A stretch of 64,000 nucleotides of DNA from Desulfarculus baarsii DSM 2075 (GTDB lineage: Bacteria > Desulfobacterota > Desulfarculia > Desulfarculales > Desulfarculaceae), in contig NC_014365.1 in NCBI RefSeq assembly GCF_000143965.1, positions 337,501 to 401,500 on the forward strand. The letters run 5' to 3'. Position numbers and translations under genes: made by a program. This document shows, one piece after another, positions 1-64,000 of this stretch. Position 1 is the first letter of the stretch; every line of letters begins with the position of its first letter. The notes below the pieces were generated by a model. It was not told the DNA's origin. It saw nothing but the letters and a program-made list of their open reading frames with translations, and did not search any database.

Positions 1-1302
<1,302 letters not shown>

Positions 1303-1406
1303 TTTAACATCTTCAAAGAAACTCGCCAGACTCGGCCAAAGCGTTGTGCAATGTGCTTCTTACTCTACTTCGATTGCCAGATCACCCCTGAAAACGACAT
1401 AAAGTT

Positions 1407-1523
<117 letters not shown>

Positions 1524-1531
1524 TAATCTTC

Positions 1532-1565
1532 AAGCCCCCGTCTCAGCCGAGACGGGGGCTTTTTC
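1532..1565 (+). terminator. Intrinsic terminator of the rRNA operon
   Basis: A perfect 12-bp stem (AGCCCCCGTCTC at 1533-1544 with its complement at 1549-1560), a 4-base loop and a T run follow the 5S gene directly. This ends the rRNA operon and also separates it from the convergent acyl-CoA synthetase gene. Confidence 0.9.
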
Positions 1566-1581
1566 TGTTGCTCGGCGGGCC

Positions 1582-3366
1582 TCAGCGCGCCGCTTCCCGC
1601 TCGTGCTCCTCGCGCAGCACCCGCCGCAGGATCTTGCCCACCGCGCTTTTGGGTAGTTGCTGACGGATCTCCACCTGGCGCGGCGCCTTGAAGGTGGCCA
1701 GGCGCTCCTTGCAGTGGGCCAATAGCGCCGCCTCATCCACTTCGGCGGCCTCGGCTTTCAACACCACGTAGGCCTTGATCGTCTCGCCGCGATAGGCGTC
1801 GGCCACGCCGATCACCGCGGCCTCGGCCACCGCCGGATGCTGATAGAGCACGTCCTCGATCTCCACCGGGGCCACGTTGTAGCCCGAGGCCACGATCAAG
1901 TCCTTGATGCGATCGACAAAATGCACGAAATCGGCCTCGTCCACGTAGCCCCGGTCGCCGGTGCGAAACCAGCCGTCGGGCAGAAAGGCCTCGGCCGTCT
2001 GCTGGGGCTTGTTCAGATAGCCCCTGGCCAATTGCAACCCGCGATACCATATCTCGCCCTGCTGGCCGCGCGGCGCCGGCTTGCCATCGTCGCCGACGAT
2101 CAGCACCTCCGAAAACAACGGCACGCCGATGGCCGTGATGTTGTCCTTGATGCCCGGCGTGCTGATGATTCCGCCGCTGTTGGTCTCGGTCATGCCCCAG
2201 CCATTGACCAGCCGCGCGCCCGTGGCCGCCTCCCACTGCTCCTGCAAGGCCGGCGGCACCGGCGCGCCGCAGCCGATGGTCACCTTGATGCTCGACAGAT
2301 CGCTGGCCGCCACCAGCTCGGGCCGCTGCAACAGGGCGATGAACAAGGTGGGCGGCGCGAAAATCACGTTGACGCCGTATGTTTCGATGATGCGGAAACA
2401 GTCGGCCACGTCGAACATGGGGATGGGGATCACCGTGCCGCCCTGATAAAACACCGGCAGTAAATGCAGGAAATAGCCGGCCGTGTGAAACATCGGCATG
2501 ATCGAGAAATTGACCTCGCGGGGGCCCCAGGTGCGAAAGGCGTGGGTGTGGGTCAGCGAGTTGTAGACCATGTTGAAGTGGGTTTCGATGACGCCCTTGG
2601 ATTTGCCGGTGGTGCCGGCGGTGTAGAGCAGCAGGGCCACGTCGTCGTTGGGCGCGCAAGGGGCGGCCTGGGCCAGGGGCGCGGCCTGGGCCAGGGTCGC
2701 GAAAAAGTCGGCCGCGCCATCCACCGGCGTTTTGGGGATATCCCACAAGAACTTTATCGCCGCCGGAACAACGCAATCGTCGGCCGCCCAGTCCTTGATG
2801 TTGGTCACCAGCGCGCCCTGCAGTTGACCCGCCGACGGGCGGATCTTGTCGTAGAGCAGATCCAGCGCCACGATGGCCTTGGCCCCGCAGTCTTTCAATT
2901 GATAGGCCACCTCGTCGGCCTGGTACATCACGTTGATCGGGCAATGGGTCACGCCGGCCTTGGCCGCGCCGTAAAAGGCGATGACGTGTTGCAGCGAATT
3001 GGGCAGCATCGCCGCCGCCACGTCGCCGCGGCCCAGGCCCAGAGCGGTCAGCCAGCCGGCGTAGCGGCTGATCAAATCGTCGAGCTGGCCGTAGGTGATG
3101 GCCTTGTCCATGAACACCACGGCGATCTCGTCGCGGTGGGCGGCCACTGTCCGCGCGAAAAGCTCGTAGATGGAAATCAGCGGCGGCGCGGGAACCTCCT
3201 CCATGTACCAACTGGGGTGCGAGACCACGTACGAAAGGTGGGGCTCGATGGCCTGGCCCTGCTCCAACCACTGCCGGGGATAACCCAAGCGCTGGTAGCA
3301 TTGCCAAAACGCCGCGTCGTAAAACGCCGCGCCAGCCACGAACCGGGGGGCCATGATCGCGCACAT
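1582..3366 (-). CDS. AMP-dependent acyl-CoA synthetase (long-chain fatty-acid-CoA ligase-like)
   Basis: A 594-residue member of the ANL superfamily, predicted to activate a carboxylic acid as acyl-AMP and pass it to CoA. The phosphate-binding motif YTAGTTGKSKG is at about residues 248-258, the adenine motif GWGMTET in the middle, the hinge segment (FRTGDRGYVDE, then VDRIKDLIVASGYN) follows, and the C-terminal catalytic lysine lies in KSAVGKILRR. About 60 residues precede the usual domain start and may form a small helical extension. The start at 3366 is preferred over the longer frame because a GGAGG box lies 7 bases upstream. It appears monocistronic; the substrate cannot be told from sequence alone. 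Confidence 0.88.
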   Translation of the reverse strand: MCAIMAPRFVAGAAFYDAAFWQCYQRLGYPRQWLEQGQAIEPHLSYVVSHPSWYMEEVPAPPLISIYELFARTVAAHRDEIAVVFMDKAITYGQLDDLISRYAGWLTALGLGRGDVAAAMLPNSLQHVIAFYGAAKAGVTHCPINVMYQADEVAYQLKDCGAKAIVALDLLYDKIRPSAGQLQGALVTNIKDWAADDCVVPAAIKFLWDIPKTPVDGAADFFATLAQAAPLAQAAPCAPNDDVALLLYTAGTTGKSKGVIETHFNMVYNSLTHTHAFRTWGPREVNFSIMPMFHTAGYFLHLLPVFYQGGTVIPIPMFDVADCFRIIETYGVNVIFAPPTLFIALLQRPELVAASDLSSIKVTIGCGAPVPPALQEQWEAATGARLVNGWGMTETNSGGIISTPGIKDNITAIGVPLFSEVLIVGDDGKPAPRGQQGEIWYRGLQLARGYLNKPQQTAEAFLPDGWFRTGDRGYVDEADFVHFVDRIKDLIVASGYNVAPVEIEDVLYQHPAVAEAAVIGVADAYRGETIKAYVVLKAEAAEVDEAALLAHCKERLATFKAPRQVEIRQQLPKSAVGKILRRVLREEHEREAAR

Positions 3367-3509
3367 AAGCCATCCTCCACGAAAAGGAGCGGGGGGCGCG
3401 GGCCGGCGAGGCCGCGCCGTGGGTGATGGCCCAGCATAAATCACCGCATATGTGCTATGTCAAGCGGGGTTATCGTGTAGCTATAAAATAGCTGCCAGCG
3501 ACGATGTGC

Positions 3510-4562
3510 TCACGCCTCGGCCAGCGGTGGCCACAGCAGGTTGATCAGCGGCGAGTAGGCGAAGCGCCGGCCGCGCCGCTGGCCGGTGACTTCGACCAGC
3601 AGGCCCATCTCCAGCAGCTTGCTGACCAGCAAGCCGGCCGTGCGTTGGGTGACGCCGAGCTGTTGGGCCACGGTGGGCAGGTCGATCACGGGGAGGCTGA
3701 CCAGCAGGTCAAGCAGCCGCAGGGGATGGCGAGGCGCGCGCACCCAAGTGCGCACCAGGTCGGCGTTTTCGACTTGCAGTTGATAGGCGGCCAGGCCGCT
3801 GTCGCTGGCCAGGCGAGCCGCCTGGCCGCAGGCCCGCAAAAACACCAGCAGCCAGGTGCGCCATGCCCCGCTGCGCCGCACCAGGTGCAAAAGCCCCTGG
3901 CAGCCGCCGGGTTGCTGGGCGCTGGCCAGCTCCAGGGCCGGGCGCAGGCGCAAAAAAGCCGCCGCCGGCAGGCCCAGGCGCGGAGCCAAGCCATATAACA
4001 ACACCTGGCCGGCCGCCGAGCGGCGGGGATCGTCGGGGCCTTCGCGCTCCCAACTGGCCAGGGTCAGGCCGGCAACCACCAGCGCCGGCAGGCCGACGGC
4101 CAGCCAGCGCCGGGCCTGGCCCCAGAGCGCGCCGCCGGCCGGCTGATTTTGCAGCTCCCACGGGTCTTGGCGCTGGGCCCGGCTGAGCTGGGGGGCCTCC
4201 AACCCGCAAAGCACGGCCCCGACCAGGGCCGGGCTCAGGGCCTGATCCAGCGGCGCGGACTCCGCCAGGCGCAGGCTGGCCACGTGGCCCACGGCCAGGC
4301 GCAGGGGTTTGCCGGGCCGCGTCGGCCGAGGCTCGGGGCCCAGGGCCAAAAGCTCCACCGGCTCCAGGTCCAGGCCTCGGGCTTGTAGCTGATCCAGGGC
4401 GGCCATGGCCGCCAGCGGCCCACGGGCAAAGCCGGCCCACTGGGGCCACAGCGCCTCCAGCATGGCCAGGCGGCCCAACCAGCGCTCGGCCTGGGCCAGG
4501 GCGTCGGCGGTGTGCGGGTCTAGGGAAAAGCGTTCGGCCAAGCCGGCCTTGCTCTGGGCCAT
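3510..4562 (-). CDS. Fic-like winged-helix protein with a degenerate Fic core
   Basis: 350 residues. The C-terminal part (about 280-340) reads as a winged helix-turn-helix: TVAQQLGVTQRTAGLLVSKL, then a wing-like GLLVEVTGQRRGRRFAY. Its relation to the preceding region (a tryptophan-containing helix SGAWRTWLLVFLRACGQA) follows the layout of SoFic-type Fic proteins. The Fic catalytic motif HPFx(D/E)GNGR is absent; at its expected place stands EREGPDDPRRSA (about 172-183). An SxxxxE segment near residues 96-101 sits where the inhibitory helix would be. I infer a pseudo-enzyme or regulator. A GGAG box fits a start at 4562; an ATG at 4589 is the alternative. No operon partner is visible. Confidence 0.5.
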   Translation of the reverse strand: MAQSKAGLAERFSLDPHTADALAQAERWLGRLAMLEALWPQWAGFARGPLAAMAALDQLQARGLDLEPVELLALGPEPRPTRPGKPLRLAVGHVASLRLAESAPLDQALSPALVGAVLCGLEAPQLSRAQRQDPWELQNQPAGGALWGQARRWLAVGLPALVVAGLTLASWEREGPDDPRRSAAGQVLLYGLAPRLGLPAAAFLRLRPALELASAQQPGGCQGLLHLVRRSGAWRTWLLVFLRACGQAARLASDSGLAAYQLQVENADLVRTWVRAPRHPLRLLDLLVSLPVIDLPTVAQQLGVTQRTAGLLVSKLLEMGLLVEVTGQRRGRRFAYSPLINLLWPPLAEA

Positions 4563-4706
4563 TGGTGCTCCAGCATGCGACATTAGCAAAAAATGTATTA
4601 CAAAAAGCGCACAAGGCCCAACAAAAAATGCGTCCGCGAAAAAAGGGGAAGGCCCGGCGCGCGGCCGAGCCCTCCCCTGGATGACGTTGGCTTGCCCGGC
4701 GGCGGC

Positions 4707-6062
4707 TCAGCCGACCTTGGGCAGGTGCTTGAGGGCCTCGTCGACCAGCTCTTGCGGATAGCGATAGTTGTGCAGTTTGCCGGCAAAGTAGGCGTCGTAG
4801 GACGACATGTCGAAGTGGCCGTGGCCGGAGAGGTTGAACAAGATCGTTTTTTCCTTGCCCTCTTCCTTGGCGATGAGCGCTTCCTCCACCGCGCCGCGGA
4901 TGGCGTGGGTGGACTCGGGGGCGGGGATGATGCCCTCGGTGCGGGCAAAGAGCACGCCCGATTCAAAACACTCCAGCTGGGTGATGGCCCGGGCCTCGAC
5001 CAGGCCGTCCTCGACCACGCGGCTGACGGTGGGGGCCATGCCGTGGTAGCGCAGGCCGCCGGCGTGGATGCTGGGCGGCATGAAGGTGTGGCCCAGGGTG
5101 TGCATCATCACGATGGGGGCCATATGGGCCATGTCGCCGTAATCATAGGCGTAGACGCCCTTGGTCACGGTGGGGCAACTGGCCGGCTCGATGGCCAGGA
5201 CGCGCACGTCCATGCCGGCCATTTTTTCGCGCAGGAAGGGGAAGGCGATGCCGGCGAAGTTGGAGCCGCCGCCGATGCAGCCAATGACCACGTCGGGTTT
5301 CTCGCCGATGGCCTTGAACTGACGCAGGGCCTCTTCGCCGATGATGGTCTGGTGCATGCAGACGTGGTTGAGCACCGAGCCCAGGGCGTAGTTGGTGTCG
5401 GCGCGGCCGGCGGCGTCCTCCACGGCTTCGCTGATGGCCAGGCCCAGGGAGCCGGGGCTGTCGGGGTCTTCGGCCAGAATCTTGCGGCCGGACTCGGTCT
5501 GAGTGCTGGGGCTGGCGAAGATCTCCGCGCCCCAGGTGTTGATCATCGACTTGCGATATGGTTTCTGGTCGTAACTGACGCGCACCATGTAGACGGTGCA
5601 CTCGATGCCAAACATGTTGGTGGCCAGGCTCATGGCGCTGCCCCACTGGCCGGCGCCGGTCTCGGTGGCGATGCGCTTGATGCCTTCCTTCTTATTATAG
5701 TAGGCCTGGGGCACCGAGGTGTTGGGCTTGTGCGAGCCGGCCGGGCTGACGGACTCGTTCTTGAAGTAGATCTTGGCCGGCGTGCCCAGGGCCTTTTCCA
5801 GGTTGTAGGCCCGTTGCAAGGGGGTCGGCCGCCACAGGGCCAGGATCTGCAAGACCTCGTCGGGAATCTCCCACCAACGCTTGTCACTCATTTCTTGCTC
5901 GATGAGCGACATGGGAAAAATGACGTTCATCTGCTCGGGGGTGACGATCTGCATGGTCGCCGGATGGTAGGGCGGAGCCAGGGGCGTGGGCAGGTCGGCC
6001 TGGATGTTGTACCACTGTTTGGGCATGTCCTGTTCGGACAGTAGGGTTTTAACCGGTTTCAT
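4707..6062 (-). CDS. trpB2: Tryptophan synthase beta subunit-like protein, TrpB2 type
   Basis: A 451-residue PLP enzyme that would condense indole with serine to give tryptophan. The PLP lysine is K112 in PAGSHKPN, the catalytic glutamate lies in [10 protein letters not shown] and the phosphate-binding glycine loop is GCIGGGSNF. The long N-terminus and overall length fit the TrpB2 subfamily rather than TrpB1, which works with TrpA. There is no trpA or other trp gene nearby, which is common for TrpB2; a salvage role for free indole is inferred. The start at 6062 fits the family; an AGGA lies 12 bases upstream. A promoter candidate sits about 190 bases upstream. Confidence 0.93.
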
Positions 6063-6234
6063 GGTTCGCGTTTTTCCTTGCTGAGGGTTACAAGCTCCGT
6101 CTCCGGGCGGCCCGGCGAGCAAAGCGCATATCCACAAAAGTGGCGGGCCCTCGGATGGCGCTGGGCCGCGCGGCGAGCGCCGCCGCGATTGGCTCCAGGC
6201 CTGAGCCCGCTATTGCCACTGCTTAATTGTATAC

Positions 6235-6263
6235 TGTGTACCTCAGTTTAATGACGATGTCAA
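6235..6263 (-). promoter_or_regulatory. Candidate sigma-70 promoter for trpB2
   Basis: On the minus strand a perfect -35 TTGACA (6258-6263) is followed after 17 bases by a weak -10 TACACA (6235-6240). It points toward trpB2, leaving a leader of about 170 bases. A small GTATAC palindrome lies just downstream. No TrpR-like operator was recognised. Confidence 0.4.
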
Positions 6264-6714
6264 GCCCGTCGTGGCGGAAGTTTCTCGGTGGCTTGGACGA
6301 TGCGTCGCGTCGCGTTCGAACCACCTGGCGGCCGCGTCGCGCCACAGGCTAGCGCAAAAAAACCAGCCATTTTTAGCAAGCACGACAATATTCAATAGTA
6401 AATAAATTTATATTTCTTGCGTACAAAAAACGAGGAAAAATAGGGTTTGAGCGCTTTAAGGGCATTTGTTGACGGCAAAATCCGCGTCGTGATAAATATA
6501 TTTTTGAGTAAAAAATAAAATTGACCTCTGGCGACGGGCCGACCTCAGAAAAGCATGAACGTCTATTCATTGCATGCTTCACACCGGGGCCGCGCCGCGC
6601 CGGCGGCGAGCATGACCGGCCGGGACCGCGCCGCCCGCCGGCCAAAGCCTTGCCCCCGGAGCGGCTCTGCGCTATCTTTGAACGCCGTCACTCAAACCTT
6701 GGCCCGGACGAAAA
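6264..6714. other. AT-rich intergenic region between divergent trpB2 and trmJ
   Basis: About 450 bases without a convincing gene. The stretch 6360-6530 is far richer in A and T than the rest of the window. A plus-strand promoter candidate lies here (TTGACG 6469-6474, then GATAAA 6491-6496 after 16 bases). A dyad with 7-base arms (AAGCATG 6551-6557, CATGCTT 6573-6579) lies between it and trmJ. Reading frames in this segment are not supported by composition. Confidence 0.5.
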
Positions 6715-7470
6715 ATGGATCTGGCGCTTTTGGATCTGCTGCAAAACGTCTTCGTGGTGCTGGTGCGGCCCCGCGTGCCCGAGAACATCGGCGCGGCGGC
6801 CCGGGCCGTGGCCAACATGGGCCTGGGCGGCCTGCGCCTGGTCGATCCGGCCGACCTGACGGACAAACCCATGCGCGCCCTGGCCACCGCCCAAGGCCAA
6901 CGGGTGCTGGAGTCGATGACCGTCAGCGATTCACTGGCCGCGGCCCTGGCCGATTGCGTGGCCGCCGCCGCCACCACCGCCCGCCTGGGCGAGCGGCGCG
7001 GCGCGCTGATCCCGCCGCGCCAGGCCGCCCCCGAGATCATGACCTGGGCGCGGCGCGGCCCGGTGGCCGTGGTCTTCGGCCCGGAGGATCGCGGCCTTAG
7101 CCACGAGCAAGTCGACCTCTGCCGCCTGTCGATCAACATCCCCACCAGTCAGGCCAGCAGCCTCAACCTGGCCCAGTCGGTGATCGTCTTGGCCTACGAG
7201 CTGCGCCTGGCCGCCGAAAACGGCGCGGGCCTGGAGCGCCGCAAGCTGCCCACGCCCGCGCCCCTGGGCGAGATCCAGGCCCTGCTGGCCCACCTGCAAG
7301 AGGCCTTTGTCAACATCGGCCACCTCGACGCCAACAACCCCGCCCATTTCATGCGCCTGCTCAAGGCCCCCCTGGAGCGCGCCGCCATGACCAGCAAGGA
7401 AGTGCGCGCCTGGCGCGGCGTGGCCCGCCAGGTCAACTGGCTGCACGGCCGCCTGGCCCGAAAAGACTAG
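6715..7470 (+). CDS. trmJ: tRNA/rRNA 2'-O-methyltransferase, TrmJ-like (SpoU/TrmH family)
   Basis: 251 residues with the three SpoU knot motifs: motif 1 PENIGAAARAVANMG near the N-terminus, motif 2 VVFGPEDRGLS and motif 3 IPTSQASSLNLAQSV. These form the SAM-binding trefoil knot. TrmJ methylates the ribose of residue 32 in tRNAs; length and the C-terminal helical extension fit that subfamily, although another SpoU target cannot be excluded. It is transcribed away from trpB2 and followed by a small unknown gene. Confidence 0.85.
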   Translation: MDLALLDLLQNVFVVLVRPRVPENIGAAARAVANMGLGGLRLVDPADLTDKPMRALATAQGQRVLESMTVSDSLAAALADCVAAAATTARLGERRGALIPPRQAAPEIMTWARRGPVAVVFGPEDRGLSHEQVDLCRLSINIPTSQASSLNLAQSVIVLAYELRLAAENGAGLERRKLPTPAPLGEIQALLAHLQEAFVNIGHLDANNPAHFMRLLKAPLERAAMTSKEVRAWRGVARQVNWLHGRLARKD

Positions 7471-7528
7471 CCGCGCCGCCGCACCGCCGGGTTATGCTGG
7501 GGTATAAGCTTTATTCGGGGGGGATGAA

Positions 7529-7723
7529 ATGGCCAAGCCTATCTGCAAGGTGGATAAACGACACGGCGTGCCGGCCGTCTTGGGCGCGCTCGTCAGCCTG
7601 ACCGGCGGCAACGATGTCTATTACACGGCCACCATCAGCGACGGCAAACGCACCGTGCGCGAAAGCGCCGCCACCGCCGCCCAGGCCGAGGCCAAAGCCT
7701 GGGCCGCCTGGAAGCGCGGTTAG
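7529..7723 (+). CDS. Small conserved-looking hypothetical protein (64 aa)
   Basis: A 64-residue protein not recognised as a family. It has a G-rich ribosome-binding stretch (gggggg) 6-11 bases before the start and codon use like its neighbours. The sequence alternates short hydrophobic strands and ends in an alanine-rich helix (TAAQAEAKAWAAW), so a small soluble alpha-beta fold is likely; there is no signal peptide or membrane segment. It follows trmJ by 58 bases and may share its transcript. It ends 4 bases into the convergent cation exporter gene. Confidence 0.5.
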   Translation: MAKPICKVDKRHGVPAVLGALVSLTGGNDVYYTATISDGKRTVRESAATAAQAEAKAWAAWKRG

Positions 7724-8649
7724 ACCGGGGCCTCCGCTCGATCGTCGGCCGAACTCCGGGCCTCGATGAAGACCTGCTTGATCTGCGGCAGCGCGGCGCG
7801 GATGCCCTGGTCCAGCCGGGCCACGGCCGCCTCGATCTGGCCGGCGTCCAGGCGGTCGTCAAAGTCCAGGGCCAGATTTAGCAGCACGTCCTCGGGGCCC
7901 AGGTGCATGGTCAGCAGCCGGCCCAGGCCGACGACCTCCGGCGCGGCCAGGACGATGCCGCGCACCTGGGCCAGCACCTCGGGCATGGCCCCCTCGCCGA
8001 TGAGCAGGCCCTTGGTCTCCACCGCCAGCCAGGTCGCCGTGCCGGCCAGGATCAGCCCGATGACGATCGAGGCCCCGCCGTCGAAGTAGTGGTTGCCGGT
8101 GAGGGCGTAGAGCGCCACGCCGCCAAAGGCCGCCAGCAGCCCGGCCATGGCCGCGCTGTCCTCGAAGAGCACCACCATCAGCGCCGGATCCTTGCTGCGC
8201 CGCACGGCGCGGATATAGCCCTGGCCGCCTTTTTTGCGGCGAAACTCGCCCAGGGCCATGGTCCAGGCCACGCCCTCGAAGATCAGCGCCAGGCCCAGCA
8301 CGATAAAGCTGTAGACCGGCGAGGTCAGCGGCGTCGGCTCTAGGCAGTGCAAGACGCCCTCGTAGATCGATACCCCCGCGCCCAGGCCAAAGATCAAAAT
8401 GGCCACGACAAAGCTCCAGAAATAGACCTCCCTGGCGTGGCCAAAGGGAAAGCGCGCGTCGGCCGGCCGCTGGGCGCGGCGCAGGCCGTGCAGCAACAGC
8501 AGTTGGTTGCCGGTGTCGACCAGCGAGTGCACGCCCTCGGAAAGCATGGCCGAACTGCCGGTGAGGGCGGCCGCGCCAAACTTGGTCAGGGCGATGAGCG
8601 CGTTGCCGGCCAGGGCCGCGTAAATGACTTTCTTGGAGCCGCCGGCCAT
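7720..8649 (-). CDS. Cation diffusion facilitator (CDF) family exporter
   Basis: 309 residues, about six predicted membrane helices in the N-terminal two thirds followed by a cytoplasmic ferredoxin-like domain. The transport-site pattern is visible: HSLVDTGNQLLLL in helix 2 and FEDSAAMAGL in helix 5, with the conserved FPFGHAREVYFWSF between. The family exports Zn, Co, Fe or Mn by proton antiport; the metal cannot be assigned. A much longer in-frame reading starts upstream, but that part lies inside the diguanylate cyclase gene in another frame, so the ATG at 8649, 12 bases after that gene's stop, is chosen. Confidence 0.88.
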   Translation of the reverse strand: MAGGSKKVIYAALAGNALIALTKFGAAALTGSSAMLSEGVHSLVDTGNQLLLLHGLRRAQRPADARFPFGHAREVYFWSFVVAILIFGLGAGVSIYEGVLHCLEPTPLTSPVYSFIVLGLALIFEGVAWTMALGEFRRKKGGQGYIRAVRRSKDPALMVVLFEDSAAMAGLLAAFGGVALYALTGNHYFDGGASIVIGLILAGTATWLAVETKGLLIGEGAMPEVLAQVRGIVLAAPEVVGLGRLLTMHLGPEDVLLNLALDFDDRLDAGQIEAAVARLDQGIRAALPQIKQVFIEARSSADDRAEAPV

Positions 8650-8660
8650 GGTATCTCGCC

Positions 8661-10391
8661 TCAACCGGCCGTGGCCAGGCGGTTTTTGCCCTGGCGCTTG
8701 GCTTGATAAAGGGCCGCGTCGGCGCGGCGCAATAGCGACGCCGCGTCCTCGCCTTGGCCCAGGCAGGCCAGGCCCAGGCTGACGCCGCAGCTCACCGCCC
8801 CGTGCGCGGTGAGGAAGCTTTGGCAGGCGAAGGTCTGGCGGATGCGCTGGCCCACGGCGGCGGCCTGCTCGGCGCTCATGTCGGGCAAGAGCACGGCGAA
8901 CTCCTCGCCGCCGTAGCGGAAGGCGGCGTCGGCCTGGCGCAGCGAGGCGCGGATGGTCTCGGCCAAGGCCTGCAAGACCTGGTCGCCGGCCGGGTGGCCG
9001 TGGTTGTCGTTGAAGGCCTTGAAGTCGTCGACGTCGAGCATCAAAAGGCACAGCGGCGCGCCGCTTTCGCTGGCGCGGCGGACCTGGGCCAGCAATTCCT
9101 GGTCAAAGTGGCGCTTGTTGAAAAGGCCGGTCAGGCCGTCGGTCTGGCTGAGGCGGCCCAGCAGCAGCGCGCGGTGGCGCAGGATGTCTTTTTCCTGGCG
9201 CAACAGGCGGATGCGGTCGGCCAGGGCCAACGACAGCAGCATCGACTCCAGGGCCGAACCCACCAGCAGGCTGCGCCGCACCAGATCGCCGCCGTCGATC
9301 AGCCCCACCTCGCGCAGCACGAAGATGAAAGTGGCCAGCGCCAAGATCGACCAGGCGGCCAGGTAATAGCGCGCCGGCCGATAACCGGCCCGCAGGGCCA
9401 TCACGCCGGCCAGCACGGCCAGCACGGGCGAGAAAAAGCCCGAGGCCGTGGTCAGAGCCCAGGCCAGATGATATTGCGCGAAAAGTCCCAGCAGGCTGAT
9501 GACCAGGCCGTAGGCCATGCAGGCGCGCAACAGCGCGTCCAACCGGGGGGCCAGCGGCCGCAGCCCCAGGAACACGCGCATGAAGGCGTAGGCCATGCAG
9601 GTCAGCCAGCCCATGAAGAACCAGAACAGGCGGCCGTAAAGCTCCGATTGGAAGTCCCAGAGCATCTGGGCCTGGCCGTACATGAACAGCCCGGCGGCCA
9701 GCATGCCGAAAATATAAAGCACGTAAACCAGATAAGCCCGGTCGCGCAGGCTGATGCCGAGAAACAGGTTGTAGATGATCATCGTCAGCAGCACGCCGAA
9801 GCACAGGCCAAAGACATAGTCGTCGGCCAGGGCCCCGGCGGTGTGGGCCGCCAGCGAATCGCCGAAAAAGGCGATGGGGATCACCGGCACGGTGCGCATG
9901 CGTAAAAAGATTTCCAGCTCTTGGCCGGGCTGGGGCCGGGGCAGCAAAAAGGCCGGATAGCGCCCGGCCAGTTGCCGCCAGGCAAAGGGCTGGTACATGC
10001 CGCCGCCGGCCTGGACGTGACGCCGGCCGTCGGGCCCTGGCGGCTGGTGGAGCGTCAGTTCCTGCAAATAAATGTTGTCGGAGAAGAGCACCCAGCCCGG
10101 TCCGTGGTCCGGCCAATCGTCGGCCGCCCGCACGCGCAGGCGCAGCCAATAGTAATCGATGTCCTTGGGCAGAACCAGGCCCGTCGGCCCGCCGGGCCGG
10201 AAAGCCTGGCGCAGGGGTGGGGCGCTGACCTGGGCCAGGCTCAGGTTGTTGTGGGGGTCGGGCAGGTATTCCATGGCCGCGCTGAGGTTGAGATCGGTCA
10301 TCCGTGGCGAGACGACCAGCGACGCCGCCTCGGCGAGGCGCGGCAGCGCCAGCAGGGCGGCGAAAACGACGATGGCCAGGCGTCTGGGCAT
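8661..10391 (-). CDS. Membrane diguanylate cyclase with 7TM-DISM sensor
   Basis: 576 residues: a signal peptide (about 1-22), an extracytoplasmic 7TMR-DISM sensing domain (about 25-180), seven membrane helices (about 185-390), a short coiled linker and a C-terminal GGDEF domain. The active-site loop is GGEEF at about 494-498, and an RxxD inhibitory site (RQAD) lies five residues before it, so product inhibition by c-di-GMP is expected. It makes c-di-GMP from two GTP. It is followed closely by the CDF exporter, so the two may be co-transcribed. Confidence 0.93.
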   Translation of the reverse strand: MPRRLAIVVFAALLALPRLAEAASLVVSPRMTDLNLSAAMEYLPDPHNNLSLAQVSAPPLRQAFRPGGPTGLVLPKDIDYYWLRLRVRAADDWPDHGPGWVLFSDNIYLQELTLHQPPGPDGRRHVQAGGGMYQPFAWRQLAGRYPAFLLPRPQPGQELEIFLRMRTVPVIPIAFFGDSLAAHTAGALADDYVFGLCFGVLLTMIIYNLFLGISLRDRAYLVYVLYIFGMLAAGLFMYGQAQMLWDFQSELYGRLFWFFMGWLTCMAYAFMRVFLGLRPLAPRLDALLRACMAYGLVISLLGLFAQYHLAWALTTASGFFSPVLAVLAGVMALRAGYRPARYYLAAWSILALATFIFVLREVGLIDGGDLVRRSLLVGSALESMLLSLALADRIRLLRQEKDILRHRALLLGRLSQTDGLTGLFNKRHFDQELLAQVRRASESGAPLCLLMLDVDDFKAFNDNHGHPAGDQVLQALAETIRASLRQADAAFRYGGEEFAVLLPDMSAEQAAAVGQRIRQTFACQSFLTAHGAVSCGVSLGLACLGQGEDAASLLRRADAALYQAKRQGKNRLATAG

Positions 10392-10623
10392 GGGGCGCGC
10401 TCCTCTGGTCGGCGGGTCGTGAGGCGGCCGCCGGGTGAGGATAAAGTATCATCACGCCGCGCCCAGGAAAACAGCTTTGTGCCGGGTCGCCAAGGCCACT
10501 AAACCGGCGGCGTTGAATTTGCCAAAATCGATATCTTGCGATATCTTCCACGGGTTGCGACCTCAATTGGCCGCGCTTGTCGCAATGGCGCGGGCCCGCG
10601 CGGCCGCCGGGAGAGGAAGGACC

Positions 10624-12264
10624 ATGGCGCAGTTCGAAACCGGCAGAACAGCCGAGTATCATCGGATATTCCAGCAGTTCGCGTGGAATGTCCCGGCGGA
10701 TTTCAACTTCGGCTTCGACGTGGTGGACACGTGGGCCGCCGATCGCACCAAGCTGGCCGTATTGTCGCTGAGCGAGGACGGCGAGCACGCCGAGCACATG
10801 AGCTTTTTCGAGCTCAGCCGCCTGTCCGACCGCTTCGCCAACGTGCTTGTCGACCTGGGCCTGAAAAAAGGCGATCGCGTCCTGATCATCCTGCACAGCA
10901 TTCCCCAGTGGTACGTGGCCATGATCGCCATGTTCAAGCTGGGGGTCGTGCCCATGCCGGGCACGGTGCTCCTGACGGCCAAGGACATCAGCTACCGCGT
11001 CAACCGAGCCGAGGCGGCCATGGTCATCACCGACCTGGACCACGTGGCCCGCGTCGACGAGGTGGCCCGCCAGTGCCCCACGCTCAAGCACAAGCTGGTC
11101 GTGGGCGACAAGGCCCCCGGCTGGGTCGACTACGAAGCCGCGATGGCCGCCGCCCCGGCCCGCCTGGAGCGCGGGTGTCTGGGCCAGGTCAGCCCGGCCG
11201 ACCCCATGCTTTTGTATTTCACCAGCGGCACCACCGGCCAGCCCAAGATGGTCTTGCACAGCCACGCCTATCCCCTGGGCCACGAGGTCACCGCGCGCTA
11301 CGTCTTGGGGCTAAAGCCCACCGACCTGCATTGGACGATCTCGGAGACGGGCTGGGCCAAGGCCGCCTGGGGCAAGCTCTTCGGCCAGATGTTGGTGGGC
11401 GCGGCCATTTTGCAGCGCAAAAGCGCCAGCGGCTTCAGCCCCGAAAACACCCTCAAGGCCATGGAGCGCTACGGCGTGACGACATTCTGCGCCCCGCCAA
11501 CGGTTTATCGCATGCTCATCCAGCAGGATTTGAAGGCCTACAACTTCACCCTGCGCCGCTGCCTCAGCGCCGGCGAGCCCATGAACCCCGAGGTGATCAA
11601 GGCCTGGCGCGACGGCACGGGCCTGGACATCTACGATTTCTACGGCCAGACCGAGACGGTCAGCCTGATCTCCAACTACGAGTTCATGCCGCTGAAGTAT
11701 GGCAGCGTCGGCCTGCCCACGCCCGGCCACGACATGCGCGTCGTCGACGAAAACGGCGTGGAGCTGGCGCCCAATGAGGAAGGATACATCGCCCTTTATC
11801 TGGGCGGCCAGCGCCCGCCGGGCCTGATGATGGAGTATTGGCGCGACGACGAGGCCATGGCCGCCTCGTTCCGCGGCGATTTCTACTACACCGGCGATCG
11901 GGCCTACCGCGACGAGGAAGGCTATTTCTGGTTCGTGGGCCGCAACGACGACATCATCAAAAGCTCGGGCTATCGCATCGGGCCATTCGAGGTGGAGTCG
12001 GTGCTTTTGGAGCATCCGGCCGTGGCCGAGTGCGCCGTGGTCGGCGCGCCCGACCCCAACGGCGTGCGTGGCGTGGTGGTCAAGGCCTTTGTCGTGCTGG
12101 CCAAGGGCTTGGCGCCCTCCGACGAGTTGACCAAAGAGATTCAGGACCACGTCAAAACCAGCACCGCGCCCTACAAATACCCGCGCATCATCGAGTATCG
12201 TCAGACCCTGCCCAAGACCATCAGCGGCAAGATCCTGCGGCGGGAGCTGCGGGCCGAAAAATAG
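10624..12264 (+). CDS. Acyl-CoA synthetase, medium-chain (ACSM-like) type
   Basis: 546 residues of the ANL superfamily. The P-loop-like YFTSGTTGQPKM lies at about 198-209, the adenine motif FYGQTE mid-protein, the hinge FYYTGDRAYRDEEGYFWFVGRNDDIIKSSGYRIGP is present (cited in parts), and the acylation lysine is in ISGKILRREL. The pattern resembles medium-chain/aromatic acyl-CoA ligases rather than acetyl-CoA synthetase. A purine-rich AGGAAGGA box directly before the ATG at 10624 decides the start; an upstream in-frame ATG at 10435 has no such signal. Divergent from the diguanylate cyclase, with a bidirectional terminator after it. Confidence 0.9.
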   Translation: MAQFETGRTAEYHRIFQQFAWNVPADFNFGFDVVDTWAADRTKLAVLSLSEDGEHAEHMSFFELSRLSDRFANVLVDLGLKKGDRVLIILHSIPQWYVAMIAMFKLGVVPMPGTVLLTAKDISYRVNRAEAAMVITDLDHVARVDEVARQCPTLKHKLVVGDKAPGWVDYEAAMAAAPARLERGCLGQVSPADPMLLYFTSGTTGQPKMVLHSHAYPLGHEVTARYVLGLKPTDLHWTISETGWAKAAWGKLFGQMLVGAAILQRKSASGFSPENTLKAMERYGVTTFCAPPTVYRMLIQQDLKAYNFTLRRCLSAGEPMNPEVIKAWRDGTGLDIYDFYGQTETVSLISNYEFMPLKYGSVGLPTPGHDMRVVDENGVELAPNEEGYIALYLGGQRPPGLMMEYWRDDEAMAASFRGDFYYTGDRAYRDEEGYFWFVGRNDDIIKSSGYRIGPFEVESVLLEHPAVAECAVVGAPDPNGVRGVVVKAFVVLAKGLAPSDELTKEIQDHVKTSTAPYKYPRIIEYRQTLPKTISGKILRRELRAEK

Positions 12265-12286
12265 CGCGCGGCCGCCAGGCTTTGAC

Positions 12287-12323
12287 GGCGGCGTCGGGCG
12301 GGAGCCTGGCGCCGCCTTTGTTT
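12287..12323. terminator. Putative bidirectional terminator
   Basis: GGCGGCG (12287-12293) pairs with CGCCGCC (12310-12316), followed by TTTGTTT. It lies between the convergent acyl-CoA synthetase and ABC ATPase genes. Confidence 0.4.
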
Positions 12324-12341
12324 CGCGCGGCCGGCGGCGGT

Positions 12342-13109
12342 TCAGGCGTCGGGGTTCAGCAGGGCCTCCATGTAGGCCTTGAGCACGTTGTCGGTGGTGT
12401 CGTCGATCTTGACCCGGCCGCGGTCGAGCCACAGCAGGCGGTTGCAGGTCGAGCGCAGCACGTCCAGCGAGTGGGAGGCGATCAGGACGATGGAGGCGGT
12501 GTTCATCAGCTTTTGGAAACGGGCGCGCACTTTTTGGATGAACACGGCGTCACCGGTGCCGATGGCCTCGTCCAAGAGCAAAATCTCGGGGTTGATGGCC
12601 GTGACCAGGGCGAAGCCCAGGCGCACCTGCATGCCCTGCGAGTAGGTGGACACGGGCATGTTGAGGTATTCGCCCAGCTCGGTGAACTCTTCGATGTCGG
12701 GGATGATGTCCTCGGTCTGTTTTTTGCTAAGGCCGCGCAACATGCCCATGTAAAAGATGTTTTCGTAGCCGGTGCGGCCACCGTCCAGGCCGGCGTGGAT
12801 GTTGAACAGGGCCTGCACGCCGCCCTGGGTGTCCACCACGCCGCGGGCGGCCGGGCGCAGACCGGCCACGGTGCGCAGCAGGGTGGTCTTGCCCGCGCCG
12901 TTGAGGCCCAGCAGGCCCACCCGCTCGTTTTCGGCGATCTCCAGGTTGACGTCTTCCAGGGCGCGGACCATGACCCGGCTGGCCTTGCCGCGAAAGATTT
13001 GGCCGCCGCTGGCGAACTTCTTGCGCTGGCCGCCGCCGGAGGCGCGACGGTCGCCCAGCTTGTAGACGGGGAACTCCACCGAGACGTTGGAAAGCCTGAT
13101 GTGCGCCAT
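12342..13109 (-). CDS. ABC transporter ATP-binding protein for polysaccharide/O-antigen export (Wzt/KpsT-like)
   Basis: 255 residues with Walker A GLNGAGKTTLL, signature YSQGMQVRLGFAL, Walker B ILLLDEAIGTGD and the H-loop SHSLD. The DEAIGTGD form and the lead sequence (VRALEDVNLEIAENERVGLLG) are typical of capsule, O-antigen and teichoic-acid exporters. It ends soon after the nucleotide-binding domain, so it lacks the C-terminal glycan-binding domain of longer Wzt proteins. Its partner permease lies 11 bases upstream on the same strand. Confidence 0.9.
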   Translation of the reverse strand: MAHIRLSNVSVEFPVYKLGDRRASGGGQRKKFASGGQIFRGKASRVMVRALEDVNLEIAENERVGLLGLNGAGKTTLLRTVAGLRPAARGVVDTQGGVQALFNIHAGLDGGRTGYENIFYMGMLRGLSKKQTEDIIPDIEEFTELGEYLNMPVSTYSQGMQVRLGFALVTAINPEILLLDEAIGTGDAVFIQKVRARFQKLMNTASIVLIASHSLDVLRSTCNRLLWLDRGRVKIDDTTDNVLKAYMEALLNPDA

Positions 13110-13120
13110 GGCCAAGCCCT

Positions 13121-13894
13121 CTAGAGCCAATAGGGAATCTGTTTGCGGTAGCGCCCGAACACGGCCAGGGCCACCAGCAGCAGCCCGGCCGTGCAGCCGC
13201 CGGCCACCCACCAGGAAAGCTCGGCCGGGGCCTGGCCCAGAAGGGGGGCCCGCACCAGCTCGATGTAGTGGTAGAGCGGGTTCCAGTCGGCGATCCAGGT
13301 GCGCGCGCCCAGCATTTCGCGCTGCCACATGATCGGCGTGACGAAAAAGCCCAGGTTGACCAGCGCGCCCACCAGGGGGATGACGTCGCGGATGCGCGCG
13401 CCGGCCACGCCGAAGACGGCCACCACGCACAGGCCCGAGAGGTAGATCAGCGCCACGCCGCCGATGGCCAGAAAACTCACCGCCGAGACCGCCACCCGAA
13501 AGACCACGGCCACGATGGCGAACACCACCATGTGATTGCAAAAATACAAAAACAAAAAGAACACCGAGCGGAAGACGTGAAACGACATCGGCATGCTGAT
13601 GCTTTCGATGATCGCCCGGTTGGTGATGAACACCGTCACGCCCTGGGTCATCATGTTGGACATCCACTGCCACAACAACAGGCCCACGGTCAGAAAGGGC
13701 AGATAACTGGCCAGTTCGACCTTGAAGATCAGCGCGAAGACAAAGCCCTTGATGACGATGGTCAGGCCCCACTGCAACGAGGCCCAGAGCGGCCCCAGCA
13801 GGGTGCGGTTGTAGTTGTGCTTGAGGTCGCTGTAGGCCAGATAGGCCCAGTTCGAGCGGCGTTTCCAACCGTCGGCGATATCGGTCAGCGGCAT
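13121..13894 (-). CDS. ABC-2 type permease for polysaccharide export (Wzm/KpsM-like)
   Basis: 257 residues, six predicted membrane helices, with the N-terminal amphipathic segment WAYLAYSDLKHNYNRTLLGPLW typical of this family (cited for position, near residues 14-35). With the adjacent ATPase it forms a two-gene exporter that flips or exports a lipid-linked glycan. The open frame runs back into the tRNA-Ser gene; the ATG at 13894 gives the normal length but has only a weak ribosome-binding site, so a GTG slightly upstream is possible. A second glycan cluster begins near 61.9 kb. Confidence 0.85.
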   Translation of the reverse strand: MPLTDIADGWKRRSNWAYLAYSDLKHNYNRTLLGPLWASLQWGLTIVIKGFVFALIFKVELASYLPFLTVGLLLWQWMSNMMTQGVTVFITNRAIIESISMPMSFHVFRSVFFLFLYFCNHMVVFAIVAVVFRVAVSAVSFLAIGGVALIYLSGLCVVAVFGVAGARIRDVIPLVGALVNLGFFVTPIMWQREMLGARTWIADWNPLYHYIELVRAPLLGQAPAELSWWVAGGCTAGLLLVALAVFGRYRKQIPYWL

Positions 13895-14055
13895 GCGGCA
13901 AGTCCAGAGCTGGTTTGGGCCAATACCGCCCGCGGCCACGCGGCGCTTCAGGTTGGTGGGGCGTTTCCAGCGGCGAGCGCGGCGGGGCCAGCGGGGCGGC
14001 CGTGGGCTGGCGTCGTCCGGGGGGATTTCGCCCGGCCACGGCGCGAAAAAAAAGA

Positions 14056-14152
14056 TGGCGGAGAGGGTGGGATTCGAACCCACGTAGCGGGGATTAGCCG
14101 CTAACCCGATTTCGAGTCGGGCCCGTTACGACCGGACTTCGGTACCTCTCCG
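14056..14152 (-). tRNA. tRNA-Ser (anticodon CGA)
   Basis: The minus strand folds as a class II tRNA: acceptor CGGAGAG with CTCTCCG and an encoded CCA (complement at 14056-14058), anticodon stem CCCGA/TCGGG with loop CTCGAAA (anticodon complement at 14112-14114), a long variable arm GCGG/CCGC, and T arm GTGGG-TTCGAAT-CCCAC. The long variable arm and CGA anticodon identify serine. Confidence 0.96.
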
Positions 14153-14221
14153 CGGCAGGCATATCTTACCCGGCCGCGTCGCCCCTGGCAAGGGCCAACA
14201 GCACGCGCCGGGCGACCCTTT

Positions 14222-14827
14222 TCAGCCCTTGGCCCGCAGCAGATAGCCCAGCTCGTCGTCGGCGAACAGGTCCACGCGCAGGCCCACGGCCTCGATCATG
14301 GGGGCCATGGCGGCCAGCGGCGGCATCAGGTCGCCCTCCACCACCGTGCCGGCCTTGCGGTGGTGGTCGTTGATGGTGGCCCAGTCGATGAAATGGACGA
14401 TCAACAGCGACCCGCCCGGGGCCAGCAGCCGGCGCAGGCAAGCCAGGGCCAGGGGCTTGTCGTCGAAGTGGGGAAAGACCTGGTGGCAGACGACGCGTTG
14501 AAAAGCGCCCGGCGGGCCGTCGTATTGCTCCAGGGCCAGATGCAGGGCCGTGACCTGGGGCAGATTTTGCGTGCGCCGCTGGCAGGCCGCGACCATGGCC
14601 GGGCTGATGTCCATGGCCAGCACCCGGCCCGTGGGGCCCACCCATTGGCCCAGCAGTTGGCTCAGGCGGCCCGCGCCGCAGCCGGGCTCCAGAACGGCCA
14701 TGCCCGGGGCGATGGCGGCGGCTTGGCGCAGGCGCGCGATCTTGGGGACCTCGTCGGGGCCATAGGCCGCCATGGCCCACGGCGCGTCAACTTGGGCGTC
14801 GAAAAACGCGGCCTTTTCTCTGTTCAT
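14222..14827 (-). CDS. Class I SAM-dependent methyltransferase
   Basis: 201 residues with motif I VLEPGCGAGRLSQLL and motif II LAMDISPAMV, a typical Rossmann methyltransferase with no accessory domain. The substrate is unknown. Its start overlaps the stop of the substrate-binding protein gene by 4 bases (ATGA), so it is the last gene of the TonB/ABC operon and may modify a metal chelator or a cofactor handled by that system; that link is inference from context. Confidence 0.8.
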   Translation of the reverse strand: MNREKAAFFDAQVDAPWAMAAYGPDEVPKIARLRQAAAIAPGMAVLEPGCGAGRLSQLLGQWVGPTGRVLAMDISPAMVAACQRRTQNLPQVTALHLALEQYDGPPGAFQRVVCHQVFPHFDDKPLALACLRRLLAPGGSLLIVHFIDWATINDHHRKAGTVVEGDLMPPLAAMAPMIEAVGLRVDLFADDELGYLLRAKG

Positions 14828-15939
14828 TGAGCGCCTTTCTTGATAAAAGCCGGTATCTCACCGAGTTTGCCATACTTTTTGGCCATGGCCCCCTGCACCG
14901 AAACGCCCAGCAGCGCGCGGTGGATCTCGGCGGCTTTTTGCTCCGGCCCCACATCGGCAAAGCGCCGGGGCCACAGCGCCTTGCCGATGGCGTAGGCGTC
15001 GGCCACGGCCACGCCCAGGTTGGTCACATACCAGTTGAAGGGGTGCAGCACAAAGACCCGCCCCGCGCCAAAGGCCGAAAGGGCTTGATAAAACTCGGGC
15101 CGTTTGGCCCAATCGCCGGCCAGCAGGCCCATGCCGGCCGCGTCCATGAAGATCGTCGGAGGGTCGATGGTCAAGAGCTTTTCGCGGCCGACAAAGCAGT
15201 GGCCCCGGCCGCCGGCCAGTTTGGCCGCGTTGTCCAGGCCCAGCCAGGCGAACGGCGCGTAATCGGCGTCGGAGCTTTCCAGGCCCTGCACGCCCTTGAA
15301 GCCCACGCCGCCCACGTAGACCGGGCCGGGGTCGGGCGCGCCCTTGGCCCGCCGGGCCAGGTCGTCCAGCCAGCCTTGGGTCAGGGCGATGATCTCGGCG
15401 GCGCGCTGGCGGCGGCCCAGGGCCGCGCCGGCCACGCGCAGGCTGGCGAAGAGGGCCGCGGTGTCCACCGAGGCGAAGGGGCCATAGTCCAGGGCCACCA
15501 CCTGGGCCCCGCTTTGCGCTTGCAGGCGCTGGGCGGTCTGGCGGTCCATGTAGGTGACAAAGATGAGCTGGGGCGCCACGGCCAGCAGGGCCTCCATGTC
15601 GGGCATGCGGCCGATGGCCGAGACCCCGCCGGGGCCGATCACCGGCAGCTTGGTCAGCTCTGGCTGGGCCAGGATATAGGGCCGGCCGTCGGGGAAGTCG
15701 CGCTCCAGGGCCTCGACGCCGACCACGCGCTCGTGGGCGCCCAGGTAGACGATCAGCCGCAGGGCCCCCGGCCCCAGGCAGACGATGCGCTGGTTGGGGC
15801 GATTGAGGTCGATGGCCCGGCCCAGGCAGTCGGTGACGGTTGTTTCGTGGGCCGAGGCGGCGCTGGCGGCGATCAGCAGCAGGGCGGCGACGAAGGCCGC
15901 CAGCCAGGGGCGGCGGGCCGGGCGGTGGCGATGGATCAC
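14824..15939 (-). CDS. Periplasmic substrate-binding protein, iron/metal-chelate ABC transporter
   Basis: 371 residues. A signal peptide (hydrophobic run LAAFVAALLLIAASAASA, cleavage near residue 31) is followed by a Fe/B12 periplasmic-binding domain (PF01497 type): LGPGALRLIVYLGAHERVVG and the central helix typical of cluster A-III proteins. No lipobox cysteine follows the signal peptide, so it is probably soluble. The GTG start at 15939 has AGGAG upstream and overlaps the ATPase stop by 4 bases. It is the binding component for the adjacent FecCD-like permease and ATPase. The ligand (iron, cobalamin, molybdate or another complex) is not decided by sequence. Confidence 0.85.
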   Translation of the reverse strand: MIHRHRPARRPWLAAFVAALLLIAASAASAHETTVTDCLGRAIDLNRPNQRIVCLGPGALRLIVYLGAHERVVGVEALERDFPDGRPYILAQPELTKLPVIGPGGVSAIGRMPDMEALLAVAPQLIFVTYMDRQTAQRLQAQSGAQVVALDYGPFASVDTAALFASLRVAGAALGRRQRAAEIIALTQGWLDDLARRAKGAPDPGPVYVGGVGFKGVQGLESSDADYAPFAWLGLDNAAKLAGGRGHCFVGREKLLTIDPPTIFMDAAGMGLLAGDWAKRPEFYQALSAFGAGRVFVLHPFNWYVTNLGVAVADAYAIGKALWPRRFADVGPEQKAAEIHRALLGVSVQGAMAKKYGKLGEIPAFIKKGAQ

Positions 15940-16706
15940 GGGCGGTTCTCCTGTCTGCGCCGGGGCAGCACCACGGGGCTGTCGCCGACGCGGGCGATGT
16001 CGGCCTCCACGCCGTAGACCTGGGCGATGATGGCCGGGGTCAGCTCCTCGGGCGCGACAAGGGCGTGGACCTGGCCGTTTTTGAGCAGCAACAGGCGGTC
16101 CATGCCCCGCAGGGCCAGGTTCAGGTCGTGCAGGCAGACCAGGGCGCACAGGCCGTGGTCGCGGACTTCGTGACGCAGGATTTCCATCAGCTCCAGTTGG
16201 TTGGCCAGGTCCAGATTGCTGGTGGGTTCGTCCAGAAGCAGCAGCTTGGGCTCTTGGGCCAGGGCCCGAGCGATGAGCGCCTTCTGGGCCTCGCCGCCGC
16301 TGAGGCGGTCCATGGGCCGGCGGGCCAGATGGCTCAGGTTCAGCCGCTCCAACACCTGGCCGACCACGCGGCGGTCGTGGGGGCCGGGGCCCCAGCTCAT
16401 GTGGGGCTTGCGGCCCAGCATGACCAGTTCGGCCACGGTCAGGGCGCATTGCGGCCGGCCCTGGGCCACGTGGGCCACGCGCCGGGCCAGGGCCGCGCCG
16501 TTTAGGCTGGCGATGTCGCGGCCCTCCAGCAGCACCCGCGCCCGGCCCGGCTGGATCACGCGGCACAGGCAGCGCAGCAGGGTCGATTTGCCCGCGCCGT
16601 TGACGCCCAGCACGCCCATGGCCTGGCCGGCCGGCAGCTCGAAGGAGACCCCGGCCAGCACCGGCCGGCCGTTGTAGGCGTATTGCAGCCCTTCCACGCG
16701 CAGCAT
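15936..16706 (-). CDS. ABC transporter ATP-binding protein, FecE/BtuD type
   Basis: 256 residues. Walker A GVNGAGKSTLL, Q-loop near VAQGRPQ, signature LSGGEAQKALIARAL, Walker B LLLLDEPTSNLD and H-loop CLHDLNLA are all intact. It energises uptake of the metal chelate. Its ATG shares one base with the permease stop (TGATG), and its stop overlaps the binding-protein start, so translation is coupled. Cytoplasmic, working as a dimer under the FecCD permease. Confidence 0.93.
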   Translation of the reverse strand: MLRVEGLQYAYNGRPVLAGVSFELPAGQAMGVLGVNGAGKSTLLRCLCRVIQPGRARVLLEGRDIASLNGAALARRVAHVAQGRPQCALTVAELVMLGRKPHMSWGPGPHDRRVVGQVLERLNLSHLARRPMDRLSGGEAQKALIARALAQEPKLLLLDEPTSNLDLANQLELMEILRHEVRDHGLCALVCLHDLNLALRGMDRLLLLKNGQVHALVAPEELTPAIIAQVYGVEADIARVGDSPVVLPRRRQENRP

Positions 16707-17815
16707 CAGTCGTCTTGCCTCTTGATCAGCAGATAAAGAAACAGCGGCGCGCCCAGAAAAGACGTCAGCACGCCCACCGGCATGGCCCCCGAGACCAACA
16801 GCAGCCTTCCCATCGTGTCGGCCAACAACAGCAGCAGCGCGCCCGTCAGGCACGAAAACGGCAGGAGCAAGGCATGGTTGTCGCCCACCAGCATGCGGCT
16901 GACGTGGGGGGCCAACAGCCCCAGAAAGCCGATAACGCCGTTGAAGGCCGTGGCCAGGGCGATGATCAGCGCGGCCAGGGTCATGCCCCAAAAGCGCAAG
17001 CGCGGCCCGTTGACCCCCAGCCCGGCGGCGGTCTCCTCGCCGGCCAGCAGGGCGTTCATGGCCCAGCCGTTGGCCGCCAGATAGGCCGTGGCCAGGGCCG
17101 TGGGCGCCAGCGTCAGGCCGATCTCGCGCCACGACGAGCGGGCCACGTCGCCAAAGCTCCAGAAAACCACGGCGGCGATCTCGGAATCGGTGGCCAGATA
17201 TTGCACCAAAACCGTGCCCGCCGCGAACAGCGACGACAGGGCCACGCCCACCAGCACCACCGCTCCGGGCGACATGGCCTTTTGCCGGGCCAGGGCCAAA
17301 ATGATGGCCGAGGCGGCGATGGTGGCCAGAAAAGCGCCCAGGCTGATGGTCAGCGGCCCCTGCAAAAACATCTCGGCCGGGGCCGCCGAGCGGGTGGCGG
17401 TGACGAGCTGATCGCCGGCGTCCAGGCAGACGATGGCCAAAGCCGCGCCAAAGGCCGCCGCATGGCTGAAGCCCAGGGTGAACGGCGAGGCCAGGGGGTT
17501 GTGCAACAGCGTTTGCAGGGCCAGCCCGGCCAGGCCCAGGCCCCAGCCGCAGACAATGGCCGCGGCGATGCGCGGCAAGCGGATCTGCCACAGCACCACG
17601 CCCAGGCGCGGGGGGCCATCGCCCCACAACGCCTGCCAGAACTGGCCCGGCGAAAGGGCGTAGGAGCCGTGGCTCGCGGCGAAGGCGGCCAAAACCACCA
17701 GCGCCGCGGCCAGGCCCGCCAGCATCGGCCAAGGGCGGGAGATGGTCTGCGTCAAGTTGTCGCGGTCTGGCCCGCCCCGGCCCATGCCAGCCATGTCTTG
17801 GTCACATCCCGTCAT
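16706..17815 (-). CDS. FecCD-family metal-chelate ABC permease
   Basis: 369 residues, about ten membrane helices. Family motifs are visible: the early RLPRIAAAIVCGWGLGLAG and the ATPase-coupling region GVIGFLGLLAPHVSRMLVG. It carries the substrate across the inner membrane with the adjacent ATPase. The first ATG overlaps the end of the TrmO-like gene by 14 bases; internal ATGs at codons 8 and 11 are possible starts. The N-terminal 28 residues are polar before the first helix. Confidence 0.92.
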   Translation of the reverse strand: MTGCDQDMAGMGRGGPDRDNLTQTISRPWPMLAGLAAALVVLAAFAASHGSYALSPGQFWQALWGDGPPRLGVVLWQIRLPRIAAAIVCGWGLGLAGLALQTLLHNPLASPFTLGFSHAAAFGAALAIVCLDAGDQLVTATRSAAPAEMFLQGPLTISLGAFLATIAASAIILALARQKAMSPGAVVLVGVALSSLFAAGTVLVQYLATDSEIAAVVFWSFGDVARSSWREIGLTLAPTALATAYLAANGWAMNALLAGEETAAGLGVNGPRLRFWGMTLAALIIALATAFNGVIGFLGLLAPHVSRMLVGDNHALLLPFSCLTGALLLLLADTMGRLLLVSGAMPVGVLTSFLGAPLFLYLLIKRQDD

Positions 17816-18356
17816 AGAGGCGGTTCAGCTCGTCCATCCACTGGGGCGCGCGCACGTCCTCGCGGGCCAGGTAGTGGGTGTTGTAGGGCTTGATGTCCAG
17901 CACCGGCGTGCCGTCGACGGCCTCCAGGCCGTGGATGGTCAGCACATTGCCATCCACGGCCAGCAGCCGCGCCACCGTCACCAGCAGGGGGTTGGGCCGG
18001 GCCGGGCTGCAGGTGGCGAAAACGCCGGTGAGGGGCAGCTCCTCGAAGCCGGCCGGGTGGACCTTCTGGGCCTGGCGGCCTTCCTCGGGCAGCAGGTGGG
18101 GCCAGTAGATCACCACCAGGTGGGAAAACTGCTCCAGGCCCTCCAGCAGGGGCAGATAGCGCGGGTCGATGACGATCTGGCTGTCCACGTCGTTTTCGCG
18201 CAGCACCTGGCCCACGTGGGCGCCCTGGCGGCTGATGCCTTGGCGGGCCCCTTTGAGCGATGGCTTTTGCAGCGGGCTATGCACGCGGCCGATGGGCCAG
18301 ACGTGATAGGCCTCGTCGATGGTCGCCGCGTGGGCGATGTCGATGGTTTTCATCAT
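17802..18356 (-). CDS. TrmO/TsaA-like protein (UPF0066)
   Basis: 184 residues of the UPF0066 family, whose E. coli member TrmO methylates the t6A37 modification of tRNA using SAM. Recognisable are the WPIGRVHSP start, VVIYWPHLL, the signature SPARPNPLLVTVARLL and VDGTPVLDIKPY. The family's SAM-binding beta-barrel is thus present. It is embedded between a TonB receptor and an ABC permease, an unusual place for a tRNA-modifying enzyme and suggesting a divergent role in metal or chelator handling (inference). Two adjacent ATGs (18356, 18353) follow GGGAG. Confidence 0.8.
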   Translation of the reverse strand: MMKTIDIAHAATIDEAYHVWPIGRVHSPLQKPSLKGARQGISRQGAHVGQVLRENDVDSQIVIDPRYLPLLEGLEQFSHLVVIYWPHLLPEEGRQAQKVHPAGFEELPLTGVFATCSPARPNPLLVTVARLLAVDGNVLTIHGLEAVDGTPVLDIKPYNTHYLAREDVRAPQWMDELNRLYDGM

Positions 18357-18365
18357 GGCTCCCTT

Positions 18366-20459
18366 TCAGAAGGCCAGGCTCACCCCGCCGTAGTAGAGCG
18401 TGCCGGGCAGGGGGTAATCCAGGCGGATATAGCATTCTTCGTTGAAGATGTTCTCCACCGCCGCCGAGAACGTCACGTCGGTTTTTTGGCAACGCACGGT
18501 GTAGGAGGCGCGGATGTTGTGCAGCCAATAGGGGTCCAGCTCGTACATGGGCTCGTACTTGGGCGTGGTGGCGGCCACCTGGGGCGGCACGCCCGGCGCG
18601 CCGCCGGCAAAGCGGCTGGAGACGAACTGTGACTGCCACTCCAGCAACAGCGGCTTGAGCGGCCGGCTGCGCAGGGTCAGGTTGAGCACGTGGTCCGGGG
18701 CGTTGAACAGCTCGTTTTTGCCATAGAGCTTTTCGGTGATCGGGTCGCCGCTGGTCTGGTTGGCCATCCAGGTGTAGATGGCCTCGGCCTCCAGGTATTG
18801 GCAGAAGGTGTAGACGCCGGCCAGCTCCATGCCCCACAGGCCGACGTTGTCGACGTTGTAGGTGGGCGGATAGGACACCGGGTAGATGTTCACGTAGTCG
18901 TCCAGGTCTTGATAGAAGAAGTTGATTTGCAGGGCGTGGTTTTGGCCGCTCTTGCGCAGGCCCAGTTCATAGTCCCAGCCCTTGGTGGCCTCCAGGTCGC
19001 CGATCATGTTTTTCCAGCCCTGGATATATTGGGCCGGGATCAGGCTGGCCGGCGCGCCGGCCGGCTGGGCCAGGCCGTAGTAGGCCCGCAGGACCGCCCG
19101 GCCGGCAAAGGAGATCAGCTCGTGGTTGCTGTGCCAGCGATAGAGGTCGGCCATGGTCGGGGCCTTGAAGACGTGGCCGGCAAAGGCGAAGGCCTGCCAG
19201 TCCTCGTTAAGGTCGTAGGTCAGGCTGGCCCGGGGCGAGAGGCCCTCGTCGGAGATGTCGGAGCCTGGGTTGATGTAGCCCCGGTCGGAGTCGATGGTGT
19301 TTTTGTAATAGTCGTAGCGCAGGCCCATGGTCAGATTGAGCTGGGGCAGCAGCCGCCAGGTGTCCTCGGCAAAGACGCCGGCCAAGTCCTGCTTCCATTC
19401 GATGCGCTCGGTTCCGTCGTTGTAATAGACCCAATCGGCCACGGCGTCGCCGTAGGTGTAGTCGGCGCCGATCTTCCAGGTGTGGTCGCCATGGGTGTGG
19501 TGGAGCTTGGCCTTGACCGAGGGCGTCTTGAAATCCAGGGCGTAGTCTTGATAATCGCCGGTGACCCAGCCGTTCTTGTAGCAGTCGTCGTCGCGCTTTT
19601 GCTGAAAATACGATGCGCTCAGGTCGACCCAGGCCGATTTGTAATCGGCGATGATGGTGTTTTCGTCGGTCTTGGTCTTGCTGCCGTCGGCGTAGCCCTG
19701 GGAGTTGCTCCAGATGTTCCAGTTGATGCGATCGTCCAGGGGCAGGCCCTCCTCGCGGCGGGTGGCGAAGCCGGTCAGGCGCAGGCTGCCGGCCTGGCCC
19801 AGGTCCACGCCCACCGCGCCGCTGACGTTGTATTGCTTGAGGTCGTTGTTTTCCAGGTAGGCCCCCCGGTCGCGGTAGGAGCCGCCGACAAACCAGTCGA
19901 ACTTGCCCTGCGAGCCCGAGTTGCTGGCGTTGACCTTGAAGTCGTCAAACGAGCCGTAGTTGAGCGCCGCCGTCGAGCGTAGCTGGCGGGCGCCCTTTTT
20001 GGTGATGATGTTGATCGTGCCGGCCAGGGTGTTGCCAAACTCCACCGAGCCGGCCCCGCGGATCACCTCGATGCGCTCGATGTTCTCCAGGGGGATCGAC
20101 TCCCACGGAAAGGAGTAGGCGTAGTATTTGCCCAGTTGGCCCATGGGCGAGCCGTCGATGAGCACGCGCATGTCCTGGTCGGTCAGGCCACGCAAAAAGA
20201 GCTGCCGGCCGTAGGACGACTCCTGGATGTAGATGGAGTTGCCGAGCTTGAGCAGATCGGTCAGATCGGTGATCTGGCCGGCGGGGATCTGCCTGCCCGG
20301 ATCGATGACCCCGGCCACCGGCGAGGCGTAGGAGTCCGAGCCGGTCAGGCTGGCCTTGACCTCCACCGGCGGCAGTTCGGCGTCGGCCAGGGCCGGCCGG
20401 GCCAGGGCCAGGGCCGCCAGCAGACAACACACTAGTAACGCGAGTTTTTTCCCAACCAC
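18366..20459 (-). CDS. TonB-dependent outer-membrane receptor
   Basis: 697 residues. A signal peptide (LALLVCCLLAALALARPALA) is followed by a TonB-box-like PPVEVKA, a plug domain (about 45-160, with the GLTDQDMRVLIDGSPMG and IERIEVIRGAGSVEFG elements) and a 22-strand barrel ending in phenylalanine (GGVSLAF). It imports a bulky chelate using TonB energy; it starts the operon with the TrmO-like protein, ABC transporter and methyltransferase. The GTG at 20459 is chosen because GGGAGG lies 6 bases upstream; the earlier ATG has none. Confidence 0.93.
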   Translation of the reverse strand: MVGKKLALLVCCLLAALALARPALADAELPPVEVKASLTGSDSYASPVAGVIDPGRQIPAGQITDLTDLLKLGNSIYIQESSYGRQLFLRGLTDQDMRVLIDGSPMGQLGKYYAYSFPWESIPLENIERIEVIRGAGSVEFGNTLAGTINIITKKGARQLRSTAALNYGSFDDFKVNASNSGSQGKFDWFVGGSYRDRGAYLENNDLKQYNVSGAVGVDLGQAGSLRLTGFATRREEGLPLDDRINWNIWSNSQGYADGSKTKTDENTIIADYKSAWVDLSASYFQQKRDDDCYKNGWVTGDYQDYALDFKTPSVKAKLHHTHGDHTWKIGADYTYGDAVADWVYYNDGTERIEWKQDLAGVFAEDTWRLLPQLNLTMGLRYDYYKNTIDSDRGYINPGSDISDEGLSPRASLTYDLNEDWQAFAFAGHVFKAPTMADLYRWHSNHELISFAGRAVLRAYYGLAQPAGAPASLIPAQYIQGWKNMIGDLEATKGWDYELGLRKSGQNHALQINFFYQDLDDYVNIYPVSYPPTYNVDNVGLWGMELAGVYTFCQYLEAEAIYTWMANQTSGDPITEKLYGKNELFNAPDHVLNLTLRSRPLKPLLLEWQSQFVSSRFAGGAPGVPPQVAATTPKYEPMYELDPYWLHNIRASYTVRCQKTDVTFSAAVENIFNEECYIRLDYPLPGTLYYGGVSLAF

Positions 20460-20601
20460 TTTATGCCTCCCTAAAAAGAAAAAACGCCGACGCCAACCGG
20501 ATGCGCCCACTCGCGCCGGCTAGGGAGCCTTCATGGCTTGTGCTGCGATTGTTTTGGTGGAAATTCAGCGTGGAGGCGCGGCTTCTGCCGCATGATGCTT
20601 G

Positions 20602-20630
20602 TGTCTACCCCAGGCCAAAGGACGTGTCAA
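20602..20630 (-). promoter_or_regulatory. Sigma-70 promoter of the TonB receptor operon
   Basis: On the minus strand TTGACA (20625-20630), a 17-base spacer, then TAGACA (20602-20607). The implied leader to the GTG at 20459 is about 135 bases. I found no Fur box, cobalamin or Moco riboswitch consensus in it, but the leader is long enough to hold a control element. Confidence 0.55.
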
Positions 20631-20677
20631 GGGCGGTGTTTGATGGCGGCGGGGCCAAGCTTTGCCGTGGCCGGGCC

Positions 20678-22243
20678 TCAGGCCCCGGCGGCGTCTGGCT
20701 TGTCGAGCTGGGCCGGGATGGTGGTCACGGGCAGGATCACCGTGAAGGTCGCGCCCTTGCCGGGCTGGCTGTAGACCATGATCCGCCCGCCGTGTTTGGC
20801 CACGATGCCCTGCGAGACGCTCAGGCCCAGGCCGGTGCCTTTGTAGCGGGCCTTGGTGGTGAAGAAGGGGTCGAAGACCGAGGGCAGGATGTGCTCCGGT
20901 ATGCCCGCGCCGAAGTCGATGACCTTGACCGCCACGTAGTGGGGCTCGTCGGCCGGGGCCAGCATGACCTGGATCTTGCCGCCCTTGGCCGAGGCGTCGA
21001 TGGCGTTCAAGATCAGGTTCAAAAAGACCTGACGCAGTTGCTGGCTGTCGCCGTGGACGCGGGGCAGGTTGTCGGAGGCCTGGAGTTCTATCTTGATGCC
21101 GCTGAGTTTGATCTGGTTGGAGGCCAGATAGATCGTCTCGCGCAGGAGCGAGGGCAGATCCAAGGGCTCGATGCGGCTGGAGCTTTCGCGGGCGAAGTCC
21201 AGCAGATTGCTGATGATCTTGCGGGCGCGGTTGGCTTCGGCCACCACGTCGCCGATCATCTCGCGGCGCTCGGCGTCGTCGAGCGAGTCGTAGTCTTCCT
21301 GCAGGACGTGGGCGGTGATGGTGATGTTGTTGAGGGGGTTGTTCAGTTCGTGGGCCACGCCGGCGGTGAGGGTGCCCACGGCGCGCATCTTGTGCGACTG
21401 GATCAGCACGGCCTCGCGGTGTTGCAGCTCCTCGACCATGGTGTTGATCGAAACGGCCAGGTCGGTGAACTCGTCGCGGTAGAACCTGGTGGGGGTGATC
21501 GGCCGGAAATCGCCCATGGCGATGCTGGCGGCGTGCTCTCCCAGGTGCTTGATGGCCCGCAGCATGCGCGTGCCCAGCAGGTAGGCGTTGGCCACCAGCG
21601 CCAACAACAGCAGGGCCAGGGCGTAGAACAGCACGCGCCGCGCGTTGCGGTTGGCCTCGGCCAGGGCGGCCCGTTCGCCGCCCAGCAGGGCCGAGGCGTC
21701 GGAGACCAGGCCCTGGCCCTCGGCGCGCATGCGTTTTTGCAGATCGTGCCGGGCCAGTTCGGCTTCGGGGGCGGGCGGCGCGTTTTTCAGGGCGGCCAGC
21801 TTTTCCAGCAGCCCCTGATAGGACATGAGCTTGGGCGACATGACCTGGCTCCAGTCGCCGCCCATCACCGCGGCCAGCTCGCCGGCGTTGCGGCTGAGGA
21901 TCTGTTCGGCGGTGAAGATGTGCTCCAGGGCCTCGTCCAGGCCCCGGCCGTAGAGCAGGTAGTTCTTTTCGTAGCGCCGGGCCTGTTCGACCTCCATGAC
22001 GTAATCGCTGACGATCTCCAGAAAGCGCGTGGAGCGCTCCATGCGGTGGAAGTTGTAGACCATGCTGGCGGCCACGCCGGCGGCCATGATGAAGGCCGCC
22101 AAAAAGCCCAGGTAGATCTGTAGGCGCAGGCTGATCAGCGGCCGGTTCATCAGGGCGCGGATGTTGTCGGCGGTCTGGCGGTCGTGGACCGGGTCGCCGA
22201 TGGGCGATGGGCAATCGAACATTTCCGGCGTCAGGCTGGTCAT
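20678..22243 (-). CDS. Membrane sensor histidine kinase
   Basis: 521 residues: membrane helices at about 42-62 and 204-224 enclosing a helical periplasmic sensor domain, HAMP (about 225-275), HisKA with phospho-acceptor H298 in GVAHELNNPLNNI, and an HATPase domain with N-box NLILNAIDAS, G1 DFGAGIPEHI and G2 GTGLGLSVSQGI. It lies 18 bases after the CheY-like regulator on the same strand and is the last gene of the sigma-54-linked cluster. The likely partners are the adjacent single-domain regulator or the NtrC-like regulator at 26923-28269. Confidence 0.92.
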   Translation of the reverse strand: MTSLTPEMFDCPSPIGDPVHDRQTADNIRALMNRPLISLRLQIYLGFLAAFIMAAGVAASMVYNFHRMERSTRFLEIVSDYVMEVEQARRYEKNYLLYGRGLDEALEHIFTAEQILSRNAGELAAVMGGDWSQVMSPKLMSYQGLLEKLAALKNAPPAPEAELARHDLQKRMRAEGQGLVSDASALLGGERAALAEANRNARRVLFYALALLLLALVANAYLLGTRMLRAIKHLGEHAASIAMGDFRPITPTRFYRDEFTDLAVSINTMVEELQHREAVLIQSHKMRAVGTLTAGVAHELNNPLNNITITAHVLQEDYDSLDDAERREMIGDVVAEANRARKIISNLLDFARESSSRIEPLDLPSLLRETIYLASNQIKLSGIKIELQASDNLPRVHGDSQQLRQVFLNLILNAIDASAKGGKIQVMLAPADEPHYVAVKVIDFGAGIPEHILPSVFDPFFTTKARYKGTGLGLSVSQGIVAKHGGRIMVYSQPGKGATFTVILPVTTIPAQLDKPDAAGA

Positions 22244-22261
22244 GTCGGTGATCCTTGATGG

Positions 22262-22672
22262 CTATTGGCCGGTTTGGGCGTCGGGGGCGCTCAAGGGCTG
22301 GCCCAGGGCCTGGGCGGCCTTGGCGATGACCTCGCGCAGGTCGTCGGGCTTGAAGGGCTTGGCGATGAAGTCGAAGGCGCCCTTGTCCATGGCCTCGCGG
22401 GCCAGCGACATCATGGCGTAGCCGGTGATCATGATCACCTTGCAGTTGGGCCAGCGCTCGTGGACGAACTCCAGCACCTGCAGGCCGTCGATCTCGTCCA
22501 TGCGGATGTCGGTGACCACGACCTGGAATTCTTTTTTGGCGATGCGGGCCAGGGCCTTTTCCGGATCCTCGAAGACCTCCACCGCGCAGCCGATCTTGGC
22601 CAGGGCGGGGGCCAGCCGCCGGCCCACGATGGGCTCGTCGTCCAAAAGCAACACTTCGAGCAACTGGCTCAT
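22262..22672 (-). CDS. Single-domain CheY-like response regulator
   Basis: 136 residues. The acidic pocket is LLLDDEP, the phospho-acceptor is D55 in VVVTDIRMDEIDG, with T in MITGYA and lysine in AKPFKPDDL. There is no output domain, so it may act by protein contact or as a phosphate relay or sink. Excellent ribosome-binding site (GGAGGTG). It sits between the cytidylate-kinase-like genes and the histidine kinase. Confidence 0.92.
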   Translation of the reverse strand: MSQLLEVLLLDDEPIVGRRLAPALAKIGCAVEVFEDPEKALARIAKKEFQVVVTDIRMDEIDGLQVLEFVHERWPNCKVIMITGYAMMSLAREAMDKGAFDFIAKPFKPDDLREVIAKAAQALGQPLSAPDAQTGQ

Positions 22673-22732
22673 TGGCTCACCTCCGTGATTTCAATAATGA
22701 ACGCCTTGCGCGACCCGTGGCAAGGGCCGCCT

Positions 22733-23527
22733 CTAACGACCGCTCTGGGCGGCGCTGCCGAAAAAGTCGTTGATCACATGGACTTCCACGTAATTGACCC
22801 CGGGGGCCTGACTGGCCAGCTCGCGCACGGCCAGTTGCTTTTTGCGCTGGCCGCGGCCGATGGCCGCCACGCGCACCACCACCCCGCCGTCGGAGACGTC
22901 GACCTTGGCCTCGGGGAACTTGGCCAAGAGCCGTTGGCGCACCTTGGCGGCCAGGGCCTTGTCGGCCAGGCACTTGCGCGAATAGGTCATGGCCTGGAAC
23001 TTTGGGTAGCCGGCGGCCTCGGCGATGATGGCCACGGCCTGGGCCGGCTCCAGGCTGGCCAGGGAAAGGACCATGTCGTAGTTGTCGGGGTCGGTGTCGT
23101 CCAGACCGAAGGCCTCCAGCGACAGGCGGCGGCGGCGCTCCTGTTGGCGGCGGTCGGGTTTGTCCTGGCCCTGGCCGTCGCCGGGGCCGGCCAGCAGGCG
23201 CACGCGCAGGGCGTGGCTGACCCCGGCCAGGTAGGCGTGGGCGCCCAGGCCCACGCAGACCACGTTGTCGGCGCTCAGGCGCTCCAGGCAGGCCGCCCGG
23301 ACGTGGGTCAACAAGGCCTGGCGTTGCCGGGCGCGCATGGCGAAAAAGCCGGGCGGCTCGTCCAGGGCCCGGAGCAGGTCTTTTTCGCTGACGCCGTGTT
23401 CGGCGGCGATCTGACCCAGGATTTCGCGGCCCACCAGGGCGTAGCCCAAGCTGTCGGCCACGCCCCGGGCCGCCAGGGTTTCCTGTTGGGGCGAATCGGA
23501 AGAAATGGCGATTATGGGCATTTCCAT
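22733..23527 (-). CDS. Cytidylate-kinase-like protein with BON-like C-terminus (copy 1)
   Basis: 264 residues related to the cytidylate-kinase-like family (PF13189 type), with the same order of helices as the next gene upstream. The nucleotide-binding loop is strongly degenerate: AISSDSPQQETLAARGVA replaces GxxGSGKS. The last 70 residues (VRQRLLAKFP to GVNYVEVHVIND) look like a BON domain: two helices and three strands ending in a GVxxVE pattern. Both recognitions are by eye. Loss of the P-loop suggests a non-catalytic nucleotide sensor or scaffold, linked to the SLC13 permease encoded two genes upstream. Confidence 0.6.
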   Translation of the reverse strand: MEMPIIAISSDSPQQETLAARGVADSLGYALVGREILGQIAAEHGVSEKDLLRALDEPPGFFAMRARQRQALLTHVRAACLERLSADNVVCVGLGAHAYLAGVSHALRVRLLAGPGDGQGQDKPDRRQQERRRRLSLEAFGLDDTDPDNYDMVLSLASLEPAQAVAIIAEAAGYPKFQAMTYSRKCLADKALAAKVRQRLLAKFPEAKVDVSDGGVVVRVAAIGRGQRKKQLAVRELASQAPGVNYVEVHVINDFFGSAAQSGR

Positions 23528-23573
23528 GCATCCTCTCCGGCCGAGCCCGGCCTTGGCGGCCGCGGCCTGGCCA

Positions 23574-24377
23574 TCAAACCGCTTCCGGCGGGGGGGCCTG
23601 GCCCGCCCGCGCCTCGATGTGATTGATCCCGGCCAGCCGCCCGGCGATGGCCGTCAGCTTGTCTTCCAGGCGCGCGCCCTTGGCGGCGTAGACGACGACG
23701 TTGCCGAACTCGCTGGCCACGGCCACGTCAAAGACGTCGTCGCGCACCAGTTCGGCCTTGATCTGGCAGGCCAGGGCCAGGTCGTCCATGACGCGCTGGG
23801 CCTGGGGCGTGGTTTGCATCTCGGGGGCCTGGGCCGCCTGGACGATCAGGTCGGCGGCGGTTTCCTGGCTCAGGCGGCCGATGTGCAGCACCAGGTCGTA
23901 GAGCGCCGCGTCCCAGGGGTCGACGCCGTAGAGGCTCTGGGTCCACTTGCGGCGTTCGGCGTCGTCTTTTTGCAGCAGGGCGCGGGCCTCGGCGGCGCTC
24001 AGGTTTTCGCGGGCCATCTCGGCGGCGACGCGGGATTCCATGTCGGCGATGATGCGCACGCGCAGCACGTGGGGCGCGCCGGGCAGCAGCAGGTGGCCGG
24101 CCAGGCCGTGGTAGACCAGGTTGTCGGCCTTGGCCTGGCTGGTCAGGGCGCTTTGGATATAGGCCAGATAGCGCTGCTTGCCGTGGGTGAAGCGCTCGAG
24201 GATCGAGGGCGCGTCGTGGATGGCCCGCACCAGCTTGACCTCGGGTATGCGAAAGCGGTCCGAGGCCTCCAGGAGCACGTCGCGGCTGGTCAGCCGATAG
24301 CCCAGGCGCTGGGCCACGGCTTCGGCCACGGCGCGGCCCATGCTGTAGGAGCCTCGGGATATGGTGATGATGGCCAT
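23574..24377 (-). CDS. Cytidylate-kinase-like protein with BON-like C-terminus (copy 2)
   Basis: 267 residues, paralogous to the following gene. The N-terminal IITISRGSYSMGRAVAEAVAQ keeps the ISRxxGSGG-like pattern of PF13189 proteins, though without the lysine of a true Walker A. The middle region includes the family-like GLAGHLLLPGAPHVLRVRIIADMESRV. The C-terminus (IKAELVRDDVFDVAVASEFGNVVVY to GINHIEAR) resembles a BON domain. The ATG at 24377 has GGAGG 8 bases upstream; the frame also opens with a TTG two codons earlier. It lies 27 bases after the SLC13 gene and is clearly co-transcribed. Confidence 0.65.
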   Translation of the reverse strand: MAIITISRGSYSMGRAVAEAVAQRLGYRLTSRDVLLEASDRFRIPEVKLVRAIHDAPSILERFTHGKQRYLAYIQSALTSQAKADNLVYHGLAGHLLLPGAPHVLRVRIIADMESRVAAEMARENLSAAEARALLQKDDAERRKWTQSLYGVDPWDAALYDLVLHIGRLSQETAADLIVQAAQAPEMQTTPQAQRVMDDLALACQIKAELVRDDVFDVAVASEFGNVVVYAAKGARLEDKLTAIAGRLAGINHIEARAGQAPPPEAV

Positions 24378-24404
24378 GGCCAAATCCTCCCTTGCCGATT
24401 GGGT

Positions 24405-26210
24405 TTAGAAGAACAAGTAGAGCATGGCGATCATGACCGCCAAAAAGACCACGCTGATCAACCCGCCGGCCTTCATGAAGTCCACGCTGCGATAGCGGCC
24501 CGGGCCCATGTAGAGGGCGTTGACCTGGTGGGTGGGCAAAATGAACGAGTTGCTGGTGGCCAGGCCCACGACCATGGCCGCCATGCGCGGATCGGCCCCG
24601 GCGGCCAGGGCCATGTTGACCACCAACGGCACCAACAGCACCGTGGCCCCGACGTTGCTGATGACCAAGGTGAAGGCCGTCGACAACAGGCCGATCACCG
24701 CCAAGAGCACGATGGGCGGCACCACGCCGATGGCCCCCAGCACGGCGTGGGCGATCCAGGCCGCCGCGCCGGATTTTTCGGTGGCGATGCCCAGGGGGAT
24801 CAGGCCGGCCAGCAAAAAGACCGTGCGCCAGTCCACCGAGGCGTAGGCCTCGTCGATGGTCAGAACCTTGGTGAGGATCATGCCCAGGGCCCCGGTCATC
24901 AGGCACACCGAAAGCTGGATGTTGAACACCAGGATCATCACCAGGGCCACCGCCAGCCACAGCCCGGCGAAGATGGCCTTTTCGGGCCGTAGTTGCTCGG
25001 CGTCGATGGGCGTGGTGAACAGCAGGCCGCCCTCGGCGTGCAGGGTTTGCAACCGCTTCCACGAGCCTTGCAGCAAGATGGCGTCGCCCACGCGCAGGGG
25101 AATCTGGCCCAGCTCGGCGCGGTAGGTCTCGCCCTGGCGGTGGACGGCCAAGGGCGTGACGCGGAAGCGGTCGGCCAGGTTGAGTTGGTTGAGCGTCTTG
25201 CCGGCCAGGGCCGAGCGCGGGGCCACCACGGCCTCGACCACGCCCGAGGCGTGTTCGGCCAAGGCGTTTTTGAACACATCCAGCTCGGGCCGCAGGGTCA
25301 TGCCTTCTTCCTCGGCCATGCGCCGCACGTCGCGCTCCTGGCCGTGCACGGCCAGGCAGGCCCGCGAGCGGATCTGCTGGTCGGGCGCGGGGTTCATCAC
25401 GCGAAAGTCGGGCGGCTCGGTCAGGCCGACCACGTTGACCAGATAGCGCCGGCGCAGGCCGTCGACGGTGACCGGCTCGCGGTAGTGGGTGAAATCATCG
25501 GGGGTGATCAGCTCCCAGGGCCCGCCCAGGTCGTCGGTGATCTGGGCGGCGGCCGGCCGCGCGGCCTGGTCGGCGCTGTCGTCGGCCTTGCCGCCGGGCA
25601 GAATGAAGCGGCCAAAGAGCACGAAACAGCCGATGCCGCTGGCCACCAGGGCCAGGCCCACGGGCGTGACCTCGAAGAGGCCAAAGGGCCGCAGATTGAA
25701 GGGGACGATCAAGTCGTTGAGCAAAATCAGCGGGCTGGAGCCGACCAGGGTGATCGTGCCGCCCAGGATGGCCGAAAAGCCGATGGGCATGAGTAGCTTG
25801 CTGATGGGAATCTTGAGGTTTTTGCTGATGCGCTGCACCGCCGGCAGGAACAGGGCCGCCGCGCCGATGTTCTGCATGAAGCTGGAGATGCCGGCCACGG
25901 TCAGCGAGATGAAGATGATGATGCGCGACTGGCTCTTGCCGGCCAGGCGCACGATGGGCCCCACCAGGCGGTTGATCACGCCGGTGCGGTCGAGCCCCGC
26001 GCCGATGATGATCACCGCGATGATCGAGACCACCGCGTTGCTGGACAGGCCCGAAAAGGCCTCCTTGGGCGTGACCAGGCCCAGCAGCGGCAGGACGACC
26101 ATCATGATGATGGCCACCACGTCCACCCGCACCCACTCCACCACGAACAAAAACACCGCCACGGCGATCATCGCCATGACCATAATCATTTCTGGCGTCA
26201 GTTGCGGCAT
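24405..26210 (-). CDS. SLC13-family anion permease with internal RCK-C (TrkA-C) domains
   Basis: 601 residues. Two blocks of membrane helices (about 8-205 and 400-600) flank a soluble region (about 215-385) that reads as two RCK_C domains: SGVVEAVVAPRSALAGKTLNQLNL and LGQIPLRVGDAILLQGSW are the clearest parts. This is the SLC13/CitT-type layout used for sulfate or dicarboxylate uptake. The ATG at 26210 has AGGTG six bases upstream; a GTG at 26219 is the alternative. Its place between a Usp-like protein and kinase-like proteins under a sigma-54 promoter suggests regulated uptake of an anion, sulfate being one candidate (inference). Confidence 0.85.
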   Translation of the reverse strand: MPQLTPEMIMVMAMIAVAVFLFVVEWVRVDVVAIIMMVVLPLLGLVTPKEAFSGLSSNAVVSIIAVIIIGAGLDRTGVINRLVGPIVRLAGKSQSRIIIFISLTVAGISSFMQNIGAAALFLPAVQRISKNLKIPISKLLMPIGFSAILGGTITLVGSSPLILLNDLIVPFNLRPFGLFEVTPVGLALVASGIGCFVLFGRFILPGGKADDSADQAARPAAAQITDDLGGPWELITPDDFTHYREPVTVDGLRRRYLVNVVGLTEPPDFRVMNPAPDQQIRSRACLAVHGQERDVRRMAEEEGMTLRPELDVFKNALAEHASGVVEAVVAPRSALAGKTLNQLNLADRFRVTPLAVHRQGETYRAELGQIPLRVGDAILLQGSWKRLQTLHAEGGLLFTTPIDAEQLRPEKAIFAGLWLAVALVMILVFNIQLSVCLMTGALGMILTKVLTIDEAYASVDWRTVFLLAGLIPLGIATEKSGAAAWIAHAVLGAIGVVPPIVLLAVIGLLSTAFTLVISNVGATVLLVPLVVNMALAAGADPRMAAMVVGLATSNSFILPTHQVNALYMGPGRYRSVDFMKAGGLISVVFLAVMIAMLYLFF

Positions 26211-26242
26211 GTGTTTCACCTAACGTTTCGCGTGAGTTGAGA

Positions 26243-26671
26243 TCAGCTTCCGCGGCCTTCCGAGCCGTCGTCGCGGCTGGCCACCGTCCACAGCGGGCAT
26301 TCCAGCAGGCCGGCGGTTTTTTCCAGCCAATGGCCGTGCCGCCCGCCGGCCAGCTCGTGGCCGCTGCCCCAGATCAGGGCCTGGAACGGCGGGCGCTGGG
26401 CCAGGAAACGCAGCAGCTCGCGCCTGGGTTGGCCCAGGCGTAGCGTCGCCTCGGCGGCCACGCCTCGCTCCACGAAGCGGCTGGCCAGCCGGTCCAGGGC
26501 CTGGACGGCGCGGCGCTCCAGCTCCGGTTGGCGGTTCGCGGCCGGGGGCGGCTCGACGACCATCAGCAGCTTGGCCTCGGCCGCCAGGCGCTGGGCCAGT
26601 TCGGCGGCGAAATCCAGCGCCTGGGCGCAGACGATTTCGTTTTCCATGACCACCAGGATTGCTCGGGGCAT
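26243..26671 (-). CDS. Universal stress protein-like protein
   Basis: 142 residues with an alpha/beta Usp-like pattern: ILVVMENEIVCAQALDFAAELAQRL at the N-terminus, LRLGQPRRELLRFLA in the middle and a C-terminal strand ECPLWTVAS. The ATP-binding GxxGx9G(S/T) signature is weak (IWGSGHELAGG), so ATP binding is uncertain. GGAGG precedes the ATG at 26671. It is the first gene after the sigma-54 promoter and probably regulates, or responds together with, the SLC13 permease. Confidence 0.65.
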   Translation of the reverse strand: MPRAILVVMENEIVCAQALDFAAELAQRLAAEAKLLMVVEPPPAANRQPELERRAVQALDRLASRFVERGVAAEATLRLGQPRRELLRFLAQRPPFQALIWGSGHELAGGRHGHWLEKTAGLLECPLWTVASRDDGSEGRGS

Positions 26672-26705
26672 CGCGCCACCACCTCCGTTTGCCGACCATA
26701 CAACG

Positions 26706-26722
26706 GGCAAGGGCCGTGCCAA
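26706..26722 (-). promoter_or_regulatory. Sigma-54 (-24/-12) promoter
   Basis: On the minus strand the sequence TTGGCACGGCCCTTGCC matches the sigma-54 consensus TTGGCACGN4TTGC exactly, with correct GG-to-GC spacing. Transcription would begin about 12 bases beyond the GC element, giving a leader of about 25 bases to the Usp-like gene. The upstream gene encodes a sigma-54 activator. Confidence 0.85.
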
Positions 26723-26801
26723 CGGTGGGTTTGGCGATTTATCAGACGGGAATTATTGGTTATTTGACGATGACGCCGCCGTGTTGGCGCGCGGCCGCCG
26801 A

Positions 26802-26920
26802 GTTGCCGATTGCAACGGTTTTCGCAAGCATCCGCCGGCCGAGGGGCCAAAAGCCCGCGCTGGCGCGGCCGGGGAACAAAACGTTGCGCCAGGGAAACGC
26901 GGCGTTTGATCCGCGCAACG
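26802..26920 (-). promoter_or_regulatory. Candidate upstream activator sites (two dyads)
   Basis: Dyad 1: GTTGC (26802-26806) and GCAAC (26812-26816), 5-base gap. Dyad 2: CGTTGCGC (26882-26889) and GCGCAACG (26913-26920). Both share a GTTGC/GCAAC half-site and lie about 80-215 bases upstream of the sigma-54 promoter, the usual range for an NtrC-type enhancer. Dyad 2 is also close to the regulator's stop codon and could partly be a transcript-end hairpin. Confidence 0.4.
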
Positions 26921-26922
26921 GA

Positions 26923-28269
26923 TCAGGCCAGGCCGTGCTTTTTCATCTTGCGCCACAGGCTGACCCGGTCGATGCCCAAGAGGGCCGCGGCCTTGGCCCG
27001 CATGCCGCCGGTCTGGCGCAGGGCCTGTTCGATGTGGGCGCGCTCTTGCTCCTCCAGGGTGGCCACCGGCCCGCCTTGGCGTTGCAGGCTGGACAGGCGC
27101 ACGGCGGCCAGATCGGGCGGCAGGTCGCGGGGCAGGATCAGCCGGCCCTGGCACAGGGCCATGGCCCGCTCGACGATGTTGCGCAGCTCGCGCACGTTGC
27201 CGGGGAAGGCGTAGGCCCGCAACAGCTCCAGGGCCGCCGGGTCGAAGCCGTCGACGGATTTTTCCATGCGGCGGCCGAATTCTTCCAGAAAATGCTGGGC
27301 CAGCAGGGGGATGTCCGAGCGGCGTTGGGCCAGGGGCGGCATGGTCAGCTCGACGACGCTCAGCCGATAAAAGAGATCTTGCCGAAACGCGCCCAGGCGG
27401 GCCTCCAGGGCCAGGTCGCGGGCCGTGGCCGCCAGCACCCGCAGGTCGACCGACAAGGGCGCGCGGCCGCCCACGCGCATGAACTGGCGCTCCTGCAGGG
27501 CGCGCAGCAGCTTGACCTGCATGGCCGGCGGCGTCTCGCCGATCTCGTCGAAAAAGATCGTGCCGCCGTGGGCGGCCTCCAGCAGGCCGATCTTGGTTTG
27601 CTCGGCCCCGGTGAAGGCGCCTTTTTCGTGGCCGAACAGCTCGCTTTCCAACAAGCTGGGGCTGATGGCCGCGCAGTTGACCGCCACCAACGGCCCCTTG
27701 GCCCGGCGGCTCTGGGCGTGGATGGCCTTGGCCGCCAGTTCCTTGCCCGTGCCCGATTGGCCCTGGATCAACACCGTGCAGTCGGTGGGGGCGATCTGGG
27801 CGATCAGCTCGGCCAGGCGGCGCATGGGCGGGCTCTGGCCGACGATGGCCGGGCCGGCGGCGGCTTCGCGGGCCAGGGCCTGGTCGCGCAGGCGCTTGCG
27901 GCCCAGGGCCTCTTGCACCTTGTCGCGCATTTGCTGGGGCGTGACGGGTTTGGCCAAAAAGTGGCAAGCGCCCTTTTGGGCGGCCTCCACCGCGCCGTCC
28001 AGGCTGGCGAAACCACTGACGATGATCACCTCGACCTGGGGGGCCAGGCCCTTGGCCCGGTCCAGCAGCTCCATGCCGTCCATGAGCGGCATCTTCAGGT
28101 CGCTGACCAGCACGTCGATGGGAAGCTCGGCCAGGGCCTCTAGGGCGCGGGCGGGGTTTTGGCAGGTGTGGACGCGGTGGCCCTGCTTTTCCAGGATGCG
28201 GCGCAGGGCCTTGAGGGCGGTGGCCTCGTCGTCGACGAGCAAAATATGGCCGGTGATCTGGGCGGTCAT
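26923..28269 (-). CDS. NtrC-family sigma-54-dependent response regulator
   Basis: 448 residues: receiver domain (about 1-125; [12 protein letters not shown], phospho-acceptor in [13 protein letters not shown]), AAA+ sigma-54 activator domain (about 145-375; Walker A GQSGTGKE, sigma-54-contacting GAFTGA loop, Walker B IFFDEIGE) and a Fis-type helix-turn-helix at the C-terminus ([22 protein letters not shown]). All activator motifs are intact. It is positioned to activate the sigma-54 promoter 200 bases downstream; the histidine kinase at the far end of the cluster is the likely phospho-donor. Confidence 0.94.
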
Positions 28270-28392
28270 GGTTTCTCCGGCGCGTTTGGCGGGGCTGGGT
28301 CGCTTTTGGGCGCGGCTTGGCCGGGGAGCCTTTCCCGCGGCCCCCGGCCAACGGCGCGAACCCGCGCCGGATGCGTCAAGCCTTGGCCGCGC

Positions 28393-28674
28393 CTACTCGG
28401 CGGGCTCCAGCTCGCTCAGCCGGCGCTGGATGGCGTCCAGGTCGCCGCGCAAGAAATCGGCCCTGGCCTTCAAGGCCCGTGCTTCGTCCTGGGCGGCCGG
28501 CGCGGTGTAAAAGCCACGGCCTCCACCGCCGCCCCAGCCGCCCCGGCCGCCGGCGCAACGATAGCCCCGGCCGCGACCCGGCCGGCCCAAGGCCGCCCCG
28601 CCGCCGCAGCGGCCAAAACCGCCACCCGTCAGCGGCCCAGCGCCCATCGGTCCCGTTCCATCGAATCCTGGCAT
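28393..28674 (-). CDS. DUF5320-type glycine-rich protein
   Basis: 93 residues beginning MPGFDGTGPMGAGPLTGGGFGRC, the N-terminal signature of small proteins found in anaerobes next to nitrogenase-cofactor/Mrp-like genes and DUF134 regulators. A glycine/arginine-rich middle with two cysteines is followed by a coiled C-terminal helix (about 60-93). Excellent ribosome-binding site (GGAGG, 7 bases before ATG). Biochemical role unknown; the cysteines and glycine-rich start hint at metal or cluster binding. It is the last gene of the DUF134 operon. Confidence 0.75.
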   Translation of the reverse strand: MPGFDGTGPMGAGPLTGGGFGRCGGGAALGRPGRGRGYRCAGGRGGWGGGGGRGFYTAPAAQDEARALKARADFLRGDLDAIQRRLSELEPAE

Positions 28675-28723
28675 GATTATACCTCCTTTTGTCGAGAAAA
28701 ATCCCGGCGCCCGGCCCCCGGCC

Positions 28724-28933
28724 CTAACGGCCCTGGCCCGCGCCGCCCTGGCCTTGCCGCCGCGACTTGCCGCCCCGGCCCCGGCCTTGTCCTTGCCCGC
28801 GACCCTGACCGCGACCCTGGCCGCCGCCGATTTGGCCGGGCTGGCCGTCCTTGGTCTGGTTTTGTCCGCAAGGGCCAAAGCCCTTGCCCGTGGGCCCCTG
28901 TCCGGCGGGCCCGGTTCCGTCCCTGTAAGGCAT
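28724..28933 (-). CDS. DUF5320-like small protein
   Basis: 69 residues with the start MPYRDGTGPAGQGPTGKGFGPC, a shorter relative of the next gene. The rest is a low-complexity run of glycine, glutamine and arginine. It starts one base after the DUF134 stop codon, with AAGGAGG upstream, so the three genes form one operon. Function unknown. Confidence 0.7.
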   Translation of the reverse strand: MPYRDGTGPAGQGPTGKGFGPCGQNQTKDGQPGQIGGGQGRGQGRGQGQGRGRGGKSRRQGQGGAGQGR

Positions 28934-28934
28934 G

Positions 28935-29366
28935 TCAATCCTCCTTGTCGGTTGGTGTTTGATCCGGCGGCGCGTCGTCGGCCCAGCCCCGCCGCCGGCC
29001 CAGGCCTCGGCCCCGCCCGCCGCCCCGCCCGCCGCCCCACGGACGCTCCTGAGCCCCTGGCGCGGCCGCCTCGGCCAGGCGGTAGGCCCCACCCTCGATG
29101 CGGATGGCCCAGCCATTGCTGAGCGCCCGAGCCACCACCGCCCTGGCCTCGGCCAGAATGCGGCAGAATGTGGCCGGCGAAACATCCATGGCCCGGGCCG
29201 CGCTGGCCTGGTCTTGGCCCTCGGCGTCGGCCAGGCGCAAGGCCTCCAGGCCCTCCACGCTGAGGGTGGCGCTTTGCAGGGCGCCCAGCGGCGCGCCCTG
29301 TGGCTTGTAGAAGGTGGCCACGGGATGCTGGGCGATGGTGCGATATTTTCTGGGCCTGGGCGACAT
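28935..29366 (-). CDS. DUF134 family putative DNA-binding protein
   Basis: 143 residues. The first 95 match DUF134 proteins: PRKYRTI at the start, then LSVEGLEALRLADAEGQDQASAARAMDVSPATFCRILAEAR (quoted in part; a sigma-70 region 4-like helix-turn-helix at about 38-75). The tail is glycine/arginine-rich and acidic at the end. DUF134 genes usually accompany DUF5320 genes, as here. Two matched palindromes upstream (29381-29398 and 29434-29451) suggest that it represses its own operon; that is inference. Confidence 0.85.
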   Translation of the reverse strand: MSPRPRKYRTIAQHPVATFYKPQGAPLGALQSATLSVEGLEALRLADAEGQDQASAARAMDVSPATFCRILAEARAVVARALSNGWAIRIEGGAYRLAEAAAPGAQERPWGGGRGGGRGRGLGRRRGWADDAPPDQTPTDKED

Positions 29367-29380
29367 TTGACGCTCCGTGT

Positions 29381-29398
29381 TATGAAATATATTTCATA
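29381..29398 (-). promoter_or_regulatory. Perfect 18-bp palindromic operator over the DUF134 promoter
   Basis: TATGAAATATATTTCATA is a perfect palindrome, AT-rich inside a GC-rich genome. It lies 15 bases before the DUF134 start and overlaps the -10 element of the minus-strand promoter TTGACG (29420-29425), 17 bases, TTATAT (29397-29402). Binding here would block transcription. Confidence 0.7.
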
Positions 29399-29433
29399 TA
29401 TAAGCCCGGCGCGGGGCCGCGTCAAGGGGTGTT

Positions 29434-29451
29434 TATGAAATATATTTCGTT
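29434..29451 (-). promoter_or_regulatory. Second, imperfect copy of the DUF134 operator
   Basis: The first 15 bases repeat the 29381 palindrome exactly (TATGAAATATATTTC); the right arm then diverges. The two copies start 53 bases apart, about five helical turns, so bound dimers would be on the same face. It lies upstream of the -35 element. Confidence 0.6.
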
Positions 29452-29527
29452 TGTGAGGGGTGCGGCCGGCGGCAGGAAAAGCGCGGGCCGCCGGCGAGGG
29501 CGGCCCGGCGGGGGAGCTGGCCGTGGC

Positions 29528-29755
29528 TCAGTCGGTCTTGCGGCGGATTTCGCTGATGACGTTGCGGTTGAGGATGACGGTGTGGCCTTCGGGGTCGGTG
29601 AAGGTGTAGGTCTTGGTGTCGTCGTCGAAGTCCAGGTCGCCCACGGCGACGTATTGCTTGCCGCTGGTGGTGGTGATGGTGTGCATGGGCGTGGCGCAGC
29701 CGGCCAGGAGGGCCAGGCCCAGGCAGATGGCCGCGATGGTGAGTTTGCTGTGCAT
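29528..29755 (-). CDS. YgdI/YgdR-type small lipoprotein
   Basis: 75 residues with a lipoprotein signal peptide (lipobox LLAG-C, cysteine at residue 20) and a compact beta-rich domain (KQYVAVGDLDFDDDTKTYTF, then VILNRNVISEIRRK) matching the YgdI/YgdR family of SH3-like small lipoproteins. AAGGAG precedes the start. It is envelope-anchored; function unknown. It is the only gene between the thioesterase and the DUF134 control region. Confidence 0.85.
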   Translation of the reverse strand: MHSKLTIAAICLGLALLAGCATPMHTITTTSGKQYVAVGDLDFDDDTKTYTFTDPEGHTVILNRNVISEIRRKTD

Positions 29756-29856
29756 GGGGCGCTCCTTGGTCTGGTCGATGGGGCGGTCGCCCAGGTCGGC
29801 GCGGCCCGGGCGTTGGGTCTAATTTTGCCCCAAAAAGCCTCCGCGCGCGAGTGCAA

Positions 29857-30297
29857 TCAGCTTTCGCGCCGCAGGCTCTCGGTCGGCACGACCATCAGCG
29901 TGACCATGGCCTTGGCCGCCAGCTTGCGGTCGCCGTCGGCGTTCACGGCCCAGACGGCGCTTTCGGCCGGCAGGATCGTGCGCCCCCGGCTGATGACCTG
30001 GGCCTGACAGTAAAGGGCCGCGCCGGCGGCCGGTTTGAGGAAGTTTATCTTGAACTCCACGGTGAGGATGCGGCTCTCCGGTCCGACCAGGGTGTAGGCG
30101 GCGTAACCGGCGGTGTGGTCGGCCAGGGTGGCCACGACCCCGGCGTGGGCCAGGCCGTCTTGCTGCAACAAGGCCGGGGTGAGGGCCACGGTGGAGGCAA
30201 AATGGCCCTCGGCGGCGTCGAGGGCTTCAAAGCCCAAATGGGCGGTGAAGGCCTGGCGAAAATCGTTCATCAGAAAAGCGCGGCGCGCCTGATCCAT
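29857..30297 (-). CDS. PaaI-like hotdog thioesterase
   Basis: 146 residues with the hotdog pattern: LLQQDGLAHAGVVATLADHTAGYAA (helix with the active-site acid D in ADHTAG; quoted for position about 46-70) and VEFKINFLKPAAG. Such proteins hydrolyse acyl-CoA thioesters. The ATG at 30297 has AAAGGAGG upstream and is preferred to ATGs further out. It is divergent from the NtrY-type kinase. Confidence 0.85.
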   Translation of the reverse strand: MDQARRAFLMNDFRQAFTAHLGFEALDAAEGHFASTVALTPALLQQDGLAHAGVVATLADHTAGYAAYTLVGPESRILTVEFKINFLKPAAGAALYCQAQVISRGRTILPAESAVWAVNADGDRKLAAKAMVTLMVVPTESLRRES

Positions 30298-30391
30298 GGT
30301 TGCGATCCCTCCTTTGCCGACGCGGGCCTTGCCAAAGGCGGCCATCGCGCGTAACATGGCATAGCTGTTGTCTTTTTCGCATCGGGCGAGA

Positions 30392-30412
30392 CCTTTGCCG
30401 CACCGGCAAAGG
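30392..30412. other. Perfect 9-bp dyad between the thioesterase and ntrY-like genes
   Basis: CCTTTGCCG (30392-30400), loop CAC, CGGCAAAGG (30404-30412). It lies 95 bases from the thioesterase start and 55 bases before the kinase start, and could be an operator or a leader hairpin. No T run follows, so it is not a normal terminator. Confidence 0.35.
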
Positions 30413-30467
30413 CAACGGCTTGATTTGGCCGCCGTTTTTGGGCGGCCCCTGGCCCAGAGGGCGCGAC

Positions 30468-32722
30468 GTGACCACCGCCGACACCGAAAAAAGACACAAG
30501 GAACTGGCCCGCCGCAAGCGCGAGCGCATCATCATCGTGGTGCTGTTGCTGCTGGTGGCCTGCCTGACCTACGTCGAAACCCGCGTGGTCGTCATGCCCG
30601 ACGACCTGCCCATGGGCTCGTCGATCATGGTCTTCGCCCTGATCAACATCAACGCCCTGCTGCTGCTGCTGGTCATCTTCCTGTTTTTTCGCAACATGGT
30701 CAAGCTGTTGGTCGAACGGCGGCGCGGGGTTCTGGGCGCGCGGCTGCGCACCAAGCTGGTGGTGGCCTTCGTGCTGCTGTCGCTGGCCCCCACGGCGGTG
30801 GTGTTTTTCGCGGCGTTTCAGTTCGTGGGCACGTCCATGGAGTTCTGGTTTTCCGACCAGGTGGAGCAGTCGCTATTTGAGGCCATGGAGGTCACCGAGG
30901 GCTACAACCAGCAGTTGGCCAGCAACGCCGCCCACTTCGCCGAGATCATGGCCCGCGAGATCCCCCGCGACGGCGTCAACCTGGTCGAGCCCAACGCGCG
31001 CCTGGCCAAGTTCATCGGCGACCGCCAGGAGCTCTACGGCCTGGCCGCCGTGCGCGTGTTTCGCCCCGGTCCGCGCGAGCTGGCCTACGCCACCCAGAGC
31101 GGCGCGCACATCAGCCACTTCCAGGCCTTTCCCTTGGAATTGGTCAGCCGTTGCGTGGCTGGCGGCGAACCCCTGACCCATCTCCAGGCCGCGCCCACCG
31201 GCGATTTCGCCGCCGCCGCCTGGCCCATCCGCCGCGCCGACAAAGTGGCCGGGGTCATCGTGGTCTTTCGCCTGCTGCCGCCGGGGGCCTTGGCCCGCAT
31301 CGACGAGGTGCGCAAGGGCTTGGAGGACTACCGCCAGCTCAAAGCCGTCAAAAATCCCATCCGCACCAACTTGTACATCACCCTGTCCATCGTCACCCTT
31401 TTGATCATCTTCGCCGCCACCTGGTTCGGCTTCCAACTGGCCGCCACCATCACCGTGCCCCTGGGCCAGGTGGCCCAAGGCACCCAGCGCGTGGCCGGCG
31501 GCGACTACGACTTTTCCATCGACGCCGAGGGCCCCGACGAGATCGGCACGTTGGTCAACGCCTTCAACCGCATGACCGCCGACCTCAAGACCTCCAAGGC
31601 CCGCCTGGACGAGGCCCAGGAAGAGATGCGCCGCACCAACCGCGAGCTGGATCAGCGCCGCCGCTACATGGAGATCATTTTGCGCAACGTCGCCGCCGGC
31701 GTCATCGCCATCGACGCCCACGGCGAAGTCACCACCTTCAACCCCTCGGCCGAACGGCTCCTGGGGGCCCAGGCCGAGGAAGTGCTGGGCCGCCACTGGC
31801 GTCAGGTCATGGATGGCCGCCTGGTCGAGATGCTGGGCCGCATGCAGCAAGGCCTGCTGCCCGGCGCGCGCGGCGCGGTCGACCAGCAAGTGCGCGTCAA
31901 CGTCATGGGCGAGGCCCTGACCTTCATGGTCCACCTCAGCCAACTGCGCGACGATCAGGGCCGCGACCTGGGCGTGGTCGTGGTCTTCGAAGACCTCACC
32001 GAGCTGGAAAAGGCCCAGCGCATGGCCGCCTGGCGCGAGGTGGCCCGGCGCATCGCCCACGAGGTCAAAAACCCCCTGACGCCCATCAAGCTCTCGGCCC
32101 AGCGCCTGGTGCGCCGCTACCAGGGCCGCCAGGAAGAAGGCGACACCGTCTTCGACGAATGCACCCGCACCATCATCCACCAGGTCGAGGAGCTGCGCCG
32201 CCTGGTCAGCGAGTTTTCCACCTTCGCCCGCCTGCCCTCGGCCAAGCCGGCCCCCGCCGATCTGCGGGCCATCGCCGAGGAGGCCCTGTCCCTTTTTCGC
32301 GGCGGCCGCGCCGACATCGGCTTCGAACTGGAATGCGAGGGCGATATACCCGTCTTCGAACTGGACAAGGAACAGATCAGCCGCGCCCTGATCAACCTGC
32401 TCGACAACGCCGTGGCCGCCCTCGACAACTCCGATGGCCCCAAGCAGGTCGTCGTGCGCCTGTCCTACGACGATATCCTCAAATACGTCCGCCTGGAGGT
32501 GGAGGACACCGGCTGCGGCGTCGCCCCCGAGGACAAGATCCGCCTCTTCGAACCATATTTCAGCACCAAGCGCGGCGGCACCGGCCTGGGCCTGAGCATC
32601 GTCAGCGCCATCACCGCCGATCACGGCGGCTATATCCGCGTGCAAGACAACCAACCCCAGGGCGCGCGGATCATCATCGAGCTGCCGGCCAGGGGCATGC
32701 GCCCGGCCAAAGCGGAGCAGGC

Positions 32723-32726
<4 letters not shown>
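30468..32726 (+). CDS. NtrY-like membrane sensor histidine kinase
   Basis: 752 residues: four N-terminal membrane helices with a periplasmic loop (first near 20-40, last near 310-335), HAMP, PAS (about 430-540), HisKA (phospho-acceptor in RRIAHEVKNPLTPIKLSAQRL) and HATPase (NLLDNAVAAL, DTGCGV, GGTGLGLSIV). This is the NtrY layout, associated with nitrogen or redox sensing. The GTG at 30468 follows AGAGG by 7 bases; longer frames start in the non-coding leader. Its stop overlaps the next start (ATGA), giving a coupled kinase-regulator pair. Confidence 0.92.
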
Positions 32727-34089
<1,363 letters not shown>

Positions 34090-34093
<4 letters not shown>

Positions 34094-34908
34094 CCGGACG
34101 CCGCGCCACGCTCGCCGCCCTGCTGGCCCTGCTGCCCCTTTGCCTGGCCGCCCCCGCCACGGCTGGCCAGACGCAAACCCGCGCACTGGGCCCGGCCAGA
34201 CCACTGCAAGCCGCCCAAAAACTGGCCGTCAACCTGCAAGACGGCCCGGCCTTCGTCGTCCAAACCAGCCAGGCCGACGGCGAAGCCCAACTGGCCCAAC
34301 TGGCCGCCAGCGCCGGCCTCGAGGAAGGCTGGGCCTTCATCCCCGCCGAAAACCTCTGGATCGAAATCGGCGGCCAAGCCGGCAAAACCGGCCGCCGCAC
34401 CTACCACCTGCTCGACGACACCGTATATCACCTCATGATGCAATACGACCACTTGGTCATCTATCACATCCACCCCAAAAACTCCTTTGCCGGCGAAACC
34501 GACGGCCCATTCCACAAACTTCAGTGGACCGTGGCCGAAGCCCTGCCCAGCTACGCCGACATGGCCGTGATGATCGACCTCTCCGGCTTTTTCCGCCAAC
34601 ACCACCAGGCCGGCCGCCTGCAATGGGCCATCGTCTCGCGCCACGGCGTCACAACCTACGGCCTGAGCCAACGCGCCGCCGAAAACGCCGAAACCGTGCG
34701 CCTGAAACAGTTCGCCTATCGCCCGCTGGATAAAGACGACGACGCCGAAATGCTGCAAAAAAACGGCGCGCTGTTGCGCCCCGAAGAAGGCGGCCCGGCC
34801 GTGGACGCCATCATCGAACAATGCGCGCGGAGGTTGTGCTCGGATCAGGTTTGGGTTTCGTTTCGCAAGGTTGGGGTGGAAGTTGGTGGTGGTGGTGAGG
34901 AAAATTAG
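34090..34908 (+). CDS. Exported hypothetical protein with JAMM-like HxHP...SxxD motif
   Basis: 272 residues with a signal peptide (LAALLALLPLCLAAPATAG, cleavage near 25). The centre reads HLVIYHIHPKNS (H126, H128) and, 26 residues later, LPSYADMAV (S154, D157), resembling the metal-binding H-x-H-P...S-x-x-D of JAMM/MPN proteases but with a longer gap than usual. Candidate upstream glutamates are E79, E87 and E92. I do not recognise a named family. It is translationally coupled to the NtrX-like gene. The last 27 codons change abruptly to G/T-rich composition (from about 34828), so the C-terminus may be recently altered by the neighbouring repeat region. Confidence 0.6.
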
Positions 34909-35721
34909 ATAATATTTTGTAATTATTGGTTTTTGTTTGATGGCGGCGAGGTTGGCGGCAGGCAGGAAGGCGAAGGACAAGAGCAAGACAAGATTTAAGA
35001 TAAGAGTGAGAATGAAGAGAAGAAAGAGAAGAGAAGAGAGAGAGAAGAGAAGCAAAAGCCATTGCGGGGCGGGGAGGGGGCTCTTTACGCTAAACCGCCC
35101 CCTCGCCCGCCCCGCGCCCCACCCCACCCCCGCAAAGCAAGGTGGCCGACTTTTAGTTTCGTGTTTGTAGGGATGACGACCATAGAGCTGGTCTTTGGCA
35201 TAGCCGCGCCGCGAAGATTGTTGCCGGTTGCCAGTGACGTTACTGGAAGCTGACGCGCGGGGCGCGCGCCAGCTACGGCCAAGGTTGGTTGCGCCCGGAA
35301 AAAGAAAAGATTCAAGAAAGAAGAAAGAAGAACAATACGCTTCGCTGTCGCGGCTGCTTTGATAGCAGCCTCACACCGGGAGCTACGGACGGTAGGTGTT
35401 AAGCTGGCCTGGTCGACCCGCTCTGCCAGGCCGGGCGCCGGCCCACGGGAGCTACGGTCAAGGTTGGTTGCCCCCGGAAAAAGAAAAGAGTTAAGAGGGA
35501 AAGGTGCTTTTGTTTATGCCATGAAATTGCGAAGCAATTTCATGGCATGCAAAGCAACAAGGCTACCCGCGAAGCCGCCATGAAAATGAAAACGACGCGC
35601 ATCGATTGCGACGCAATCGATGCGGGGCTTTTCTTTTTGGAGGGGGGTGCGGGGGGAACCTTTTTCTTTTGGCACAAAAGAAAAAGGTTCCCCCCGCGTC
35701 TTCCCCGCCGCCGAGGGAGGA
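34909..35721. other. Non-coding region holding element A
   Basis: About 810 bases with no supportable gene. It begins with an AT-rich stretch (34904-34945), then a purine-rich tract (about 34965-35052), then the hairpin-rich element A described separately. Several short open frames here are shadows of repeat sequence. Confidence 0.7.
34965..35697 (+). repeat. Hairpin-rich non-coding element A (inverted copy at 53279-54062)
   Basis: This element recurs in inverted orientation as element B. Over 35051-35184 the two copies differ by only one inserted base and one substitution, and similarity continues with small indels to 35697. Its parts in order: purine tract; GC-rich block 35063-35133; hairpin 35231-35246 (CCAGT/ACTGG); hairpin 35248-35274 (AGCTG and CGCGCG arms); 7-base repeats 35314-35327; hairpin 35429-35443; 13-bp stem hairpin 35518-35546; 12-bp stem 35598-35624; 23-bp stem 35649-35671 with 35675-35697 (loop GCA). 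A module around AGCTACGG...AAGGTTGGTTGC occurs twice inside it (35271 and 35450). No transposase-like frame is present. Confidence 0.9.
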
Positions 35722-36420
35722 ATGGTGTTGAGCTATTATCCGGTATTGTTGGATGTGCGGGGGCGGGAGGTGTTGGTGATTGGCGGTGGTCCGGTGGCGG
35801 CGCGCAAGGTTGGTGGTTTGTTGGCGGCGGGGGCGGTGGTGCGGCTGGTTGCGCCGGAGCTGTGCGCGGCGGCGGTGGAGTTGGCGCTGGGGCCTGGGGT
35901 GGGATATCATGCTCGTGGGTTTGAGGCGAGCGATCTGGACGGTGTGGTGTTGGTTTTTTGTGCGTCTGGCGATAGCGCGGTGAATGCGCGGGCGGCGGAG
36001 TTGGCGCGGTCGCGGGGGATATTCGTGAACGTGGTTGACGCGCCGGAGGCTGGCGACATGATTGTGCCGGCGCATTTTCGGCGTGGCGAATTGTTGGTGG
36101 CGGTGGCCACGGGCGGGGCTTCGCCGGCGTTGTCGCGGCGGTTGCGGCAGCGTTTGGAGGTTGAGTTTGGCCCGGAGTGGGGTCCGTTGTTGCGACTTTT
36201 GGCGGCGGCGCGTCGGGCGGTGTTGGCTGGCGGCGGCGATGGGGCCGATCATCGCCGGGTGTTTTACGAGCTGGTGGATTCGCGGCTGGCGGAGTTTTTG
36301 CGGGCTGGCGACTGGGCCGGGGTGGACGGGCTTTTGCGGGAGGCGTTGGGCCTGGGGCTGGCGGATTTGGGCCTTGGGCCGGATGATTTGCAACCGCGAC
36401 CGGAGGATGGGCGGCCATGA
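35722..36420 (+). CDS. Precorrin-2 dehydrogenase / sirohydrochlorin ferrochelatase-like
   Basis: 232 residues matching the CysG N-terminal / Met8p family: YYPVLLDVRGREVLVIGGGPVAARKV (NAD-binding glycine loop GGGPVAARK) and ATGGASPALSRRLRQRLE. It oxidises precorrin-2 to sirohydrochlorin and may insert iron to make siroheme, feeding the heme/siroheme branch together with hemA downstream. GGGAGGA lies directly before the ATG; a GTG or TTG 1-2 codons later would have better spacing. Codons end unusually often in G or T (TTG, GTG, GCG), unlike most of the window. Confidence 0.9.
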   Translation: MVLSYYPVLLDVRGREVLVIGGGPVAARKVGGLLAAGAVVRLVAPELCAAAVELALGPGVGYHARGFEASDLDGVVLVFCASGDSAVNARAAELARSRGIFVNVVDAPEAGDMIVPAHFRRGELLVAVATGGASPALSRRLRQRLEVEFGPEWGPLLRLLAAARRAVLAGGGDGADHRRVFYELVDSRLAEFLRAGDWAGVDGLLREALGLGLADLGLGPDDLQPRPEDGRP

Positions 36421-37262
36421 ACGATTTTTTGCATTGGGCCACGGTGGCGGCGTATTTGGCTGGGACGGCGTTGTATTTGGCGTTCGTGGCGGCGCAGCGC
36501 GATGGTTTGCGTCGTGTGGGCGGGGCGGTTTTATGGCTGGGTCTGGGGTTGCACACGGCGGGGCTGGCCACGGCGTGGTGGGAGCTGGGGGTCGTGCCGG
36601 CGTTGAACCTGGGCCAGAGTCTGGCGCTGTTGTCGTGGGCGCTGATGGCGGCGACGTTGGTGGCCAATCTGCGTTTGGAGATCATGGTGATGGGTGCGTT
36701 GAGCGGGCCCATCTGCACGATGCTGTTGTTGGCGGGCAACTGGCTGCCCGCGCCGGTGGGCCAGCCGGGGCCGGTGTTCAAGAGCGTTTGGTTGGGGGTG
36801 CATGTTTTCGGCTTGCTGGGTGGCTATGGCCTGTTGTTGTTGGCCTGCCTGGCGGGGCTTTTGTACATGCGGCAGGAGCGGGCGCTACGCAGCAAGCGTT
36901 TGGGGCCGCTTTTCCAGCGTTTGCCGTCGCTTTCGCGGCTGGACCAGTTTGGCCATTGGACGATGGTTTCGGGTTTTACGTTGATGACGGTTGGCCTGGT
37001 GGGCGGGGCGATTTTCGCGCACGGGGTGATGGGTTCGTTTTTGCGGGGCACGCCCAAGGAGGTTTGCGCGCTGGTGACGTGGTTGGCCTACGCGGCGGTG
37101 ATTCACACGCGGCTGGTGCAGGGCTGGCGTGGCCGGCGGGGGGCCTGGCTGATGGTGGCGGCCTTTGGGCTAGTGCTGTTCACGTTCGTGGGGGCCGGCC
37201 TTTTATTCAATGATTATCACTCGTTCGAGTCTATCATCAAATTCACGGGGGCCGTTTCGTGA
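36417..37262 (+). CDS. CcsA/HemX-like membrane protein
   Basis: 281 residues, eight predicted membrane helices, of the cytochrome c assembly (PF01578) family. The histidine-containing WLGVHVFGLLGGYGLLLLAC and the C-terminal HTRLVQGWRGRRGAWLMVA are typical. Members near hemA (HemX) affect HemA level; others are CcsA-type cytochrome c assembly factors that handle heme. Position between precorrin-2 dehydrogenase and hemA favours the HemX-like role. Overlaps both neighbours by 4 bases. Strongly G/T-biased codons. Confidence 0.88.
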   Translation: MNDFLHWATVAAYLAGTALYLAFVAAQRDGLRRVGGAVLWLGLGLHTAGLATAWWELGVVPALNLGQSLALLSWALMAATLVANLRLEIMVMGALSGPICTMLLLAGNWLPAPVGQPGPVFKSVWLGVHVFGLLGGYGLLLLACLAGLLYMRQERALRSKRLGPLFQRLPSLSRLDQFGHWTMVSGFTLMTVGLVGGAIFAHGVMGSFLRGTPKEVCALVTWLAYAAVIHTRLVQGWRGRRGAWLMVAAFGLVLFTFVGAGLLFNDYHSFESIIKFTGAVS

Positions 37263-38536
37263 ACCTTTTGCTGGTTGGCGTCAATCACAAGACCGCGCCG
37301 GTGGAGCTGCGTGAGTGCCTGGCTCCGGCCGCCGATGGCGCGGAGCGGATTCTGCGGCGCGTGTTGGATATCGGCGAGGTGGACGAGGCCTTTTTGGTCT
37401 CGACCTGCAATCGCGTGGAGCTATTGACCGCCGGCGACGGGCCCCAGCCGGCCGAGGCGGTCAAGGCGGCCCTGACCGACGGCCGCCGGGCCGAGGCCCA
37501 AAGGCTGGAGCGGGCCTTTTACGTCCACCACGACGACGAGGCCGTGCGGCACTTGTTCCGCGTGGCCAGCAGCCTGGACTCGCTGGTGGTGGGCGAGCCG
37601 CAGATTTTGGGCCAGATCAAGGAATCGTTTCGCCTGGCCTGTGAAAGCGGGGCCTGTCGGGCGGTGCTCAACCGGCTTTTGCACACCACCTTTCGCGTGG
37701 CCAAGCGGGTGCGCAGCGAGACCAACATCGGCGGCGCGGCGGTGAGCGTGCCTTTCGCGGCGGTGCAGTTGGCCAAAAAGATCTTCGACGACCTGGCCGG
37801 CTTGCGGGCGCTGTTGGTGGGGGCGGGCGAGATGGCCGAGCTGGCGGCCGAGCACCTGCTGGCCGGCGGCGTGGCCGAGCTGACCGTGGCCAACCGCACC
37901 TACGAGCGGGCCCTGGCCCTGGCCGGCCGTTTGCGGGGCCGGGCCTGCGCCATGGACGAGCTGGCCCAGGCCCTGAGCCAGAGCGACATCGTCGTCACCT
38001 CCACCGGCGCGGTGGAGCCGGTGATCAGCCAGGCCATGGCCAAGGCGGCGCTGAAGAAACGCCGACATCGGCCGGTGTTTTTCATCGACATTGCCGTGCC
38101 GCGGGACGTGGACCCCAAGGTGGCGGAGCTTGAGGGCTGTTTTGTCTACGATATCGACGACCTGACCCAAGTCGTCGAGCAAAACCGCGCCAGCCGGCAA
38201 GAAGAGGCCGCCCAGGCCGAATTGATCGTGGCCGAGGAGGTGGGCAAGTTCCGCGAGTGGCTCGACGCCCTGGCCGTGGTGCCGACCATCGCCGCGCTCT
38301 CGGCCAAGGCCGAGGCCATCCGCCGGGCCGAGGTGGAGTTCACCCTGCGCGGCGGGGCGATCCAGGGCGAGGAGCAGGCCGAGGCCATCGATCGCCTGAC
38401 CCGCTCGCTGGTCAAGAAGCTCCTGCACGATCCGATCCTGTTTTTGAAAGAACAGGGCCACGCCTCGGCCGAGACCAGGCGCGATCAACTGGCCCTGGTC
38501 AAGCGGCTGTTCGGGCTGGGCCCGGAGGAGGGGTGA
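37259..38536 (+). CDS. hemA: Glutamyl-tRNA reductase
   Basis: 425 residues. Catalytic cysteine C50 in VSTCNRVELL, the substrate region GEPQILGQIKESF, the NADPH-binding domain (LRALLVGAGEMAELAAEHL) and the C-terminal dimerisation helices are in the expected order. It reduces glutamyl-tRNA to glutamate-1-semialdehyde, the first step of C5 heme synthesis. GTG start overlaps the preceding stop (GTGA). Composition returns to the genome norm within the first 200 bases of this gene. Confidence 0.96.
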   Translation: MNLLLVGVNHKTAPVELRECLAPAADGAERILRRVLDIGEVDEAFLVSTCNRVELLTAGDGPQPAEAVKAALTDGRRAEAQRLERAFYVHHDDEAVRHLFRVASSLDSLVVGEPQILGQIKESFRLACESGACRAVLNRLLHTTFRVAKRVRSETNIGGAAVSVPFAAVQLAKKIFDDLAGLRALLVGAGEMAELAAEHLLAGGVAELTVANRTYERALALAGRLRGRACAMDELAQALSQSDIVVTSTGAVEPVISQAMAKAALKKRRHRPVFFIDIAVPRDVDPKVAELEGCFVYDIDDLTQVVEQNRASRQEEAAQAELIVAEEVGKFREWLDALAVVPTIAALSAKAEAIRRAEVEFTLRGGAIQGEEQAEAIDRLTRSLVKKLLHDPILFLKEQGHASAETRRDQLALVKRLFGLGPEEG

Positions 38537-38548
38537 AAGCCGTGTTGT

Positions 38549-38779
38549 TCAGTGTTTGTCTGGCCTGTCGATGTTGATGATCTGGCGATAGACCGCGTAG
38601 CCGCCCGCGCCGATGCCCAGCAGCACCATCAGCGCCAGGACCAGTCCCTTGGCCCCCAGCCAGTCGTCGAGCCGGCGGCCGACAAAGAAAAACAACAGCA
38701 CCGAGCCGGCGAAGGTCATGGCCACCCGCATGGGAAAGGCCATGTAGATCAGCATGTCGCGGAGGTTGGAGCGTTTCAT
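38549..38779 (-). CDS. AtpZ/AtpI-family small membrane protein
   Basis: 76 residues with two membrane helices (AMTFAGSVLLFFFVGRRLDDWL and the VLALMVLLGIGAGGYAVYRQI segment) joined by the conserved RLDDWLG turn of AtpZ proteins, which assist F-type ATPase assembly and Mg transport. The ATG at 38779 opens the conserved part. The ATPase genes it normally accompanies are not in this window. Convergent with hemA. Confidence 0.75.
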   Translation of the reverse strand: MKRSNLRDMLIYMAFPMRVAMTFAGSVLLFFFVGRRLDDWLGAKGLVLALMVLLGIGAGGYAVYRQIINIDRPDKH

Positions 38780-38995
38780 GTTCGCCTCGGCGGGGCCTGC
38801 GCGGCCAGGCCCGGCCAAACGGTGTTTAGCGCCGCTGGGCCGGCCTTGAAGGCTTGAGCGAGGCCCGGATGTTGTGGTAACCTCTAGCCAATGAGCCCGG
38901 CCGGGCGTTTGGCTGGTTTGACCGCGCGCCGAGGCCGACCGTCAGGCAATCAATGGCCGCGCGCGCTTGCCGCGGCCCGGTTTTGGAGCAAGCCC

Positions 38996-39208
38996 ATGTC
39001 CGAAAAGAGAGTAGCTCGGGTCACCGACATCATCGCCGCCTCGCCCATCAGCTTCGACGACGCCATCAAGGTCGGCTTCGAGCGCGCCGCCCGCACCCTC
39101 AGGGACATCACCGGCATGAAGGTTCTGGAGCAACGGGTGGCCGTCGAGGACAACCAGATCCAGGAATACCGCGTGCGCCTGGAAGTTATTTTTCTCCTCG
39201 AATCCTAG
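38996..39208 (+). CDS. Dodecin-like protein
   Basis: 70 residues aligning with bacterial dodecins, small flavin-binding proteins that form 12-subunit shells: SPISFDDAIKVGFERAARTLRDI and the C-terminal strand IQEYRVRLEVIFLL. At the place of the flavin-stacking tryptophan (usually VxxAWVxEQ) this protein has methionine M41 (ITGMKVLEQ), so flavin binding may differ or be lost. GGAG lies 8 bases before the ATG. Monocistronic, in front of the PrmA-like gene. Confidence 0.85.
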   Translation: MSEKRVARVTDIIAASPISFDDAIKVGFERAARTLRDITGMKVLEQRVAVEDNQIQEYRVRLEVIFLLES

Positions 39209-39272
39209 GTTGTCCAGTCGATAATCCGCGCTGGGCGCGAGGGCGTCGCCCGCGAAGGCGAGCGCCGCGCGC

Positions 39273-40115
39273 TTGGCGCGCTTTTTTGTGGATGCGGCGG
39301 TGAGCAAGGCCCCCTACGATCAGCTTTTCATCTACGAAGTGGCCGGCGACGCCCGGCCGGCCATCGGCGCGCCGCCGGCCGGTTATCTGGGCCTGTGGCT
39401 GGAGGCCGACAGCAGCTTCGTCTTTTTCGACCGCCCGGCCGACGAGGCCATGGCGCGCATCCTGACCGCCGGGCCGGGGCTAAAGTTGCTGGACCGCCAC
39501 CAACTCAGCTACGAGCAATGGCAGGGCGGCCAGGCCCTCACGCCCATCGTGGTGGACGATCTGCACATCGTGCCGGCCTGGCTGGATTACGATCCGCCGG
39601 CCGGGGCCAGGCTGGTGCGCTTGGACCCGGGCCTGGTCTTTGGCTCGGGCCTGCACCCCACCACCGCCCATTGCCTGGAGCTGTTGCATCTGCGCCGCCA
39701 GCGCGGGCCGCTGGGCCGGGTGCTGGATCTGGGCTGCGGCACGGGCATCCTGGGCCTGGCCGCGGCGGCCTGGGGCGCCCAAGGCGTCACGGCGGTGGAC
39801 TTGAACCCCCTGTGCGTCGAGACCACCCAGGCCAACGCCCGCCGCAACGGCTTGGCCCTGACGGCCGTGGAGGGTCCGGCCCAGGATTTCATCCATCTGC
39901 CGGCCCAGGTGGTGCTGAGCAACCTGCACTGGCAGGTGCAAGAGCTGATTTTGGCCGACGAGGCCAAGCTGGCCCACGGCCCCGAGCTGATTTTATCGGG
40001 GATCATGCGCGGTTTCGCGGGGCCGCTGGAGGATCGCCTGGGCCGGCTGGGCTACCGCGTCTTGCAACGCCGCGAGGCCGATTTCACCTGGTTCACTTTC
40101 TGGGCGGCGCGCTGA
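39273..40115 (+). CDS. prmA: PrmA-like (ribosomal protein L11) methyltransferase
   Basis: About 280 residues. The order fits PrmA: an N-terminal alpha/beta domain, the linker RLDPGLVFGSGLHPTTAHCLELL, and a SAM-binding domain with motif I VLDLGCGTGILGLAAA and motif II TAVDLNPLCVETTQANA. The motif IV position reads SNLHWQV where PrmA has N(I/L)xxxP, so the target could differ from L11. No ATG is present at the right place: TTG at 39273 is used here, and GTG codons at 39288 and 39300 are alternatives. Stands alone. Confidence 0.75.
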   Translation: MARFFVDAAVSKAPYDQLFIYEVAGDARPAIGAPPAGYLGLWLEADSSFVFFDRPADEAMARILTAGPGLKLLDRHQLSYEQWQGGQALTPIVVDDLHIVPAWLDYDPPAGARLVRLDPGLVFGSGLHPTTAHCLELLHLRRQRGPLGRVLDLGCGTGILGLAAAAWGAQGVTAVDLNPLCVETTQANARRNGLALTAVEGPAQDFIHLPAQVVLSNLHWQVQELILADEAKLAHGPELILSGIMRGFAGPLEDRLGRLGYRVLQRREADFTWFTFWAAR

Positions 40116-40160
40116 GGGCGCTTTTTTTGCGCGGCGGTTCATTTTGCCCGGCCGGCGCTG

Positions 40161-40188
40161 TTGACAGGCCGGCCGGGCCGTGTTAATC
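40161..40188 (+). promoter_or_regulatory. Candidate promoter of the ilv operon
   Basis: TTGACA (40161-40166) followed after 16 bases by TTAATC (40183-40188; GTTAAT one base earlier is also possible). It lies about 40 bases before the ilv leader peptide start, where an attenuation-controlled promoter is expected. Confidence 0.5.
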
Positions 40189-40226
40189 CAGCCTGTAATC
40201 ATCACACGCACCCGGAGGCACCGGCG

Positions 40227-40373
40227 ATGGCGCGAAAACAGCCGTCCATGCAACAACCAGGGCGAGGTTCCAGGCAACCTCGACACGACAACTCCCGCCC
40301 GTCTTTCGGCTTCTCCGGCCAGCTATCCCCCCGCGTATCCGTATCTCGCATCGTAATTATTCTGCCCCTATAA
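40227..40373 (+). CDS. ilv operon leader peptide (attenuation)
   Basis: A 48-codon frame with GGAGG 8 bases before its ATG. Its last twelve codons read VSVSRIVIILPL and stop: eight are Val, Ile or Leu. They use codons that are rare in this window (GTA three times, ATT twice, CTA), which would sharpen ribosome stalling when branched-chain amino acids or their charged tRNAs are scarce. It lies 141 bases before ilvD. This is the classical layout of a branched-chain attenuator. The N-terminal part is basic and polar and has no other recognisable role. Confidence 0.8.
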   Translation: MARKQPSMQQPGRGSRQPRHDNSRPSFGFSGQLSPRVSVSRIVIILPL

Positions 40374-40444
40374 GGGGCCGAAACCCGTTTCCAACTCTCG
40401 TTTTTACAACCAGTTTCGCAAAAAACCAAACCAGCGCCCCTTTT
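40364..40444 (+). promoter_or_regulatory. ilv attenuator: competing hairpins
   Basis: GCCCCT (40364-40369) pairs with AGGGGC (40373-40378) across the leader stop codon. AAGGGGC (40372-40378) can instead pair with GCCCCTT (40436-40442), followed by more T residues. The two structures exclude each other. Which one terminates cannot be settled by eye; the T run after the second is only four bases long. Confidence 0.5.
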
Positions 40445-40514
40445 GGCCGCGCGCCCGTTTTTTGGCTCCATCCGTGGGCCGACGCGCGCCGGCGGGGCCG
40501 GAGGCCAAGGCGTC

Positions 40515-42200
40515 ATGCGTAGCGACAAAGTCAGACTAGGCGTTCACCGCGCGCCCCAGCGCTCGCTGTTGCGGGCCATGGGCCACGACGACGAAACCAT
40601 GGTCAAGCCGTTGATCGGCATAGCCAATTCGTACTCTCAGGTCGTGCCCGGCCACATCCACCTCAACGACCTGGCCCTGGCCGTGGCCGAGGGCGTGCGC
40701 CAGGCCGGCGGCCAGCCCATGGAGTTCAACACCATGGCCATCTGCGACGGCCTGGTCATGGGCCACGACGGCATGCACGCCTCGTTGCCCAGCCGCGAGA
40801 TCGTCGCCGACAGCGTCGAGCTGATGGCCCAGGCCCACTGTTTCGACGGCCTGGTGCTTTTGGCCAGTTGCGACAAGATCGTCCCCGGCATGCTCATGGC
40901 CGCCGCCCGCCTGGATATCCCGGTGGTGGCGGTCACCGGCGGACCCATGGCCGCCGGCCGCCTCGACGGCAAGCGGGTGGATTTGATCACCGTTTTCGAG
41001 GGCGTGGCCAAGGTGGCCAGCGGCCAGATGACGCCGGATGATCTGGCGCGCCTGGAGCGCTTGGCCTGCCCCGGCCCGGGCAGTTGCGCGGGGATGTTCA
41101 CGGCCAACACCATGGCCTGCATCACCGAGGCCCTGGGCCTGAGCCTGCCCGGCTGCGCCTGCGCCCTGGCCGCCGGCCCGGAAAAGCGGCGCATCGCCCG
41201 CGACAGCGGCCTCAAGATCGTCGAGCTGGCGTCCAGGGATCTGCGGCCCTCGGCCATCCTGACCCCGGCCGCCTTTGAAAACGCCTGCCGGGTGGACCTG
41301 GCCCTGGGCGGCAGCACCAACACCGCCCTGCATCTGCCGGCCATCGCCCACGCCGCCGGCGTGAGCTTCGGCCTGGCCGACTTCGACCGCCTCGCGCGCC
41401 AGACGCCCCACCTGTGCTCGATGAGCCCCGGTGGGCCCATGCACATGGAAAACCTGGGCGCGGCCGGCGGCGTGGGCGGCGTGCTGCGGGCGCTGGCCCC
41501 GTTGATCGACGCCTCCTGCCTGGCCGTGGGCGGGAGCATCGCCGACTACATGACCGAGCGCCAGCCCGATCTGGTCGTCGACGGCCAGTTGGTGATCCAC
41601 CCCCTTAGCGCGCCGGTGCACGACCAGGGCGGCATCGCCGTGCTGCGCGGCAACCTGGCCCCCGATGGCGCGGTGGTCAAGCAGACCGCCGTGGCCCCGG
41701 AGATGATGCGCCACCAAGGCCCGGCCCAGGTCTTTGACAGCGAGGACGCCGCCGTGGCGGCCTACGACCAGGGCCGCATCCGGCCCGGCGGCGTGCTGGT
41801 GGTGCGCTACGAGGGGCCGGCCGGCGGGCCGGGCATGCGCGAGATGCTGGCCCTGACCGCCCTGATCTCGGGCGGGCCGCTGAGCGGCAAGGTGGCCCTG
41901 ATCACCGACGGCCGCTTCAGCGGCGGCAGCCGGGGCGCGGCCATCGGCCACGTATCGCCCGAGGCGGCCCAGGGCGGGTTGATCGGCCTGGTGGCCGACG
42001 GCGACATGATCGAGATAGACATCCCCGGCCGTCGCCTGGAGCTTGCGGTTGCGGCCGAGGAGTTGGAGCGCCGTCGCCAGGCCTGGCGGCGGCCCGCGGC
42101 CAAATTCGCCCGCGGCCCCCTGGCCCGCTACGCCGCCCTGGTGGGCAGCGCGGCCGGCGGCGCGGTGTTGAGGGACGATTTCTCCCAAGGGAGCAGATGA
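40515..42200 (+). CDS. ilvD: Dihydroxy-acid dehydratase
   Basis: 561 residues. Fe-S ligands are visible in LLASCDKIVPG and CPGPGSCAGMFTANTM, with the C-terminal TDGRFSGGSRG motif. It dehydrates dihydroxy-isovalerate and dihydroxy-methylvalerate to the keto acids of valine and isoleucine. GGAGG lies upstream of the ATG at 40515; the longer frame starts inside the attenuator. First structural gene of the ilv operon, followed one base later by ilvB. Confidence 0.97.
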   Translation: MRSDKVRLGVHRAPQRSLLRAMGHDDETMVKPLIGIANSYSQVVPGHIHLNDLALAVAEGVRQAGGQPMEFNTMAICDGLVMGHDGMHASLPSREIVADSVELMAQAHCFDGLVLLASCDKIVPGMLMAAARLDIPVVAVTGGPMAAGRLDGKRVDLITVFEGVAKVASGQMTPDDLARLERLACPGPGSCAGMFTANTMACITEALGLSLPGCACALAAGPEKRRIARDSGLKIVELASRDLRPSAILTPAAFENACRVDLALGGSTNTALHLPAIAHAAGVSFGLADFDRLARQTPHLCSMSPGGPMHMENLGAAGGVGGVLRALAPLIDASCLAVGGSIADYMTERQPDLVVDGQLVIHPLSAPVHDQGGIAVLRGNLAPDGAVVKQTAVAPEMMRHQGPAQVFDSEDAAVAAYDQGRIRPGGVLVVRYEGPAGGPGMREMLALTALISGGPLSGKVALITDGRFSGGSRGAAIGHVSPEAAQGGLIGLVADGDMIEIDIPGRRLELAVAAEELERRRQAWRRPAAKFARGPLARYAALVGSAAGGAVLRDDFSQGSR

Positions 42201-42201
42201 G

Positions 42202-43950
42202 ATGAGCAGCGCGGCAAAAGCGAAAAACAAACCCCAGGCCGGAACCTACAACGGCGCCGACGCCGTGGTCGACGCCCTGCGCGCCCAAGGCGTGGAGCTT
42301 ATCTTCGGCATGGTCGGCGGGCAGATCATGCCCGTCTACGACGCCTTGCACCGCCACCACTGCTTTGGCCACGTGCTGGTGGGCCACGAGCAGGGCGCGG
42401 CCCACATGGCCGAGGGCTACGCCCGGGCCACCGGCAAGCCCGGCGTGATCATGACCACCAGCGGCCCCGGCGCCACCAACCTGGTCACCGGCCTGGCCGA
42501 CGCCTTCATGGACTCCACCCCGGTGGTGGCCATCACCGGCCAGGTGGCCAGCACCCTGCTGGGCAATGACGCCTTCCAAGAGGCCGACATGCGCGGCATC
42601 ACCATGCCCATCACCAAGCACAACTATCAGGTGCAAAACGCCGACGATCTGCCCGAGATCTTCGCCGAGGCCTTTTACGTGGCCCTCAGCGGCCGGCCCG
42701 GCCCGGTGCTCATCGACCTGCCCCGCGACGTGGCCGTCAGCCCCTGCCAGCCGCGCCAGGCCACGCCCATGCCGCCCACCGGCTACAAGCCGCCGTTCAA
42801 GCCCCATCCGTTGCAGGTCGAGCGGGCCTTGTCACTGATGGCCCAGGCCCAGCGGCCGGTGATCATCGCCGGCGGCGGGGTGATCCACGCCGGGGCCCAC
42901 GAGTCGCTGCGCAAGCTGGCCGAGCTGACTGGTTTTCCGGTGAGCACCACGCTGATGGGCCTGGGCGGCCTGCCGGCCGATCATCCCCTGAGCCTGGGCA
43001 TGCCCGGCATGCACGGCACCGGCTACGCCAATCTGGCCATTTACAACGCCGATCTGCTGCTGGTGGTCGGTTGCCGGCTCGACGACCGCGTCACCGGCAA
43101 CGTGGCCAAGTTCTCGCCCGGCTCCAAGGTCATCCACGTCGACGTGGACGCCTCCGAGATCGGCAAGAACCTGGAGTGCCAAGTGCCCATCGTCGGCGAC
43201 GCCGGCCAGGCCCTGGCCCAACTGCTGGCCGGGGCCCAGGCCTGGCCCGAGCGCCCCGACACCACGGCCTGGCGCAAGCAGATCGACCAGTGGAAAAAGA
43301 AATACCCCATGGTCTATCCTAAAAGCGACGACGTCATCGCCCCCCAGTGGGCCATCCAGGAGGTGGGCAAGCTCCTGGCCCCCGAGGACATCGTCGTCAC
43401 CGGCGTGGGCCAGCACCAGATGTTCGTGGCCCAATATTATCCCTTCCGCCGGCCGCGCACGATGATCAGCAGCGGCGGGCTGGGCACCATGGGCTTTGGC
43501 CTGCCGGCGGCCATCGGGGCCCAGATGGGCGCGCCCGAGCGCCAGGTGGTCTGCTTTGACGGCGACGGCTCGTTTTTGATGAACATCCAGGAGCTGGCCA
43601 CGGCCGTGCGCTATCGGGTGCCATTGGTGGCGGTGGTGCTCAACAACGCCTGGCTGGGCATGGTGGCCCAGTGGCAGCGCATGTTCTACGATCGGCGCAT
43701 GAGCCAGTCCGAAACCGCCGCGCCGCCCTACGATAAGGTGGCCCAGGCCTTTGGCGCGCTGGGCAAACGGGTCGAGCGGCCCGAGGAGTTCGTGCCGGCC
43801 ATGCAGTGGGCCCTGCGCGAGGCCAAGGCCCAGAAGCTGCCGGTGGTCTTGGACGTGATGATCGAGCGCGAGGCCAAGGTGCTGCCGATGGTGCCGCCGG
43901 GCGGCGCCAACGCCGAGTTCATCCCCTGCCAGAGCGGAGATTGCCAATGA
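42202..43950 (+). CDS. ilvB: Acetolactate synthase large subunit
   Basis: 582 residues: N-terminal pyrimidine domain (VDALRAQGVELIFGMVGGQ, catalytic glutamate in GHEQGAAHMAEGYARA), central FAD-binding domain (about 200-335) and C-terminal ThDP domain with GDGSFLMNIQELATA to VVLNN. It condenses pyruvate with pyruvate or 2-ketobutyrate. Its stop overlaps ilvN by 4 bases, so the catalytic and regulatory subunits are made together. Confidence 0.97.
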   Translation: MSSAAKAKNKPQAGTYNGADAVVDALRAQGVELIFGMVGGQIMPVYDALHRHHCFGHVLVGHEQGAAHMAEGYARATGKPGVIMTTSGPGATNLVTGLADAFMDSTPVVAITGQVASTLLGNDAFQEADMRGITMPITKHNYQVQNADDLPEIFAEAFYVALSGRPGPVLIDLPRDVAVSPCQPRQATPMPPTGYKPPFKPHPLQVERALSLMAQAQRPVIIAGGGVIHAGAHESLRKLAELTGFPVSTTLMGLGGLPADHPLSLGMPGMHGTGYANLAIYNADLLLVVGCRLDDRVTGNVAKFSPGSKVIHVDVDASEIGKNLECQVPIVGDAGQALAQLLAGAQAWPERPDTTAWRKQIDQWKKKYPMVYPKSDDVIAPQWAIQEVGKLLAPEDIVVTGVGQHQMFVAQYYPFRRPRTMISSGGLGTMGFGLPAAIGAQMGAPERQVVCFDGDGSFLMNIQELATAVRYRVPLVAVVLNNAWLGMVAQWQRMFYDRRMSQSETAAPPYDKVAQAFGALGKRVERPEEFVPAMQWALREAKAQKLPVVLDVMIEREAKVLPMVPPGGANAEFIPCQSGDCQ

Positions 43951-44525
43951 GCGAGGAATATTGCCCCATTTCGGTGCTGGTGCGCAACGAGCCAGGCGTG
44001 CTGGCGCGGGTGGCCGGCCTGTTCGCCCGGCGGGGCTTCAACATCAACAGCCTGGCCGTTGGCGAGACCGAAGACCCCCAGGTCAGCCGCATCACGGTGG
44101 TGGTCAAGGGCGACCCCCACACCGTCGATCAGGCGGTCAAGCAACTGCGGCGGCTGGTCAGCGTGATCAAGGTGCGCGATCAATCCACAATGCCGCGCGT
44201 CGAGCGGGGCCTGGCCCTGATCAAGGTGCGGGCCACGCCGGCCCAGCGCGGCGAGATCATGCAGTTGGCCGGCGTTTTCCGGGCCAACGTCGATCACGTC
44301 GACGGCCACTGCATGGTCATCGAGGTCAGCGGCAACCGCAACAAGATCGAGGCGATGATTGACATGCTAAAGCCCTATGGCATCATGGAGCTGGCCCGCA
44401 CCGGCCAGATCGTCCTGGCCCGCGTGCGCTCCATCCACCAGGGCATGGAAGGGGCCGGCAGCGCCTACGTGCCCGACCCCGACGAAGACCCCCAGGCGAC
44501 CTACAACGTTTATCAACAAAGTTGA
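43947..44525 (+). CDS. ilvN: Acetolactate synthase small (regulatory) subunit
   Basis: 192 residues. An N-terminal ACT domain (ISVLVRNEPGVLARVAGLFARRGFNINSL) binds valine for feedback control; the C-terminal half matches the ALS small-subunit domain. The 30-residue tail is acidic and may be disordered. ATG overlaps the ilvB stop (ATGA); ilvC follows after 9 bases. Confidence 0.96.
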   Translation: MSEEYCPISVLVRNEPGVLARVAGLFARRGFNINSLAVGETEDPQVSRITVVVKGDPHTVDQAVKQLRRLVSVIKVRDQSTMPRVERGLALIKVRATPAQRGEIMQLAGVFRANVDHVDGHCMVIEVSGNRNKIEAMIDMLKPYGIMELARTGQIVLARVRSIHQGMEGAGSAYVPDPDEDPQATYNVYQQS

Positions 44526-44534
44526 GGAGATAAA

Positions 44535-45524
44535 ATGTCGGTGACCATTTATTATCAAAAAGACTGCGACATGGGCCTGCTCAAAGGCAAAAAGATCTGC
44601 GTGCTGGGTTATGGCTCCCAGGGCCGCGCCCACGCCAACAACCTGCACGATTCGGGCCTGGACGTGACCGTGGCCCTGCGCGAGGGTTCGGCCACCTTCC
44701 AGCGCGTGCAAGACGATGGCCTCAAGGCCGCGCCCGTGGCCCAGGCCGTGGCCCAGGCCGACCTGGTCTGCTTCCTGCTGCCCGACCAGGTCCAGGCCGA
44801 CGTCTACAACGCGGTGGTGGCCCCCAACCTGAAAAAAGGCGCGGCCATTCTCTTTGCCCACGGCTTCAACATCCACTATGGCCAGATCGTGCCGCCGGCC
44901 GACGTGGACGTGCTGATGGTGGCCCCCAAAGGCCCCGGCAAGCTGGTGCGCGACCTCTACGTGGCCGGCCAGGGCGTGCCCTGCCTGATCGCCATCCACC
45001 AGGACGCCTCGGGCAAGGCCAAGGACTTGGGCCTGGCCTACGCCGCCGGCATCGGCGGGGCCCGGGCCGGCGTCATCGAAACCTCGTTCAAGGAAGAGAC
45101 CGAGACCGACCTCTTTGGCGAACAAGCCGTCTTGTGCGGCGGGCTCACCGCCCTGATGAAGGCCGGCTTCGAGACCTTGGTCGACGCCGGTTACGCCCCG
45201 GAGATGGCCTACTTCGAGTGCATCAACGAGATGAAGCTCATCGTCGACCTGATCTACCAGGGCGGCATGACCAACATGCGCCGCTTCATCTCCGACACGG
45301 CCAAGTTCGGCGACGTCACCCGCGGGCCCAGGGTCATCGACGACTACGTGCGCCAGAACATGGAAGAGATCCTCACCGAGATTCAAAACGGCGAGTTCGC
45401 CCGCGAGTGGATCTTGGAAAACAAGGCCAACCGCCCGGTGTTCAACGCCCTTTTGCGGGCCGACGAGGCCCACGAGATGGAAGAAGTCGGCGCGCGCCTG
45501 CGCTCGATGATGAACTGGCTCTAG
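44535..45524 (+). CDS. ilvC: Ketol-acid reductoisomerase
   Basis: 329 residues, the short class I form. The NADPH-binding loop is [19 protein letters not shown] and the helical C-terminal domain carries the metal-binding acids ([14 protein letters not shown], then [13 protein letters not shown]). It isomerises and reduces acetolactate and acetohydroxybutyrate. Last gene before a strong terminator. Confidence 0.97.
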
Positions 45525-45542
45525 GCCTGAAAAACGTCGGCC

Positions 45543-45566
45543 GGGGCCTCGCCGCGAGGCCCCTTT
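45543..45566 (+). terminator. Terminator after ilvC
   Basis: GGGGCCTCG (45543-45551), loop CCG, CGAGGCCCC (45555-45563), then TTT. A perfect 9-bp GC stem that should end or reduce ilv transcription before leuC. A second GC-rich inverted repeat (around 45633-45666) lies in the leuC leader. Confidence 0.65.
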
Positions 45567-45703
45567 GGCCCGCCCCCGCAAAATGCTTGAACCACGGGCC
45601 GGGGCGGGCTATTTTGCCTTTGTGACCAAAAAAACGCGCGCGCCTCCGCTGGCGGAAGCGCGCGAGGGGCCGTTTCGTCGCGGCCGTCGGGAGTTTTTCG
45701 CCC

Positions 45704-47098
45704 ATGCCCAGCCTCATCGACAAGATTTGGGACGCCCACGTGGTCCTGCGCGAGCCGGGACGGCCGGCGCTGCTCTACGTCGACCGTCACCTGGTTCACG
45801 AGGTCACCTCGCCCCAGGCCTTCCAGGGCCTGCGCCTGGCCGGTCGCCGGGTGCGCCGGCCCGACCTGACCTTCGCCGTCTGCGACCACGTCGTGCCCAC
45901 CGACAGCCGCCAGCGGCCCCTGGCCGACCAGGTCGCCGAGACCCAGCTGGCCGCCCTGGAGCAAAACGCCGCCCAGTTTGGCGTGACCTTTTTTGGCATG
46001 GAAGACCCGCGCCAGGGCGTCATTCACGTGGTCATGGCCGAGCAAGGGGTGATCCTGCCGGGCGCCACGGTCTTTTGCGGCGACAGCCACACCGCCACCC
46101 ACGGCGCTTTCGGCGCGCTGGCCTTTGGCGTGGGCACCAGCGAGGTCGAGCATATCCTGGCCACCCAGACCCTGGCCCAGGCCAAGCCCAAGAGCATGGC
46201 CGTGCGTTTTGTCGGCCAATTGCCGGCCGGCCTTTCGGCCAAGGACATGGCGCTGGCCTTCATCGGCCAGGTGGGCGCGGCCGGCGGCACGGGCCATCTG
46301 GTCGAATACATGGGCCCGGCCGTGGAGGCCCTGTCCATGGAAGGCCGCATGACGCTGTGCAACATGTCGGTGGAGTGCGGGGCCAAGGCCGGCCTGGTGG
46401 CCCCCGATCAGACGACTTTTGACTATCTGCAAGGTCGGCCCTTCGCGCCCAAGGGCGCCGATTGGGACGAGGCCGTGGCCTGTTGGCGCGCGCTCAAATC
46501 CGACGCCGACGCGGTCTTTGACGCCGAGGTCGTCGTCGACCTCAGCGGCCTGGAGCCCCAGGTGACCTGGGGCATCAACCCCGGCCAGGCCACCGGCCTG
46601 AGCGGCCGCGTGCCCGATCCGGCGGCCATGGCCGACCCCGAGCAGCAACGGGCCGCCATCAAGGCCCTGGCCTACATGGGCCTGGAGCCGGGGCAAAAAA
46701 TCGCCGACCTGGCCGTGGATTACGTGTTCATCGGCTCGTGCACCAACGGCCGCATCCAAGACCTGCGCGCGGCGGCGGCGGTGGTCAAGGGCCGCAAGGT
46801 CGCCCCGGGCGTGACGGCCCTGGTCGTGCCCGGCTCGGGCCTGGTGCGGGCCCAGGCCGAGGCCGAGGGCCTGGACCGGGTGTTCATCGAGGCCGGCTTC
46901 CAGTGGCGGCTGGCCGGCTGTTCGATGTGCCTGGCCATGAACCCCGACGTGCTGCCCAGCGGCAAACGCTGCGCCAGCACCAGCAACCGCAATTTCGAGG
47001 ATAGGCAGGGCCGGGGCGGGCGCACCCATTTGTGTTCGCCGGCCACGGCCGCGGCCTCGGCCATCGCCGGCAGGCTGGCCGACGCCAGGACGCTCTAG
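45704..47098 (+). CDS. leuC: 3-Isopropylmalate dehydratase large subunit
   Basis: 464 residues of the aconitase superfamily, bacterial LeuC length. SDxHxxTxGAFGxLxFGVGTSE-type motif near residue 125-145 ([20 protein letters not shown]) and cluster cysteines in IGSCTNGRI and [10 protein letters not shown]. It isomerises 2-isopropylmalate to 3-isopropylmalate with LeuD. leuA is not in this window, so leucine synthesis also depends on a distant locus. A GGGAG lies 11 bases before the ATG. Confidence 0.95.
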
Positions 47099-47102
47099 GC
47101 GG

Positions 47103-47133
47103 GCGGGCCGGGGGGATCGGCTCCCCGGCCCGC
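47103..47133 (+). other. Strong 11-bp GC hairpin after leuC
   Basis: GCGGGCCGGGG (47103-47113) and CCCCGGCCCGC (47123-47133) form a perfect stem with a 9-base loop. No T run follows, so it may stabilise the 3' end of leuC mRNA or slow transcription rather than terminate it. Confidence 0.5.
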
Positions 47134-47156
47134 GCCGTGACGGCGCGAGTGAATTC

Positions 47157-47432
47157 ATGACCCACGCGCAACTGATCGACCTGGCGATGACGCGCATCGG
47201 CCAAGCCCTGACCGCGGCCCTGGCGCCGGGCGCGAGCGCCGTGCTCAGCCATGTCGCGGCCGACTTTTTCGGCCCGCCGGACGGGCTGGAGCGGCCAGAG
47301 GTGACGGTGGACGTGCAAAAGGCCGGCCGCACCATGGCCTTTGCCGGGGCCTTTGTCTGGCGGGATGGCCAGCGACTGGCCAGGGTCAGCGCCGTCTACA
47401 GGGTTCGACCGGCCGCCGAGCCGACAACCTGA
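47157..47432 (+). CDS. Small protein resembling half a hotdog thioesterase
   Basis: 91 residues. The C-terminal part ([35 protein letters not shown], quoted for pattern; residues 46-83) has the strand pattern of the second half of PaaI-like hotdog proteins. The N-terminal helix is alanine-rich. No catalytic residue is recognisable. It lies between leuC and leuD, 44 bases before leuD, presumably in the same transcript, where an extra gene is unusual. Function unknown. Confidence 0.55.
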
Positions 47433-47476
47433 GCCGGACGCCCCAGCGGGCGGCCGGCCCCCAAGGATGCGACCAT

Positions 47477-48100
47477 ATGGAAAAATTCGAGACTTTCACC
47501 GGCGTGGTGGCCCCCCTCGACGTGGCCAACGTCGACACCGACCAGATCATCCCCAAGCAGTTCCTCAAGCTGGTCGACCGGGCCGGCTTTGGGCAATACG
47601 CCTTTTACAACTGGCGCTTCAAGCCCGACGGCCAGCCCGACGAGGGCTTCGTGCTCAACCAGCCGCGCTATCAGCGGGCGCGCATCCTGCTGGCCCGTGA
47701 CAACTTTGGCTGCGGCTCCTCGCGCGAGCACGCGCCCTGGGCCCTGGCCCAGTACGGCCAGGGGCTCGGGGTGGTCATCGCCCCCAGCTTCGCCGACATC
47801 TTCACCAACAACGCCTTTAATAACGGCATGCTGCTCATCAGCCTGCCGGCGGCGACGATCGACGAGCTCTTCGGGCGCGTGCGGGCCCACGAGGGCTACG
47901 CCCTGACCGTGGACCTGGCCGCCCAGCGCCTGAGCGGGCCCGATGGTTTCGCCTGCTCGTTCGAGATCGACCCCTTTCGCAAAGAGCGCCTGCTGGAGGG
48001 CCTGGACCACATCGGCCTGACCTTGCGCCATGAGGCGGCCATCGCCGCCTATGAGCAAGGCCGCCAAAAACCCTGGCAGGCCGCCGTGGCCAAATCTTGA
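47477..48100 (+). CDS. leuD: 3-Isopropylmalate dehydratase small subunit
   Basis: 207 residues, full-length LeuD of the type paired with long Leu[17 protein letters not shown] at the start, then [16 protein letters not shown] (swivel-domain substrate loop) and [13 protein letters not shown]. Joins LeuC in the leucine pathway. Its stop overlaps a possible TTG start of the next gene. Confidence 0.96.
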
Positions 48101-48126
48101 ACCAAAAAACGAAAGAACGCAGCCAA

Positions 48127-49119
48127 ATGACCGAAAATATTTATGACATTGCCGTGATCGGCGGCGACGGCATCGGCCCCGAGGTGGTCGAGGCCGAGAT
48201 CGCCGTGCTCGAGGCCACCGGCCTGGCCTGGAATTTCAGCAGCTACGAGGCCGGCGACGACTGCCTGGCCAGCCGCGGCCAGGCCCTGCCCCAGGCCACC
48301 CTGGACGGCGCGTTGGCCGCCCAGGCCGTGATCTTCGGCGCGGCCGGCGTCAGCGCCGCCGACGTGATTCTGCGCCTGCGCGCCGAGTTGGGCACCTTTG
48401 TCAATCTGCGGCCGTCGGTGGCCTACAAGGGCGTCAACTGCCTGCACCCCCAGACCGACATGATGATCGTGCGCGAAAACACCGAATGCCTCTACGCCGG
48501 CATCGAGGCCCAACTCACCCCGGAGGTCGTCACCGCCACCAGGGTCATCACCAGCCAGGCCAGCACGCGCATCGTCAACTACGCCCTGGAGTGGGCCCGC
48601 CAGGCCGGCGGCAAGAAAGTCACCGCCGTGCACAAGGCCAACGTCCTGCGCAAGACCGACGGCCATTTTCTGCAATGCTGCCGCGCCGCCGCCCGGCAAT
48701 TCCCCGACGTGCCCTACGAGGAGGCCCTGGTCGACTCGGTGGCCATGCGCATGGCCATGCGGCCCGAGGAGTTCCAGGTCATCGTCACCACCAATCTTTT
48801 TGGCGACATCCTCTCCGACCTGGCCGCCGGGCTCATCGGTGGCCTGGGCATGTGCCCCAGCGCCAACCTGGGCCAGGCCCACGCCCTGTTCGAGCCCGTC
48901 CACGGCACCGCCCCGGATATCGCCGGCCAGGGCAAGGCCAACCCCAGTGCGGCCATCCTCTGCGGGGCCATGCTGCTGCGCCACCTGGGCCAGGAGCAAT
49001 GGGCCGCCCGCGTCGAAAAGGCCGTGGCCGACTGCGTGGCCGACGGTCAGGCCACCAGCGACCTGGGCGGCAAGCTGCGCACCATGGAAATGGCCCGCGC
49101 CGTCATCGATCGGCTCTAG
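48127..49119 (+). CDS. leuB: 3-Isopropylmalate/isocitrate dehydrogenase-family enzyme, probable LeuB
   Basis: 330 residues. IGGDGIGPEVV at the N-terminus, substrate-binding RENTECLYAG, catalytic lysine in AVHKANVLRKTDG and NAD-binding EPVHGTAPDIAGQGKANPSA. The family includes isopropylmalate, homoisocitrate and isocitrate dehydrogenases. The last motif (GTAPDI rather than GSAPDI) leans toward the isocitrate/homoisocitrate side, but position right after leuCD supports LeuB. The ATG at 48127 opens the conserved part; a TTG at 48097 overlapping the leuD stop is the coupled alternative. Confidence 0.88.
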   Translation: MTENIYDIAVIGGDGIGPEVVEAEIAVLEATGLAWNFSSYEAGDDCLASRGQALPQATLDGALAAQAVIFGAAGVSAADVILRLRAELGTFVNLRPSVAYKGVNCLHPQTDMMIVRENTECLYAGIEAQLTPEVVTATRVITSQASTRIVNYALEWARQAGGKKVTAVHKANVLRKTDGHFLQCCRAAARQFPDVPYEEALVDSVAMRMAMRPEEFQVIVTTNLFGDILSDLAAGLIGGLGMCPSANLGQAHALFEPVHGTAPDIAGQGKANPSAAILCGAMLLRHLGQEQWAARVEKAVADCVADGQATSDLGGKLRTMEMARAVIDRL

Positions 49120-49132
49120 TAAGGACAGCGTA

Positions 49133-49915
49133 ATGAAAAACTTCCCGCGCCTTTGCGCCCTCGCCACCCTGATCCTGCTGCTGGCCGCCGCCGGCGCGCG
49201 GGCCCAGGAGCAGACGCTCTATCAATACTCCACCCTCGACGCCCTGCTCGAAGGCGTCTACGACGGCCAACTGACCATGGCCGAGCTGCTGGGCCACGGC
49301 GATCTGGGCCTGGGCACCTTCAACGGCCTGGACGGCGAGATGGTCGTCATCGACGGCAAGGCCTACCAGGCGCCCTTCAGCGGCAAGGTCGAGCTGATGC
49401 CCGCCTCGGCCCGCACGCCCTTTGCCCAGGTCACCGCCTTCGCCCCCGAAAAGGCCTTCGAGGTCAAGGGCCCCATGGACATGGCCGGCCTCCAGGCCGC
49501 CATCGACAAGGCCATCGAAAGCCCCAACCTTTTTTACGCCATCCGCGTCAGCGGCGGCTTCAAGCACGTCACCGCCCGCAGCGTGCCCCGCCAGACCAGG
49601 CCCTATCCCCGCCTGGTCGAGGTGGTCAAAAAGCAGGCCGTGTTCCAGTTCGACGACGTCCAGGGCGACATCGTCGGCTTCCTCTCGCCGGCCTACGTCA
49701 AGGGCCTGGGCGCGCCGGGCTATCACCTGCACTTTCTGCGCGCCGACCGCCAGGCCGGCGGCCACCTGCTGGCCGTCGAAATCGAAAACGCCACCGTGCA
49801 AATCGACGCCATCCCGGGCCTGCGCGTTCAACTGCCCACCAGCGGCGATTTCCTGAACGTGGGCCTGGGCGACGACAAGTCCGCCGACCTGCACGAGGTC
49901 GAAACGAAAAAATAA
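49133..49915 (+). CDS. budA: Secreted alpha-acetolactate decarboxylase
   Basis: 260 residues. A clear Sec signal peptide (hydrophobic LCALATLILLLAAAGARA, cleavage near A24) precedes a complete acetolactate decarboxylase domain. The zinc-binding motif GYHLHFLRADRQAGGHLL supplies the three histidines. The enzyme converts acetolactate to acetoin, diverting the valine intermediate made by IlvBN. TAAGGA precedes the ATG, 14 bases after the leuB stop, so it is probably co-transcribed. Export places it away from the cytoplasmic synthase, which is odd for a simple overflow role. Confidence 0.92.
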   Translation: MKNFPRLCALATLILLLAAAGARAQEQTLYQYSTLDALLEGVYDGQLTMAELLGHGDLGLGTFNGLDGEMVVIDGKAYQAPFSGKVELMPASARTPFAQVTAFAPEKAFEVKGPMDMAGLQAAIDKAIESPNLFYAIRVSGGFKHVTARSVPRQTRPYPRLVEVVKKQAVFQFDDVQGDIVGFLSPAYVKGLGAPGYHLHFLRADRQAGGHLLAVEIENATVQIDAIPGLRVQLPTSGDFLNVGLGDDKSADLHEVETKK

Positions 49916-49953
49916 GGCGTGGCCGCCCGGCCCGCCGCCAAAGGAGAAACACC

Positions 49954-51843
49954 GTGACGCGCGGCTTGTTGACCGAATTCGACCTGCATCTGTTCAACGA
50001 GGGCAGCCACAGCCGCCTGCACGCCAAGATGGGCGCGCATCCGGTGGCCGACGGTTGCCACTTCGCGGTGTGGGCGCCCAACGCGCGGTCGGTCCACGTC
50101 ATCGGCGATTTCAACGACTGGGACAAGTCGGCCGTGGCCATGGAACTGCGGGGCGACTCCGGGATTTGGGAGGCCTTTGTCAAGGACGCGCGGGTGGGTC
50201 AGCGCTACAAGTATCACATCCGCTCGCGCTTCAAGGGCTACAAGGTCGACAAGGCCGACCCCTTCGGCTTTTATCACGAACAATCGCCAGCGACGGGCAG
50301 CGTGATCTGGCCGCGGGCCTACGAGTGGGGCGACGCCGCCTGGCTCAAGCGCAGGGCCAAGGCCAACGCCCACCGCGAGCCGATGAGCATCTACGAACTG
50401 CACCTGGGCTCGTGGCGCTTGAAGCCCGAGGAGGGCAATCGCTGGCTGACCTACCGCGAGCTGGCCCCGCTGCTGGTCGACTATTGCCGCGAAATGGCCT
50501 ACACCCACGTGGAATTCATGCCGGTGATGGAGCACCCCTTCGGCGGCTCGTGGGGCTATCAGATCACCGGCTATTTCGCGCCGACCAGCCGCTATGGCTC
50601 GCCGCAGGATTTCATGTATCTGGTCGACACGCTGCACCAGGCCGGCATCGGCGTGGTCCTGGACTGGGCCCCCAGCCACTTTCCGGCCGACGAACACGGC
50701 CTGAAGTTTTTCGACGGCTCGCATCTGTTCGAACACGCCGACCCGCGCCAAGGACATCACCCCGATTGGGACAGCGCCATCTTCAATTATGGCCGCAACG
50801 AGGTGCGCTCGTTTTTGCTCTCCAGCGCCTTTTTCTGGCTGGAGTTCATGCACGCCGACGCCCTGAGGGTGGACGCGGTGGCCTCGATGATCCACCTGGA
50901 CTATTCGCGCCAGCCCGGCCAGTGGATCCCCAACCAATACGGCGGCAACGAAAATCTGGAGGCCATATCGTTTTTGCGCCGGCTCAACGAAGACGCCTAT
51001 CGCGAGATCCCCGGCGTGCAGATCATCGCCGAGGAGTCAACCGCCTGGCCCATGGTCAGCCGACCGGTCTATCTGGGCGGGCTGGGCTTTGGCTTCAAGT
51101 GGGACATGGGCTGGATGAACGACGTGCTCAAATACATGGCCCTGGACCCGGTGCATCGCCGCTATCACCAAAACGACATAACTTTTCGCAGCATGTATCA
51201 ATACGCCGAGAACTTCGTGCTGCCGCTGAGTCACGACGAGGTCGTCCACGAAAAATCGACCCTGATCGGCAAAATGCCCGGCGACGAATGGCAAAAGTTC
51301 GCCAATCTGCGCCTGCTGCACGGCTGCATGTTCGCCCAGCCCGGCAAGAAGCTGTTGTTCATGGGCGGCGAATTGGCCCAGTGGCGCGAGTGGGACTACG
51401 AAACCAGCCTGGACTGGCATTTGCTGCAATACCCCCCGCACCAGGGCGTGCAACGCTGGGTGGCCGACCTCAATCGCTTCTACGCCGCCGAGCCGGCCAT
51501 GCACCGGCTCGACTGCGAGCCCGGCGGCTTTCAGTGGGTCGACTGCGCCGACGCCGACCAGAGCGTCCTCACGTTCCTGCGCCTGGACGGCCAAGGCCGG
51601 CAGGTGCTGGCCGTGTTCAACTTCACGCCCGTGCCGCGCCACGGCTACAACATCGGCGTGGACGTCGGCGGCCCCTGGGTCGAGGCGCTCAACAGCGACG
51701 CCAGCCAATACGGCGGTTCGGGCCTGGTCAACGGCCCGCTGGTCGAGGCCTGGCCCGGCCAGGTCCACGGCCGGCCATATCACTTGAGCCTGACCCTTTC
51801 GCCGCTGGCGCTGATGCTCCTGCGCCCGGCCGGCCAACAATAG
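49954..51843 (+). CDS. glgB: 1,4-alpha-glucan branching enzyme
   Basis: 629 residues: CBM48-like N-terminal domain (about 30-115, FAVWAPNARSVHVIGDFNDWD), GH13 barrel with catalytic nucleophile D307 in ALRVDAVASMI, acid E360 in IIAEES and LSHDEVVH, and a C-terminal beta domain. It makes alpha-1,6 branches in glycogen. GTG start with AAAGGAG upstream. No other glycogen gene is adjacent. It follows the acetolactate decarboxylase by 38 bases and is convergent with asnS. Confidence 0.96.
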   Translation: MTRGLLTEFDLHLFNEGSHSRLHAKMGAHPVADGCHFAVWAPNARSVHVIGDFNDWDKSAVAMELRGDSGIWEAFVKDARVGQRYKYHIRSRFKGYKVDKADPFGFYHEQSPATGSVIWPRAYEWGDAAWLKRRAKANAHREPMSIYELHLGSWRLKPEEGNRWLTYRELAPLLVDYCREMAYTHVEFMPVMEHPFGGSWGYQITGYFAPTSRYGSPQDFMYLVDTLHQAGIGVVLDWAPSHFPADEHGLKFFDGSHLFEHADPRQGHHPDWDSAIFNYGRNEVRSFLLSSAFFWLEFMHADALRVDAVASMIHLDYSRQPGQWIPNQYGGNENLEAISFLRRLNEDAYREIPGVQIIAEESTAWPMVSRPVYLGGLGFGFKWDMGWMNDVLKYMALDPVHRRYHQNDITFRSMYQYAENFVLPLSHDEVVHEKSTLIGKMPGDEWQKFANLRLLHGCMFAQPGKKLLFMGGELAQWREWDYETSLDWHLLQYPPHQGVQRWVADLNRFYAAEPAMHRLDCEPGGFQWVDCADADQSVLTFLRLDGQGRQVLAVFNFTPVPRHGYNIGVDVGGPWVEALNSDASQYGGSGLVNGPLVEAWPGQVHGRPYHLSLTLSPLALMLLRPAGQQ

Positions 51844-51852
51844 GCCCCGGCG

Positions 51853-53217
51853 TCAAAAACCCAAATGCCGCGGCGTGCGCGGGTAGGCGATGACATCGCG
51901 GATGTTGCCCGCGCCGGTGATCATCAGCAAAAAGCGCTCGAAACCCATGCCGAAACCGGCGTGGGGCGCCGAGCCGAAACGCCGCGTGTCCAGATACCAC
52001 CAATAATCCTCGGCGCTCAGGCCCAACTCACCCATGCGCGCCTCCAGCACGCCTAGGCGCTCCTCGCGCTGGCTGCCGCCGATCAGCTCGCCCACCCGGG
52101 GAACCAGCAGGTCCATGGCCGCCACCGTGCGGCCGTCATCGTTTTGCCGCATGTAAAAGGGCTTGATTTGCTTGGGATAATCGAAAACGATCACCGGCCG
52201 CCGGAAATATTCCTCGCACAAAAAGCGTTCGTGCTCGGTCTGCAAATCCGCGCCCCACTGCGGCGCGTACTCCCATTGCCGGCCAGCTTTTGCCAGAATA
52301 TCAATGGCCTGGCCATAGCTCACCCGCTCGAAAGGCCCCTCGACCATGGCCGCCAGACCGGCCAGCAGGCCCGGTTGCACAAAGCGCTCGAACAAGGCCA
52401 GATCCTCGCCGCAATCGGCCAAAACACGGCGCGTCAAATCCTTGGTGAAATCCTCGGCCAAGGCCATGTCGTCGGCCAGATCGGCAAAGGCCATCTCCGG
52501 CTCGATCATCCAGAACTCGGCCGCGTGACGCGGCGTGTTGGAGTTTTCCGCCCGGAAAGTCGGCCCAAAGGTGTACACGTCGCCCAAAGCCAGGGCGAAA
52601 GGCTCGGCCTCCAACTGCCCCGAAACCGTCAACCCAGCCTGCCGACCAAAAAAATCCGCCGCCAAATCAACCTCGCCCGGCGGCAAGGTCGTCACGCGGA
52701 ACATCTCGCCGGCGCCCTCGCAGTCGCTGCCGGTGATGATCGGCGTGTGCACCCAACAAAACCCGCGCTGGCCAAAAAACTCGTGCACCGCCAGCGCCGC
52801 CCGTGCACGAATACGAAACATCGCCCCATATTTGTTGGTGCGCGGACGCAAATGGGCGATCGTGCGCAAAAACTCGTCGCCATGCCGCTTCTTCTGCAAG
52901 GGATAGCTCTCCGGGTCGGCCACGCCCAGCACCCGCAGGCCCTCGGCATGCAGCTCCCAAGCCTGGCCCTTGGCCGGCGAGGCCTGGTGACGGCCCACAA
53001 CCTCCAGGGCCGCGCCCGTGCTCACCTCGCCCAAGCCCCCCCACGCCGCCGAATCCTCCGCCACCAGCACCTGCAAGTTGCCCAGGCACGAGCCGTCGTT
53101 AATCTCCAGAAAAACCAGGCCCTTGGATTCGCGCCTGGTGCGCGCCCAACCCCGGATCAACACCAAACCCAGCGCCTCCGTCGCCGCCAACGCCCGCCTT
53201 ACCCGCGTCCTGTCCAT
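51853..53217 (-). CDS. asnS: Asparaginyl-tRNA synthetase
   Basis: 454 residues of class IIb: N-terminal OB-fold anticodon domain (about 15-105; IRGWARTRRESKGLVFLEIND), then motif 2 (FRAENSNTPRHAAEFWMIEPEM) and motif 3 (GFGMGFERFLLMITG). The AsnRS-specific FRAENSNTPRHAAEF distinguishes it from AspRS. It charges tRNA-Asn directly. Its codons near the start are G/T-biased on the coding strand. Element B lies 62 bases upstream, in the same orientation as the gene. Confidence 0.96.
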   Translation of the reverse strand: MDRTRVRRALAATEALGLVLIRGWARTRRESKGLVFLEINDGSCLGNLQVLVAEDSAAWGGLGEVSTGAALEVVGRHQASPAKGQAWELHAEGLRVLGVADPESYPLQKKRHGDEFLRTIAHLRPRTNKYGAMFRIRARAALAVHEFFGQRGFCWVHTPIITGSDCEGAGEMFRVTTLPPGEVDLAADFFGRQAGLTVSGQLEAEPFALALGDVYTFGPTFRAENSNTPRHAAEFWMIEPEMAFADLADDMALAEDFTKDLTRRVLADCGEDLALFERFVQPGLLAGLAAMVEGPFERVSYGQAIDILAKAGRQWEYAPQWGADLQTEHERFLCEEYFRRPVIVFDYPKQIKPFYMRQNDDGRTVAAMDLLVPRVGELIGGSQREERLGVLEARMGELGLSAEDYWWYLDTRRFGSAPHAGFGMGFERFLLMITGAGNIRDVIAYPRTPRHLGF

Positions 53218-53278
53218 GCCAAAACCCCCTTTCTCTCCAGACGCCTATTGTAACCCAGGAAAACCTAAGAAAAACCTC

Positions 53279-54062
53279 GCGGGGGGAACCTTTTTCTTTT
53301 GTGCCAAAAGAAAAAGGTTCCCCCCGCACCCCCCTCCAAAAAGAAAAGCACATGGTTCGATTGCTCCGCAATCGAACCATGCACATTGTCTTTTCGCAGC
53401 GCGGCCGCGTGGGTAATCTTGTTGCTCTGCATTCCATGAAATTGCTTCGCAATTTCATGGCATAAACAAAAGCACCTTTCCCTCTTAACTCTTTTCTTTT
53501 TCCGGGGGCAACCAACCTTGGCCGTAGCTCCCGGTGGGCCGGCGCCCGGCCTGGCAGAGCGGGGCCGGTGCCCGGCCAGGCAAGGCGGGTCGAGTAGGCC
53601 GCAATGACACCTACCCTCCGTAGCTCCCGGTGTGAGGCCGCTATCAAAGCAGCCGCGACGACGAAGCTTATTGTTCTTCTTTCTTCTTTCTTCTTTCTTC
53701 TTTCTTCTTTCTTAAATCTTCTCTTTTTCCGGGCACAACCAACCTTGGCCGTAGCTGGCGCGCGCCCCGCGCGTCAGCTTCCAGTAACGCCACCGGCAAC
53801 CGGCAACAATCTTCGCGGCGCGGCAATGCTCAGGACCGATCCTATGGTCGTCATACCTACAAACACGAAACTAAAAGTCGGCCACCTTGCTTTGCGGGGG
53901 TGGGGTGGGGCGCGGGGCGGGCGAGGGGGCGGTTTAGCGTAAAGAGCCCCCTCCCCGCCCCGCATGGCTTTTGCTTATTCTTTTTCTTTTTTTTCTTCTT
54001 CTTCTTCTTGATTTTTCTTCTTGATTCTTATTTTTCTTCTATCTTCTTTCTTCCGCCTTCGC
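53279..54062 (-). repeat. Hairpin-rich non-coding element B (inverted copy of element A)
   Basis: Reverse complement of element A with the same order of parts, read on the minus strand: purine tract (to about 53971), GC-rich block, hairpin 53753-53779, 7-base repeats 53676-53710, two copies of the GGCCGG hairpin (53563-53577 and 53537-53551; A has one), hairpin 53434-53460, a variable hairpin 53351-53381 and the 23-bp stem 53279-53327. The long terminal stem sequence is identical in both copies apart from loop orientation. The 14-bp variable stem differs in sequence from A's but is still fully paired. Confidence 0.9.
53676..53710. repeat. Heptanucleotide tandem repeat (5 units) in element B
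   Basis: Five perfect units of CTTCTTT plus a partial unit. Element A carries the same repeat (AAGAAAG on its strand) with only two full units at 35314-35327, so the tract has changed length since the copies separated. Confidence 0.9.
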
Positions 54063-54165
54063 CTTTGCCTTGTTCTTACCTCAAATCTTGATCTTCCACA
54101 TTTTCAAGCCGACCACATCGCTTCGGCCAAACCCAACCAACACCAGCCGTGGGCGTGCCGCGTCA

Positions 54166-55230
54166 CTAACCGATAGCGCGCAGCTCAATCTCCACGCGAC
54201 GGTTTTGCTGGCGATTTTCGGGGCTATCGTTGGGCAGCAGGGGGCTTTGGTCGGCCATGCCCCGGATGTGCAGGCGTCCGGCGGGCACGCCGTGAGCGGT
54301 GAGGGCCCTGGCCACGGCGGCGGCGCGGGCGGCGCTCAGCTCCCAGTTGGAGGCGAACTGGGCCGTGCTGATGGGCAGGTCGTCGGTGTGTCCGGTGACG
54401 ATGACCTGGCATTGGGGGTTACGCAGGACCACCGGGGCCAAGCGGCCCAGGGTTTCGGCCATGACCGGCTTGAGCAGGGCCTGGCCCAGGTCAAAGGTGA
54501 TGTTTTCGGGCAGGCGGATGACCAGGCGGCCTTCGGCGGAGGTGATTTGCAGGCCTTCGGCGGGTTGGCCGGCCGCGCCGGGCATGCCTTCGCCGGCGGC
54601 GGCGCGCAGTTGATCCAGCAGCGAGTCCAGGCTGTTTTCCTCGGTGGCCACGGCGTCGGCCGGGGTGGCCGTGCTGGCGCTGACCATGGTCAGCAGGGCG
54701 CGATCGAGGGTGACGCCTCGATCCACGGGTTGTGGTTCGGGGGTGGGCTGGGGCGCGGGCTGATCGGCCAGGGCCGGGTCGCTTTGGCCGGCGCTAGCCA
54801 GGGCCAGGGCGGCGCGGCTGAGGTCGTCGGGGGCGGCCTGGGCGTTGGGCAGGCCTGGCGCGGCCGGGGCCGACGCGATCTGGGCGGGCTCGGCGGGTTC
54901 GGCGATCTCGACGGCGGCCTGTTGGGCCGGCCCGGGCTGGTCCGTCGGTTTTTCGTGGCCGGAGAGGCTGTAGATCAGTACGAAAAAGACCAGCAGCAGG
55001 CACATCAGGTCGGAAAGCGACAGGTAGAAGCTGGGGCTTTCCTCGCCTTGGGCGAAGCGGGCCAGAGGCCGCAGGCGACGGCGGACGATGGTGTCGCTGT
55101 CGGCGGCGTTGGCGTTGGCCCGGGGCTCTGCGTCCGTGGCTTGGGGTTCCGTGGCGGGCGCGGCTTCGGGCTCGGGCCGTGGCGGCCCGGCCAGGGGCAT
55201 CAGGTCGAGGGCGATGCCGTCAGCGCTCAT
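54166..55230 (-). CDS. motB: MotB-like flagellar motor / OmpA-domain protein
   Basis: 354 residues: a long cytoplasmic N-terminus (about 1-66), one membrane helix (SLSDLMCLLLVFFVLIYSL) carrying the aspartate that in MotB conducts protons, a proline/alanine-rich linker (about 95-215) and a C-terminal OmpA-like peptidoglycan-binding domain (about 220-354, VTGHTDDLPIS and RRVEIELRAIG). With the MotA-like protein it forms an ion-driven stator. Overlaps motA by 11 bases. No other motility gene is in view, so a role in another ion-driven envelope machine remains possible. Confidence 0.88.
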   Translation of the reverse strand: MSADGIALDLMPLAGPPRPEPEAAPATEPQATDAEPRANANAADSDTIVRRRLRPLARFAQGEESPSFYLSLSDLMCLLLVFFVLIYSLSGHEKPTDQPGPAQQAAVEIAEPAEPAQIASAPAAPGLPNAQAAPDDLSRAALALASAGQSDPALADQPAPQPTPEPQPVDRGVTLDRALLTMVSASTATPADAVATEENSLDSLLDQLRAAAGEGMPGAAGQPAEGLQITSAEGRLVIRLPENITFDLGQALLKPVMAETLGRLAPVVLRNPQCQVIVTGHTDDLPISTAQFASNWELSAARAAAVARALTAHGVPAGRLHIRGMADQSPLLPNDSPENRQQNRRVEIELRAIG

Positions 55231-56059
55231 CGCTCACCTTCCGCAGCCCGGCGGCCACCGCCCGCAGGGATTCCAGCGCGCCCTTGATGTTGAGGCGTGG
55301 GCCGGCGGCCTGGGCTTCCTCGGCGTAGCGGAACGAGGCCAGGCGGGCGGCCACGGCCGAGGCGTTGGTTTCTTGGGCCAGGGCCACGGCGCCTTCGGTG
55401 ATCAGGGCCATCTCGACGGCCTCGGCGCGGTTGTGTTCCTTGAGCTTGCGCTCCAAGGGCAGCACGACCAGGTTGGCGATCATCAGGCCGTAGAAGGTCG
55501 TCAGCAGGGCCACGCTCATGCCCGAGGCCACGGCGGTGGGGTCGCTGAGGGTATGCAGCATGCGGATCAGGCCGATCATCGTGCCGGCCAGGCCAAAGGC
55601 CGGGGCCAGGCGGCCCATGAACGAAAGCACCGCCCGTTGAGATTCGCGGCGGGCCAGGAAAAAGTCCATTTCTTGTTCGAGGCGCTGGGCGATATCGGCG
55701 GCGGGCCGTTCGTCGGCGACCATGGCCACGGCCATGCGCAGGAACTGGTTGTCGTTGCCTTCGGCCAGCTCCTCCATGTGGCGCACGCCGCGAAAACGGC
55801 GCAGGCGTCCCAATTGATAAAAGAGTTCGACCAGTTGCCGCGCGCTAAGCACCTTGGCCTGGCGCAGGCCCGACATCTGTTCCCACAGGCCCAGCAGGGT
55901 GGTTCGCGGAAAGGCGACCCAGGCCGCCGACAGCGTGCCGCCCAGCACCAAGAGCAACCCCAGGGGATTGAAGAACATCAGCAGGCTGCCGCTGGCCCAG
56001 AAGGCGACGAGCAGGGCCACGGCCACGGCGGCCATGATGAGGTAATTTTTGCGGCTCAT
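55220..56059 (-). CDS. motA: MotA-like stator protein
   Basis: 279 residues with four membrane helices (about 8-25, 30-50, 150-170, 180-205), the conserved GLAGTMIGLIRML region and the cytoplasmic loop between helices 2 and 3. GGAGG lies 7 bases before the ATG at 56059, ruling out the longer frame. Stator partner of the downstream MotB-like protein. Confidence 0.9.
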   Translation of the reverse strand: MSRKNYLIMAAVAVALLVAFWASGSLLMFFNPLGLLLVLGGTLSAAWVAFPRTTLLGLWEQMSGLRQAKVLSARQLVELFYQLGRLRRFRGVRHMEELAEGNDNQFLRMAVAMVADERPAADIAQRLEQEMDFFLARRESQRAVLSFMGRLAPAFGLAGTMIGLIRMLHTLSDPTAVASGMSVALLTTFYGLMIANLVVLPLERKLKEHNRAEAVEMALITEGAVALAQETNASAVAARLASFRYAEEAQAAGPRLNIKGALESLRAVAAGLRKVSDER

Positions 56060-56336
56060 GGGTTTTCCTCCGGGTTGGTTTGCCTTGGCCTGAAGGCATT
56101 CAAGTTGCGTGCCAAAATCACGGCATCGAACATTTTGGGCTAACATGGCGTGATGGCGGGCTTTTTGCTATGATGGCCGTTGTGTTGGTCCGCCTTGGCG
56201 GCTCGGCAGTTATTGCCTTGCCGCCAAAAAGAGGCGTGCTTCGCCAAAAAATTGACGAGCGCCACCCTTTCGCCGGGGCGGCTTATCGGCGTAGAATCGG
56301 GCCAAGGTCGTTGAGCGTGACAGAGGGGAGGCCGCC

Positions 56337-56972
56337 GTGAGTGAGTTGAAAGTGACCATCGCCGTCGATGAAGCCGTCAGCCTGGAGGCGGCCTACAGCC
56401 CGTTGGAGGGGGCCAGGGGCGCGGCGGTGGTGTTGCACCCGCACCCAAATTATGGCGGGAGCATGGATAACAACGTGGTATGGGCGTTGACGCGGGGGGC
56501 GCTGGCCGCCGGCTGGAGCGCGTTGCGGTTCAATTTTCGCGGCGTGGGCCGTTCCACGGGCCGCCACGGCGGCGGCGCGGCCGAAGCCGAGGATGTCTTG
56601 GCCGTGGCCGGTTGGCTGGCTCAGCGGCAAAAGGGCCCTCTGGCGCTGATGGGCTACAGTTTCGGCAGTCTGATCGGTTCACTGGCCGCGACGCGCCTGA
56701 CCGGGTTGGCCTGTGGGCTATGGGCTTCTCCGCCCTTGGTTTTGGGGGAGTTGGCGCCATGGCCGGTCCAGGCCGGGCCGCTTTTGATCATGGTGGGTTC
56801 GGCCGACGAGTTCACCGACGTGGGCCGCTTGGAGGCTTATTGCCGCCAAACGGGTGCACGCTGCCGCCTGGAGGTGAGCAAGGGCGGCGATCATTTCTGG
56901 TGGGGTGGTGAGAGTGTACTGACCCAGGCTTCGCGGGGGCTTTTGCTGTCGGCCTCCGGGCCGGCGGTGTAG
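56337..56972 (+). CDS. Alpha/beta hydrolase (dienelactone-hydrolase-like)
   Basis: 211 residues. LHPHPNYGGSMDNNVV (oxyanion region), LRFNFRGVGRSTG, nucleophile elbow GYSFGS, an aspartate in GSADEFTD and a final histidine in GGDHFWWG make a complete catalytic triad. This layout matches the small hydrolase family often annotated as alpha/beta superfamily hydrolase. Substrate unknown. GTG start. Still in the G/T-rich zone to the right of element B. Confidence 0.85.
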   Translation: MSELKVTIAVDEAVSLEAAYSPLEGARGAAVVLHPHPNYGGSMDNNVVWALTRGALAAGWSALRFNFRGVGRSTGRHGGGAAEAEDVLAVAGWLAQRQKGPLALMGYSFGSLIGSLAATRLTGLACGLWASPPLVLGELAPWPVQAGPLLIMVGSADEFTDVGRLEAYCRQTGARCRLEVSKGGDHFWWGGESVLTQASRGLLLSASGPAV

Positions 56973-57330
56973 TGATTCATTATTCAACATTTAGTGCCAG
57001 GCTTCGTGATCCGCCACAACATCTGGAAAATAATCTTGACAGGCCAGGTGATGGTTTGATAGTCTCGCCGGCAAGGGTTAATGCACCATATCAATCCTGG
57101 GCGTACGCCCGCGGCGCCCCCCATCGAGCCCGGGAGCGTGCTCTATCGCAGAGCAGAATCCGCGCGGGGGGCGGCATCCCCATCAGAGAGCCATCCTCGG
57201 CTTTCTCCCCACCCCGCTCAGGGCCGGTCCCCCCGGCCCTGAACCTTTTTTTGCGAGCGTGGCCGTCTTGCGCGGGGCGAGGAATCGTGCCACGATAAGG
57301 GAATCTGTGATTTTGCCAGGCGGAGCGCGG
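56973..57330. other. Intergenic region with a promoter candidate
   Basis: About 360 bases without a supported gene. TTGACA (57036-57041), 16-base spacer, GATAGT (57058-57063) forms a plus-strand promoter candidate for the PAS kinase, with a leader of about 260 bases of unknown content. Confidence 0.45.
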
Positions 57331-58470
57331 ATGGAAGATCGCCCCCAAGTCATCGATGAGTGCGTCGCGCAGTTGCGCGAGGTGGTGCAGGAGCTGGAAA
57401 AATTCCGGCAGATCGTCGACACGGCCCAGGACGCCGTGGTCACGGTCAACCAGAGCCAAGAGGTGGTCTTCATGAACCGGGCGGCCGAGAAGATGTTCGG
57501 CTACGCCCGCGAGGAGTTGCTGGGCCGCGACATGGCCCCGCTGATCCCGGCCCAATTCCGCCGCAGCCATCATTCCTACATCGAGCGCCTGGCCCGCACC
57601 GGGCGTCAGAAAACCATGGGCCACCCCATGCAGTTGCAGGCCGAGCGCCGCGACGGCGGCGTGTTGCCCATTCATCTGACCTTCAGCGTGGCCGAGGTCG
57701 ACGGGCAATACCTGTTCACGGCGATCATGCGCGATCTCAGCGAAAAGCAGGGCCTCACCGAAAAGATCAAGCGTTCCGAAACGTTGGCCGTGGTCGGCCA
57801 GATGGTGGCCACCGTGGGCCACGAGATTCGCCAGCCTTTGACCTCCATCGGCGGTTTCGCCCGCCAGCTCACCAAGGAGACCGGCATCTCCGAGCCCGGC
57901 AAGCGCAAGCTCCAGATCATCATCGACGAGGTGGCCCGCCTGGAGCACATGCTAAACGAGCTAAACGACCTTTCGCGGCCCACCGAATACCGCTGGCAAG
58001 AGGCGAGCCTGGCCGACATTCTTGGCGGCGTCCTCGCCAGCCTGGCCCCGGACCTGGCCGGCGCGCATATCCAACTGGTCATCGACGACAACCTGCCTCC
58101 GGTCTTGGCCGATCCCGACCGCATCGGCCAGGTGCTGCGCAACATCATCATCAACGCCATCCAGGCCAGCGGGCCGGAGCCCAGGCTGGAGATCGGCCTC
58201 GATCAATCCTCCGACGGCGGGGCGCGCCTGCGCGTGCGCGACCACGGCGCGGGACTGGGAGTCAACGCCGCCGGCCAGGTCTTCAAGCCCTTTTACACCA
58301 CCAAAAAGGGCGGCACCGGCCTGGGCCTGCCCGTGGCCCGGCGCATCGTCGGCGACCACGACGGCAAACTGACCCTGGCCCCGGCCCAGGGCGGCGGGGC
58401 CGTGGCCACGCTCAAGCTGCCGCCGGCCCACGGTCGTCGGCCCGGCCAGGCGGGGCCCGACGAGGCTTGA
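57331..58470 (+). CDS. PAS-domain cytoplasmic histidine kinase
   Basis: 379 residues: an N-terminal coil, PAS domain (about 27-145, AVVTVNQSQEVVFMNRAAEKMFGYAREELLG; quoted for position), HisKA (ATVGHEIRQPLTSIGGFARQL) and HATPase (NIIINAIQAS, DHGAGLG, GGTGLGLPVARRI). No membrane segment, so it senses an internal signal. No response regulator is adjacent. GGAG lies 6 bases before the ATG at 57331. Confidence 0.92.
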   Translation: MEDRPQVIDECVAQLREVVQELEKFRQIVDTAQDAVVTVNQSQEVVFMNRAAEKMFGYAREELLGRDMAPLIPAQFRRSHHSYIERLARTGRQKTMGHPMQLQAERRDGGVLPIHLTFSVAEVDGQYLFTAIMRDLSEKQGLTEKIKRSETLAVVGQMVATVGHEIRQPLTSIGGFARQLTKETGISEPGKRKLQIIIDEVARLEHMLNELNDLSRPTEYRWQEASLADILGGVLASLAPDLAGAHIQLVIDDNLPPVLADPDRIGQVLRNIIINAIQASGPEPRLEIGLDQSSDGGARLRVRDHGAGLGVNAAGQVFKPFYTTKKGGTGLGLPVARRIVGDHDGKLTLAPAQGGGAVATLKLPPAHGRRPGQAGPDEA

Positions 58471-58536
58471 ACATTTCGCCGCCGGCGTTATAATCCCTGA
58501 CATCCGCTCGTATTATCGATTTTTCTGGGGGCTGTG

Positions 58537-59049
58537 ATGGCCATTTTGCCCATTTGCAAATACCCCGACCCGGTCCTGGCCGAAAAATGCGCCGAAATCG
58601 ACCGCGTCGACGATGAGTTGCGTCGTCTGGCCCAAGACATGATCGACACCATGTACGACGCGCCGGGCGTGGGCCTGGCCGCGCCGCAGGTGGGGCGGGC
58701 CATCCGCATGGTGGTGGTCGACACCGCCGAGGACGACAAGCGCGGCACGCCCATGGTCTTGATCAACCCGCGCGTGGTGGCCAAGCGGGGCCAACTGGTC
58801 TGGGACGAGGCCTGCCTGTCGGTGCCCGACTACCGCGCCGACGTGGTTCGCGCCTCCGAGGTTGTCGTCGAGGCCGGCGACCTGGAGGGCAACGACCTGC
58901 GCATTGAGGCCGAAGGCCTCACCGCCGTGTGCCTGCAGCACGAGATCGACCACCTGGACGGCGTGCTGTTCCTCGATCATATCAGCAGCCTGAAGCGGGC
59001 GATGTACCGCAAGCGGCGGCTCAAGCAACTGCGGCGCGACGGCCAGTGA
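58537..59049 (+). CDS. def: Peptide deformylase
   Basis: 170 residues with the three metal-site motifs: GVGLAAPQVG, EACLSVP (ligand C93; the usual EGCLS has alanine here) and QHEIDHLDG (ligands H135 and H139, catalytic E136). It removes the formyl group from nascent proteins. Coupled to fmt by a 4-base overlap, the usual def-fmt pairing. Confidence 0.96.
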   Translation: MAILPICKYPDPVLAEKCAEIDRVDDELRRLAQDMIDTMYDAPGVGLAAPQVGRAIRMVVVDTAEDDKRGTPMVLINPRVVAKRGQLVWDEACLSVPDYRADVVRASEVVVEAGDLEGNDLRIEAEGLTAVCLQHEIDHLDGVLFLDHISSLKRAMYRKRRLKQLRRDGQ

Positions 59050-60002
59050 CGGAAAAAAGCCTGCGCCTGGTTTTCATGGGCACGCCGGCCATGGCCGCGC
59101 CCTCGCTGGAGGCCGTGGTGGCCGCCGGCCACCGCGTGGAGCTGGTGATCACCCAGCCCGACCGGGCCCAGGGCCGCGGCCGCAAGCTGACGCGCGGGGC
59201 CGTGGCCGCCGCGGCCGAGGCCTTGGGGCTCGTCGTGGCCCAACCCGCGACCATGGCCGAACTGATCAGCCTCACCGCCCAGGCCCGGCCCGAGCTGGTG
59301 GTGGCCCTGGCCTATGGCCGGCTGTTGCCGCCGGCGGTGTTGCAAATACCGCCCCTGGGCGCGCTCAACGTGCATTTTTCGCTGCTGCCGGCCCTGCGCG
59401 GGGCCGCGCCGATCCAGCGCGCGGTGCTGGCCGGCCTGGAGCAAAGCGGCGCCAGCGTCATGTTCATCGACGAAGGTCTGGACACCGGCGACATCGTTTT
59501 GCAGGAGCCCACGCCCATCGAAGCCCAGGACACCGCCGGCAGCCTGGCCGAGAGGCTCGCGCGTCAGGGCGCGGCGTTGCTGGTGCGGGCCATGGCCCAG
59601 ATCGCCGCCGGCCAGGCCAAGCGCCGCCCGCAAGATCACGCCCTGGCCAGCCACGCCCCCCGCCTGACCAAGGACGAAGGCCTCATCGACTGGGCCCGCC
59701 CGGCCCGCCAACTCGATTGCCACGTGCGGGGCATGGACCCCTGGCCCGGCGCTTTCTGCCCCACGCCGGCCGGGCCGCTGCGCCTGTTCGGCCCGACGCT
59801 GGTCTTGCCCGACAACCAGGCCGCCCCGCCGGGCCTGATCCTGGCCCCGCCGGCCGCCGCCCCCAACATGTTGACCGTCGCCTGTGGCCAAGGGGCCCTG
59901 GCCGTGGGCCACGCCCAGGCCCCGGGCAAGCGCCGCCTGCCCGCCGCCGAGTTTCTGCGCGGCGCGCGCCTGGCCCCGGGCCAATTCTTGTGCGGCCCAT
60001 GA
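59046..60002 (+). CDS. fmt: Methionyl-tRNA formyltransferase
   Basis: 318 residues. N-terminal Rossmann-like domain (LVFMGTPAMAAPSLEAVV), formyl-folate site NVHFSLLPALRGAAPIQRAV and GLDTGDIV, then the C-terminal barrel domain. It formylates initiator Met-tRNA. GTG start overlaps def (GTGA); its stop overlaps rsmB (ATGA). Confidence 0.96.
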   Translation: MTEKSLRLVFMGTPAMAAPSLEAVVAAGHRVELVITQPDRAQGRGRKLTRGAVAAAAEALGLVVAQPATMAELISLTAQARPELVVALAYGRLLPPAVLQIPPLGALNVHFSLLPALRGAAPIQRAVLAGLEQSGASVMFIDEGLDTGDIVLQEPTPIEAQDTAGSLAERLARQGAALLVRAMAQIAAGQAKRRPQDHALASHAPRLTKDEGLIDWARPARQLDCHVRGMDPWPGAFCPTPAGPLRLFGPTLVLPDNQAAPPGLILAPPAAAPNMLTVACGQGALAVGHAQAPGKRRLPAAEFLRGARLAPGQFLCGP

Positions 60003-61330
60003 ACCCTCGCCTGACCGCCCTGGATGTCTTGGTCCAACTGGAAAGCTCACCCAAGCACCTGGACAAGCTGCTGAGCCGCGCCTTTCAGCGCCACCCCGCC
60101 GCCCAGGCCCGCGACAAGGCCATGGCCACCAACCTGACGCACACGGTCTTGCGCCACCGGGCCTGGCTGGATCACCTGCTGACGCCCCTGGTCAGCCGGC
60201 CCCTGGCCAAACTGGACGCCCCTGTGCGGGCCGCCCTGCGCCTGGGCGCGGCCGAGCTGGTTGTCTTGGCCACGCCGGCCCACGCGGCGGTGGGCGCCAC
60301 GGTCGAGGCGGTCAAGGCCGGCCCGGCGGCCAAGGCCAGCGGCCTGGTCAACGGCGTGTTGCGCGCCCTGACCCGCGCCTTGCCGGCGGCGGCCCAGGCC
60401 GAGCCGCCCGGCGATGAACTCGATCGCCTCTGCCTGAGGCATTCGCACCCCCGCTGGCTGCTGGAGCCGCTGGCCCGGCGCTTTGGCCTGGAGCAAGCCG
60501 CGGCCTGGGCCCAGGCCAACCAAAGCCAGCCGCCGCTGTGCCTGCGGGTCAACGCCCTCAAGGCCTCGCCGGCCCAGGTGGCCGAGTCGCTTGCGCCCGT
60601 GTGCGAAGCGGTCGAGGCCCATGCCCTGGCCCCCGAGGCGCTGATCGTGCGTGGCGCGGCCGGGCCGTTGTGGGATCTGCCCGGTTTCCGCGAGGGCCTG
60701 TGGCAGGCCCAGGACGCCGGGGCCCAGGCCCTGGGCCGGCTGCTGGGCGTCGGGCCTGGCATGACGGTGTTGGACCTGTGCGCCGGCGCGGGCGGCAAGA
60801 GCGGCCACCTGGCCGCGCTGATGGCCAACCAGGGCCGCATCGTGGCCGTGGACGACTCGGCCGGCCGGCTGGAGGCCCTGGCCGAAAACATGGCCCGGCT
60901 GGGCGTGACGATCGTCGAACCGGTGCTGGCCGACGGGGCCGCATGGGATGGCGGCGGCCGGCTTTTCGAGGCGATTTTGGTCGATGCGCCGTGCAGCGGC
61001 CTGGGCGTCATCGGCCGGCGGCCCGACATCCGCTGGCGCAGGAGCCCGGCCGACAGCGCGGCCATGGCCCGAATTCAACTGGCGCTGGCGCGCAACGCCG
61101 CCCGTTTGCTGGCCCCCGGCGGGGCGCTGGTCTATTGCACCTGCACGGTGGCCGAGGCCGAAAACGAAGGCGTGGCCCGGGCGCTGTTGGCCGCGCGGCC
61201 CGAGCTGCGGCCGAGCTGGGCCGGCGCGGAGGCGGCTGGCGAAATGATCGGCGCGGACGGTTTTTGGCGCAGCTTTCCCCGGCCGATGGCGGCGGATTCA
61301 TTTTTCGCCGCCAGGCTGGTCAAGGCCTGA
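59999..61330 (+). CDS. rsmB: 16S rRNA (cytosine-5-)-methyltransferase RsmB
   Basis: 443 residues: an N-terminal NusB-like RNA-binding domain (about 1-135) and a C-terminal SAM domain with LDLCAGAGGKSGHLAAL, the DAPCSGLGVIGRRPDIRW motif IV and the second catalytic cysteine in YCTCTVAEAENE. It methylates C967 of 16S rRNA in E. coli. Third gene of the def-fmt-rsmB set; its end overlaps the convergent phosphatase remnant by 11 bases. Confidence 0.94.
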   Translation: MNPRLTALDVLVQLESSPKHLDKLLSRAFQRHPAAQARDKAMATNLTHTVLRHRAWLDHLLTPLVSRPLAKLDAPVRAALRLGAAELVVLATPAHAAVGATVEAVKAGPAAKASGLVNGVLRALTRALPAAAQAEPPGDELDRLCLRHSHPRWLLEPLARRFGLEQAAAWAQANQSQPPLCLRVNALKASPAQVAESLAPVCEAVEAHALAPEALIVRGAAGPLWDLPGFREGLWQAQDAGAQALGRLLGVGPGMTVLDLCAGAGGKSGHLAALMANQGRIVAVDDSAGRLEALAENMARLGVTIVEPVLADGAAWDGGGRLFEAILVDAPCSGLGVIGRRPDIRWRRSPADSAAMARIQLALARNAARLLAPGGALVYCTCTVAEAENEGVARALLAARPELRPSWAGAEAAGEMIGADGFWRSFPRPMAADSFFAARLVKA

Positions 61331-61580
61331 ACGCGCCTCGGTGCTTCAGCCAGGCCGGGTCTTCCATGAGGTCGTTGATGCGGCGGACCAGGGGAGTGCC
61401 GTCGTTGAAGATGTCGACGACGTTGAGGCAGGCGAAGTCCTGGTCGATGCGGAAGATGCGCTCCAGCGGCGCGCCGAGCATGCGCGTGAGCAAAATGCGG
61501 TTGACGCCCGAGTGGGAGACGACGCGGAACTCGCCGCCGCGGTGATCGGCCACGATCTGCTCGAAGGCCGGCATCACCCA
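61320..61580 (-). pseudogene. Truncated histidine phosphatase (phosphoglycerate-mutase-like) remnant
   Basis: The frame encodes only the C-terminal half of a histidine-phosphatase-family protein: VVSHSGVNRILLTRMLGAPLERIFRIDQDFACLNVV is recognisable (residue run quoted in part), but the N-terminal RHGxT catalytic block is missing. Homology fades near 61580, where the sequence becomes unrelated just before a strong promoter. I read this as a gene truncated by a rearrangement at the left border of the glycan cluster. Confidence 0.6.
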
Positions 61581-61641
61581 CCACCAGAATGGCCATCTGC
61601 CAATTCCATCGACCAAACGCGCCCACGCCATCTCCCTGGCG

Positions 61642-61670
61642 TTGACAGTATTTAAGGGCCTATTTATAAT
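61642..61670 (+). promoter_or_regulatory. Perfect consensus sigma-70 promoter of the glycan cluster
   Basis: TTGACA (61642-61647), 17-base spacer, TATAAT (61665-61670): every consensus position matches, which is rare. It lies in an AT-rich patch and reads into the aminotransferase and glycosyltransferase genes, leaving a leader of about 240 bases (61678-61917) without a recognised element. Confidence 0.85.
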
Positions 61671-61917
61671 AATATATTGTCATAGCTGGCGGGGTCGCTC
61701 TTTGGCTTCGGCCCCGGTCCGCTTCAGAATCGCGTGGCCAGCCAAGCCAACGTCCGAGGCCAAGCCATACGCATAATTATGCCGCGGCGTGAGCGTCGGC
61801 CCACATCGCCGGCCGGCGCCGTGACACCATGCGCGCCGGAGGCTTTTTTGGGGCCCTTGTCTTGGTGCGGCTTAGATTTTCATGGGGGGGGGTGGCGTTT
61901 CAACCACCCAAAAAATA

Positions 61918-63012
61918 ATGCTGCTGAACGATCTCACCGCTAAAGCAAACAAATACCAGTCATTGATCAGCGCGGCCATGCAGCGCGTGCTGGCCAGCGG
62001 CTGGTTTGTTCTGGGCCCGGAAGTGGCCCGCTTCGAGCAGGACTTCGCCGCCTATCTGGGCCTAGACCACTGCGCGGGTCTGGCCAACGGCACCGACGCC
62101 ATTGAACTGGCCCTCAAGGCCATGGGTGTTGGCCCCGGCGACGCGGTGGCCACCGTGGCCAACGCGGGCATGTACACCACCACCGCCGTACTGGCCAGCG
62201 GGGCCGAGCCCTATTTCATGGACGTGGACCAAAAGAGCATGGCCGCGACGCTGGAACAGGTCCGGCTCGCCGTGGAGCACGGGGTCAAGGTCGTGGTGGT
62301 GACCCACCTCTACGGTCTGATCATCCCCCAGATAGCCTCCATCGCCGACTTCTGCGCCCAGCACGGCGTGCCGCTGCTGGAAGACTGCGCCCAGATCCAC
62401 GGCGCGCGGCTGGACGGCAAGGCCGCCGGCAGCTTTGGCGACGCGGCCTGCTTCAGCTTTTACCCCACCAAAAATCTGGGCGCCCTGGGCGACGGCGGCG
62501 TGGTTGCCACCAACAACGCCGACTTGGCCGCCAGGGTGAAGCTGCTGCGCCAATACGGTTGGACGAGCAAATACCGGGCCGAAGTTCCCGGCGCGCGCAA
62601 CAGCCGCCTCGATGAATTGCAAGCGGCCATTCTGTCGGCGCTGCTGCCCGAGCTGGACGCGGCCAACGCCAGGAGGCGCGAAGTCGCCGCCCGCCTGAGC
62701 CGGGGCATCGCCCACCCGGAGGTGGTCACGCCGCCCGAGGGTGGCCCCGAGTACGTGGCCCATCTCTATGTCGTGCGCTGCCCGCGCCGTGAAGCTCTGC
62801 GCCAGCATCTGCGCGCCAATGGCATCGCCTCGGAAGTGCACTATCCCATCGCCGACCACCGTCAGCCCCTGTTCGGCGAGCGCTTCGCCCATGTGCGGCT
62901 GGCAACCACCGAACGCCTGGTCGACGAAATCCTGACGCTGCCTTGCTACCCGGAGATGAGCGACGCCCAAGCCGATCAGGTTATCGCGGTGGTGAATAAT
63001 TGGTCAATATAA
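61918..63012 (+). CDS. DegT/DnrJ/EryC1/StrS-family sugar aminotransferase
   Basis: 364 residues. The PLP lysine is K185 in SFYPTKNLGALGDGG, preceded by EDCAQIHGARLDGKAAGSFGDAACFS. Such enzymes transaminate nucleotide-linked keto-sugars for O-antigen or glycan synthesis. The ATG at 61918 gives the usual N-terminus; no good ribosome-binding site precedes it, and an ATG at 61882 is possible. Its end overlaps the glycosyltransferase start. Confidence 0.9.
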   Translation: MLLNDLTAKANKYQSLISAAMQRVLASGWFVLGPEVARFEQDFAAYLGLDHCAGLANGTDAIELALKAMGVGPGDAVATVANAGMYTTTAVLASGAEPYFMDVDQKSMAATLEQVRLAVEHGVKVVVVTHLYGLIIPQIASIADFCAQHGVPLLEDCAQIHGARLDGKAAGSFGDAACFSFYPTKNLGALGDGGVVATNNADLAARVKLLRQYGWTSKYRAEVPGARNSRLDELQAAILSALLPELDAANARRREVAARLSRGIAHPEVVTPPEGGPEYVAHLYVVRCPRREALRQHLRANGIASEVHYPIADHRQPLFGERFAHVRLATTERLVDEILTLPCYPEMSDAQADQVIAVVNNWSI

Positions 63013-63962
63013 CCTATTCCCTTGTCATCCCGGTTTATCTGAACCAATCATCCATCCCGCGCCTGCTCCAGGCGCTGGAGGAGATGCACCAGCGTCTGGA
63101 CCGGGAGCTGGAAGTTGTTTTCGTCGTCGATGGCAGCCCCGATCAGTCCTACGCGCTGCTGCGCGACGCCCTCCCTTCGCTGCCTTATCCCGCGCAGTTG
63201 CTGGGTCATTCACGCAACTTCGGCTCGTTTCCGGCCGTCCGCAGCGGCTTGCTGGCCGCCCGTGGCCGCTACTTCGCCGTCATGGCCGCCGACCTGCAAG
63301 AGCCGCCCGAGCTGATTTTGGACTTTTTCCGGGCGCTGAAGGCCGACGAGTGCGACGTGGCCATCGGCACGCGCAACTCGCGCAACGACCCGCCCTTGAG
63401 CAGGCTGGCCTCGAGCCTGTTTTGGGGCCTCTACCGCCGCGTTATCGCCCCGGAAATGCCCGAGGGCGGCGTGGACGTGTTCGGCTGCGACCGGGCCTTT
63501 CGTGATCAATTGCTGCAACTGGAGGAGTCGCGCTCGTCGCTGATCGCTTTGATCTTCTGGCTGGGCTTTCGCCGCAAGCTGGTCGGCTACGACCGCCGCG
63601 AGCGCCAGGAAGGCAAGTCGTCCTGGACGCTGCGCAAAAGAATAGACTACATGCGCGACAGCATTTTCGCCTTCAGCGATTTGCCCATCCGTCTGCTGAT
63701 GCGCCTTGGCGTCATCGGTTCGGCGTTGTCGCTGTCCCTTGGCGCGGTGATCATCCTCGCCAAGCTCCTTGGCGTGATTCAGGTGCCTGGCTACGCCGCC
63801 ACCATGCTGGCCGTGCTCTGCCTGGGCGCGCTGAATCTGCTGGGTTTGGGCCTGGTCGGCACCTACGCCTGGCGAGCTTACGAAAACAGCAAGCAGCGGC
63901 CGTTGGCCATCGTGTCCATGCGGATGAGCAACCATCCGCCACGCGAACCGGAGAAAGGCTGA
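63000..63962 (+). CDS. GT2 glycosyltransferase with two C-terminal membrane helices (GtrB/ArnC-like)
   Basis: 320 residues. GT-A fold: YSLVIPVYLNQSSIPRLL, VVFVVDGSPDQSY, MAADLQEPPELI, and the later RRERQEGKSSWTLRKRIDY. Two C-terminal membrane helices (about 232-256 and 265-290) match the polyprenyl-phosphate sugar transferases GtrB/ArnC/DPM1. It probably moves a sugar from a nucleotide donor to undecaprenyl phosphate. An in-frame stop immediately upstream forces a TTG start at 63000 inside the preceding gene. Confidence 0.9.
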   Translation: MVNITYSLVIPVYLNQSSIPRLLQALEEMHQRLDRELEVVFVVDGSPDQSYALLRDALPSLPYPAQLLGHSRNFGSFPAVRSGLLAARGRYFAVMAADLQEPPELILDFFRALKADECDVAIGTRNSRNDPPLSRLASSLFWGLYRRVIAPEMPEGGVDVFGCDRAFRDQLLQLEESRSSLIALIFWLGFRRKLVGYDRRERQEGKSSWTLRKRIDYMRDSIFAFSDLPIRLLMRLGVIGSALSLSLGAVIILAKLLGVIQVPGYAATMLAVLCLGALNLLGLGLVGTYAWRAYENSKQRPLAIVSMRMSNHPPREPEKG

Positions 63963-63963
63963 G

Positions 63964-64000
63964 ATGACGCGAATTCATCCCACGGCAATCGTTTCGCCCG
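63964..64000 (+). CDS. Start of a hexapeptide-repeat acyltransferase-like gene (cut by window end)
   Basis: Only 12 codons are visible: MTRIHPTAIVSP. The IHPTAIVSP start is typical of left-handed beta-helix acyltransferases (LpxA/PglD/WbbJ type), fitting the glycan cluster. It begins one base after the preceding stop codon. The identification rests on a very short stretch. Confidence 0.5.
   Translation, partial: MTRIHPTAIVSP

Follow-up and report, generated by a model that had tools for sequence, protein, structure and literature searches.

A REP/BIME-like mosaic repeat, probably acting as 3'-end punctuation, in the genome of Desulfarculus baarsii

Two long, hairpin-rich elements lie in inverted orientation within the 64,000-nucleotide stretch of Desulfarculus baarsii DSM 2075 DNA analysed here (the window, bases 337501-401500 of a single-contig, 3.66-Mb genome of 3,655,731 bases), and they raise the question of what kind of sequence they are. 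Element A occupies positions 34965-35697 of the window on the plus strand, element B positions 53279-54062 on the minus strand. An initial annotation, made from the letters alone, described them as sharing the same ordered modules over about 0.7 kb, nearly identical at 35051-35184, and considered a multi-copy chromosomal element, a structured RNA, or both. Alignment bears out the description, with 638 identities in 732 aligned columns (87.2%), a single substitution and a single gap column between 35051 and 35184, and inner ends that face each other in inverted orientation. The series of hairpins is also real, the region 35040-35700 folding with z-scores of -10.2 on the plus strand and -7.5 on the minus strand against 20 dinucleotide shuffles per strand.

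Element A begins with an A/G-rich purine tract (34965-35050, by direct reading) which varies among copies; similar tracts precede other copies. It is followed by a G-rich hairpin, M1 (35064-35115), which is supported by folding and occurs at 12 places in the fetched loci of the D. baarsii genome, and by the spacer modules M2 and M2b (35116-35345), at eight places each. Next comes a 73-nt core unit (35373-35445), the family-wide part of the element, which the covariance model R1 matches at genome positions 372873-372945 with 93 bits. Hairpin M4a (35518-35546, 13-bp stem) occurs at six places, all of these counts including A. A terminator-like hairpin (35598-35638) consists of a 12-bp stem, four nucleotides and then TTTTCTTTTT at 35629-35638. 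Folding and the genome search define a terminal 49-nt palindrome (35649-35697) whose 23-bp stem, the one noted in the initial annotation, closes on a 3-nt loop. On the minus strand, B has its own purine tract (53975-54062, by direct reading), an M1 (53897-53972; genome 391397 onward) with 98.7% identity to that of A, a core (53561-53633; matched by R1 at genome 391061-391133 with 88.6 bits), a terminator-like hairpin with a 17-bp stem followed by TTTTCTTTTT (53338-53384), and a terminal palindrome (53279-53327) which sequence comparison finds to be identical to A's.

The proposal of a multi-copy chromosomal element is upheld. A whole-genome search with A, the check that the initial annotation had suggested, returned 81 matching pieces, a total that takes in A and the reverse-strand hits of its own palindromes, and about 20 genome sites hold whole or partial copies, a number that rules out a one-off segmental duplication. 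When the fetched loci are compared, 19 places prove to have a copy, be it whole, partial or doubled, and both orientations occur; two further places, near 190 and 2889 kb, have the core alone and were picked up by the core model. The order of modules is purine tract, G-rich hairpin, spacer, core (single or tandem), terminator-like hairpin and 49-nt palindrome. Two classes, for which the names are our own, can be distinguished: type I copies, among them A and B, carry the purine tract, M1, M2/M2b (confined to this type), core, M4a, terminator-like hairpin and palindrome, several of them without the last parts, and type II copies share the purine tract and have a variant form of M1, a different spacer and one or more cores. 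A diverged copy of 166 bp (genome 174739-174904) retains purine tract, G-rich hairpin, core and terminal palindrome in the same order, and modules of the mosaic are also found separately from one another. Long open reading frames overlie copies of the element; the copies differ by insertions and deletions.

The other three long genome matches are 82-89% identical to A. Eleven sites including A and B carry the last 61 bp (excluding one further 24-base match, E 0.004), and at seven of these the full 61 bp are identical. Set against the 82-89% identity of the long matches, these identical ends are equally compatible with a recent spread of copies, with gene conversion and with strong constraint. 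The loop of the palindrome has one orientation at most sites and is inverted at 545 and 551 kb, with the arms unchanged. The left end of the element, where a target-site duplication would be sought, is a variable purine tract with no sharp boundary.

On predicted genes, the repeat is located at gene ends and faces a stop codon more often than not. At 7 of its 11 sites, the palindrome points at the stop of a predicted gene 7-47 positions away, with distances compiled by hand and genes called by our own GC-frame heuristic and not by a published gene finder. By eye, the 983 kb palindrome probably faces a stop and the 3' end of the 1126 kb copy a gene start. Gene starts are also what A and B face: the palindrome of A ends 25 positions before the ATG (35722) of a siroheme-synthase-type gene and that of B 62 positions before the start of a class II tRNA-synthetase gene. 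A promoter scan found no sigma-70-type promoter over A or B; with the palindrome of A ending this close to the ATG, a role purely in punctuation would leave the siroheme-synthase operon with no obvious promoter.

In the fetched loci of D. baarsii, all nine sites of the exact T-tract pattern carry a stem of 14-17 pairs in front, allowing G-T pairs and up to two mismatches, and all nine, selected by the T-run pattern itself, have the form of an intrinsic terminator, in which a T-rich run comes after a GC-bearing stem. Several different self-complementary sequences make up the stems before TTTTCTTTTT at these sites. The stem and TTTTCTTTTT at the nine examined sites are what they share with intrinsic (Rho-independent) terminators; they differ in being one module among many of a 0.7-kb repeat. 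A general terminator scan over A and B found no more sites than in shuffled sequence (2 vs 2.0; 3 vs 2.6), though it did pick up the A and B stems.

A and B are probably copies of a lineage-specific, mosaic, REP/BIME-like gene-end repeat, likely serving as 3'-end punctuation and spread by duplication, recombination or gene conversion. The best reading is of a repeat that has neither the REP tag nor a transposase and has, in this lineage, been coupled with a terminator. Four modules make it up: the family-wide core, which terminates in a short palindrome; the G-rich hairpin with its purine tract; the terminator-like hairpin; and the long perfect palindrome. The sequence itself shows the copy number, the order of the mosaic, the form of the terminator, the covariation and, in relatives, the docking at stop codons. 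We infer that the repeat is transcribed: the putative terminator would end transcription of the element strand in the cell, and the palindromes may lend stable structure to 3' ends. Duplication, recombination or gene conversion would both spread and homogenise the copies, perhaps with the help of some enzyme acting in trans.

How far the repeat extends beyond D. baarsii depends on which part is considered. With A's positions 35040-35697 as a DNA query, 9 of 60 genomes gave matches, including its own, and the listed matches in relatives are confined to the terminal hairpin region or to 28-37 bases within the core. Outside D. baarsii, the whole large mosaic was matched by none of the 60 genomes searched, none of them of the same genus. 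The core part of the covariance-model check proposed in the initial annotation did find relatives. R1, built from 21 of 35 distinct own units and two from relatives (a diverged own-genome pattern hit at 3335410 was omitted), matches 14 of the 60 genomes at E up to 0.1, its own among them. All 14 are among the 20 of the same family, and the other 40 have no match. At the same threshold there are 48 matches in D. baarsii, 43 in G006, 41 in G009 and 54 in G011, and none in six of the 20 family genomes, in which the core is either not essential or was missed. A second core model matched 6 of 297 genomes of the phylum (E up to 0.01), all of the same family, and had no match in two further family genomes among those listed; both model searches applied the stricter filters used above 40 genomes. 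What is new here is that the core, as judged from these model matches, is a family-wide repeat. The exact core pattern was found nowhere in a collection of 84,980 species, from which D. baarsii itself may be absent, and the inner palindrome pattern there hit one unrelated contig and no viral contig.

In relatives the core has a sharp address. Their loci, fetched following the best-scoring R1 matches, contain 100 strict cores, 91 of which have a hairpin with a GCN loop, in 45 distinct stem-loop sequences; the nine cores with no qualifying hairpin are omitted from the position counts that follow, and genes were called with our GC-frame heuristic, not a published gene finder, both here and in the control. 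Past the 3' end of the core, the neighbour is the stop of a convergent gene in 62 of 91 cases, a start in 17 and neither in 12 (stop versus start, P = 4e-7), and only four cores lie within a predicted gene. The hairpin ends between -2 and +1 nt from the convergent stop codon in 19 of the 91, against 0.6 expected from a uniform distribution; as three pairs among the 19 are orthologous (L069/L081, L136/L143 and L140/L149), these represent at most 16 independent places. None of 17 starts and none of 40 upstream stops is touched. In a control run over 56 loci, the stop was touched by 18 of 60 core hairpins and by 2 of 47 other hairpins (P = 0.0008), the latter being hairpins of at least six pairs between genes, with those overlapping a lone CGACCC motif skipped. 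The stop is TAG in 16 of the 19 docked cases, but TAG also accounts for 53 of 95 stops in these loci and no enrichment is claimed.

Gene stretches of G006 and G011 are about 90-98% identical in most pairs found, which allows individual gene ends to be compared. For the gene at L104, the G011 match breaks off 14 bases into the core after the gene and picks up again in the final bases of the core that faces it. By eye, the C-termini of its orthologues match and the same TGA is followed by a core in G006, by a bare hairpin remnant and other DNA in G011, and by another, unrelated palindrome in G009. The gene at L111 ends in TAG in G011 and TAA in G006, with different hairpin modules after each (by eye). 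These two chosen examples fit turnover at the stop codon; they do not demonstrate insertion.

The structure of the core was examined in an alignment fitted to the model, comprising 119 matches (nine from D. baarsii), 110 of them distinct. Pairing reaches 97.6% in the 3' hairpin, where each of the six pairs has changed on both sides, and 98.2% in the outer CGGG/CCCG helix, which hardly varies; the inner helices are weaker (70.7-82.9% paired). None of 500 shuffles reaches the covariation score (0.346, with a maximum of 0.064 for slid versions), and two of 500 reach the count of double-change pairs; fitting favours structure, and related rows inflate the counts. A pseudoknot between the letters preceding the hairpin and its loop was dropped by eye, as those letters vary (GCC, GGC, GGG) and the loop stays GCN.

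Covariation of this kind might suggest a functional structured RNA: the core would be a motif in the 3'-UTR of the gene at whose stop codon it points, and the large element would be several such RNAs in a row. Strong folding and location at gene 3' ends are in keeping with this, as are the conserved letters GGGAGC and CGACCCG beside the covarying hairpin. RNA helices usually tolerate G-U pairs. With the loop set by pairing alone and hairpins of at least four of six Watson-Crick pairs kept, the 594 pairs of 99 hairpins in relatives comprise 565 Watson-Crick, 5 G-T, 6 A-C and 18 other pairs, so that neither strand shows a clear preference for wobble pairs; the 38 hairpins of D. baarsii have 226 Watson-Crick and two G-T pairs, with no A-C or other pairs. 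Given the usual tolerance of G-U, the symmetry of G-T and A-C in relatives leans, weakly, towards a hairpin maintained as a DNA-level palindrome. Moreover, 17 of the 91 cores face a start, and Rfam 15 has no family at gathering score within the elements: a permissive search of A gave 54 hits, all below it, and in 18 relatives' loci the sole hit up to E 0.5 was SAM-IV in L077, below gathering score and off the core. A structured RNA is an unlikely explanation; of the initial suggestion, strong and conserved structure stands, and constraint at the level of RNA is putative.

Among the closest known systems are the REPs. As described in PMC3733652, REPs are palindromes of 20-40 bp, most of them tagged GTAG or CGTC and located mainly 3' of genes; that source gives no known transposase for the CGTC class, and its authors raise the origin and spread of CGTC repeats as a question. 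Like the REPs, the core is high in copy number, intergenic and downstream of genes. It has in common with the GTAG/CGTC REPs of PMC3733652 numerous short, small-loop palindromes that frequently occur in groups and lie mainly 3' of genes and in the spaces between convergent or unidirectional neighbours, and it differs in its longer, 73-nt unit, its conserved letters outside the hairpin and the near-absence of a tag at the palindrome foot. Within 8 nt either side of the stem, the 91 hairpins of relatives show only three GTAG, two GGAG and one CGTC. The RAYT-associated REPs and BIMEs of PMC2817692 are likewise mosaic clusters of palindromes with pairing kept by complementary changes; unlike what is described there, the D. 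baarsii genome has no Y1 transposase, and the cores in the listed arrays are repeated head to tail, not alternating. In E. coli, 446 of 4,072 predicted REPs lie within 15 nt of a stop codon according to PMC12306157, which cites stalling of ribosomes by REPs at up to 15 nt from stops. Those palindromes are similarly close to stops, whereas 19 of the 91 core hairpins in relatives reach the stop codon itself, and the sequences appear unrelated to what PMC12306157 describes. In the open-licence literature searched, on Desulfarculus and Desulfarculaceae repeats, Desulfovibrio intergenic palindromes and stop-codon REPs, the mosaic is undescribed.

The core could also be regarded as a REP-type mobile family which has lost its Y1 (RAYT) transposase in this genome, the large mosaics being its BIMEs. 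Its short stems with 3-nt loops, its position at gene ends and its clustering in tandem are all REP-like, and Y1_Tnp (PF01797) matches occur in 13 of 21 relatives' genomes searched, including such core-bearing ones as G002, G006, G009 and G011, several of them as fragments. The D. baarsii genome itself has no Y1_Tnp match despite its 48 core matches (positive controls were found in 5 of 14 named genomes), and G005, with the strongest Y1_Tnp match, has no core match. Together with the scarcity of tags, only six tag-like tetranucleotides near the stems of 91 hairpins, this makes a lost RAYT system less probable even than a structured RNA, and the element, REP-like as it is in behaviour, does not match a described REP-type family with known mobility genes, a match that the initial annotation had named as refuting its proposal.

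A more novel reading, which we put forward only tentatively, is that cores are palindromic gene-end repeats of a new class, set precisely at stop codons and moved or exchanged there by a non-RAYT enzyme. Their nearly strict Watson-Crick partners and lack of wobble bias would make them palindromes at the level of DNA. A family present in dozens of copies in each of several genomes, whose hairpin varies yet is nearly always complementary and whose address at the stop codon is sharp, could bear on how tag-less, transposase-less palindromic repeats arise and spread, since comparison of close strains might reveal insertion directly. The family-wide, stop-docked core is the part worth following, and the large mosaics are an example of such a repeat combined with terminator-like hairpins.

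The inverted orientation and facing inner ends of A and B would suit a composite transposon bounded by the two, or a passive inverted duplication by which the intervening 17.6-kb block was moved. This reading is very improbable: copies occur alone at many other sites in both orientations, neither A nor B contains a transposase, and the enclosed genes are of ordinary metabolism (the last two by eye). The initial observation that the elements hold no transposase frame is correct for A and B and does not extend to two other copies, each of which contains a gene reading alike in both; the one scanned encodes integrase-core and HTH domains, and we take it to be an IS481-like transposase. By eye, one insertion interrupts M1 and the other the purine tract, and the 7-bp direct repeats are CAAAACC and GAAAAAG. 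Insertion at different points of the element, each with its own direct repeat, rules out this transposase as the mover; the IS481-like element is a passenger that landed twice in the repeat.

A block present at two places in the D. baarsii chromosome, positions 549007-551358 (locus L035) and 2345673-2348018 (L040), is 95.8% identical over 2.36 kb aligned when these own-genome loci are compared. One boundary of this likeness is the terminal palindrome found at the 3' end of the element, and the opposite boundary is the edge of the stretch compared. Inspection by eye indicates that the block carries a formate dehydrogenase-like gene interrupted by an in-frame TGA, a codon that possibly specifies selenocysteine. 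A gene for an exported-looking protein of about 300 amino acids was also seen by eye at positions 536005-544286 (L034), where its four copies alternate with modules of the element, in both orientations, and the duplications may have arisen through these elements.

Among the relatives, inverted cores flank two small genes in genome G006 (locus L104, 1100-1700), which by eye resemble a HigBA-type toxin-antitoxin pair. The position of this pair is occupied by different DNA in G011. One orthologous stop-codon region lies at 1141-1161 of L166 in G011 and at 903-950 of L168 in G009, and in the latter the TGA is followed immediately by a palindrome of a different kind, TACCAATTGGCGTTCAAAGG... The stop-codon address may be common to the core and a second palindromic family. 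A palindrome resembling that of G009 lies close to the hairpin in another locus, L047.

At five relatives' loci (L046, L055, L062, L050 and L051), a GC-framed hairpin with the plan of the terminal palindrome was noted by eye, often 3' of a stop codon and in some cases preceded by a purine tract. In genus g3 (L070, L084 and L155), the core appears by eye to run on into a different long repeat-like stretch, GAGCGAGGGCCGGAGGCGTAGC... or similar, a pattern suggesting that the core may have served other genera as the basis for mosaics of their own.

Follow-up and report, generated by a model that had tools for sequence, protein, structure and literature searches.

Leader peptides dense in codons for the end product lie 5' of the branched-chain amino acid (BCAA) genes in the ilvGMEDA, ilvBN, thr and leu attenuators of E. 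coli and Salmonella, and the control codons of these enteric leaders are biased and partly rare, for example CUA in leu (PMC1183508). According to theory, low usage of a control codon in bulk mRNA raises sensitivity, while rarity alone is an oversimplification (PMC1183508). The leader described here, which precedes the ilv operon of Desulfarculus baarsii and of its relatives in the order Desulfarculales, likewise carries a dense cluster of BCAA codons, some of them rare. It differs from the enteric attenuators in that most members have no canonical terminator, the operon begins with ilvD or ilvB, the stop codon of the leader is enclosed in a short hairpin, and the leader itself is longer (40–58 codons among 26 leaders).

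Several other systems resemble this leader in part. The Corynebacterium ilvB-II, ilvB-OMG and Leptospira ilvB motifs are also BCAA-codon-rich uORFs before an ilv operon for which attenuation has been proposed (PMC10272879); they belong to other lineages and precede ilvB, whereas the Desulfarculales leader mostly precedes ilvD. The Corynebacterium operon has been modelled with a three-hairpin attenuator (PMC11857589), in contrast to the single conserved hairpin found here. Leaders of Mycobacterium cys operons likewise have control codons near the stop and no conserved terminator, and Rho has been proposed to act there; their codons are for cysteine rather than BCAAs, and the accessible part of that report describes no conserved stop-codon hairpin (PMC1262725). 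In Salmonella speF orf34 (PMC6386406) and E. coli tnaC, leader translation counters Rho-dependent termination, as may be the case for the Desulfarculales leader, and pausing at consecutive Arg codons is important in the case of speF (PMC6386406). Both differ from our case in ligands and genes, and in speF it is translation itself that antagonises Rho, followed by an RNase G step (PMC6386406). For Desulfobacterota, the open PMC literature yielded no report of an amino-acid operon attenuated by a leader peptide; the main text of Rodionov et al. 2004 on delta-proteobacteria mentions neither ilv nor leader peptides (PMC545781).

A BCAA-rich leader precedes the ilv operon of D. baarsii

Within the window (the whole 64,000-nt stretch of D. 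baarsii DNA analysed here), NCBIfam models assigned the genes ilvD-ilvB-ilvN-ilvC-leuC-leuD in this order, with ilvD at the head as the original prediction had it, and the ORF that follows leuD is taken, from its sequence, to be leuB. Strong inverted repeats, GGGGCCTCGCCGCGAGGCCCCTTT and CGCGCGCCTCCGCTGGCGGAAGCGCGCG, lie in the ilvC-leuC gap (45540-45680) and could mark an internal terminator or processing site, and a 91-aa ORF of the thioesterase superfamily (4HBT) lies between leuC and leuD (47157-47432, + strand).

The leader lies upstream of the operon, in the interval from 40115, where a prmA-like methyltransferase gene stops (its best family match is under the cut-off), to the ilvD start at 40515. 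A 48-codon leader had been predicted in front of ilvD, and its start codon, Shine-Dalgarno and stop codon are all present (Table 1). As also predicted, eight of its final 12 residues, VSVSRIVIILPL, are Val, Ile or Leu; a count of eight or more in the last 12 is unique to it among all 1441 frames of the window that end in a stop and have at least 15 codons. The codons GTA, ATT and CTA, said to be rare in this genome, do occur at only 1.1, 4.0 and 1.8 per 1000 codons in genes called on 464 kb of it; this background for codons and terminators comprised 400 kb of genome stretches plus the window.

The promoter in Table 1 is conserved as well. TTGAC(A/G) stands 5' of the first or only leader in 20 of 20 genomes, with the end of the -10 element 27–39 nt before the leader start codon, and from this conserved element transcription would start about 30 nt 5' of the leader. 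A generic promoter scan did not pick up the promoter at 40161-40187. Taken together, a short ORF with a Shine-Dalgarno lies between promoter and operon and ends in a cluster of product codons, which is the arrangement of a leader-peptide attenuator in the broad sense.

Table 1. Features of the leader region and operon (window coordinates).
Feature	Position	Strand	Details
Predicted sigma-70-type promoter	40161-40187	+	TTGACA 40161-40166; weak -10 GTTAAT 40182-40187, 15 nt spacing
Shine-Dalgarno GGAGG of leader	40214-40218	+	about 8 nt 5' of ATG 40227-40229; read from sequence
Leader ORF	40227-40373	+	48 codons, MARKQPSMQQPGRGSRQPRHDNSRPSFGFSGQLSPRVSVSRIVIILPL, stop TAA 40371-40373; same C-terminal tract in 20/21 Desulfarculales genomes
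Control codons	40335-40370	+	GTA TCC GTA TCT CGC ATC GTA ATT ATT CTG CCC CTA; codon comparison, 26 leaders
Stop-codon hairpin	40364-40378	+	GCCCC 40364-40368 / GGGGC 40374-40378, TAA in or beside loop; about -9.5 kcal/mol
Long antiterminator of original prediction	40372-40442	+	AAGGGGC 40372-40378 / GCCCCTT 40436-40442; possible, not above chance
G-poor, little-structured spacer; candidate Rho-loading stretch	40380-40419	+	composition and folding
Weak terminator-like hairpin and T tract	40434-40463	+	GCGCCCCTTTTGGCCGCGC 40434-40452, 5 nt, TTTTTT 40458-40463; doubtful as terminator
ilvD, dihydroxy-acid dehydratase, first gene	40515-42200	+	TIGR00110, 734 bits, over cut-off
ilvB, acetolactate synthase large subunit	42202-43950	+	TIGR00118, 768 bits
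ilvN, acetolactate synthase small subunit	43950-44525	+	TIGR00119, 187 bits
ilvC, ketol-acid reductoisomerase	44535-45524	+	TIGR00465, 449 bits
leuC	45704-47098	+	TIGR00170, 734 bits
leuD	47477-48100	+	TIGR00171, 253 bits

The leader and its control codons are conserved in Desulfarculales

We compared the regions upstream of ilvD in relatives, searched for a strict DNA pattern in the order and in a genome collection of 84,980 species, and ran a 53-nt sequence model over the class and over 395 genomes of the phylum. The leader is kept in relatives: of 21 Desulfarculales genomes, 20 have one of the same design before the ilv operon, 26 leaders in all, among them records named Desulfarculus sp., Desulfarculaceae and Desulfocarbo indianensis. 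The lone exception, G005, lacks ilvD and its match falls within a coding gene, so that every examined Desulfarculales genome having the operon also has the leader. In G001 it lies upstream of ilvB, the first gene of an ilvBNC operon (L110, about 680-1013). The sequence model found no true copy in 42 other genomes of the class, and in the 395 phylum genomes only weak matches that look like coding or chance sequence. The same leader is absent from the region upstream of leuA in the D. baarsii genome, and Rfam covariance models gave no match near the leader at the gathering threshold and none at E up to 1.

Every one of the 26 leaders has at least six Val, Ile or Leu codons among its last 14 (mean 9.1) and ends in (Ile/Val)-x-Leu-Pro-x-stop. 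Codon -5 is ATT in 25 leaders and GTA in one, codon -3 is CTG in all and codon -2 is CCC in all. In 23 tabulated leaders, all preceded by a Shine-Dalgarno-like stretch, GTA encodes 61 of 74 Val residues (24 of 681 in ilvD genes; p = 1e-56) and ATT encodes 35 of 60 Ile residues (13 of 307 in ilvD genes; p = 3e-22); since the leaders share descent, these p-values and all cross-genome counts given here are not independent and are inflated by relatedness. Most of the relatives are MAGs. Within the last 14 codons, the ratio of A/T-ending to other codons is 108:103 for BCAA codons and 2:109 for the remaining ones; the A/T endings are thus almost confined to BCAA codons and do not reflect a general liking of the leaders for such codons. 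The 26 leaders amount to a clean natural test of control-codon choice, with GTA and ATT used only where the amino acid is sensed.

Conservation is strongest at the end of the leader, over its five final codons, its stop and the six bases beyond. In the body, substitutions by codon position (104:84:123) suggest weak protein constraint, which is as expected for a leader yet weak proof of coding. An indel-phase test gave a weak signal for the leader frame, with gaps in multiples of three in 9 of 15 cases in the leader against 16 of 73 downstream, the pairs being non-independent. A rival idea is that the ORF encodes a small functional protein and that conservation of the RNA is incidental. In the g3 clade some leaders do combine a basic N-terminus with hydrophobicity over the C-terminal half, but the D. 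baarsii leader has no hydrophobic stretch, and both the placement of conservation at the very end and the spread in length from 40 to 58 codons speak against a protein, making this explanation scarcely credible.

A hairpin wraps the leader stop codon

Two competing hairpins had been predicted to begin at the stop codon. The first of them, at 40364-40378, is present and is kept in all 26 leaders: the segment that runs from GCCCC through two bases and the stop codon to GGGGC folds on itself in 26 of 26, with a stem of 5–6 bp and folding z-scores that are negative throughout (mean -2.3). The core pairs are invariant in the 26 leaders, and classical covariation is consequently not seen in this hairpin. 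The number of extra Gs, however, tracks the stop codon, with three in TAG leaders (17 of 17) and four in TAA leaders (7 of 7), and two leaders from two genomes have a stem lengthened to CCCCGG-TAA-CCGGGG. Preservation of the stem when the stop codon changes points to pairing of the RNA.

The hairpin also accounts for a feature that might otherwise suggest nascent-peptide arrest, in which the C-terminus I-x-L-P-x would act from within the exit tunnel to stall the ribosome when a small molecule, rather than an uncharged tRNA, is sensed, on the model of TnaC, which responds to tryptophan. The Leu-Pro at -3/-2 is invariant (26 of 26), and the stop codon and the RNA that follows are the most conserved parts; both count in favour of such an arrest. 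But the invariant Pro codon CCC is accounted for by the left arm, GCCCC, of the hairpin; the remainder of the peptide is poorly conserved; and it is the codons GTA and ATT that are kept, not the residues alone, as tRNA sensing predicts. We regard arrest of this kind as highly improbable.

No general antiterminator or terminator stands out in the downstream RNA

In an attenuator of the classical enteric type, a stalled ribosome would let segment 2 (GGGGCC, past the leader stop) pair with segment 3 (GGCCCC or GCCCCTT) and thereby prevent formation of an intrinsic U-tract terminator, 3:4. The second predicted hairpin, 40372-40442, would be this antiterminator. Its arms, 40372-40378 and 40436-40442, exist in the window with a duplex energy of -13.4 kcal/mol when the loop cost is left out, and T6 follows at 40458-40463. 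Pairing of segment 2 with downstream sequence is, however, no better than in shuffles (p = 0.20 in D. baarsii; combined p = 0.18 over 16 representatives) and stands out in only three of the 16 (G002, G007 and G014). With this combined value, the long antiterminator was not upheld as a general conserved element.

We scored intrinsic terminators with a home-made measure that was checked on convergent gene ends of the same genome as a positive control (14.0 against 10.3 for shuffles; 18% against 1.6% above 24). The D. baarsii hairpin at 40434-40452 (-6.7 to -8.2 kcal/mol) scores 14.5 against 17.4 for its own shuffles, and regions 3' of the 26 leaders score at shuffled level, 8.6 against 9.1. A terminator-like candidate follows 14 leaders and none follows the other 12; the candidates of G002, G007 and G008 beat all 15 of their shuffles. 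With no excess after the leaders while convergent gene ends do score, an intrinsic terminator was rejected as a general feature, and the terminator hairpin with U tract that defines the classical enteric type is not enriched over shuffles across the 26 leaders.

In a few genomes the enteric type fits better. An 8-bp pairing, GGGGCCGC/GCGGCCCC, competes in G002 and G007 with a GCGGCC-CCGG-GGCCGC hairpin followed by T5-T6 (pairing p = 0.01-0.02; terminator scores 23.6 and 24.5). In 23 of 26 leaders, moreover, the stretch 30-120 nt past the G run shows more structure than its shuffles, which also favours this type. For the set as a whole, with pairing at chance and terminator scores equal to shuffles in a genome that has normal terminators at its convergent ends, we consider this type of read-out rather unlikely. 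The doubt whether the read-out follows the enteric one, raised because ilvD leads the operon and the T tract is short (six Ts behind a weak hairpin), has proved justified. The claim of an attenuator accordingly divides: the BCAA-sensing leader peptide is upheld by conserved codons, hairpin and promoter, whereas the antiterminator and terminator are not. The leader set also offers a test of whether attenuation works without an intrinsic terminator.

The leader RNA might instead hide or free the ribosome-binding site of ilvD according to where the leader ribosome stands. In G010, G012 and G017, segment-1 CCCCT of the free leader can pair with the ilvD Shine-Dalgarno AGGGG, and in G002 masking segment 1 raises accessibility from 0.41 to 0.91. 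In most genomes, however, such masking barely alters the predicted accessibility of the Shine-Dalgarno, and the distance from leader stop to ilvD ATG varies from 130 to 181 nt. Because no consistent effect on accessibility emerged across genomes we rejected control at the ilvD Shine-Dalgarno, and translational control is improbable.

Since most members lack a canonical intrinsic terminator, we prefer termination that is Rho-dependent or that uses structured RNA lacking a U tract. Past the stop-codon hairpin, the RNA has few Gs and little structure for about 35 nt and then becomes structured. All 26 leader transcripts are rich in C and poor in G, with a positive C>G skew in 26 of 26; in D. baarsii this skew ranks within the top 0.3% among the 200-nt windows of the genome, which also encodes Rho (718 bits). 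An encoded Rho together with C-rich, G-poor, little-structured RNA is suggestive of a Rho-dependent attenuator, and the spacer, the skew and Rho favour Rho-dependent or U-less termination over a textbook terminator, although they are not proof. The read-out is likely to be termination that a stalled ribosome blocks, either Rho-dependent or at a hairpin without a U tract; composition points, quite tentatively, to Rho as the terminating factor.

A model for BCAA sensing

Cross-genome conservation supports the leader, its codon bias, the hairpin and the promoter. With the leader, its rare Val and Ile codons, the C-terminal motif, the stop hairpin and the promoter all conserved, the proposed sensing of BCAAs through ribosome stalling is strongly supported, and the leader is very probably a feedback switch. 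We hold with good confidence that the ilvDBNC-leuCD operon is subject to BCAA-responsive leader-peptide attenuation that senses charged Val-, Ile- and Leu-tRNA; within this mechanism, we infer the tRNA sensing, the direction of the response and the termination step.

A ribosome would translate the leader behind RNA polymerase. When BCAAs are plentiful, it would pass quickly over the rare GTA and ATT codons, terminate within the hairpin and depart; the GCCCC/GGGGC hairpin would then form, the C-rich, G-poor RNA would be exposed and transcription would halt 5' of ilvD. When branched-chain aminoacyl-tRNA runs short, the ribosome would stall within the last 14 codons and shut out the terminating factor, and the operon would be transcribed. 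By the general geometry of the ribosome footprint, a ribosome with codon -5 in its A site would just cover the GCCCC arm and block the hairpin, so that a stall at ATT ATT CTG would mask it. The short conserved hairpin would lie out of reach of a ribosome halted at the upstream Val codons and would not be masked by it, and starvation for Val would therefore need another route to the read-out. Such upstream GTA stalls are easier to understand under Rho-dependent termination, because the parked ribosome may act as a roadblock to Rho.

Tandem leaders in one clade

In all six genomes of the genus-level g7 clade (L054, L055, L071, L075, L111 and L112), two leaders lie about 300 nt apart upstream of ilvD. 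We found no convincing promoter for the second leaders, so the pair is probably carried on one mRNA. Judged by their last 14 codons, the two may weigh different amino acids: in G006, G009, G011 and G015 three Val codons occur in the first leader, while the second has one Val and five or six Leu codons, a split that is not seen in G013 and G016. Salmonella mgtCBR likewise has two leader ORFs in series on one mRNA (PMC3641672). Its mgtM and mgtP sense ATP and proline (PMC3641672), whereas both g7 leaders appear to sense BCAAs and share a common end. The clade shows how such switches can be stacked. A fuller picture, plausible but held with less than even confidence, is that of an order-specific BCAA attenuator in which the stop-wrapping hairpin and Rho replace terminator and antiterminator, and which has been doubled in one clade so that two stalls would be integrated per mRNA.

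Two further structures were seen in other genomes. In a group of g3 genomes (L010, L011 and L014), a small CCCC-AA(A)-GGGG hairpin covers the ilvD Shine-Dalgarno. In Candidatus Acetothermia JdFR-50 (L053, 1123-1145, - strand), a 14-codon ORF with a Shine-Dalgarno, MFWPIRGPLIILPR, ends in CTGCCCC-GCTA-GGGGGCAG directly 5' of a gene for a class I tRNA synthetase (Pfam tRNA-synt_1), which reads as ileS. Its 3' part, GGGAAGC...GTTTCCCGTTTTT, is terminator-like, and the ORF could represent a similarly designed Ile attenuator of independent origin.
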